Source: Poronia punctata
Taxonomy: Eukaryota > Ascomycota > Sordariomycetes > Xylariales > Xylariaceae
Length of the DNA stretch: 43,903 bases
Direction of reading: 5' to 3'
Assembly: GCA_022579005.1 (NCBI GenBank)
Contig: MU401725.1
Coordinates: forward strand, 1 to 43,903
The notes under the pieces are model-generated. The model was given only the letters and a program-made list of their open reading frames with translations. It was not told the origin of the DNA and did not search any database. This document shows positions 1 through 43,903 of the stretch, piece by piece. Both the position numbers and the translations under genes were made by a program. Each line of letters begins with the position of its first letter. Position 1 is the stretch's first letter.

Positions 1-2060
1 ATAATTTAATTTTTTAAGTTTAAAATATTATTAATTTTTAGCTAAATTTAATATAATTTTTTTAAAACTTAAAGTTAATTAAAATAGTAATAAAAGGCTT
101 TTTTTTAATTAATTATTTTTTAAAATTATAATATATAGTTGCTTAATTATTTGTTTTTATTTTTTATAATTTTTTAATTTAAATAGTACTTAATATGCTT
201 TATATATTTTTAATAAACTTTATAATATATTTTATAATTTAAATATTTTTATTAAAGCAAGTTAAAGTTTATATTTAATTATAAATAAATAACTAATATA
301 GTTATATTTAGTATAAAAATTTAAATTAGTATATATTTAAATTTTTTTATTTAATTTTGTTAATAAAAAAATAATAATATATAAAGTATAAAACTGTTAT
401 AAAGTAAGTAAAAATATGCTTTAATTTAGCAGCTTAGTTACTTAGCTTTTAACTAAGCTGCTTTATTGTTTTTTTAATTAAATTAAAGTTTTTTTAAAAT
501 AAAAAATATTAATTTATTTGCTTATAGTTTTTTTTTTCTTTTTTTTTTTTATTAAAGGTTATTTTTTAAATCTTTTTTTTATTTTTATTTTTTTAACAAT
601 TTAAATATTTGTTTATATAATGCCTATTTTTTTTATAAGCATAGCATTAAATCTTTTTTAAAGTAAAGTTTAAATTTTAATTAAAATTAAGTAGGATTTA
701 GTTTAATTTTAGTTTTTTTTTACGTTAATTTTATTTTTTTAAATTTTAATTTTTAAATAAATGTTTATTTTTTTTTAATTTTTAATTATTAAAAAGATTA
801 CTTTTTTAATTAAAATTAAATTTTTAATTTTAATTTAACTTTAAATTATATAGTTTTTATTAAAATTTTAAAAAGGTTTTAAAGGTAGGTTTTTTTTTTA
901 TTATAATTTATTAATTTTTATTTTTTTATTACTATATTAATTATATTAACTTTTTTTTATAGCAATTTATTGCTATAATAGTTAGTTATTTTTTTTTTAG
1001 TAAATTAGTTAATTTTTACTAATATAACTAAGTTTAATTCTTATTTAATTATTTTATATGTTAACTTTTTAATAATTTAAGTTAATAATTAAATAATTAT
1101 AAATTTTTTATAGTTTTTAATTATAGTTTTTAAGTTAGTTTTATATAAATGCTTTTAGTATATTAAATTAATAAATTAATATTTTAGTTTATAATAAAAA
1201 GTAATTTTAATTATTAGTAAGTTAAACTTATTTTTAGTTTAAAATAGTAGCAAGTTTAAATTAAAATGCATTTTTATATTTTTGTTTTATTTAATATTAA
1301 GCATATAATATTTTTTATTAATTTGTTTATAATTTTTAAGTATTTAATTAATAAGTTAAATTTTTTTTTTTAACTTATTAAAAATATATAAAGTTTATAT
1401 TTAGCTTTAAATAAGTAAACTTTATAATTTTACTAAGATTTACTTTTTTAATATTTTAAATAGCTTTATTAAAGCTTTGCTTTTAGTTTATACTTATTTT
1501 ATAAGTAAATTAATTATTATAAGGTATAATCTTATTAATTAGTAGCAAATTAATATTATAGCTTATTATAAGTTAAAGTTTATAATTTATAAGTATTGCT
1601 TATAGCTTTTATTTTAGTTTATACTTTTAATTTTTTTTTAAAAAGTTTTTAAGTTATTAAATTCTATTTTTTATTGCTTAATAATGCAATTTTTATTTTT
1701 AACAAAAATTCTAAGCATTTTTTTAAACTTAATATAAATTATTAATGTTTTAAACTTAAATAAAAAATAATTTTTTATTGTTTTTTTTAGCACTTAAATA
1801 AAAGTAAAACATTTTTTTTAGTTATAAATAACTATAAAAAAAAGTAATAAAATTATTAAAGTAAAATTTAATATATAGCTTTAATACTTAAGCAATTAAT
1901 TAAGTATAACTATTATAATATTTAAAGTAATATTTTATATATAAACTATTACTTAAAAAAAAAATCGCTTTTAAGACTGCTCTAAGCTATAGTTTTTATA
2001 AGTATATAGTAAGTACCTATATATTTTTCTCTACATATAGTCTTACAATTTTTTTGCGCA
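1..2060. repeat. A+T-rich, RIP-degraded repeat block (left flank)
   Basis: By eye about 90% of bases are A or T, with no open frame of note. The few remaining C and G bases sit mostly in AGCT/GCTT-like contexts and CpG is almost absent. This is how transposon-derived DNA looks after heavy repeat-induced point mutation in ascomycetes. Composition returns to normal gradually over about 1970-2230, so the right edge is approximate. I cannot recognise the original element because no protein remnant is readable. Confidence 0.8.
1852..2058 (+). repeat. Copy A of a repeat shared with the right flank
   Basis: This segment aligns in the same orientation with 41185-41391. Both read GTAAAATTTAATATATAGCT near the start and share TTTTAAGACTGCT further on. 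Apart from poly-A/T length changes, the differences I aligned are all transitions (C/T or G/A), as RIP produces. Copy A keeps more C at its right end (GCTCTA, TACCTA, TCTCTAC where copy B has T), so it is the less mutated copy there. The element family is unknown. Confidence 0.8.
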
Positions 2061-2533
2061 ACTTACTACATATAGGTTTATTAAAGGTTATATAGACCTA
2101 CAAGATGCATTCTACTTTTGTATAGGGAATTAGTGCAGATTAGGTATAGTAGCTGTAGGCAGACGTGTTATGCCAAATGTGGCTAGATTACTAAGTTAGA
2201 TAGTAAAATCTATAAGTTAAAAATCTGTGGTGACCTCAATCCATCCGCGTACGAGTACATGCGGGTATGATCCCTACACGTCTTGCCCAGCGCCCCGGCA
2301 TCACCCCGCTTTCGATCAGAAGATTCCTTAAATCTCTAAATAAAGCTAGATTGTGCTCTAACCTAGGCTAGGTCAGTACTAAGTAGTCTCGGTACCTAGT
2401 ACGTGTAAGCTGCAGATGGCACCTGACAGTTGAAGTACCTACCACCTAACCTACGTACATTGTAGGTTGGTATGTAGACACGTAGAGATATTTGTTGTAT
2501 ATTGTTTGTAGAGCACAAGGTCGCAAGATGGAA

Positions 2534-2863
2534 CTTACGAGGTGCCTGCGAGGTAAGGTGTTCATTGCATAGGTAGTATGGGTCCCGTATCCACTTGCAA
2601 ATGGGTCCCTTGGCATGGTAAAGTACTTATGAAATTTGTATAGGAAATTGACTAAACTAATAGAATTGCGCGCTTAACACATCAGCCTTATTAAATTAAC
2701 CTATAGCAGTATAGGGTAGGTCTGTTAAGTGGCCAGGCTGAGCATTACATGTACCTCTTTTTGCAAGGGGGGAAAATCCTTACCTAAATAAGTAATGATA
2801 TTCCCCCCCTTGCAAAAAAGTGACCTGCCAAATGAACACCTTACCTCACAGGCACCTCGTAAG
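2534..2863. mobile_element. MITE-like element with 33-bp terminal inverted repeats
   Basis: The arm at 2534-2566 (CTTACGAGGTGCCTGCGAGG and onward to GTTCATT) is repeated inverted at 2831-2863 with one mismatch. That mismatch is C/T, a RIP-type transition. The whole unit is about 330 bp, has no coding capacity and encloses a second inverted repeat at 2757-2820. Size, paired ends and lack of a gene suggest a miniature inverted-repeat transposable element. I could not identify a convincing target-site duplication, so the family and exact ends are open. Confidence 0.55.
2757..2820. repeat. Internal hairpin of the MITE-like element
   Basis: CTTTTTGCAAGGGGGG at 2757-2772 is matched by its inverted copy CCCCCCTTGCAAAAAAG at 2804-2820, leaving a loop of about 31 bases. 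It lies inside the larger inverted-repeat unit and next to its right arm, so the whole element could fold into nested stems. Confidence 0.65.
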
Positions 2864-3471
2864 GTATTGTATTACGTGTTGAAGTAGCGTCAACTGCACG
2901 TGTAACTTTAATAAAAAGAGACCGAGATGACAAGGTAGAGCGGAAGGGCGCAACACCGTTAAGGTTACATCCATATGGCAGGTACCTACAGTATCCCTCG
3001 TTAAAAGTGAGTGGTGCTTCCCCAAACTTCAAAGTGGGCTGACTGCCCTCCTCAAGCAGTCCCCGACTCCCCGGTCATCCTACTCGTACACCCAACCTAA
3101 CAACTAATGGGCTGAGCCGCACACCTCTAGTTCTTGGAGTAAAGTATCCCGAGGTTAACAACCAACATGAATATCTTCCCCTTACATCACCGTTTCCAGG
3201 ATTATACATCAATCTGAACGGGGACTGGTTTTAGCTACATTCCTCACCGTCATGACCGGATTTGAAGAGTACTCCCCAGACTAGGTCCTTGACTAGATCG
3301 ATCCAAGTTCAACCCAACAGTTTGGGAATCAGGCTCCCTTGGTAAAACACAGATCTCTACGTTGACACGTGTCAATAACGGCGCAACCATCAGCAAGCAA
3401 AACACCCGCCGGGCCACGTTCACTACATTTTGCGACATTAGAAGGCCGTCTTGTGCAGTAAAAGAGCACAG

Positions 3472-3847
3472 ATGGAGACACTTGTAAACTGGCTTCTAGA
3501 AGCTTTCCCCTCCGTCTTATGGAACATGGTGGGATGGGTCGCTTTCTTGTGCGTAAGTTTACCCGCGTGCAACTATCCGCCTAGCAACGCTTAGCTGACC
3601 GACTTGCCATATACAGAAACTAGCGAGCCTTGCGTTTGCTGTCCCATTTATTGGTTTAATCATCTTTGACTTCTGCGTCTGGTTATGGAGACTATATAAG
3701 CCCTCGTTACACGAACCCCCCCGCACGAGCCGACTTCATCGAGACCGCGTAGCCGCTTCTAGCTCTGCCATCGATGTCGGACACACTGGGGGGCAGCAGC
3801 TTAGTGAAAGACAAGCTCTCGGCCGGACGTCGAGCGATAACACTTAA
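3472..3847 (+). CDS. Small two-exon membrane protein, function unknown
   Basis: I infer a spliced gene: exon 1 is 3472-3552 and exon 2 is 3617-3847 (stop TAA at 3845-3847), encoding 103 residues. The 64-bp intron starts GTAAGT, ends ATACAG and has a branch-point-like GCTGAC about 20 bases before the acceptor. Joining keeps the frame. The protein starts METLVNWLLEAFPSVLWNMV, is hydrophobic and Trp-rich, and has a second hydrophobic helix with FAVPFIGLIIFDFCVWLW at about residues 34-52. A polar, Ser/Arg-rich tail of about 50 residues follows. This suggests a tiny integral membrane protein with two hydrophobic segments. It is tail-to-tail with homoserine dehydrogenase, 95 bp apart. I do not recognise a named family; the splice signals and hydrophobic pattern make it likely real. 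Confidence 0.65.
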
Positions 3848-3942
3848 CCAAGGTCCCGACCCGAAGCCGGTGCGCAAAGCATCACGAGATACATCGAATA
3901 TGCCCCGCTCCTGCCCCTGAAATTTGCGTATTCTGGACACTT

Positions 3943-5120
3943 TTATGCGATTTGCGACAGCACCTTTATCAGATCGCTCGTTACACCCATGGCCGTCACA
4001 TCACCTCCAGCGCCGGCGCCCTGGATGATCAGCGGGTTGCTGCCATATCGCTTCGTGTAGAAGCTGATGATGTTATCGCTCCCCTTGAGCGCTGCGATAG
4101 GGTGGGATTTATCGAACATCTCGAGGCCGACCTTGACGCTCTTGGAAGCCACGTCAATGCTACCCACGAACCGGACCACCTTGCCCTGCTTCTCGGCCGC
4201 CGACTTGGTCTCTTCCATCTGCTGGTCGAACTCAGGCAGTCTCTCCAGGAACTCATCGCCGCTAGAAACGCTTTCAAGCTCTTTCGGGATAAGGCTCTGG
4301 ACTGGGAACGATGTGGGAGACTCGATAGGAAGACCTGCTAGACGCGCTAGGATGGTCAATTTCCGGGCCACATCTAAGCCATTGAGGTCGTCTCGAGGAT
4401 CAGGCTCTGTATATCCCAGCTCTTTCGCCTTCTTGACCTCGGCAGACCATTGTCCGCCTGAGCCTTGTACCGGAGCGAAGGAATTGAAGAGGAAGGACAT
4501 GGTCCCGCTGAACACTCCCTCGATTTTGGTGACCTCATCGCCGGTATCCACCAAGTCTTTCAAGGTCGAGATCACAGGTAGACCGGCTCCGACGGAGGAT
4601 TCGTGGTATACTTTTGCTCCCGAAGTGCTCGCCGCGGTGAAGATGTCCTGCCACAGCCTGTAGGAACCCGAAAATGCTTTCTTGTTGGGTGTGACAATGC
4701 TGATACCGCGGCTTAAGAACAGGGGGTAAGCATCAGCTACATCCTGGGAGCTCGTATTATCCACTAATACGGCCTTTGAAGGAGCTGCGGCGAGGTACTC
4801 TGCAATTTCGGACAGGGACTTGGGGGAGTTGGTGGATGAGGCGAGGTCCTGAAGCACATTTTCGATGCCAATTGAATATTCGTTATTGAATAGGGCTTTC
4901 TTGCTGGTCGAAATGTAGGCGAGATTAAGCTTGGGCGTCGGGCGTCTTGTAGACAGTGCCGCGAGTTGGGAGAGGAAGCATTTGCCTACACCTCCGGCAC
5001 CTATTGCGTGATGTGATGTCCGTCAGCTCGCCCGCCCGCAGTAGTTCATAGAGAAATAGTAATATAATGTATAATCATACCTATGATGGCAATAAATACC
5101 TGGTTAGTTGTTGCTGCCAT
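3943..5120 (-). CDS. HOM6: Homoserine dehydrogenase (EC 1.1.1.3)
   Basis: It reduces aspartate-4-semialdehyde to homoserine with NAD(P)H, the branch step to threonine and methionine/isoleucine in the cytosol. Exon 1 is 5081-5120 and exon 2 is 3943-5000; the 80-bp intron (5001-5080) runs GTATGA to CAATAG. The product is 365 residues, close to the 359 of yeast Hom6. The dinucleotide-binding loop GAGGVGK at residues 14-20 is created by splicing, since the first Gly codon is split G|GT. The substrate and catalytic region reads LGYTEPDPRDDLNGLDVARK. Glu212, Asp223 and Lys227 correspond to yeast Glu208, Asp219 and Lys223. There is no N-terminal aspartokinase domain and no C-terminal ACT domain, as usual in fungi. 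The start is fixed by the Rossmann beta strand (VFIAIIG) directly after the ATG at 5120. Confidence 0.96.
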
Positions 5121-5808
5121 TTCTCAAGTTTGCTAATCAGTAAAAGAAAGAATAGAGGTTTGTTGCGTCACGCAAGAAGCAAATGATTTTTAGAAAATAG
5201 CCGGTAGGTAGGTACTTCTCTACGCAGTGGATGGGTGGGCGTGGGGTAAACTGTCTGGTTGTAGGCCGATCGCGGGGTTGGCCATGTGCCGAAAGAGGGC
5301 GCCAGGGCCGCCCAGGGGTGCAAGCAGGTCATGTCCACACACTGTGTGGTTTTTGTAGCCTTGAACGTCTACCCCAGGATGCCTTGTCCATTTCACATGG
5401 GCGACTTCTCAGGATGTCTTACTCGTAATTCTACATAATCGATGCTAAGGAGTTGGTAACTTAATCTTTCAATTCTCCGTCATCCCACCAAGACGCCCGA
5501 AGTTGAAGTCGAAGTACCTAGGCCTACAGTCCTATAATGATTAATAAGGGCTTATGCTCTCTTGCTTAACCGATTGCTCCACGGTCGAGCTTTAACGGAC
5601 CACCTTGTGGGAGGGAAAAGCAACGGCCATTCCACCCCCAACCCAATACAACCTTCCAGATACCTAGAGTCTAATCGACACCCGATCCGAGTCAGCACTT
5701 CCCAACTATTCCGAAGCATCAAATCGATCCAAGAACCACTTCGGCCATTCACTCGAGACCAATGACAGATATTAGAGGAGTGAAATAAGAAACCCCAGAC
5801 TACACAAG
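5121..5808. promoter_or_regulatory. Shared divergent promoter region
   Basis: This 688-bp interval separates the divergent starts of homoserine dehydrogenase (-) and the CCDC174-like gene (+), so both promoters must lie here. A GAGTCA half-site (TGACTC on the other strand) near 5688 resembles part of a Gcn4/Cpc1 amino-acid-control site. A single half-site is weak evidence. One TACTCGTA octamer lies at 5420. No clear TATA box is visible. Confidence 0.5.
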
Positions 5809-6969
5809 ATGCCTCAAGATCCGAATCTGTACGGGCAACGGCCGGCTAAGAAACAAAAGAGGGAGATCCCGCTACCGAGCTCGCTAGCCTTTGCATCCGA
5901 ACTCAGCTCGTTAATATCAGCGCCTTCGTCAGCGACCTCGTCATCGGCGGCTCAGCGTGCACGCCCATCCAAGACAAAAACAACAACAACAACAAAAGAT
6001 GACATCTTCTCATCGATAAAAACGAGGCGGAAAGATGACGAGATCAAGAACAGGAACAAAAACAAGGTTAAACTCAAACACGTCCACAATACCGAAGAGG
6101 AGAAGCAGGACTTTGCCCGCGCGCGCCGGAAGATGGAGGAGAAGGCACGCTTATACGCCGCCATGAAGAGAGGCGACTATGTGGCCAAGGAGAACGAGGC
6201 GGCGCCTCTGGTAGACTTTGACAGGAAATGGGCGGAGAGACATGATGCGAGGGTGGGAGATTCAGGCGGCGAAGTCAGCTCCTCCTCATCATCTGAAGAG
6301 GAGGAGGAGGAGGAGGATGGGTATGGGTATGGCTCCGGAGACGGAATGATGGAATATAAAGACGAATTCGGACGCACGCGCACAGGGACGCGCGCCGAAG
6401 TCCAGCGCATGCAGAGACGGGCCGCGCGATCGGCGCTCGGCGCCCGCGAGCTCGAGGACATGGCGGCCGTGCCGACGGCAGAGCCCAGCAAGCTGATCTA
6501 CGGCGACGCGATCCAGACCGAGGCGTTCAACCCGGAGTCGGCGACGCTCGACGCCATGGCCGCGCTGGCTGCGAAGCGTGATCGCGAGCCCACGCCCCCG
6601 CCCGACACGCATTTCGACGGGTCCGCCGAGATCCGCACCAAGGGCACGGGATTCTACCAGTTCTCGCGTGAGGAGGCTGAGCGCGTCCGTGAGATGGAGG
6701 CGCTTGCCGCCGAGCGCGAGAACACGGAGCGCGTGCGGCGCGAGAGGGAAAAGGAAAAGGAAAGGAGGAGGAAGGAGATCGAGGAGAGAAGGCGGAAGAT
6801 TGGCGCCAGACGGGCCGAGAAGTTGGCGGACAATTTTCTCGAGGGGCTTGCTGGCGAGATGGGCGTTGTCTCTGCCTCTACGTCCAATATCGCCGATAAC
6901 ACTAGCAAAGCTGGGGAGGCGAGCAAAGCCGAAGAAGAGTCGAGTCGCAAATCTTCAGATGGCACTTGA
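5809..6969 (+). CDS. CCDC174-like coiled-coil nuclear protein
   Basis: A single exon encodes 386 residues. The layout matches the CCDC174 family (DUF4078), linked in animals to the exon-junction complex and splicing. A basic, lysine-rich N-terminal half contains PAKKQKRE at residues 12-19, a possible nuclear signal. An acidic Ser/Glu run follows at about 157-170, then the family hallmark EYKDEFGRTRTGTR at about 182-195. The motif GTGFYQFSREEAERVREMEA is at about 279-298. A long Arg/Glu coiled coil continues to about residue 340, and the tail is Ser-rich and disordered. The ATG at 5809 gives MPQDPNLYGQ, a typical family-style start. The 3' half is clearly more GC-rich than the 5' half. The family call is from motifs recalled; the RNA-processing role in this fungus is inferred. 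Confidence 0.82.
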   Translation: MPQDPNLYGQRPAKKQKREIPLPSSLAFASELSSLISAPSSATSSSAAQRARPSKTKTTTTTKDDIFSSIKTRRKDDEIKNRNKNKVKLKHVHNTEEEKQDFARARRKMEEKARLYAAMKRGDYVAKENEAAPLVDFDRKWAERHDARVGDSGGEVSSSSSSEEEEEEEDGYGYGSGDGMMEYKDEFGRTRTGTRAEVQRMQRRAARSALGARELEDMAAVPTAEPSKLIYGDAIQTEAFNPESATLDAMAALAAKRDREPTPPPDTHFDGSAEIRTKGTGFYQFSREEAERVREMEALAAERENTERVRREREKEKERRRKEIEERRRKIGARRAEKLADNFLEGLAGEMGVVSASTSNIADNTSKAGEASKAEEESSRKSSDGT

Positions 6970-7789
6970 CAAAACCACAAACAAAAACCCCCTTCGAGAT
7001 AAGGAGGGAAGGGTGACGACGACACGCATTGTTCTCGACAACTCTTCTGTCGAGCTTTGCGTATTGACTCCTACATGTAATCTAGGCTATCTTTTGGAAC
7101 CCCCTGAACAGGTGGTCCTTGGGCCGGATTTGAAATTTATATATATATATACCCAATTCGTGTATATACAGATACCGTTTTCGACACTTTGAGCATAAAC
7201 TCTATGGTAGAGCCCATCCGCTCGGCAGTCATCATGCTCATCTTATTGACAATCGTTTTGATACTTGATAGCCGTACATAGGTATATACATCGGGACATG
7301 GGAAAATGCCCCATCCATGGTTCCCATAACGAGCAAACAGCACTTATGCTGCCGCCCTGTATCTGACTGAGTCGCTATATATAATATACGTGTTTTCGTT
7401 CCAGCTTCCGGCTTCTCCAAAGCCGCACGCAAGTATCTAATTCCGAACGCGGATATATCCATCAGCCGGCGATGGGATTCCAAACCGGAATTCGAATACA
7501 TGCGCAAGACACCTTAAGAATTCCAAAATCCCCCGGTCTTCATGACCTTTGGTAACCTAATATTTTGACGGCCGACTAACTCCAAAAGAACCCCTCGTAA
7601 CTCCGTTTTTAACGTGGCCGCTCTCGAAGCGCCACTGAGAGATATATATATAGGTAGCGTATCCGCTGTAAAATAAAAAAACACAATATTCAAATCCGCT
7701 TTAGTGATGAGGGTATCCCGTCGTTATCATTATCGTCGTTGTCGTCGTCGTGGTAGTCGTCGTCGTAGAAAAGTGTGGCAGTCGGACTC
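6970..7789. other. Convergent intergenic interval
   Basis: This is the space between the 3' ends of the CCDC174-like gene (+) and the large membrane protein (-). It contains short TA runs (about 7139-7152 and 7641-7654) and no supported gene. It probably holds the two 3' untranslated regions. Confidence 0.55.
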
Positions 7790-10290
7790 TTACGTGACCC
7801 ACCATATGCAACCACAATCGCTGAGCTCATCCTCCTTTGGGCGAGGGAAATCTCGATTTTCGAGTGGGTTGAAAGATTGTCGGCTTGACAAGTATCGATC
7901 TTTATGTCGCAAGTACCTGGCCAAGACTTCGCTGATCTCGACTTCAACGGGTTCGTTCTGGCTGTTCAGCACCGGGACAGCCTCTTTTCCTTCTTCTACG
8001 ATCTCAACTTGACGACAGGTGGGGGCATATACGTCTGGTTGGGCTACCCGGCGTTCCTCTATCTTCATCTTCTTAGGGTAACGCGGGTTTGGTGGCGGGG
8101 TCAGTGTCGGATATTTGAAGTATTCCGACGTTGCCGTGGCCGTGGCCGAAGACGGAGCAGCAGATTGTGTCGACGACATTGATGAACTAGACCATGCAGA
8201 TGTTGTTGGAGAGGCGGTTGTAGGATATGAAGTATAATGGTATTCCACGTTTTGCCGCTCTTGAGAATAGCGCGAGTTCGAGTTCCAGCGGAAGGTATCG
8301 TGACGGACGGCTTTGGCTAACTGGGTAGTCTGAGCGCTCGGCGTTGACGTCGAGGTCGAGACGGACGAGCAAACAGAGTCGCTCGTAACAGGGTTGCTCT
8401 CCGTAACAGGGTCGCTCTCAGCAGGGCCGCTCGTAACAGGATCGCTTGTGGCAGCACTGTCCTCAACACGGTCGCTATTATACATCGGATAATTGGGCGG
8501 GGTCGAGTTTTGGCTGGGGTAGATGAATACCTGCAGGATTGTTTCCGGCCAGGTGCAGATCCAGGGTCGGTCATACTGTTGTGCCAGGTTTTTCCGATAC
8601 GTGCGGCCTTGCAGTCTCCCGGAATCCTCATCGTCAGGCGGCCGCCGCAAGAAAAACTCGGGGAGGACGATAGTCTTGGTGTAAGGAAGTGCAAAAGCCC
8701 AAGCAGGTCCCCGTGCACTTTGGTAGACATCGTGCACAAGCTCAAGTTGCTGATTCTTCAACGACGGCGGCTGCACTCCATAAGAATATACGAAAGAGTC
8801 CATGGTGTATGAAGTATTGTACTGGATGTCCAATGCATACGCCGTCAAACTCGTCGCCTTTTCCTTCCGACGGACGTTGATAGACATTTGTGACATTATA
8901 GCGTCACAGTTCCACGCATGGCCCTGAGCGGGGTCTTTTAAGCAGCTGTTAGAGTACCGCGGGTTGGTTAGAGTCAAGCTGAATTCACCAAGGGGCAGCT
9001 CCGGCAAGTCTGGGGGCAACTCGTCAAGGGGTATAAACCCCGGTGAAGGATTTGAGTCCGAGTAAGGGGTCCTGTGGAGCAGTGTGAGTTAAGAGTTCGG
9101 GCAGCTATATATATATACATGTATATATATGTGCAAGGGCATGACAGGCGTGTTAGCACATACCTGTTGTGAGGGGTGTCACTCCCCAGACGAGGTAAAA
9201 TTACGGCTAAAATTACGCCAACGATCAAGATGACGCAGCACAGACCGAGAACAATGGCCCAGCACGGTATAATGCCCAAGACTTTCCGTCTGGCAACGGC
9301 CTTCCAGCCTGAAGCTGTACCCTTCTCTTTCTCGTCAACGGCGGGCAGGTCAGAATTGTGACCACGATTGTCAGGACCGATCTGTAAATTGCTGACCTCG
9401 GACGCGACGCTGCGGACGGACCGACGGGATTCGGGAGAGTTTGGCCCGGTCCTGTCGTCGGAAGAGAACTCGGGATCCCGAGTGGCTAAGCCAATACCAC
9501 CGGTTCCCGAGTCCCGAGAGCGAGTCGTGGGACGATGGGTCGGTGCTGGGAGGGCCGTATATACATTTAGCGGCGCCCCAGATACGTGATCCGCCAATGG
9601 ATACTCTGTGTATGGCGGTAGCGGCTCCGTATGTCCCTGGCCGGCACAAGCGCGATGAAACCCCGCCTGTGACAACTGACTCGCAGACCCGGCCTGCGCA
9701 TAACCAAAGTTCGACCCACGGGACCTATCGGTATTGGCGTCGGTGGAATCCTCGGTTCGGTTCGATTCGATATCCTGCCGATACTGGTCGTAATTGTGTG
9801 ACGGGTAAATCGATCCATTGTTGAGACGTGCCGACCCATCGTGAGCCAACATCAAGGACTTTGAGACGTCCGAGGGCCTCGTCGATACAGCGCATGCAAC
9901 CGGGGGTCCCATAGCACTCGGTGGGCGTCCGACGTGAGCTGGGGTCCGACTCCCAACTCTTTCAGGCGGTTGAAAGCCGTCCACGATGCCCCCCAAACCA
10001 GAGTCTTCCTCGTCATCAGAAAGTGTGGACAAACTCGAAGACGAGCTATGAAAGGCGGCCGGGGCGTGCTCAAAGGGGTTTTCGCCGGTGCGGTCATCTA
10101 CCGTTTCGCTGATAGCCGGGCGGTGAGGTCGAAAGCCGTCAGGAATGCCCATACCAGAACAGTATTCGTCGTCATCAGAGGTGTGGGAGCTCGTCGTAGA
10201 CAGACCCGGTGACGATTCAGAAGACGACCTAGGCGAGACATTCTGGTCGCTCCCAAAAGGGTTTTCGGCCGTGTGTATATCTCCCATCAT
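7790..10290 (-). CDS. Large single-pass membrane protein, fungal DUF family (DUF7820-like)
   Basis: Exon 1 is 9164-10290 and exon 2 is 7790-9071, joined across a 92-bp intron (9072-9163; GTATGT...CCACAG) that splits an Arg codon AG|G. The product is about 802 residues. Residues 1-330 are a Ser/Asp/Pro-rich cytoplasmic-type region. A transmembrane helix (AIVLGLCCVILIVGVILAVI) spans about 341-365, preceded by basic KAVARRKVLG. A large extracellular-type domain follows, with a Ser/Thr-rich linker of SDPVT-like repeats, then EERRVAQPDVYAPTCRQVEI and a C-terminus ending SDCGCIWWVT. This layout and the CGCxWW ending resemble a widespread uncharacterised fungal family I recall as DUF7820; the name is from memory. 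The two ATGs at 10290 and 10287 are the first plausible starts. An internal duplication is present near the N-terminus (ENPF at residues 9 and 70). The function is unknown. Confidence 0.8.
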
Positions 10291-13200
10291 TCTGATAGCC
10301 CGACGGCGACGGAAGTGGAAATAGCAAAGGACGGTAGGAAGCAATCGGGCGTTCTGGGCCAGTTACCCAAATTCCTCGAAGCCCGCCAGCTTCGTATGTC
10401 GATCGAGTTGGAGGCTGGGAGACTTGGACTATGGACTCAAAACAGTCGATCACCAGAGTCGATCGAGTGTCAGTTTACTAGTATTCGAGCTTCGTAACCA
10501 TGAAATAAGGGACAGTTCCTAGAGCAAGAAAGCTGCCGTATCGCATAATAGTCAGGTTCGGTAGATGACTACATGTGCGTGTAGGTCTGAGGATTCCTCA
10601 CAAGACAAGATAGTTCCGTTCCAGCCGCTTTGTCAGGTTGTTCACCTGGGATGGCAAGACTGATTGGATGCGACCGGGGGGGTCGGGGGGTGTTCGCGAC
10701 CAGGTAATTTATACAGTATTAACGGGTATCGGAACTTGGAAGTTGCGTACCAGGATGTTAGCCATGCAGGTGGGTGCAGTGGCAGTAGGTACAGTATCTA
10801 CCTACCTAACCTACCTAACCTACACGTTCTTGACCAGGACGATCCAGGAACAGTCCGAGAGACGATCTGTATAAATCGGGTCCTCCTGCTGGTCAAGTTT
10901 GCAGTCTGTACCGGCAAATTTCCACATGTCTCTCCGACTGCACAAGATTACAAGGTGAAATCTGGCTCGCCTATCTACCTAGTCTACACGTACAGGTACT
11001 TACACTTTTGGTGAACTATCACTTAAACATCTCTGAGCACTTGCCAAAACGATGTTTCTACTAACTCTACAGGGTCCCTATATCTATGACCGGAGCCGTG
11101 GTTACTACCTTCTATCTTGGGTAGTCTGGTGGCCTCACTAATAGCGCTTGATCTTTGATCTACCGGTTTTGCGGATGCATTGATAGAGGAGAAGACTCGT
11201 TCGTTTGAGGACTGGTTATTGAAGATCATATCATAACTTACCAAGGTTGGTGTGTCTAGCCCAAACATAATTATACAATAATAAAAGCAGCAGGTCCCGT
11301 AAAAGAATTTGAAGGAATTCGTTGACTTACGATAATAGATGAGGGCATCATCTCCTCACCTCGGCATTATAGCGCCCCATCACCAACAAGGTGCACCATG
11401 TCCAAATCGTTCAACATCAACATCCCGTTCAATCGGCCCAATGTTTGATCGGGGCAAGTCATCTAATCTAACCTAGCACGCTTTCTCGCGGACCTGCAAG
11501 CATCATAGTGTCATGAAGAAACAGGCAAGAGGTAGGTACACAGTACTCGTAGGGTTCGAGAGGGGAACCTTCCAGCCCCGGGAAAGTTCTGTGAAGGTTC
11601 TGCGCACCAAGGGTTCCGTCCAATATTGGCGCTCCACCATACCCACACACACACACGCCCACACATGGCCCACCTACCTTCAACTGTCTACCCTCGACCT
11701 GTTCGATGTTCCAGTGCAAATGGGGATGAGTCGACACGGAGGGCGGAAATATTGCCATCCCAAATACAATCCAGAACGGCATCCGGTGTGGCGGTTAGAA
11801 CTTATATGATGAGCCAGAACTGAATAATCCCTCAAGCGGTCTCAAAATCCTACCGTTCCCACACATCGTGTAACCTTTTTTGCAACCTATTACGGGTTGT
11901 AGATAGCTCAGCTAGAACTCATTACATGGGTGTGTACGAGTACTCGTAGGAATATGCCATGTATGCAGCTCGAAAAGATAACTAACCTATCCTAGGTAGG
12001 TATCGAGAAAGAAACTTGAACGAACTGAGCAGTTTGGTTTACAGCCCACACATCCCAGAGTAGATACTCGCAGGTCAAGTCCGACAGCAAAACTACGAGT
12101 ATTAAAGACGGGGGAGGGGAGTCTTACAGATAGGTATTACACTTGGCGACGTTCCCCGGAATATTTCTATACTTAGCGTGGGCACGAAGAGCCGGCGAAG
12201 ACGCCGTATCGCCCATGGTCTCTGGCGTCGGGTGTAAAGTGTGCTACATGAATATGAGAATGACATGGCCTTAGTAAATTAATGTAAGGACCCTGCACCT
12301 AGTATTGTTCTTGGGGTACCATTGGCATTGACCATAGACCCCAGCCGGTTAAAATTCTCGTGTGTCCCGGTCCTATCACAGGCCAGGTTCTTGACATGCT
12401 GGGCTGCTTGGATAATCCACTGTCATGAAAAGTAAGCAGGGGGGTGGACAAGTTGGTTCTCTGCTCTGGATCCAACACATGATGAATTCCTTCGATGTAG
12501 GCTTGATGCTATGTTAGAAGGTCGTATATATGACAACATAACAAAAAGTGCAAGAGTGAAACACTCTTAAGGTTAATAGGTAAGCTTAAATTAGGTACCC
12601 GGCGGGTAGCAGTGTGGCCGGCTTAGTATCTTTTAACCTCTGCAGCGACGAATAAGTGACAGACAGAACATCTACTGTAATGTAACAGATATACCTAATA
12701 TCCACTAGTCTAGAGCACGAGTAAATTAATCCTAGCTGGAACAGCGACGCTCAGATCTGAATCCAAAGGAGGAGGGGCTGCTTACCTAGAATAGCTCACG
12801 ATGCCGGCAGGTCGCCGTTTGTAGCTGCCGGGGTGGGGACTAGATTAAGCAGTCACGCAGTCTAGGCTCAGCGTGCATATGATTCAAGATGACAGATGTA
12901 ATACCTAGTGATTTTGGGTTAGGAAGGAATGTGAAGCAAGATCGAAACCACAAAACTATAAAACCAAAAGAATATTTACAAGCGCAAGATATATCTTTGA
13001 TCTTGTATGTGCCCCGAGATCATACTAACCTAACCTAGGCCAATGGGCGAAAGGTCCTGTTCTGGATTCCCGGGCTGGTAGAGATGGACAAGCACGATGG
13101 ATGTGTGAGGATGGTGCAACTTACCTAAGGTACCTAGGTTGACCAAGACTCTTTTCGGTTATGGAATCATGATTCATATCACTAGGTATCAAATCCATTC

Positions 13201-14287
13201 AAGGCGATGGCTGAGAGAGATGTAGGTAAGGGAGGGCTGTAACAATAGCTAGGGAGGCGCACATCCATCCCTCCAGATTGTGCGTTGCTCAGTGTCGTGG
13301 TTTCTACGTCAATTTGGAAAATGACCATGGTAGAAGAGGAAGACCATCATAGACAGGGTTCACAAGTCGCCTTATTTCGTACTTATTACCTTGATAAATG
13401 TAACCTGGTTAGAATCTGCATGAGATTTGCAGCTTGTTGTTTCGTTTTTATATTTTGGATGCAGGCATGACATAGGATAGACGTCTGACAGCTTGGATTT
13501 ATCTACACTTGGATACAGCTTTAATACAATCCCATGTGAAATTATATAATACCTCACCAAAAATAGGACGGAATCGGTTTCCTTCGAGTTATTTACATGT
13601 ATGTCGGTCCCCTCTACGGCATTTCTAGTGGTAATATCTAAAATAATGTGTACGGCTCCTATTTCGAGAGCGACCGATAAACATAAACTGTCCAGCAACA
13701 GGGTTGATTTATGGATGCACACTGCAGTTTGTTGTCGCAGTCCAGTCATAGACGCATGCCGTATTTAAGAATTGATTCAACATGACGGCATGCCTATTCC
13801 ATGTGCGCCTTCCAGGATAGGTGAGCATCCTATCAGCCCTCTATTTCATCTTTTTGCGTTTGCGAGTATGTACGAGTAGGAGGAAGTACCTAATAATGTG
13901 TGCAAGCCTGCCAAGGTACCTACCTAAGGTAATAAAACCGAAGAAAGTCATATCCTACGACGTACCTACTTTAATTTACCACCTGCCAGGATACCTGGAT
14001 GTTGATGTGCACCTTCTCCAAACTCGGAACCGCCTTCCTCAGCTTATCTGGTACTGGATATGTATGACATTGCTGACTTCGCCAGAATACTGGCTAAATA
14101 CTTACATAAAGTAGACAAATGCCGACAGTCCCGCAGCTCGGTCTCACACTTCCAAAATTATCAAGTCTCTCAACCTTGTAAATCACATGGAAACTGCATA
14201 TGATCGATCGATATTCAATCAACACAGTATTATTAAATTGAAAAACAACCCCAACATTGCCGATGGAGTAACCTTGCTTGAGCTTTC
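10291..14287. other. 4-kb gene-free stretch rich in short repeats
   Basis: I see no supported gene on either strand. The stretch carries a tandem run of CTACCTAACC-type units at 10798-10823 and many TAGGTA/TACCTA sites. TACTCGTA-type octamers occur at 11544, 11935, 11941, 12094 and 13871. A (CA)n-like tract is at about 11643-11662. Open frames of up to 125 codons (for example 13372-13749, -) have no recognisable protein character. Confidence 0.6.
11935..11948. repeat. 14-bp perfect palindrome from two fused octamers
   Basis: TACGAGTACTCGTA is its own reverse complement. It consists of two overlapping copies, in opposite orientation, of the octamer TACTCGTA that recurs throughout the intergenic DNA of this window. 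A symmetric site like this is what a dimeric DNA-binding protein could recognise, but that is inference. Confidence 0.85.
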
Positions 14288-15921
14288 GTGATAATGGTTA
14301 TCAAGTGGTTTACGGCCTGTCAAGAAGGCACTCAGACGCAGGGGAGCCTCAGTGACACCTTTGATGATGCGACTGGCAGGTGTCGGGACAAAGAAGAGGT
14401 GCTACGACCGGACGGGCGTCATCGTGCCACAGCACCTTACAAGACCATCCAGCCTAACCCGGCCCGGCATATACTGTCCGAGACAGTGCCCTTGGCCAAT
14501 GTGCCGTTTGGAAAGGCTATGAAGGAGGCACACTTTAGCTTTGCGGCGTCTTACGTGCCCCTCAATCATGGCTCGTTCGGCGCGTTCCCAGACCATGTGC
14601 GCAAGTATCAACTGCTTGTGCAGACCGAGACCGAAGCGAGGCCCGATACCTTCATCCGCTCCACCTACCCTGGACTCTTGCTTCAGGCGAGACGGGCTGT
14701 AGCACCACTCCTGGGAGCCGATACTGAAGAAGTCGTCTTCGTGCCTAATGCGCTCACGGGCATCAACACGGTCCTTAGAAATCTGACCTATGCAGAAGGC
14801 GATGTCATATTGTATTTTGATACTATATATGGCGGTTGTCTCAAAACTATCCAGTCGCTCGAGGAGACGACCCCCGTACGGGCCTATAGTATCGATTTGG
14901 TCTATCCCGTTGAAGACGCCGACATCATTCGTAAAGTGGAAGATGCGCTCTATACGCTCGGACAGCAGGGGAAACGGGTTGCCCTGGCCATGTTCGACAC
15001 CGTGCTCACATTCCCCGGTGTCCGTTTCCCCTGGGAATTGCTGGTACAACTCTACAGAGAGAAGGGCATCATGACCTGCATCGATGCCGCCCATGGCATA
15101 GGCCATATCGACCTGACTCACCTCGCTCGGGCTGGCCCGGATTTTGTCATTAGCAACTGCTACAAGTGAGCTTCTTTCCTTTCCTCTTCTCCCAATATGA
15201 CGGATGGCTCGTTCAGCGGCTGAGACGGTTTGTTAGGTGGCTCTTCGTCCCTCGTGGTTGCACCGTGCTCTATGTGCCTAAGCGTAACCAACACTTGATC
15301 AAGACATCATATCCGACACACGGTAGGTACTTGTCTGAAGCAGATAGAAGAAACATGTCCCCTTCTCAGTATTTCGGTAGTCTCTTCGAACAGGTATCAA
15401 CAATAGATACTTCGCCTTACCTCTGCGTGTTAGAGGCTTTGAGGTTTAGGGACGAGGTATGCGGCGGTGAAGCGCAGATACGGTCTTTTTGTACATCACT
15501 CGCAAAACTAGGAGGCGAGCTGATGGCATACCTCATGGGGACGGAGGTCCTTCAAACCAAAGGAGGCACGTCGCAGGAATGTTGTTTCACCAATGTGAAG
15601 CTCCCACTCGACGTCGTCCAGAGCTCGGACGAGGGCGGAGTCGGAGTCGGTCCAGGCTGGAACACGGGCATTCTACCCGAAGAAGCCGATGCAGTGGCTT
15701 ATTGGATAACGGAGAGGAGCGTGCGTGAGTTGGACTCGTATATAGCAGTCAGGTACTACGCCGGAGGTTTCTGGACTAGGATTTCAGGCCAAATCTACCT
15801 GGAGCGTGCAGACTTCGCATGGGCGGCGGGGGCGTTGATAGAGTTGTGTGGCCGCGCACAACGAGGCGACTGGAAAGTGGGGGCGGACACAGCATCTGTT
15901 TCGTGGTCTGACTACAGGTAA
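14288..15921 (+). CDS. PLP-dependent aminotransferase class V-fold protein (isopenicillin N epimerase-like)
   Basis: Exon 1 is 14288-15165 and exon 2 is 15237-15921. The 71-bp intron (GTGAGC...GTTAG) splits the codon of the PLP-binding lysine (AA|G). The product is about 520 residues. Family motifs in order are PLNHGSFGAFP (about 91-101), FVPNALTGINTVLRNL (about 151-166), the PLP-phenol contact DAAHGIGHIDL (266-276), and SNCYKWLFVPRGCTVLYVP with the Schiff-base Lys293. The substrate is not predictable; members include epimerases and cysteine-desulfurase or lyase-type enzymes. The start is uncertain: the first 65 residues are not family-like, and an ATG at 14294 or one near residue 78 is also possible. 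Exon 2 could hide a further intron near 15323, but removing the obvious candidate breaks the frame. Confidence 0.85.
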
Positions 15922-17320
15922 CCAAGCGTTATTGAACGCCAATGATATGCGTTTGGAAATGCATGTCTCGCATTTTTCGCCTCTCTGCAGCTGAGATCGG
16001 ATTGACATTCAACAGGAACTTGCGGTGACTACTATAGTATCGTCTGATGAGGCTATGACCAAGGTAAGTACTCACGTAACTATCAAACTTAATACGAACC
16101 GATGGCGCACAATGCATCGGCTGAGAGCCCCCGAAGCTATGTCTTGTGGCGGCCCCTCAGCAGTGTGACGCAAGGCCCATGCATTCATTAAAAATCGACC
16201 ATACTTCTATCAAGCTAGGTTAGTACTCTGCTTTTCCTCGTCCTTATGCTGGTACAGCTGTGCTACCTCCTACTGCGTTTATCCAGCTCGGCGACAAACA
16301 AACCAAACAAGCCGACACCATGGTCCCTGGGAAGGGTGAACAACTTCTCCGGACAGCGACTTACATCTTTTCCTTATGCATCAGGTCCATTGATGCCTGA
16401 AGACGGCGGCCTTGGAGACGCTGAAAAAACAGCTTATGCCCCGAGAGCCTCATATTTCTCGGGCAAAGGCGGCTGAAAATGGGCATCGAGTAAGAAGTCG
16501 ACCCTCGGTGGGATGTCTGTCCAAATACTCACCCTCCCCCTCCTGCGTGCCCCATGAATATGCATATATATATGTGCTGGCGGGGGAGGTCGCGCCCTGC
16601 TTTTCAGTACGCCCGACCCAAGGTGAAGAACGACAGTGCTGCTCGAGAGGGGGTTGCATTCGACAGGGATGGAAGTAGGCGATTGGCTTGATGCGAATTG
16701 ATTTGGGTAGAACTGGGGGGGTGGCCAGGCAGCCAACCGCTTTCACCTCCACTTCACGCGAATGGTAGTATATGCAAAGATTGCGGCTGTTGGTCGGCCT
16801 TGCTTGCTCTCGAGGTCTTCCCCCTCGTTCGTCCAATGGATCGCCAACCAGCATGAACATAATTGTTGGTAGTTCTCGCAGACGGCACACATAGAAAATA
16901 GGTGGGCTCTGGGTTTATTCTGATATGCAATTTCTCATCAGGTAGGTACCGAGATAGATAAATAATATGTGTAATGTTTTTCAAAAAAGCGCAATGATGG
17001 TTCTGGGCCCATAGTGGCTGTACGAGTAACCAGACTTTGTTCGGGCTGAAGTAGGTGGGATGAGAAGAAGAGATAAGACAAGGGGAAACGTCTGCAAGTA
17101 TAGAGTTTCTGGGTAGAATAATCACTAGTGTCGTGTCATGTACCAGTAGCCGGGCGACGACGCTCCTTTCCGTAAACCCCAAGCTTCAAGTTCATGGGTG
17201 ACAACAGCCTCCCGGAAAACCAAAGACTTCCCTTTCACGCCAAAAAAAAAGGGAAAGAGAGTTGTACACATAAGACCGATACTCTACTTATCACACCCAC
17301 CCTTTATGCATTCGGATATG

Positions 17321-17341
17321 TATATATATATATATATATAT
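17321..17341. repeat. (TA)n microsatellite
   Basis: About ten TA units in a row are read directly from the sequence, in the leader or promoter region of the hypothetical gene at 17753. Confidence 0.95.
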
Positions 17342-17578
17342 CAAGCCATCTACTTGACGCCGTCGCCCACCCCCGCCCGCTACCAATGTCAGTCAGTTTG
17401 TTTGTGGAAACCACTGCCTCGTTTTCCGCCCCGTAAAGCAACCCAATATATATGTTGTATTTTTTTGACACTTGAGACGGGCGGTATTATCACGGTATTA
17501 GGTACAATAAACTTTTTGCGCCGTCTCTCACTTTTTTATCTTCCTTTCTTCCTTCCATACCTACCTCCCTCCCTTTGG

Positions 17579-17601
17579 CACACACACACACACACACACA
17601 C
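17579..17601. repeat. (CA)n microsatellite
   Basis: About eleven CA units in a row, followed by CGTACACACATACATA. Confidence 0.95.
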
Positions 17602-17666
17602 GTACACACATACATATTTCCAGCCCCCAACTTAGACGCCAGGTCATACAAAACAAAACTTCACCC

Positions 17667-17717
17667 AAGAAGAAGAAGAAGAAGAAGAAGAAGAAGAAGA
17701 AGAAGAAGAAGAAGAAA
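17667..17717. repeat. (GAA)n microsatellite just upstream of a start codon
   Basis: About sixteen AAG/GAA units run to within about 36 bases of the ATG at 17753, so they are probably part of the transcribed leader. Length variation between strains is likely. Confidence 0.95.
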
Positions 17718-17752
17718 GACATAATAAATAAACAAATAAATAATAAATAATA

Positions 17753-18427
17753 ATGGACCCCCGTCTCCCACCCCGCCCAACAACAACAACAACAACAACA
17801 TCCATATACTCATCCAACTCGATCTGGTCGACAACGGAATCCCTCTCGGTAGTATATACCGAAGACCCTTATTGGGGATACGATGACATCCGCGGGGCTG
17901 TCACGCGGAAAATCGATAGATTAGATGACCCGCGCGTTAAAGTCGCCGCGCATATTTTAAGGGGTCCCTTTGCTGCTGCTGTCGGTAGCGGTAAGAAACA
18001 GCCCGGTAAAACAAGAAGGAGGAGGAGGAGGGGGAGTTCTTCGAGTTCAAGTTCAAGTTCGAGTTCGAGTTCGAGTATACGTGGGGGGCCTCCACCTCCG
18101 GGACCACCGATGGGACATTTTCAACAACATCGACAAGGTCCTCCGCAGCAATTTTCCGGTCCGCCTCCTCCTCATGGTCCTATGGCTGGACCACCACCGC
18201 CGCCGATGAATATGCGAATGCCGATGCCGATGTCGATGCCGATGCCGAGACAACAACCGGGTTTTGATGCGGGTTTTATACAGTTAGGTGGTGGTGGTCA
18301 TGGTCAAGGTCAAGGTCCTGCGCAACATCAACAAGGACAACAACAACAACAACAACAACATCATGGTGATGATCCTTGGGCTCGGAATTCTTCTCCTCAT
18401 CATGAAGAAGGGGATGTATATGACTGA
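17753..18427 (+). CDS. Low-complexity hypothetical protein, 224 aa
   Basis: A single exon starts at ATG 17753 in the context ATAATGG. The first 80 residues look like ordered protein and include YTEDPYWGYDDIRGAVTRKI (about 36-55). After that come an Arg6 basic patch and a Ser run of 14 residues, then PPPPGPP-type proline stretches. Repeated Met-Pro steps (MPMPMSMPMP) and a Gln/Gly/His-rich tail ending DPWARNSSPHHEEGDVYD follow. The composition suggests an intrinsically disordered, possibly RNA-binding or scaffold protein, but I recognise no family. There are no membrane helices or signal peptide. The Ser, Gln and Met-Pro tracts arise from trinucleotide or hexanucleotide repeats in the DNA. It is probably real because the N-terminal part is not repetitive and the frame stays open across varied sequence. 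Confidence 0.6.
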   Translation: MDPRLPPRPTTTTTTTSIYSSNSIWSTTESLSVVYTEDPYWGYDDIRGAVTRKIDRLDDPRVKVAAHILRGPFAAAVGSGKKQPGKTRRRRRRGSSSSSSSSSSSSSSIRGGPPPPGPPMGHFQQHRQGPPQQFSGPPPPHGPMAGPPPPPMNMRMPMPMSMPMPRQQPGFDAGFIQLGGGGHGQGQGPAQHQQGQQQQQQQHHGDDPWARNSSPHHEEGDVYD

Positions 18428-21042
18428 ACTGGATACATATAAATTTGTTACTTACTTACGGTATTTGGGGATCATAGAAAGAGAGATGGGGAGATTGACT
18501 GACTGACTGGCTGATGACCTCCCCCCTCCCCTTCTCTATTCTTCTCACCTGGTGCTTGGTGTGTTTTTTTTCCTTTACGATATCATTTGAATTCCTTTCT
18601 CAATCTAAGCGGCGTTTCTGGCGTTTCGAGGTAAGGAGGAAGAGAGGGAAGGAATATCTGTTGAACAGAAAGTTTTTGGAGCCTGGAACTACTTATCTTA
18701 CCATGAGGTCCCTTTCTCTTTTCGCCCCAGTCTCCCTTTCTCGACGAGGAGGGTGTTACCTAGGCACAGGCTTGGATGGTTTCCAATTCATCTTTCAAGG
18801 TAGAGTCTAGATTAGATATCGATTTGAATTGGTACAAATGTATGACGGCCGACTAAGGTACTCACAGTCGACCGATCATCCCACATAAGATACCAACCCC
18901 AATATATATATATAATTTGGTCACTTTCCTGGGTTATAATTGTCACGGTGATCGGTTCTTTCTCCATGGTTGAGGAACTTGGTCTTTCTCACAACCTACA
19001 AGTAAAAGAAAACCTATACTTGGTCTAAGATCGGAGGTAGCAACTAGGTTAGATAGGTTAGAGTTAGATAGATATCACTCTTGCCTGTTATTACGTATAA
19101 TGTACAAAACATCATTCTGATATTTTGGACAAGCGTGATCTCTTCTCTTCTTCCCGGTTTACAAATAAATAAGGGTTGTCTCGTCCCTTGTTTTCTATAA
19201 ACTATCAACTACCACACTCAACTACGAGTAGGTACCACACAATTACGCAAGATAGGATTTTTTTTAATATAGGAATGACTGATCATAATTGTAAATATTT
19301 ATTAATCTTTTAACACCTGGAAATCACCGCAAATTTGCAGCTCACACGTCTTACCACAGACAAGATTGTACTCGTATGTTTAAACAGTTTTTAAGGCCAG
19401 GTTTATGGGGCAAGAAAGGTGTTCAAGATATGCGAGCCTGTCTCGTTAGGGCTTAGCGTGTAGAGCTGGCTAACCTACGATAGTGGAATGTTGTGAACTG
19501 AGAATTTGTGTGGTGCCTGGAAATGAGAAATTGTTCTGTCCTCCTGCCCATCTTGCAGAGTTTTAATACAAATGAGTCACCGCCAGATTCGGGTTGTGGA
19601 TTGCCTGCTCCTCCTCTCAGGTCAACACACGTGAGGTCTACATTGGGATTCTCGATCGGTTATGCGGTATGACCCATTGACCGTTTAATGATGTGACCGT
19701 AGAAAGTACGTTTTGCAGTAAAGACTTCGAGAGCTCGGCTCCATCCCGCCGGCCGCCCTCCCTCCCCCCATAATACATCAGATCGTGGCTGTGGGGTCGT
19801 GGCTGGGGAAACTTTCTAACTTTAGGTAGGTTAGATCCCATAAACATGATGGATTCTGCCTTCCTACTTTTTGTTATGCAAGCGTCAGCATGCTGTACGG
19901 TCGGCTTAAAACTAATGCAAGTGAATAAACTGATACCCGACCTAGCCAAAGAGAACTAAGTTATCATCAAGTTTTACGGGAGGGAGCTATGTACCACGTA
20001 GGTAGTTCATCCAAATGGTCTATCTTGGCGGACTAGGTAAGGTCAGCACTTTAACGATATTGCAGGAGCAGGACCGTATCAAACGGTTGGACAACTATGA
20101 CGATACGAGTAGGTACTACATAAGGGTACAGTCGGCCAAAATGTGACAAAACGCCAGACGGTTGAATGCCAACCACACTTCGGCAGTTTTACCGAACCTA
20201 ATAATCAATGAAAACACGGACTTGGTAGGAGGCAAATTCAGCGGCCGGATGCACTGCCCAGTTGTTACCTGCCCACATGAGGTAATAGCATACAACACTT
20301 ACCTTTTGATTTTGGCATTTACCATACCAGTACGAGTATTCTTGGTGTTCGCAGCCCTGGTCCTGGCATTCCTTGGTATTTTCCTCTACAAGTACGTGCA
20401 TGCCAGACAAGCAACTCTCGTCAAAACTCACACCGCACCAGTCATACCGTGGACCCATGTGATCGAGTAACATCTCGAGCAACGGGTAAAAAGTTTTGAG
20501 GACTCCCAAGATAGGTAACCTAGTCTAATGTGCGCTTACGCAGCTAAGCATGTTTGTTGGTTAGACGATCTTCCAATCTTTCGTGTGTACGCCAATCACC
20601 GCTCAACTCGTCCCTAGTAGAGCAAGGAAAAATGTACCCCTCGGAGTCTTATTGCTGCCTGGTTGCCTCTGGAGCCCGCCGTCCCTTGATTCGGCGGGCA
20701 AATGCCCAGGCTAGACTAATGTGACCGACGTATCCAGACCGCTGAACCAGTCAGCCTTACTTGCCCGCCATGCTGTATAATGTATATAAAAGGCCGTGCA
20801 GCCCTACTGTTCCACCCTTCTACCTACCGGAAGCAACCGAGTATCATCTATTAAGTTGCCGGTAAACTCAGCCCTCGGACTCCTCGTCTGATTCATTGAA
20901 CGCTGTTGATCGGCGCTACTCTACGTCCAAACGTCGAATAGGTTCGCCGGCTAGACTAGCGAGCTACACAACCCTTTTATTGAGTTGGTTCTATTTACAC
21001 CGTCTCCCTCGAAACGAGCGAGTTAGGTTTTAAATTCCGGCC
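18428..21042. other. 2.6-kb gene-free stretch with promoter of the BCS1-like gene
   Basis: No supported gene. TACTCGTA-type octamers occur at 19223, 19369, 20104 and 20331. The right end (about 20750-21042) is GC-richer and contains a TATA-like box, consistent with the promoter and leader of the AAA ATPase gene. A 102-codon frame at 20162-20470 has a hydrophobic stretch but no other support. Confidence 0.55.
20784..20792 (+). promoter_or_regulatory. TATA-like box of the BCS1-like gene
   Basis: TATATAAAAG lies about 260 bases before the ATG at 21043 and is followed by a pyrimidine-rich segment (CCACCCTTCTACC), a common fungal transcription-start context. It is the clearest TATA match near any gene here. 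The leader would be about 200-230 bases. Confidence 0.5.
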
Positions 21043-23166
21043 ATGACCTCGCTCGTTTGGCCACTGTTGTATCGGAGTCTCGCCATGGGCGGCGCATCAG
21101 GTTCACTATTCCCCACGCCCGAGGCTCTGCACACTGAAAATGCGACTATGACGGCCACGACTCCTTCAACCCCAATCGACTTCCTAGAGTGGTTCTTGCC
21201 TGGATTTTCCCAGTTTACGAGTTCGGTCCAGGAGCATACAAACATCGACCTGAATCTCTATATTCAGTATTTGCTACCTATCAGCGTGCTCGTTGTCTGC
21301 TGGAGCTACGTGAGCGCTTCCGTGTCGGCCTGGGTAGAGAAGTATTTCATGTCTGTCGTCGACATCCGAAACGACGATGAGGTTTACAACATCATGATGG
21401 CATGGGTCGCCAGCCAGGGCTTCTCCCAAGGTTCCCGAAAGTTTGTTGCCAACACAAAGCTCTCCTCCCGGAACTGGTACATGTGGCGCTGGGACGAGGA
21501 CGAGGACGAGGAAGACGACGATGACCTAGACGATGATGACCGGCAAAGGTCCCTTGAGAAGAAGAAGAAGAAGAAGGACCTCTCGTACACACCTAGCATG
21601 GGAAAGCATTACTTCTGGTATCGCGGACGCTTGTTGATTTTCCGTCGCACCGTCGACCGCGAGCAAAGTGGCTTCATGATGGTGAGCGAGAGGGAGGAAA
21701 TAAGCATATCGTGCTACGGTCGTAACCCGCAGATCCTAAAAGACCTTCTTCTCGAGGCTCGGGAGAAGTTTCTCAAGAAAGATGAGTATCGGACACAGAT
21801 TTACCGAGGAGTCAACAACTCCGCCGCCCGCAGTTTCAACTGGCAGCAATGCATGTCGAGGGCCTCCCGTCCCTTTTCCACCGTCATCCTTGGCGAGAAG
21901 ACTAAGAAGGAGCTCATCGACGACATTTCCGACTACCTAAACCCGGCAACACGTCGTTGGTACGCTAACCGAGGCATCCCCTACCGACGTGGTTACCTGC
22001 TCCATGGACCACCCGGCACCGGAAAGAGTTCTTTGAGTTTGGCCGTGGCTGGCCTGTTCGCCATGAGGATATACATCGTCAGCCTCAACTCGGTGGATGC
22101 TACCGAAGAGGCTCTCGCGGATTTATTTGCACAGCTTCCCCGGCGCTGCGTCGTGCTTCTCGAGGACATCGACACCGCCGGACTTACACATACCCGCGAG
22201 GAAAATGCCGAGACCTCGGACGAGGACAAATCTAAAGATGACAGCAAGAAAGTACCCAGTCCGAATAATACTCCTACCCCCTCGGCCCGCCTCTCCCTAT
22301 CCGGTCTACTCAACATCCTTGACGGCGTCGCTTCCCAGGAGGGCCGTGTTCTAATCATGACAACCAATCACGTAGAGAAATTGGACAAGGCGCTGATCCG
22401 ACCGGGCCGCGTCGACATGATCATCAAGTTCGGACTCGCCGACGCCAACATGACGAAGAATCTATTCCACAACATATTCGTCCAGTTAGAGGGAGAAGAC
22501 GGCCCATCCAAGGCAGCGTCCGTGACGGCGATACGGGACGCCAACGAGCGCAAAGCGGCGGAGGAGAAGAAGACGATAGAGCGGACCCGCTACGCCGCCA
22601 TGGTGGACGAGCTGGCCGAGAAATTCGCAGCCCGGATCCCTGCTCACGAATTCAGCCCTGCCGAGCTACAGGGTCACCTTATGAGGCACAAGCACGACCC
22701 GCAGAGAGCGGTCGACACGGCCGACGAGTTCGTGGAGAAGACGAGAAAAGACCACAAGGAGAAGGAGCGCAAGGCAGCAGAAGAGAAGAGGAAGGCGGAG
22801 GCGAAGAAGGTAGAAGAGGCTAAGGAGAAGGAAGAGAAGGAGAAGAAGGAGGCGGAAGAGGAGGCTAAGAAAAAAGAGGAAGAGGAGGTTAAGAAGAAGG
22901 TCGAGGAAGAGATACAAAAGAGGTTCGGTGATGAAATTAGGAAAAGGGTAGAGGATGAGATGAAGAAGAAGAACGAGAAGAAGACGGAGGAGGGGGCGGA
23001 GAAGAAGGAGGAGTCTGGACCCGCTAAGGAGGAGACCGGAGTGCCGAAGATCGAAACTACCACTACTACTATTTCCCCCCTTGACGGGAAACTGGTGGTC
23101 GATAAGGGGCTAGGACACGCGCGGCAGGACTCGGGATATGCTACGCCTTCTAGCGGGGAGCCGTAA
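21043..23166 (+). CDS. BCS1-like AAA ATPase with long charged C-terminal coiled coil
   Basis: A single exon encodes 707 residues. A membrane helix lies at about 73-92 (YIQYLLPISVLVVCWSYV), followed by a BCS1_N-type domain to about 290, including the SFNWQQCMSRASRPFSTVIL segment. The AAA domain has Walker A GPPGTGKSS at 322-330 and Walker B VVLLEDID at 370-377. It is followed by SGLLNILDGVAS and the sensor/arginine-finger stretch IMTTNHVEKLDKALIRPGRVD. BCS1 proteins sit in the mitochondrial inner membrane and translocate the Rieske protein Rip1 into complex III. This one is much longer than yeast Bcs1 (456 residues). It has an acidic Asp/Glu insert at about 152-165, an insert after Walker B (about 381-410), and a Lys/Glu coiled coil at about 560-660. 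Such long paralogues are common in filamentous fungi and probably have other clients, so I do not assign the BCS1 symbol. Confidence 0.9.
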   Translation: MTSLVWPLLYRSLAMGGASGSLFPTPEALHTENATMTATTPSTPIDFLEWFLPGFSQFTSSVQEHTNIDLNLYIQYLLPISVLVVCWSYVSASVSAWVEKYFMSVVDIRNDDEVYNIMMAWVASQGFSQGSRKFVANTKLSSRNWYMWRWDEDEDEEDDDDLDDDDRQRSLEKKKKKKDLSYTPSMGKHYFWYRGRLLIFRRTVDREQSGFMMVSEREEISISCYGRNPQILKDLLLEAREKFLKKDEYRTQIYRGVNNSAARSFNWQQCMSRASRPFSTVILGEKTKKELIDDISDYLNPATRRWYANRGIPYRRGYLLHGPPGTGKSSLSLAVAGLFAMRIYIVSLNSVDATEEALADLFAQLPRRCVVLLEDIDTAGLTHTREENAETSDEDKSKDDSKKVPSPNNTPTPSARLSLSGLLNILDGVASQEGRVLIMTTNHVEKLDKALIRPGRVDMIIKFGLADANMTKNLFHNIFVQLEGEDGPSKAASVTAIRDANERKAAEEKKTIERTRYAAMVDELAEKFAARIPAHEFSPAELQGHLMRHKHDPQRAVDTADEFVEKTRKDHKEKERKAAEEKRKAEAKKVEEAKEKEEKEKKEAEEEAKKKEEEEVKKKVEEEIQKRFGDEIRKRVEDEMKKKNEKKTEEGAEKKEESGPAKEETGVPKIETTTTTISPLDGKLVVDKGLGHARQDSGYATPSSGEP

Positions 23167-26100
23167 GCTCACGCGTTTTTACGATTTATGAAAGGGAAAA
23201 AAAATATGCATTGCTATGGCGTTTAAGGGCAACTTTTTCTTCTTCTTTTCTTTTCTCTCTTTGTAACCATCCATGTAAATACCTACCTACCTGATCAAAA
23301 TGACATCGCTATACCGCCCGACTCTAAACTTCCAGCTACCTCTCTAAGTCAAACTTATGCTCGTAGATCTAGATACCTTGGGTAGATGTGCCTATCGTAC
23401 GTAGGCCCGGCTTGATATGCGCGTATTTATTTACTTACTTTCTTTCTTGGATACATTCCGAAAACGAGTAAGAGGAATCAATTATCAAGGCAGATACTTT
23501 AGATATGAAGGTAACCAACAAGGTTATTTATTACAGGCACTACAGGGTCGTGATACTTACCTCGAGTACCTAAAATCACCTACGTACCTATTCCCAGAGC
23601 CGGGGCAGAAGCAGAATTATAGATACATAGAGAATCGATCGGCTTTTAAAACATCATTAATTACCTACCTAGGTTACCTTTTCGTTTTCGGGTTTTACTC
23701 GTATTACTTTTTTGTTCTAAGAAAACTGTGTTTTTTTTTTTTCTCTTTCTCTTTTTCCGCGCTAATCCCCGGCCGGCAATTGCCTTTTCCGGAACGAAAC
23801 GGCCCATCTTTCTGGGTTTAGTTTAATATAAGTAGTGTTAACGTGGAGACTCTCGTAGGTAGGCTGCAAAGAGAGCCCATCTTGGGTAAACTCCGAGATA
23901 ATTACCGAGCATGATATCTTTCCTGGTGTGTGATAATGAGTATCTGTCTAGCTCATGTTGTAGTGAGAGGTTTACTTTGTGTGCCCATTTGTGTATCTAT
24001 ATAGGTTGAGTTAACTGCTGTGAGAATGTCACCTAACTTGACTTTTTACCTGTACTCGTAGATATAAATTACAAAGTCAAGTGTAGAAGATATCTGGCAC
24101 TCTGGGTTAGGTACCTAGAAGACGGGGGAGATTTGGCGGGGTCCTTGGCATTGAGGACATATACAGTACATACGAGTATATATATATATGTACGACCTGT
24201 GTATGTATATACAACTAGGTATATGCATGCCGGATTAAGTACATGATCTATTACCGCGTTGCTGGGTCGGGTCGTTCCCACGAGGGTAATGTAAAGAAAC
24301 GTCAACCTTTCTGCGTACACAGATTACAATGTGACGCTAGTGCCATATAGCCCATAGGGTTGCATATAGGTATCGTACATACCTACTCGTACATATACTC
24401 AGACCCCCATGTTGTGATGTAGGAATACAGATGTCGTTCCGTTCAAGCGGGATAAAATTGGTTAGTTAAAGAGATATTCCATGTTCGCTATACGAAATCC
24501 CTCCATCGAGATCGGTTGAGCGGGTACAAAAACGGGGGACGGGACCGGTAACTGCCTACTCGTACTGCCTAGATACCTGCTCGACTGCGAAAAAGCCTGT
24601 GGCGCAAGGGGAACATATATGCAGATCATGATGAGTTCAGAACAGCTAACCTAGTAGGTAGTAGGTTAGGTACTTATCTTGATAAAACTCGGGTGGACCA
24701 GAACAACCATGATGCCACGAGGGTAGGGTGGTTGGCGATAGGTACGAGTACACGCAGATCGAGATTACCATCGAGACAAACTCGGGGCAAGTCTAAGAAA
24801 AGTTAAAATAGGGTCGAGTCCGGGTTCCGAAAAAGAATGGGACGCGTAATCTAACCTAGAACGGGTACTTTTTATCAGTAGCTTGTGTCTATCGTAGAAT
24901 GGCAAAGAAAAACCGGGTCTAAAAGACTAAATCGACTTAGGATTACTTGTGGCGGGAATGAAATGGGGGAGGCTCGTTCTCTATCGCTTTGAATTCTGGG
25001 TTATAGGTCGGCCGGGTTAGGTGCTCGGTGAAGGAGGCAGTGGCAGTCTTGTCAGCGCGGTCTCCCTTTCCGCAGCGGCAGGTCAAGGAAAACGGCCAAA
25101 AGCCGGTCACGGTGCGGATATCTGCGTTTGGGGCGACCGAAAAGGAAGCCTCACATATGATGTACGAGGAATGTGATATTAATTATTAAGTATTGGGTTG
25201 CTTCGGTTGCTTCGGTTGCACCGAACAACAATCCATGTATTGATTGTTAAAAAGGGGAAGGCATGTTATTCCGAATACGTAGAGTGGCCTTGTTCATCGT
25301 CACTGAGAGAGTATAGGGTGAATGGATTGTTGGAGTAAGTGCAGAAGCGGCCAGAGTTGAAAAATTTCGGTTGTGGTTGAGACTAGTATTCGTATTCGCC
25401 AACGGGCGGCGGGCTGCCGAGAGGAAAAAATCCCCATTGTTCCCGATGGTCAGGGCAGAGGTCAGGGTAGCCGTACTCGGCGACAAGGGTTCTCTGGCTT
25501 CAGCTCTGACATGTGCCAAAATAGGAATGAGTCCAGAGCTGCCAGTCTATAACAACTTTATCTTAGAGCCCCAGCTGGGCCAGCCTCAGGGACCTTCAGG
25601 GGTAAAATGCCTAGAAGAGGTTGTAACACCTGTTTCGAATGTGGCGGCATACTTGATTGGCCCGTTCCTGCATTCAGGTACAATGAGAACACCAAAGGTT
25701 GGTATTCCGGTTTAACAAGGCAAACTGTCAATACTTACGCATAGTAGACTAGATAGTAGATACCACTTGCCTCGAGGCTACGCGTAATAACCTACTTTTG
25801 TAATGTAGGTATAATGATGAGCTGAACGGCCTGGAGTGCCTGGGTGCGTAGATGATATGTACTCGTATCATCTCCAACATCTTGCACATGATGACATCGT
25901 AAGATTTTTGTGTTCGTCTAACGCAATTTTTCATCCCCAGATGCAAACTAACCACGGTGGCGACGGCACAGCAAGTTGCGCCAAGTCGTCTTGCCATAAC
26001 CAACAATTATTACTCATCCCCTTCTTGCAGAGGTTTGAGTTTCCTCTAAGCGCTACTTGGTAACATATTTAGTTGTTAAGATAGTATTCTGTACCCATCT

Positions 26101-27956
26101 TTCATGCAGATAAGGGCAGAACCGGCCCTGGACGGCCGGACGGAGCCTTAAAATCCTTGTTAAGCAAGGGGAGAAAGGGAACGGAATGCCAAGACTCACA
26201 CGCAGCCCCCCCGAGTACGATATCCTCCTTGTTTAGAACGAACACACGGGGCTCTGACTAGATAGCATCTGATCTGACATTACTACAGTCGTAAGGCACG
26301 TACTCGCGTTTGCCCCATGTTGTCCCATAATGGTATTGAAGGGTGGCACCCCTCGGACACAGCGAGGTAGGAAACTGCCCGCAATATCGGAAAGAAAAGA
26401 GGGTGGCTCAAGGGGGTGAAAGACGGGAATCTCCACTACAGGGATGGAGCAGGGAGCTTGCTATTCTGATCTTAGCCGTATCTTAAAACATGCGCTAAGA
26501 TAATGCACGTCTTTACTAAATTTTTGGTGCGATAAAGGAGGGGTAACATCCGCCCCCGATAGCGTAGCATTCTGAAAATGAGGGACGTTGAAAGTTCAAG
26601 AATTGCACACAAGATCCGCTTGAAGAATATTTTGGACTAGAGCGAGTGAAATTTGTACCCAATACTTCAGGTAGCAGTACAGGCCAAGATGAACCAAGCC
26701 ATTGCAATAAAAACCCGACTTTAATTACCTAATAGTGGTCTGAATTCAAAAGGTAACCAGGAGGAATATGGCTAGTCAAGGCGGTAAATCTACGAGTAGG
26801 CTGATGCTCTTCATCGTGCAAATAATTATTTCAAACAACGGACTATCCTCCATTAGGTACCAAATACCTAAGTATACATTACCCACATTGTTCCTATACC
26901 GGACATCTAGTGTATGGTTTTGAGATCACTCCCAGAACCCTTTTTATGATATTTCACGGAGTTGACAAGGTAATAAAGAAAGAAGGCATGCTAACATCCC
27001 GTGGGCCGTACCTCTCTACCTACTTTGATAGGATATAGCTTAAAGTGTAATGGGGTAGTGCTATCTTCTTGCGCAATTGGAACTTTTCCCTGTGCGTGGT
27101 TAAGGTTGGTAAGTAGGCACGTAGGTAATACTTGGATGTGTAGGTCGAGGAAACAACCATTTCAGGGAACTGCCGAGCTCCATCCAATCAAAGCACTAAA
27201 GGCAAGAAAGGAGCAACAAAGGGCGCGACTTTAGGTAAACCAAAGGAACCAACCTGGACAGACGCGTAGATAGTACATGCATAGATGTAGGTAGAATGCA
27301 ACAGGGTGGTGTGGTTACCAGATTAAAGTAAATGTACGTATATGTTGTTTGTGTGTATCTGGGTACGTAAACCCTGACAGCCTGATACCTACCACAACTC
27401 TCAAGAACTACTCAGTACCGCTTTCAAACAAGCCGTCAAGCACGTACGGATGCACCCTCAATAGATGTAACAGAGGAAGGCCAAAGGGATTCTGACAACA
27501 ATTAGACTGATCTCCACAAAGTGTCTGCATGCTACCTTTCTAGGACTGTTTAGGTATATTTGCTGGCTTGTATACTATCTCATGCTCCCACTTCAAGTAC
27601 GATTTGGCGGGGCAAACATATTGGTTGGTGAAGTACTATGTACATCTCATCACACTACCCCTGATGGAGACGGTGCCACTTCTTTCGACCGGATCCCTGT
27701 TGTCAACGGGAGGGACATCGACTTACATTTCAGCGGTGAAACTACTTCAAAAGGCCACCCTTCCTCGCTGCTTGCTATCGAGCACTAGTCTGGTTCTCTC
27801 TCCTTCATACCTACTGTTATATTTCCATCCCTCTCCGCCTCTCCTTCCATAGCACCGCAGTCCTCCGCACTTCGAGCAAGCTCCGAGTACGCATACTGCT
27901 GGATCTACCTAAACGTTCCCAACCTTATATATTTGCCGGAAAGGTCTACAGAAACC
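23167..27956. other. 4.8-kb gene-free stretch, densest in TACTCGTA octamers
   Basis: I find no supported gene in the largest gap of the window. Octamer copies lie at 23696, 24053, 24171, 24384, 24557, 24743, 25860 and 26791, with many TAGGTA/TACCTA sites between. A GC-richer patch at about 25020-25160 has a minus-strand open frame of about 66 codons without a good start; I do not call it. The last 350 bases should hold the HMG-CoA synthase promoter, including TATATATTTG near 27926. Confidence 0.55.
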
Positions 27957-29578
27957 ATGTCTGCGCGTCCTCAGAACATCGGCATCAAGGCCATTGAGCT
28001 CTACTTCCCCAGCCAGGTATGTACAGGCAGCCGTTCAGGGCGGCAGTTTCCTACCATCCCACGTGCCCTAAGGAGGGTCTTCTCGCAATCCACAAGAAGC
28101 ACAACCCACAACCCACGGCAGCGTCTCGACTGACAGGATTTTACCCTTAGTATGTCGAACAATCAGAGCTCGAGAAGCACGATGGTGTCAGCGCTGGAAA
28201 ATACACAATTGGTCTTGGCCAGAACAAGATGACCTTCTGTGACGACCGAGAGGGTGAGTTTAGTTCCGAATAATGCGCCCCTTAACTGCAAGCATCCGGG
28301 TCCGATAGCTAACCGCGCGAAAACCGGATAGATATCTACTCGTTCGCTCTGACGGCCACGGCCAACCTGCTTAAAAACCACAACATCGATACCCAGTCCA
28401 TCGGCCGCGTCGAGGTCGGTACCGAGACCATCCTCGACAAGTCCAAGTCGGTCAAGTCGGTCCTGATGCAGCTTTTCGGCGACAATACCAACATCGAGGG
28501 TGTTGATACCGTCAACGCCTGCTACGGCGGTACCAATGCTGTCTTCAACGCCATCAACTGGGTTGAGTCCTCTGCCTGGGACGGACGGGACGCCATCGCG
28601 GTTGCCGGTGACATTGCCCTATACGCCAAGGGCAACGCCCGCCCCACTGGAGGTGCTGGCTGCGTTGCTATGCTGATCGGCCCCAACGCTCCTCTGGCGT
28701 TCGAGCCCGGTCTGCGGGGCACCTACATGTCCCACGTCTACGATTTCTACAAGCCCGATCTAACGAGCGAGTACCCTTACGTCGACGGCCACTACTCGGT
28801 CAACTGCTACACCAAGGCCCTGGATGGCGCCTACCGCGCATACTGCAAGCGCGAGACTCAGCAGCTAAACGGCCACGCCGACTCCAGCAAGACGGGCCTG
28901 GACCGTTTCGACTACATGGCCTTCCACTCTCCCACCTGCAAAGTCGTCCAGAAGGCGTACGCTCGTCTTCTGTACCACGACTACCTCAGCAACCCCGAGA
29001 ACGCGGCATTCGCTGAAGTTCCAGGTGACATTCGGGATATGGACTACGAGAAGTCGCTTTCCGACAAGGTCGTCGAGAAGACGTTCATGGGCCTGACCAA
29101 GAAGCGCTATGCCGAGCGTGTGACGCCTGCCATTCAGATCGCCACCAACTGCGGCAACATGTACTGCGGTAGCGTCTGGAGCGGCCTTGCTAGCTTGATC
29201 TCCCACGTGGATAGCAACACCATCCAGGGCAAGCGAATTGCTCTCTTCAGCTACGGCTCCGGCCTCGCCGCCAGCTTCTTCTCCCTTCGCGTGACTGGAA
29301 GCACCGAGGCCATTTCCAAGTCGCTCGATATCGCCAACAGATTGAATGCTCGCCGGGGTGTCTCCCCAGAGACCTACGAGGCTGTAAGTTCTTATTCCTA
29401 TCTTTTCTCAGTCTCCGCATGTGGCTAATTCTCATAATAGTTCTGCGAGCTACGCCACAACGCACATCTACAGAAGAACTACGAGCCCAAGGGTGATGTG
29501 TCCACAATAGTGCCTGGCACCTATTACCTGACGAAAGTTGACGACATGTTCAGGCGATTCTATGCCATCAAGGAATAG
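27957..29578 (+). CDS. ERG13: Hydroxymethylglutaryl-CoA synthase
   Basis: It condenses acetyl-CoA with acetoacetyl-CoA to HMG-CoA, the second step of the mevalonate pathway to sterols and isoprenoids. Four exons: 27957-28016, 28151-28253, 28332-29383 and 29441-29578. The introns are 134, 78 and 57 bp, all GT...AG, and all joins keep the frame. The product is 450 residues, the usual fungal length. It starts [20 protein letters not shown]. The general acid Glu86 lies in [14 protein letters not shown], the nucleophile Cys118 in NACYGGTNA, and the acetoacetyl-CoA-binding His253 in [13 protein letters not shown]. The C-terminal [13 protein letters not shown] motif is intact. Conservation and an intact active site fit the housekeeping enzyme. 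Its 3' end faces the 3' end of the DHCR24-like gene. Confidence 0.97.
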
Positions 29579-30730
29579 ACGCATGAATCATGAGTCACGG
29601 TCCCCTTTGGAGGGGTTTCGATCAAGGATTTCATAAAGCCAATATCGCCGAGCGCGATATTCGAATGGAAGTTGTGCGCTGCTTTTCTCTCTCCCTGGAC
29701 GCATATTTTTTCTCGAAGCGGAGATACCTTAGATGATGGCGCATTTATCGTGGAAAGATATGAGGAGCAGGCAAGTCACGAATCTAAAGTGGCCTTTGCT
29801 CAGAGGCCTTGCTCACTATTAGGCCTGAGACGGAGACTATCCCGTCGACTTTGTATATAGGACGGGGTGGTCGTGTTACGGTTGCATGAAAAAGCATGAT
29901 ACAATATAGAGTTTCAAAGAAGGGAAGAAACAGGTCCACGTCGGGCTTGGATCTAGGGATGGCTGTTTCATTTGCTCACAAGGGCCATCGGCGCGGGCAA
30001 TCAAACATCAAGTTGGTGCCCATTGCCGGCGCGCTATTGGAGATAGAGGATGGATGGGCAAAGAAATACACGCATTTACGAATAATAATTAAGAATCATG
30101 ACTTGAGAACTCTCCCCTGCTTTGGCTGCTCTTTCTTTAGATAGCAACAATATCCCCTAACCTAAGGTTAATGGCCATTTATGTATCGCGTTTCCAACGG
30201 CACCTGGACAGGGCTTCTCTGCATATACGTCACCGACAAGGACCGCCCCAGTTCTCACGTTACCTTGCGTCGTTGCTACTGCGCGGCACATGTAAAGATG
30301 TTTCAAGGTGGACGCACAACTCGGATAGGGTCCGAGCCGCCGTCTGTTCTGAATCACGTGGAGGAAGAAGCAAGGTCAGTGCATTATCAGGTACGTTCTA
30401 TTAGGTAGTTGGCACACTCGCTGCATGAAAAGACATGGGGATGTGTAGTGGCGAGGAGAAAAGATGCACGAAACGTCTCTACAACGAAGGGTAGATTATA
30501 TGAGGAACGTGGATGAAATATGTATTGTATGTATAATAAATATACAGGAAAGTGAAGTAGTATACAGAAAGTATGCGCCTCACGCCATGCGTCGTTTCTC
30601 TTGATTTACCTATACATGTACATATATATATATATACCTACATTACCCTCCAGTGATGACATTTATTTTTACGAGTGATATAATACCTCCTACCGCCTCC
30701 TCCCCCCCCCTTTACCCAGGCCAACCTAGG
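29579..30730. other. Convergent 3' intergenic interval
   Basis: This lies between the stop codons of HMG-CoA synthase (+) and the DHCR24-like gene (-). It probably contains both 3' untranslated regions. Open frames of about 60-80 codons at 29672-30404 show no protein-like features. A short TA tract lies near 30624-30635. Confidence 0.55.
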
Positions 30731-32404
30731 TTATGTCGTCTTCTCCTTCTGACCACCAGCCCGCCACCTCCAGGTAGCGTTCCGATGGAGCAAGTAATCC
30801 TTACTCTGTATCCCCTTGACAATACCATAGAGACCACCAACAGGCCAGAGACTTTTCAGGAAAGGTTTCCAGCCGCCCCCTTTTTTTCTTTCTTCTTCTT
30901 CTTCAACATCATCGCGAACCTTGACCTTGTCATACACACTCGGCAAGCTAGTAGCGCGATATTTCTCGCGCAGAGCCTCGTAGGCCTCGCGACCACCAAA
31001 GGCGTCCCAGAACTCGGGCTCGCTGTAATACGTGTGCGCGTATAACCACTTCATGCCGCCGAGCTCGTTGACCTTGGCTTCGAGAGCGCGGTTCACGCGG
31101 ACGAAGTCGGCTTTATTCTTGGGACCCCAGCCCCATACGCCGACGTTGAGCATTTCTGTTGTTCCCGTTGTTGTTGTTGTTGTTCCGGAGTGACGACGGA
31201 TGTGCGGGTGGAAACTGGGTCCCTTGGGAGTCTTTAATGGACAGAGCCAAAGAGGCCAGATGTCGAGGGATTGGTTGGTGTATTTGATGAATTCCTCGGC
31301 TGTTTCGTAGGGGATCCCCAGATCTTGCACGAAGAACCGGCCGCTCTCGCCGCTGGCGTGCAGGGCGCGGTATAGCATGCGCGTGTGTAGGAAGTCGTCG
31401 AGGAACCAGCGGAAGAAGCGGGTGAAGGGTACGGGACGGAAGTATTCGAAAGCGGCTTGGCCGACCCAGAACCCGCCACGGTCGTAACGGAAGAGGTATT
31501 CGGCTAGCGGGATATATTCTGTCACAACTGATGATGATGATGATGATGAGGAGGAGGAGGAGGAGTTGGCGGTGGCTTCGCGCACGTGCATGTAGAACCA
31601 TGGATCCCAGGGATTACTAAACGTGTGGACTTTTTCGCCGGCGGGTATCTCGTCCGTCATCTCCCCGCTCACGATCACGCCGTGGCCTTCGGAGAACAGG
31701 ATGCCGTCTACGTAGTCGTTGTTGGGTTTGGCGCATTCCTCGCGCACGAGGCGGATCGCTTCCGCAGTGCTGTTTGTCCGTCGGTAGGTCGTGCGCACGA
31801 AGCGCTTCGCTTCTACGAGCTGGAGTTCCAACAATGTCGTGACGCCCAAGGACCCCACGGCCCCGGCAGCACCATGGAATAAATCGGCGTATTTCCCCGC
31901 ATCTTCTTCCGGGGCTAGCTTGGTGGTGGTGGTAGTGGTGGTGATGATTTTGGCCCGATGATGATGATGATGATGATGATGATCTTCCCCGGGCTTCGCA
32001 ACGACGACCTCCCCATCGGGAAGAACCATCTCGACAGCATTAACGGACTGGTCGAAATACCCATGTTTAAACGAACTGCTCTCGCCCGCCGTTCCAGCGA
32101 ACCCGCCCCCGGCCGTGATTCCCGGGAACTCCATGACGACGGGGGGGACGAGGCCGTGGCGCAGCGTGCTCTCTACCAGACGGTCCATTGGCACGTTTGG
32201 CTCGACTAGGGCGACGCGCCGAGTCGTGTCGACTTCTAGCACATTTTTCAGACTGCTGATGTCTACGAGGCGGGATTGAGACTTTAGACGCGAGGGCCGG
32301 GTTGAATTTGTGCTGCCGTGCGTGATGCGGAATGGGATGGATTTCTCAAAGTATCCGCGTACTGTTGCCGCTATGAGACGGACCGCTTGTCGGTGACGTT
32401 CCAT
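30731..32404 (-). CDS. DHCR24/Diminuto-like FAD-linked oxidoreductase (delta-24 sterol reductase-like)
   Basis: A single exon encodes 557 residues. The N-terminal half is a PCMH-type FAD-binding domain with THGSTNSTR (29-37), LVDISSLKNVLEVD (46-59), FPGITAGGGFAGTAGESSSF (93-112) and FHGAAGAVGSLGVTTLLELQ (176-195). The C-terminal half has DHCR24-family features such as QDLGIPYETAEEFIKYTNQS, IWPLWLCPLK and a YSEPEFW segment near the C-terminus. The animal enzyme reduces the delta-24 bond of sterols and the plant enzyme a delta-24(28) bond. Fungal C-24 reduction normally uses Erg4, which is unrelated, so the substrate here is open. No N-terminal membrane anchor is visible, unlike human DHCR24. 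Repeat expansions insert His8 and Thr7 at about 142-161, Ser12 at about 282-293 and a Thr run near 405. The ATG at 32404 is the first in frame. Confidence 0.85.
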   Translation of the reverse strand: MERHRQAVRLIAATVRGYFEKSIPFRITHGSTNSTRPSRLKSQSRLVDISSLKNVLEVDTTRRVALVEPNVPMDRLVESTLRHGLVPPVVMEFPGITAGGGFAGTAGESSSFKHGYFDQSVNAVEMVLPDGEVVVAKPGEDHHHHHHHHRAKIITTTTTTTKLAPEEDAGKYADLFHGAAGAVGSLGVTTLLELQLVEAKRFVRTTYRRTNSTAEAIRLVREECAKPNNDYVDGILFSEGHGVIVSGEMTDEIPAGEKVHTFSNPWDPWFYMHVREATANSSSSSSSSSSSSVVTEYIPLAEYLFRYDRGGFWVGQAAFEYFRPVPFTRFFRWFLDDFLHTRMLYRALHASGESGRFFVQDLGIPYETAEEFIKYTNQSLDIWPLWLCPLKTPKGPSFHPHIRRHSGTTTTTTGTTEMLNVGVWGWGPKNKADFVRVNRALEAKVNELGGMKWLYAHTYYSEPEFWDAFGGREAYEALREKYRATSLPSVYDKVKVRDDVEEEEERKKGGGWKPFLKSLWPVGGLYGIVKGIQSKDYLLHRNATWRWRAGGQKEKTT

Positions 32405-33148
32405 TTTTTTGGTTTATTTATTTCCTTCTTTTGCCTTGTCTCGTCTCCCCTATGTGTGAGTGAAATGAAAACTTGAACTGGATGAAGACGGCTCGCTCCT
32501 CTTTCTTCTTTTTTTATATATCAGGGTCGTCGAACCCATCGATTATTCCATTCCCTTGGCTGTCGTTATAAAAATCGTGCCTCTTCTATAAGCTCGAATC
32601 AACTCGGCGGTCAGAGAGAGGAAAAGAGATATGAGTAAAGGTTCGAGTGAGTTCAACCGAGGTGAAAATTGAAAACTTGTTGTTGGAATTGGCGGTGTTG
32701 ATTGGTTAATTTCCACTAAGCTGAGTTGAGTTACAGGGGAAAACAGTGTTCTGCCTGCCACTAAAACGGCGCCCCTGGAATACGTACAAGGATTGTCTCG
32801 GGATTCTTCACTCGTGGACATAAGAATTCATACTTCTTTCACCGTTGAGAGGAGATAGCCCACCAAATCTCATCTTGAACCTGTTGCCAGTACTAATACT
32901 CATATAGGATATAACATTTCTACCTTGTTACAAGTGATACATAAGGAAGAAATAGTTATACTATTGTTCCGACCACGATATCTCGATTATTATAAAAGCA
33001 ACCAAGACGTGGTCTGTAATATATACCTACAGTCCAGATAAACCGTCACCTTATTTAGCATCATGTCGTTCCTTCGTCTATAGAAATCACAAAAACACAA
33101 CAACGATGCCACATTATCCAAACGCGCGCTCCCTCGTACAAACTACCC
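32405..33148. other. Intergenic interval upstream of the DHCR24-like gene
   Basis: About 740 bases hold the promoter of the minus-strand DHCR24-like gene and the 3' end of the hydrolase gene. TTTTTATATAT around 32510-32520 could be a TATA-like element (reverse strand ATATATAAAAA). No gene is supported; the 92-codon frame at 32543-32821 lacks protein character. Confidence 0.5.
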
Positions 33149-34699
33149 TCATAGCTTAGGACTCACCAGCGACGTAGGCGCCTTCCTTCCCAATTTCTCG
33201 TACGCCATTCTAAGGACGTCCTTCTCCTTATACGGCGTCAGACTCCCCACGTCACCCTCGCTCTCCTCTAGAGTCTTCGCCTTGATATACGTATAGCTCG
33301 ACTTGATAGTGTCCGGGTCCTCAGTCGCCGCGACGACGAACCTAGCCCAGCCCTCCAGGCAGCGTTCCGTCTCAGCCGCGCGCGGCAATATAGCCGCAAA
33401 GACGTGCGGCATGGCCTCGTACTCCTCGAACACGACAGGCACGCCGTCGGCCCTGAACTTGGATACTAGGTATTTGTCCTCGTCCGCTAGACACTCCCAT
33501 CCGCAGCAGACCCACGTTGGCGGCGCGCCCTCCCAGCTCTGCGTGAGGTGTGCGCTCACGAGCGGGTGCAGGATCAGCGCGTCGTCGACGTATAGATGTT
33601 TGCGAGGAGGATCCGTCGGCCAGATGTGGTCCGGGGGTGGCTTCGACTCTTCGAGAAGCTGGGGTGCGGGGAGGTAGTCCCATTTCTGGTTCTTTGTCCA
33701 TGACGGGAAGCTGTTGGTGAGGTCGAGCCAGGGGGAGTTTAGTGTGATTCCTGCCGGTAGGGGCACGGATCGCTCGCTGCCAAACCATGTTACTTTGATG
33801 TTTTGACGGCGAAGCTGCATCAGTGTTTGGGTCAGTGCGAGGGTTAGATTGCCTCCCGCGCTGTATATACGTCAGCGATCCGTCACTCAAAGAGAGTGGT
33901 TGGCTCTGAACCGGATGGTATCTTTCTTTTCTTACCTGTCGCCACCAAAAACGATATCACTCGGCGATACAGGCTCGTGTATCGATCCCGGAGGTGGATA
34001 GAGAAGAGTAAAATACGACACAAGCGCATCAAGCACCGCCGACGGAAACGGATGCTGCGGTGCAAGTCGGTAACGGACCGAATAAACGCGACCACCCGTC
34101 TTCTTAGCCAGCCTCTTGGCCAAGGGACGATGTGTCGAAGGATCGCAGAGGTAATAAGCGCCTCCGTGGAAATACAACATCACCGTCTTCTTATTCCTAC
34201 ACTCCTTCATCATCTCCTCGTACTTTTGCTCTTCCGGAATACCCGGCTGGGGCGCATCATCCGCCACACCGGCGCGATAACCTGTCCATTCTGCTTCAAC
34301 AGGGACAATATCCGGAATCCTGAAATCATCTCCCGCCCCCTTTTCCTCATCACCCAAAGCGCGTATGACTTGAACGAGCGCGTCCCGGATCCCCGTCTCC
34401 GGCGGTACTTGCGAAGCCACGGTGCTGACCCATATCCTGCCCTTGATCCCGGGATCCACCAGCGTCATGGCCTGTGTCTTGCTGACGGGCCTCGGCCTCG
34501 GGGTACTCAACATTGCCCTCATCACCGACAAGGTCACGTCGGTCCTCAAGTCGAGGTACCGCGCCGTCTCCGACACCCCCAAGATATGAAGGATGACGAC
34601 GCGCGCGACCATCGGGAGCTTGGGGAGGAGAGCCCATAGGAGGCCTGTCCGTGCTTTTGCCAGCTGGGCCGCATTGTCTTTTGGTGGTTCGGTGGACAT
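33149..34699 (-). CDS. Alpha/beta hydrolase, HSL-type esterase/lipase
   Basis: Exon 1 is 33936-34699 and exon 2 is 33149-33860, joined across a 75-bp intron (33861-33935; GTAAGA...TACAG) that splits the nucleophile serine codon AG|C. The product is 491 residues. It has the oxyanion-hole motif FHGGAYYLCDPSTHRP (about 176-191), the strand RVYSVRYRLAPQHPFPSA, and the nucleophile elbow GDSAGGNL with Ser255. A likely acid lies in the ECLADEDKYL region and a likely His in YEAMPHVFA. This is the hormone-sensitive-lipase branch (alpha/beta hydrolase fold 3). The N-terminal 140 residues are a less conserved cap region with a hydrophobic stretch (LLWALLPKLPMVARVVILHI) at about 22-41, so membrane contact is possible. 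I chose ATG 34699 (MSTEPPKDN). The substrate is unknown. Confidence 0.9.
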
Positions 34700-36250
34700 C
34701 TTTTGTTTTTCTCGTAACAACTGCCGGTTATATAGAAGTCCAGTCTGTCTCTGTAGAGGACGTAGCGTTCACCAGCGCAGTACGTTATGCGTGCCGTGCT
34801 GCCTGGTTCGGCTCCAAGAAGGGCAGTTGGAAGCCGCTCTGAATACCACTTTCCCTGACTGACTGACCATTTATTTCACCCACAAGAAATAAAGATATTG
34901 GCCACCCAGAGAAAAAATGAAAAAGAAAAGAAAAATGGAAAACACCTTCCTTCCAATAAGGCTTTGTGCTCGGGGCCAGTTTTCCCACAGTCCCAACGAT
35001 TATTCCAAAAGTTATCTCGCCACTCTCTCTCTCGTCTTGATGTCCCGCTTGCTACACGTATTTCCTACTCGTATACAACATAGAACATTGTCTGTCTTTC
35101 AAACAAAAAGATGTAAAATTATAACCAGATAGGTACCTACCTGCAATAACCCCCAAGTAGTCTAATCAGAAACACAAACAGTCTAATACCTAGCAAGTAG
35201 TCTAATCTCGGTAACAAGAACCTCTCTTCTAAAACAACCTCGACTACACGTAGGTATCTTAACGTCACGATAACTCGTACCAGATCGACTTGGTTTTCTT
35301 CGTCGACATTTCCTTTTATAGCCTAGCATCTGCACAAGCTAACTTGAAATGGAAAAGAAACCTTGTCATGCTTTCTCTATATTGGGCTTTAAGCCGAGGT
35401 ATATCGGCAGCGGGCAAACTTTCACATCCTTAGTCTGGTTTGTACAGTGTTAGATGTCCGTATATATACTGTGTAACCTCTTTTACTTGTACACGTACAC
35501 GTACAAGACGCAAGGGGGCAAACATCTACCAACGTGATGGGCTAAATTAGATAAAGTAGGTAGCGGTACTTGTCGACGATACCAAATCTCATAATCCGGA
35601 CTAGCGGCGTTCAGAGAGCATGGCAGATATTATCGATAGATACCTAGATAGAAACACCAAATATAGTCTTACGTGTTAACAATACTGCTAAACACAAGAT
35701 AACTAGCGTACCTTAGGTAGACTCAAGATTCTTCACGTACAGAATTCAATATCATGTGCTACTAACAACATCAACCGACAGCTTTAAAAGGGGGGGAAAA
35801 GGAGGAGTACCAAAAGAGAAAATATGCAGATGCTGGACTTCTAAAGACAATATTATTTTCCCGCTTATTGAAATTGCGTCAGCCTGATAGAACTACCATC
35901 CGACACACGTTACATACTTAACTCGCTGTATACCAAAGGTACGGGGCAAACTCCTACTCGTAGGTAAGAAACAAGCAAGACACCAACCAGTGTTCGATAA
36001 CCTGTGTAGTGTGCATTGCCGTAAAATATAATTTCCTTTCGAATTCCTAATTTTCAATATCGCTTCGAAAACCCGGGGCTTTTGCTTTGGCCTGCGCTTG
36101 CCCCCAATACAACCCATATCCTCACATATTTTTACTATTACAGATTGAGAGCATGGAATGCCACAGGGAAAAACATATAAATAGATCCAGGAGCACTGGA
36201 TCTATACTCCATTTATCCTAGTCATCCTTCTAGCCCGAGAGACGGACTTT
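34700..36250. other. Gene-free interval between hydrolase and Pex14
   Basis: This holds the hydrolase promoter (left) and the Pex14 3' region (right). There are octamers at 35066 and 35955 and an inverted repeat CTTGTAC...GTACAAG with CACGTACACGTAC between (about 35486-35506). No gene is supported; open frames here are short and unlike proteins. Confidence 0.55.
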
Positions 36251-37553
36251 CTAGGAACTGGTTCCGGACTGCGAGGAGCTGCCGGCCGCCGCCGCCGACG
36301 ACGACGACGCAGGCTCAGCGGACTTGGAGTTGCTGGCAGCCATCTGCCACGCGGGGATGGATGCCTTGCCAGCCGGCACGCCGCTTCCAAAGGGACTCGA
36401 CCGGCCACCGAGCGACGAGATGTAATCCTGTTTGTTGGGCGTCGGCGTCGATACACTGGCCTTGTTCTCGGTTTGTGCGCTGCTGCTGCTGCTATTTTCC
36501 TCGTTGGATGCGACGTTCTCCTTCGCTTCCGCCGACGGAGTAGTAGCTGCCGGGCTGACGCTGGGCCGGACGTAGCTGGCCGAGCCGCTATTGTATGGTG
36601 CAGCGGGGGCTGCCGGGGTAGGTGGTGCTGCTGCTGCTGCTGCTGGCGTCGAGTTGATGCGCTGCGAGATCAGAGATTTCAGACTCTTCACTTCGTTGCT
36701 GATCTCCTTCAGCCGGCCCTCGGTGAATTCCTTGTGCGCGGTCATGGATCTAGGGATGCTAGTGTTGATGTTTTTCACATCGTTGCGCAGCCGTTCCGTC
36801 TCGTCCTCTTGTCGTCGGCCGGCTGATTTCGAGTCTCGCACAAATGTCTCGAGGTCCTCGAGGACCTTGTCGAGTTTCTCGCTGCGTGCCGCCTCCGACT
36901 CCTTTAATGCCTCCGTGTCTTTGGCCAGCTGCTCGAGCGTCGCGAACGCCTTCTCAAACTGTTCATCTACCGTCGTCTTGTCTTGATCAAGTTTCTCCGG
37001 CGTCGGCGGTGCTACTAAGGGATATAGGTATCGCTTGATGTTAATGTCAGTAAGATATTCGAGCCATAGTAGAGAGAAAGAAAGAAAGAAAGAAAGAAAG
37101 CATGATCTTGATCGTCCGCACCTTTGAAATAAAATACAGGCCGTATCCGACTCCGCCTACTACCGTCGCCATGATGAACCAATCCCGCCAGTCCCTCTTA
37201 GGGGGCTCCGGCGGCGGTGGTTGCCATCCATAGGGTGAAGTCTGTTGCTGGGGATAGTATGGTTGTTGTTGTTGTTGTACTGGTGCAGAAACTACTTGTG
37301 ATGACGTTGCCGCGGGTGGGGGCGAGCCTCCAGCGCGAGCAAAGGCTGCATCGATCTCTTCCTGAGTAAGGTTCTTCGATCGTAGGAATGAAAGTTTGTT
37401 CTCTATGGGAGAGGACACAACATTTGGGTCCTGCAGGACTGGAACGCGCGAGTTAGCGACACACTGTCTGGTCCTGCGCCTGACGAGCCGAAGACGAATA
37501 GGTAGGTACTTACAAGAGACCGCAGAGGAAACGATGTCCTCGCGAATAGCCAT
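36251..37553 (-). CDS. PEX14: Peroxisomal membrane protein Pex14 (peroxin-14)
   Basis: It is the docking and pore component of the peroxisomal import machinery, binding the cargo receptor Pex5. Exon 1 is 37514-37553, exon 2 is 37122-37438 and exon 3 is 36251-37033. The introns are 75 bp (GTAAGT...TTCCAG) and 88 bp (GTGCGG...ATCAAG), giving 379 residues. The N-terminal domain reads MAIREDIVSSAVSFLQDPNV, then NKLSFLRSKNLTQEEIDAAF, the Pex5-binding fold. Then come a Pro/Gln-rich linker with PPPPEPPKRDWRDW, a membrane helix FIMATVVGGVGYGLYFIS (about 100-117), and a coiled coil from about 130 to 220 (PPTPEKLDQDKTTVDEQFEK and onward). A Ser/Ala-rich disordered tail ends the protein. The ATG at 37553 is fixed by the conserved N-terminus. 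Intron 1 is a multiple of three and has no stop. Confidence 0.95.
37075..37100. repeat. (GAAA)n tetranucleotide repeat inside Pex14 intron 2
   Basis: Six to seven GAAA/AAAG units lie within the second Pex14 intron (37034-37121). On the coding strand they form a TTTC run between the donor and the acceptor. Confidence 0.9.
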
Positions 37554-38477
37554 GTTTGCAGCTTCGAATTCTGGCTCTCAATATGTCATATCATATTATT
37601 ATTATTCTGTAAGTTGACCAAAATTGCAAGGCCCAGGCGATTTGATGGTTGTCGCGCGTCAGAAACCACTGGTTCGATGATCATTTAACGACGAACCCGA
37701 TCCTGTATTGGCTTGACTGGGGTCACACAGGGGAGCCTTGGCCGTTTGTGGTTTGGCCCGAACCTTCTGGGCCGAGGCTCGCGGCCCTTCCTGCTGACTA
37801 TCTTTATCCGGTCACGTGGGCCCTTCCCTCTAGGTTACATCTATTGACACTTCTCTCACTTTGAAAATCGATCCTTCGTTTCTCTAGAGAATGAATAAAG
37901 GATCAAGTTACTCGATTGTATGGACCTCAATGTATCAATTGTTCGACCTAACGCAGATGCAGCAGGACTACTTACTTACGTAGTTCGTAGTACCTAAAGC
38001 AATATCGCGACATGGTACATACCTGTATCAGTCTCTATCATCCGAGTCTTTTTTTTAAAACATCACCAACCGGAGGTGTTACAGTTGCATATTATTTCCC
38101 CATATATGGTATTGTCTATTTCGCAATACCTCCAGCTCTCTTTATGGCCCATACTCAGTTGGCTACCTAGGAATAGCTCAGTGTCTCTTAAAATGAAATG
38201 TCTAAAGCAAGTATACGCTCAAACCCCGAATCCATCTGAGACCCAACACCACCGTTTTCCTCTATCCCAGCGATAGATGTAGTCTTAGCAACAAGCTGTT
38301 GGCTGGATGAGAAAAGGGAAAGCAAGAAGCAAGCGGTAATAACCAGATGCTAGGTGACCACTTCAGCGTCTATCTACATCGTACCTCATAGGTAGGTTCC
38401 TAAATAACACTTATTTTTGCGCGGCTTCTATTGCGCAGATGTGTACCTGTGGTTATGTTCGGTAAAAAGGTCCGTTA
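37554..38477. promoter_or_regulatory. Pex14 promoter and Apd1-type 3' region
   Basis: About 920 bases separate the Pex14 start from the stop of the upstream minus-strand gene, so the Pex14 promoter must lie in the left part. No TATA box or recognised regulatory site stands out. No gene is supported. Confidence 0.45.
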
Positions 38478-39847
38478 TTACCAGCTCATCAAGCCCTTGC
38501 CGCGATCAAAGCCACCGCGCAACTGACTATCAGGTTTGACAACTTTGCCCTGAAGGACCGTGTACTTGACGATATTCTCGCAGTCCTCGGGGCGCACGCG
38601 GGCAAGCCAGATACACTGGGCCGCGCCGACGTCCTCTTCGCCCCCGCTGTCGCCGTCGTTTTGCACGCCGCCATTCGTTACGCCCTCAGCTTGGTTAACG
38701 ACCGGCGTCGCCGTCTTGTTCTGCACGGCTTTCTTGATTTGTACATCTTCCCCGGGCGCTAGCTTACCCCTCTCCACGCCATCTAACCCGAAGGCGTCGG
38801 GCCGACGATAGACCATCATGTTGGCCGAGTATTTGTGCCCGCCGACATGGTTTATGAAATATATGCCCACGCCGCCGGGCCGCTCGTCGTCGAGGTCGCG
38901 GAACAAGCCCAATGGCCGCAGGTGTCGCTCTAGTTCCTTCCGTAATATGGGGGCACTTTGTCCACACCGGGCGTCGCGCGTTTTGTGCGAGCAGAGGAGG
39001 ATGAGGGCGCGGTGCGGAGAGGGTCGGGCGAGCAATTGCTGCGCATCGGGAAGATCTGGTAATGGCAGGGATCGAGGTAGGGTGACGGGTCCCAAGGGCG
39101 ATACGGACGTAGGTGCATGGTCGATATATTCGGATATTATCGAGGGGACGGCGGCCGGCGTTATGTTCTCAATCACGGTGAAGGCGGGGAGTAATATGGC
39201 GGTTGTAGGCTCGGAGTAGTCCGATGTGTGCGACGGTGTAGGCATGTTGGAGGCGGATAGCATGAGACGCTGTTGATGCAAATTTCCAGTTAGTAAGCTG
39301 CTATCGTCCAGGCAATAAATTTACAGTAGATTTAAGGTTTCAACATGCAAAACCTGTCCTATACTGTTCATTTTCCGGAGGGAAGGTATAAATCGATGCC
39401 CTTGCCGATGGGAAGGCATCAATTTAGAAAAATGTAAAAATGACGTACCCCATTTCCAGGATCTGCAGCCTTTCCAAAAGCCTCCATAACGCTACCTTTC
39501 TCATCTGCGACATCGCGAACCCAGTCCGACTTACCGGTCGCGATGATGATGTGAGTGCTCCATCCCTTGACATGGCCATAGAGGAGGTCGCTCTCATCGA
39601 TTTTGAATCCACGGGGGTACTTGACATGGCAGCTCTCACAATCGTGGGTGCAATCATCGCCGTCGATGGCGGGGTCCGTGGACGTAAATAGCGTCGTCAT
39701 CTCGGCGGGGGCGGTTGGTTCCTCTCCCGTCGCTAGCCTCCTGGCACCGCCAAGCCATGACTTTAATCCCAGCGCCATCTTCTGTTTCAGAGGTGGCTGT
39801 CGAGTTGGGGTTGACTGTTTGGGGAGAGAGGACGGCTCACCGGCCAT
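38478..39847 (-). CDS. Apd1/Aim32-type sucrase/ferredoxin-like [2Fe-2S] protein
   Basis: Exon 1 is 39449-39847 and exon 2 is 38478-39269, joined across a 179-bp intron (39270-39448; GTACGT...CAACAG). The product is 396 residues. The N-terminal half contains CTHDCESC and LYGHVKGWSTHIIIATGKSD. The C-terminal domain has CSHKTRDARCGQSAPIL and INHVGGHKYSANMMVY. Cys226, Cys235, His274 and His278 have exactly the spacing of the yeast Apd1 cluster ligands as I recall them (Cys207, Cys216, His255, His259). These proteins carry a bis-His, bis-Cys [2Fe-2S] cluster. Yeast Apd1 is cytosolic and linked to actin patches and tolerance of redox-active compounds. The end QGKVVKPDSQLRGGFDRGKG is also family-typical. 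The ATG at 39847 gives MAGEPSSLPK. I leave the symbol open because Apd1 and Aim32 are related. Confidence 0.92.
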
Positions 39848-40799
39848 GGTGGGCGCAAGAGGTAGGTGCGGTAGGTATATATTAGTGGGCTTTCTTTGCG
39901 GCCCCAGATACTAATTTAGATCGTGTAACCGCCGTAACGGAGCAAAAGTCCCCTTTTTTATTACTAGGTACCGGCTTTGTCCTGTTACCTATCTGATCTC
40001 CCCAGTCAGCATATCTTTCCCATCTCACCATTTTGGCTGATGGTTGAGTAAGCACGGGATCCTCATTGAACCGGTTGCTCTGTTTACTCGGGGGTTTTTA
40101 ATGCACCAGAACATACTTTGATATCATAGAGCTCTGCTCTTGCTAGGTATGTGGATAGTTGTAAGGTTGTATTGGCAACCACTGACGTATTACGGGTCTC
40201 GAATGTTACGCAGGTTAGGTACGAGTAGCGACGCTTCCTTTACCTCAGTCAACAACCCATTACGTTCAGGTAAGAGCCCGCCGCGAAATCTTCTTAAAAG
40301 GCTAGGACGATGTACTCGTAAAGTGTCAACCGATTTTCGAATTATAAACAAAAAAAGACTTGGACTTTCTTTTCTAGTGGCCTATTTCGCAACTATATGT
40401 AGTAATTATACAAGGCAAACACTTGAAAACGGCAACCGCAAACGCACCCCCTAAGATTACTCGTACAGGCTTATTCTCGGAGATAAACGATAAGGGCGGT
40501 GATGTTTCGAGTGCGAAGTGATCTCTCGGACAAGCTCGGTCATAAAAGCCTGGAAACCGTACGGAGAAGGACTTCGGAGTCCGAGTTTACGTGCGAGTAC
40601 CTACATAGTAATCTTTTGTACTCGTAGGTTAGGTGGGTACCATCACGGCTTATCAGATGCCAATTGCGCGATACCTTGAAAGAAAACGCCAGCGGGGAGG
40701 CTTGCACATGTCATCTTTAAAGTTATCAGATCCATATGCAGCAAGCTTCCTATTGGCCAGGTAGCCCCCCACCAAAACACAATACACATACACAGGGTT
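39848..40799. other. Gene-free interval at right edge of the island
   Basis: This holds the promoter of the Apd1-type gene at its left end. Four TACTCGTA-type octamers lie within about 400 bases at 40220, 40313, 40458 and 40619, the tightest group in the window. No gene is supported. Confidence 0.55.
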
Positions 40800-41184
40800 G
40801 AAAAATTAGTAATACTACTGTAGTAAATGCCAATACTACTACTATAAGTAGTTAGTAACTGCCTGTACTAATACTACAGCTTATAGTAAATGCTTATACT
40901 AATACTACATGTAGTAAATACTACTGTAGTATATAGTAATACTAAATTACTATAAAAAATACTACATTTTTTTTTTCTTATTTTTCCTTATTTTTTCTTT
41001 TTTTTAAAAAAATAAAAATAAAAAAAGTATTTTCATTTTAACTAAATTAAGCCTAGTAATATCTATTTTTAAAACACGCTAAGCCTAAAAAGGAAATAGT
41101 AGTAATTTTATAGTAATTATAGTAATATTATATATAGTAATTAGTATTACTATAAAAAGTGTAGTATAGTAATTACTAATATTA
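40800..41184. repeat. TAGTA/TACTA-rich palindromic border sequence
   Basis: Short degenerate repeats of TAGTA and its complement TACTA dominate, for example ATACTACTGTAGTAAATG and ATACTACATGTAGTAAATAC. They alternate in orientation, so the segment can fold on itself. It marks the abrupt transition from normal composition to the A+T-rich right flank. It may be a decayed tandem repeat or transposon end. Confidence 0.65.
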
Positions 41185-41391
41185 ATTGTTAAGGTAAAAT
41201 TTAATATATAGCTTTAATACTTAAGCAATTAGTTAAATATAATTATTATAATATTTAAAGTAGTGTTTTATATATAAACTATTACTTAAAAAAATTGCTT
41301 TTAAGACTGCTTTAAGCTATAATTTTTATAGGTATATAATAAGTACTTATATATTTTTTTTATATATAGTTTTATAATTTTTTTTTTTACT
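41185..41391 (+). repeat. Copy B of the repeat shared with the left flank
   Basis: It aligns in the same orientation with 1852-2058. It starts with GTTAAGGTAAAATTTAATAT and contains TTGCTTTTAAGACTGCTTTA. Compared with copy A it has T for C and A for G at most differing sites toward its right end. At a few sites (AATTAGTT, GTAGTGTTTT) it keeps G where copy A has A, so both copies were mutated independently. Confidence 0.8.
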
Positions 41392-43903
41392 ATACTTATT
41401 TATAAGTATTTTATATTTAAAATAATTATATAACTAGGTTTTATATTTTAATTAGCTTTTAATTTATAAAATTAAAATATATTATATACTAATTTAGTTT
41501 TTATAGTAATTTAAATTTATTGCTTTACTAATTTATATTTATAGCTTAAATATATTTTTTATACTTTTTTTTTATAAAATAATTTTTAATTATTTAAGTT
41601 TTTAATATTTTAACTTTTTTGTTAGCTTTTTTTTATTATTTTGCCCTTTATTATTTTGCCCTTTATTTATTTAACTTTTATATTTAAATTATTATTATAT
41701 TATTAGCTTTTCGTTTTTTATTTAGTAAACTTAAATTTAGTGCTAAAAAAAATTTAGCTATGCTTAAAGTTTTAAATATAGTTACTAGTGCTAAAAAAGC
41801 TAAAGTAGCTAAAAAAAATAATAAAAATAAAAATAAAAATATAAATATACTATTTATGCTTAAACGTTGTTATTGCTTTTAAAAGTAAAAAACTAAAGCT
41901 TATAATAAAAGATTTAGCTAATATTAAGTATTAAAAATTATTTTTATTATAAATGCTTATTGCTTTTATTTTAAACATATAACTTATGCTTTTTAACTAG
42001 CTTTAAGTATACTTTTAGTAATTAAATATGCTTATTTTAACTTAAGTACTTTTTTATATAAAAGCTATTAAAAGTTTTATAATATTTATAAGCTAATAAG
42101 TTGTTTTAGCTTTTTTTTATATTTAATTTATTGTTTTTAATATTCTTTTTTTAGCTTTTTAAAATGCTATAATTTAATATAATTTATTTATTTAAACTTT
42201 TAAAATAGTTTAAAGCTATATTTATACTAGCTTAAAAAAATCTAAATAATTTTACTAGCTTTATTATTATAAATATAACTAGTGCTAATATTTAAAAAAG
42301 TTTAGTATTTTTTTATATTAAAATTGCTAGTATATAATTTTGCTTATATACTATATTTAATTAAATAGTAAATACTTATTAATTTATATTTAATTTTATT
42401 AGTAAAAAAAGTTTAAATAAAAAAAATACTATTTTTTATAGCTAGCATTATTTTTAAATAAAAATATTGCTTTAAAGCTTAATTAAATAACTAGTAATAA
42501 ACGCTATAAGTATTTTAATTTATATAGCTTTTAAACTTATTTTTAACTAATTTAAAGCTTAGCTTTATGCTATTAATATATATAAGCTACTTAGCTTTAT
42601 TTTTAACTTATAAAAATAAAATACTTAGCTTAGTTGTTAATAGTTTATTTATTTGTTAAAAAATTTAAAAAATTAGTTATTACTAAATATAAAGCTAAAA
42701 CTTAAAATAAAATTATTTAGTTATAAAAAAATAATAATATTTTTATTTTTAATTAAAAAAAATTTAACTTAATTTTAGCGTTATTTTATAAAGTTTTAGC
42801 TTTTTTGCTTTTTAAAATTAATTTTATATAAGTTAAAAGTAAATAATTATAAAATATTAAAATTAACTTTTTACTTTAAATATATAGTTTAGTAATATAA
42901 AGTAAAAAAATAAATAATAAAGTATAACTTTATATATAATTTATATATATTTTACTACTACTTTAAATAATTATTTTTTTAAAAAAATTTAAAGTGCTTT
43001 AAATATATAAATATTTTTATAGTATACTTATTAATTATATTTATATAGCTAATTTTTTTATTTTACTTTATAATAAGTTTTGCTATTAAAGTTTTTTTAT
43101 TTTATTATATTTTTAACTTTATAATTTTTTTTTCTTTTAATTTTAATAATAAAATATTTTAGTATAATTTTAAATTATAAAGTTTTAATAGCTAAACTAA
43201 AAATACGTTATGAATATAGTAATATTTATATAAGAAATTAAAGTAATATGCTTATAAACCTATTTTGCTTAAAACTTAAAATAGTTTTATATATTTAAAA
43301 TAAAGTTTTTTATTTTTTAAATTTAAATTTTTTTTTAATAAAATAATTAAATTATTAGTATTAAATATTATTAGTTTATATTTATTGTTATAGTATTTTA
43401 TATAATTTTTATTAGTAATTTGCTATTAATTTTTAACGTATTTTAAATTTTATTTAGTTTTTTAATTTTTTTGTTTATTATAAATATTTTTTTTAAAATA
43501 TTTATTTTAATAAACTTTTTAAATTTTAGTAAATATTTATATAATGCTTTAAAAAGTAAAATTTTAGTAATTTTGTTAATAAATAAATTTATTATAAAAT
43601 AAGCTTAAAATAATAATTATACTTAATTTGTTTTTTGCTTATTTATAAAGCAATAAAAGTAAGCTTTAATTATTTAATTAATTTTTTTTATTAAATTATT
43701 AGTTTAAAAATAAAACGCAACTAAATAGCATAGTTACACTTTAATATAAAAATATAATTTTAACTAAAGTTTACTTATAAATATTAGTTTTTTATTTAAA
43801 ATAATTTTTAGTAATAAACTATATTTATATTTTATTTTAATATAAAATAATAATGCTAATTTTAATACTATTATATTATTATTAATAAAAAATAATAAAG
43901 CTA
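41392..43903. repeat. A+T-rich, RIP-degraded repeat block (right flank)
   Basis: By eye about 90% A+T, CpG nearly absent, no open frames of note, residual C mostly in AGCT/GCTT contexts. It looks like the left flank and continues past the window end. Two copies of TTATTTTGCCCTTTA lie side by side near 41635-41665, a small remnant tandem repeat. The original element is not recognisable. Confidence 0.8.

Follow-up and report, generated by a model that had tools for sequence, protein, structure and literature searches.

A probable Tc1/mariner-type excision footprint as a strongly over-represented octamer in DNA of Poronia punctata

The window analysed here is the whole 43,903-nucleotide stretch of Poronia punctata contig MU401725.1 (assembly GCA_022579005.1). 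It contains 16.4 kb of long ORFs hand-picked as coding, one MITE, one copy of a dispersed repeat, and 27 copies of a near-palindromic octamer, TACTCGTA/TACGAGTA in its two strand forms, i.e. TA-CTCG-TA / TA-CGAG-TA (Table 1). ORFs served throughout as a proxy for exons.

Table 1. Positions in the window of the octamers, the MITE and the dispersed-repeat copy
Feature	Position	Strand	Remark
Putative footprint octamer	2250..2257	-	exact match
Putative footprint octamer	3081..3088	+	exact match
Putative footprint octamer	5420..5427	+	exact match
Putative footprint octamer	11544..11551	+	exact match
Putative footprint octamer	11935..11942	-	TA shared with 11941 octamer, giving TACGAGTACTCGTA; 62 such sites genome-wide
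Putative footprint octamer	11941..11948	+	TA shared with 11935 octamer
Putative footprint octamer	12094..12101	-	exact match
Putative footprint octamer	13871..13878	-	exact match
Putative footprint octamer	17021..17028	-	exact match
Putative footprint octamer	19223..19230	-	exact match
Putative footprint octamer	19369..19376	+	TACTCGTA; paralogous empty sites exist
Putative footprint octamer	20104..20111	-	exact match
Putative footprint octamer	20331..20338	-	exact match
Putative footprint octamer	23696..23703	+	exact match
Putative footprint octamer	24053..24060	+	exact match
Putative footprint octamer	24171..24178	-	exact match
Putative footprint octamer	24384..24391	+	exact match
Putative footprint octamer	24557..24564	+	exact match
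Putative footprint octamer	24743..24750	-	exact match
Putative footprint octamer	25860..25867	+	exact match
Putative footprint octamer	26791..26798	-	exact match
Putative footprint octamer	35066..35073	+	exact match
Putative footprint octamer	35955..35962	+	exact match
Putative footprint octamer	40220..40227	-	exact match
Putative footprint octamer	40313..40320	+	exact match
Putative footprint octamer	40458..40465	+	exact match
Putative footprint octamer	40619..40626	+	exact match
MITE including both flanking TA, proposed source family	2536..2861	+	inverted-repeat search
MITE left terminal inverted repeat, starts CGAGGTGCCTG	2538..2566	+	
MITE right terminal inverted repeat, ends CAGGCACCTCG	2831..2859	-	
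Dispersed-repeat copy, unrelated to MITE	19353..19516	+	at least 39 other places; filled/empty-site test
TAACCTACGATA, second TA insert in same dispersed-repeat copy	19471..19482	+	10 bp beyond repeat consensus

A sequence-only reading of this DNA had listed 27 octamers in about equal orientations, roughly 20-fold above a chance level of one or two. All 27 were recovered at the positions it gave, 15 on the forward and 12 on the reverse strand, against 1.33 expected from dinucleotide shuffles of the window and 1.6 when the 39-kb island was modelled as a third-order Markov chain, an excess of 17-20 fold. The excess also extended to the genome (45.05 Mb), where we counted 11,000 copies (5,545 forward, 5,455 reverse) and 1,137 of the reversed control word (559 and 578), a difference of about 10 fold. 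In a 185-kb sample of other genome sequence, the octamer occurred 53 times (5.9 expected) and ranked first among 8-mers once runs of 1-3-base units were excluded; its density in the window was about 2.4 times that of the sample (27 vs 11.2 expected, P = 4e-5).

The same reading had placed the octamer only outside exons. This held for the window, where none of the 27 copies fell within the coding ORFs (P = 3e-4, corrected for the fewer TA there), but not for the sample, where ORFs of at least 200 codons contained 5 of 53 copies compared with 12.8 expected from their share of TA: depleted, yet still present. On contig C1, 31 pairs lay within 500 bp, compared with 7.7 under uniform placement (100 forward-strand copies listed), while clustering in the window was weak (P = 0.04 at 500 bp); local hopping was therefore dropped as an explanation. 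Overlapping copies occurred genome-wide as 162 tandem and 62 + 46 palindromic pairs, which by a rough estimate is 2-3 times the level expected from shared TA and lies within the general clustering, so that overlaps say nothing about a dimeric site. One-mismatch neighbours of the octamer at its six outer positions stood at background (124 vs 126, hand sum). Such sharp specificity, together with the depletion in ORFs, the clustering on C1 and the near-palindromic form, would suit a site for an abundant, specific DNA-binding factor selected in promoters or intergenic DNA. The background level of these neighbours is also as for young exact scars.

The MITE in the window matches the octamer to the base: it is 326 bp long, flanked by TA and ends in CGAG, and TA + CGAG + TA is the octamer. 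Seven near-complete copies, including this one, were found in the genome, 92-100% identical, and 15 further contigs carried partial or larger matches. TACGAGGTGCCTG stood at both ends in six of the seven, with a span of 325-326 bp, and the TA target duplication was likewise present at both ends in six (exact 13-mer), the match on C103 starting at base 3. The arms are 33 nt and 97% complementary (window 2534-2566 and 2831-2863). A larger relative of 1,792 bp (C43:122705-124496) contained a PF01498 match above cut-off at C43:123551-123736, and a second such match, at C209:3929-4108, lay 660 bp from a MITE-end match. The read-through of the C43 copy matched Sleeping Beauty (PDB 5cr4, E = 3e-6), with PF01498 and DDE_3 both under cut-off and no match in a protein search; its 1.5-kb frame contained 30 stops, and in its translation a hand count gave 34 residues from the second D to the third triad position, which is not acidic in this broken copy. 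Stops were present inside all five PF01498 places in the genome, among which no working Tc1-type enzyme was seen, and PF13358 gave no match in the genome. Judged from sequence, the family has three marks of Tc1/mariner elements: TA duplication, inverted repeats and a Tc1-type transposase in a larger relative.

The octamer is very probably the excision footprint of a cut-and-paste transposon of Tc1/mariner type, with the MITE family and its ~1.8-kb parent as the proposed movers. The element would enter a TA and duplicate it, giving TA-CGAG...CTCG-TA; on exit the transposase would cut four bases inside each end, and the host would join the broken ends, keeping the four bases of one of them. TA-CGAG-TA or TA-CTCG-TA would remain, and the vacated site would be six bases longer than the original TA. 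A few elements, the 326-bp MITEs and the ~1.8-kb transposase-bearing parent, could by many jumps have left ~10,000 scars, mainly outside coding DNA.

The prefixes of the CGAG end differed sharply in their excess. The 4-base prefix word TACGAGTA occurred 80 times against 7.5 expected (10.7-fold), while the 2-base word TACGTA reached 67/36.8 (1.8), the 3-base words TACGATA/TATCGTA 30/25.8 (1.2) and the 5-base prefix 2/3.2 (0.6). TACGAG with other endings (A, C, G-T etc.) showed no excess; only TACGAGTA did. When the five best words in each of the 16 dinucleotide frames were compared, non-repetitive words at about 5-fold or more appeared only in the TA-TA frame, led by TACGAGTA (10.7), TACACGTA (6.9) and TACATGTA (4.9). 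Several TA-x-TA words were over-represented, among them TACCTA (460/105), and other such words often adjoin octamers. C or G adjoined the octamer in 71% of flanks, a preference that was symmetric (left/right correlation 0.80) and to which neighbouring TA-x-TA words contribute (GGTA 12 vs 2.85); next to MITE-family ends, C or G stood in only 4 of 11 flanks (P = 0.017), which speaks against the footprint reading. The abundance of such words, their frequent adjacency to octamers and the somewhat commoner tandem than palindromic overlaps could suit a mutational or repair bias that makes short, low-complexity TA-x-TA words with no transposon involved. Slippage, however, would not select, among 256 possible 4-base fillers, the one matching an element end, nor does it account for 3- and 5-base prefixes without enrichment, and we consider this bias highly improbable.

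We compared filled and empty sites pairwise among copies of one repeat family. At window position 19369, the dispersed-repeat copy carries TACTCGTA where the copy L029 has TA, a clean 6-bp difference; of 12 alignable copies, two contained the octamer at this place and 10 lacked it. L054 had another clean 6-bp octamer insert at a TA. Removal of six bases improved the best repeat-copy alignment for 5 of 8 alignable octamers; among other words of the form TAnnnnTA it did so for 3 of 21 (Mann-Whitney P = 0.0009, Fisher P = 0.019). The contrast was weak without the alignability cut (gain of at least 6 in 3/17 octamers vs 2/62 others, Fisher P = 0.06). Two of the eight were unchanged; L030, whose octamer sits at the site filled in the window copy, aligned worse on collapse, and the octamer of L055 aligned to a base-substituted stretch with no gap. 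Among 135 short inserts between the fetched copies, TA was the commonest duplicated dinucleotide (23 vs 9 for the next), and we interpret TAACCTACGATA in the window copy as a further pair of TA-x-TA scars. In static sequence, the 4-nt product predicted for excision ranks as the top word and occurs as 6-bp inserts. Point mutation, by which a transcription-factor site would be gained, was not the pattern in this family, where 6-bp inserts faced paralogous empty sites. A binding factor is very unlikely: it leaves unexplained these inserts, the TA frame of the other excess words and the fact that the octamer is identical to the ends of a TA-flanked element resident in the genome. Of the three options in the sequence-only reading, a mark of small mobile or replicative sequences is retained in essence, best read as the scar of a small TA-target transposon, and a binding site and a mutational or gene-conversion bias are disfavoured because the octamer is identical to element ends, only the 4-base prefix is strongly enriched and 6-bp inserts occur at TA.

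A second element, L037, which matches DDE_1 and ends in ACCG, gave a parallel case. Its 3-base prefix predicts TAACCTA, the top 3-base word (92/25.1), and its 2- and 4-base prefixes stood at 1.0 and 0.8; a binding factor leaves this match unexplained as well. Comparable TA-target elements of ascomycetes are presumably those of Fot1/impala/pogo type, which L037 resembles in its DDE_1 match; with its ACCG ends, L037 would leave TAACCTA and not the octamer. Inverted-repeat end prefixes of L040, the L014 pair and the dispersed repeat gave no clear word (the L014 5-base prefix reached 10/2.5, yet that word contains TAGGTA), and no source element was seen for TACCTA, TACACGTA or TACATGTA. A scan of the fetched DNA for new TA-flanked elements found six, four of them the dispersed repeat; control scans with AT, CG and GC ends found 4, 2 and 3, so the scan is weak alone. 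The chances are about even that scars of four bases (CGAG), three (ACC) and perhaps CC, CACG and CATG form the dominant short-word structure of intergenic DNA, a log of well above 10,000 jumps with few elements surviving.

Known Tc1/mariner MITEs, of which we take Stowaway-like and mimp-like elements to be comparable, resemble the window family in being short, with no coding capacity seen, in TA duplication and in sharing ends with a transposase-bearing relative; unlike them, the family here has few copies relative to scars. Minos of Drosophila hydei, at ~1.8 kb similar in length to the C43 relative, presumably leaves a footprint with the letters of the octamer. It has a TA target and CGAG after TA (end primer TACGAGCCCC... 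/ TACGAGCCCCAACC..., PMC3680223), and its 6-bp footprint (PMC10992017) would with CGAG ends equal the octamer. The likeness lies in target, ends, footprint and length; the end sequence differs past CGAG, and the Minos inverted repeats of 255 bp (PMC10992017) contrast with MITE arms of 33 nt, so the family lacks the long repeats of the Minos family. Excision of rice DNA transposons is likewise a source of small sequence changes, but there the outcomes varied, with only two target copies left in 8 of 94 excisions and deletions or filler in the rest (PMC4423477), whereas here one exact product stands out, the sole product looked for.

The ~10,000 excess octamers against seven near-complete MITEs are striking and count against excision by so small a family. 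This scarcity would also suit failed or partial insertions that left element tips with no excision of a whole element, which in static sequence look the same as insertion followed by loss. We know of no process that leaves element tips by partial insertion. A short excision footprint, by comparison, is a known Tc1/mariner product (6 bp for Minos, PMC10992017; 2-4 bp, PMC7913693), and partial insertion appears the least credible of the alternatives. For the origin of the scars, we infer excision by a Tc1-like transposase followed by end joining.

Excision assays usually reveal only a handful of footprints each. Among the 40 titles listed of 515 papers containing the octamer letters, none concerned a motif or footprint in fungi, and the matches listed from open-licence literature held no title on genome-wide footprint words. 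The octamer is the most over-represented non-repetitive 8-mer in the 224 kb counted, with ~10,000 excess copies genome-wide. These results would caution motif finders that over-represented TA-x-TA words may be non-regulatory. If the octamer is an excision scar, counting its copies roughly tallies the jumps made in the past; excess TA-x-TA words could then be read back to element ends, extinct ones included, and scar number would serve as an odometer of past transpositions in genomes whose elements were lost to repeat-induced mutation.

We recounted the octamer TACTCGTA/TACGAGTA in the window, and all 27 copies listed by the sequence-only reading were exact and correctly placed (15 on the + strand, 12 on the - strand). 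Its proposed excess of about 20-fold also held, at 17–20 times the number expected from shuffles and from a third-order Markov model. Complete counts in the genome containing the window (45.05 Mb, 573 contigs) gave 5,545 forward and 5,455 reverse occurrences, compared with 559 and 578 for a control, the word read backwards. In a sample of 19 other stretches (185 kb; a twentieth, AT-rich, was left out), the octamer was found 53 times vs 5.9 expected and was the top-ranked 8-mer, runs of 1–3-base units being excluded. Octamer density was higher in the window than in the sample (27 copies vs 11.2 expected, P = 4e-5). One sampled stretch, L023 (contig C15:15001-25000), was N at 5,024 of 10,000 bases. 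At window 1-2000 and 41000-43903, G+C was 10–13%, flanking an island of about 50%; these ends resemble the heavily mutated repeat blocks of fungi with repeat-induced point mutation.

The octamer had been described as lying only outside exons. This stood for the window, where none of the 27 copies lay within the 12 long ORF stretches taken as coding (P = 3e-4, by TA share), and did not extend to the sample, where ORFs of 200 codons or more contained 5 of 53 copies against an expectation of 12.8; the octamer is therefore depleted in, rather than barred from, coding DNA. Window 21034-23166 encodes a BCS1-like protein with its best named matches in Xylaria (about 60–64% identity), which places the source within Xylariaceae or close to that family.

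One-mismatch neighbours at the six outer octamer positions summed to 124 observed vs 126 expected in window and sample, and a cloud of decayed copies is absent at these positions. With about 72 copies above background, we estimate that a mean divergence above roughly 5% per base should have been visible. Some one-mismatch neighbours at the two central positions were in excess (TACACGTA, 31 vs 4.5 expected; TACGCGTA, 6 sites vs 1.7), as was the two-step neighbour TACATGTA (23 sites vs 4.7 in 224 kb, window island plus sample), and all three are themselves TA-x-TA words, with a filler x between two TAs. The one-base neighbour at the octamer's CpG, TACTTGTA, was about twofold over (22 vs 9.8), which is compatible with some octamer decay. 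The words in excess have the common form TA-x-TA (in the 224 kb, TACCTA 460 vs 105, TAACCTA 92 vs 25, TACGAGTA 80 vs 7.5); when the five top words were compared across 16 dinucleotide frames, the TA-TA frame alone contained non-repetitive words at around fivefold or higher. Genome-wide, overlapping octamers had one TA in common, at 162 tandem and 62 + 46 palindromic sites.

The longest near-perfect inverted repeat reported for the island was 2534-2566/2831-2863, and a miniature inverted-repeat element (MITE) was detected there (table below). The four terminal bases of this MITE, set between two TAs, are exactly the octamer. Prefixes of 2, 3, 4 and 5 bases from the MITE end, placed between TAs, were enriched 1.8, 1.2, 10.7 and 0.6 times, and TACGAG showed no excess when the next base was A, C or G (18 vs 38, 27 vs 28 and 33 vs 36 expected). 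The genome held seven near-complete copies including the window's (92–100% identity), partial or larger matches on 15 further contigs, and 18 occurrences of the exact 13-mer end vs 1 for a control. The C/G-neighbour preference of octamers was absent at MITE-family ends (4 of 11 flanks vs 71%, P = 0.017); the octamer flank pattern stems partly from adjacent TA-x-TA words.

Elements and domain matches bearing on the source of the octamer
Feature	Position	Size or ends	Basis or remark
MITE	window 2536-2861	326 bp; TA-CGAGGTGCCTGCGAGG...CCTCACAGGCACCTCG-TA	inverted-repeat detection
Larger relative	C43:122705-124496	1,792 bp	MITE match at both ends
PF01498 match	C43:123551-123736		within C43 element
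MITE piece	C209:4768-4925		match to MITE
PF01498 match	C209:3929-4108		adjoins C209 MITE piece; distance and orientation correspond
L037 element	L037:881-2714 (C108)	perfect inverted repeats TA-ACCGTTTTGGATAGG...	DDE_1 (pogo/Fot1-type); 271-aa open frame

A genome search with PF03184 gave four DDE_1 places, of which the one in stretch L037 had no internal stop in the match. The 3-base prefix of the L037 element predicts TAACCTA, which ranks first among TA-x-TA words with a 3-base filler (92 vs 25.1), and the element's 2- and 4-base prefixes gave 1.0 and 0.8; this is a second, independent end-to-word match. Three other inverted-repeat elements (L040 in two registers, L014 and a dispersed repeat) predicted no clear word; the 5-base prefix of L014 reached 10 vs 2.5, but contains TAGGTA. 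Among the elements examined, no source was seen for TACCTA, TACACGTA or TACATGTA.

The dispersed repeat, at window 19353-19516, emerged from a genome search with window 10000-28000; searched alone, it listed 39 other places, all of which were read for comparison (40 copies with the window's). Several copies have inner inverted arms, TAGCCAGCTCTACACGC. The octamer at 19369 sits inside the window copy, which reads GATTG-TACTCGTA-TGTTTAAACAG where the L029 copy reads GATTG-TA-TGTTTAAACAG; an identical 6-bp insert was present in L054 at a different TA. At another place, the consensus TA is replaced by TAACCTACGATA in the window copy. At the 19369 place, 12 copies including the window's were alignable: two carried the octamer (window and L030) and ten did not, one of these having TACCTA. 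When the six bases were collapsed, the best alignment to a different copy improved for 5 of the 8 octamers that could be aligned and for 3 of 21 TAnnnnTA words other than the octamer (Mann-Whitney P = 0.0009); the octamer gains were 17, 10, 10, 4 and 2, with two at 0 and one at -6 (L030, which has the window's site). Prior to the alignability cut, gains of at least 6 were found for 3 of 17 octamers vs 2 of 62 other TAnnnnTA words (Fisher P = 0.06). Among 135 short inserts between the copies read, a tally in which reciprocal alignments may count one event twice, TA was the commonest duplicated dinucleotide (23), followed by GT (9). Calling across all 40 copies yielded 59 inserts and 35 deletions, of which many lay away from TA, and the octamer in L055 aligned to a diverged stretch, not to a gap. 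The TA preceding GTGG is a hot spot, with inserts varying among several copies.

Inside the C43 element (read in L076), one frame reads as a broken Tc1-type transposase with 30 stops. Its read-through, with X at stops, matched Pfam HTH_Tnp_Tc3_2 (8e-7) and DDE_3 (3e-4), both under curated cut-offs, and the Sleeping Beauty transposase in PDB (E = 3e-6), with no match in a large protein search. Genome searches gave five places for PF01498, four above cut-off, and none for PF13358. C209:3929-4925 is another MITE relative; an HTH match of Tc1 type, itself containing two stops, falls there in an open stretch of 228 aa. Since stops were present in all five PF01498 places, no working enzyme of the MITE family was seen; it may now be absent, unassembled or missed.

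The best explanation is that the octamer is very probably a transposon excision footprint. The footprint of Drosophila Minos presumably has the octamer's letters, and both Minos and the fungal MITE family would cut four bases inside the end. A review describes TA as the insertion site of Tc1/mariner elements and a footprint flanked by the duplicated TA as the product of end joining once the element has left (PMC2874221); passages elsewhere give footprints of 2–4 bp (PMC7913693), a Minos end of CGAG after TA, taken from a primer (PMC3680223), and a 6-bp Minos footprint (PMC10992017). A few elements moving by cut-and-paste would leave many scars and few elements, and scars in coding DNA would be selected against. 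Excision footprints are a known kind of phenomenon; the family and its scale, with this octamer ranking first in the 224 kb counted, have no precedent familiar to us, and no report of them appeared among the papers listed by our literature searches. For seven near-complete small elements to stand against about 10,000 scars, movement must have been long or intense; the scars nonetheless look young.
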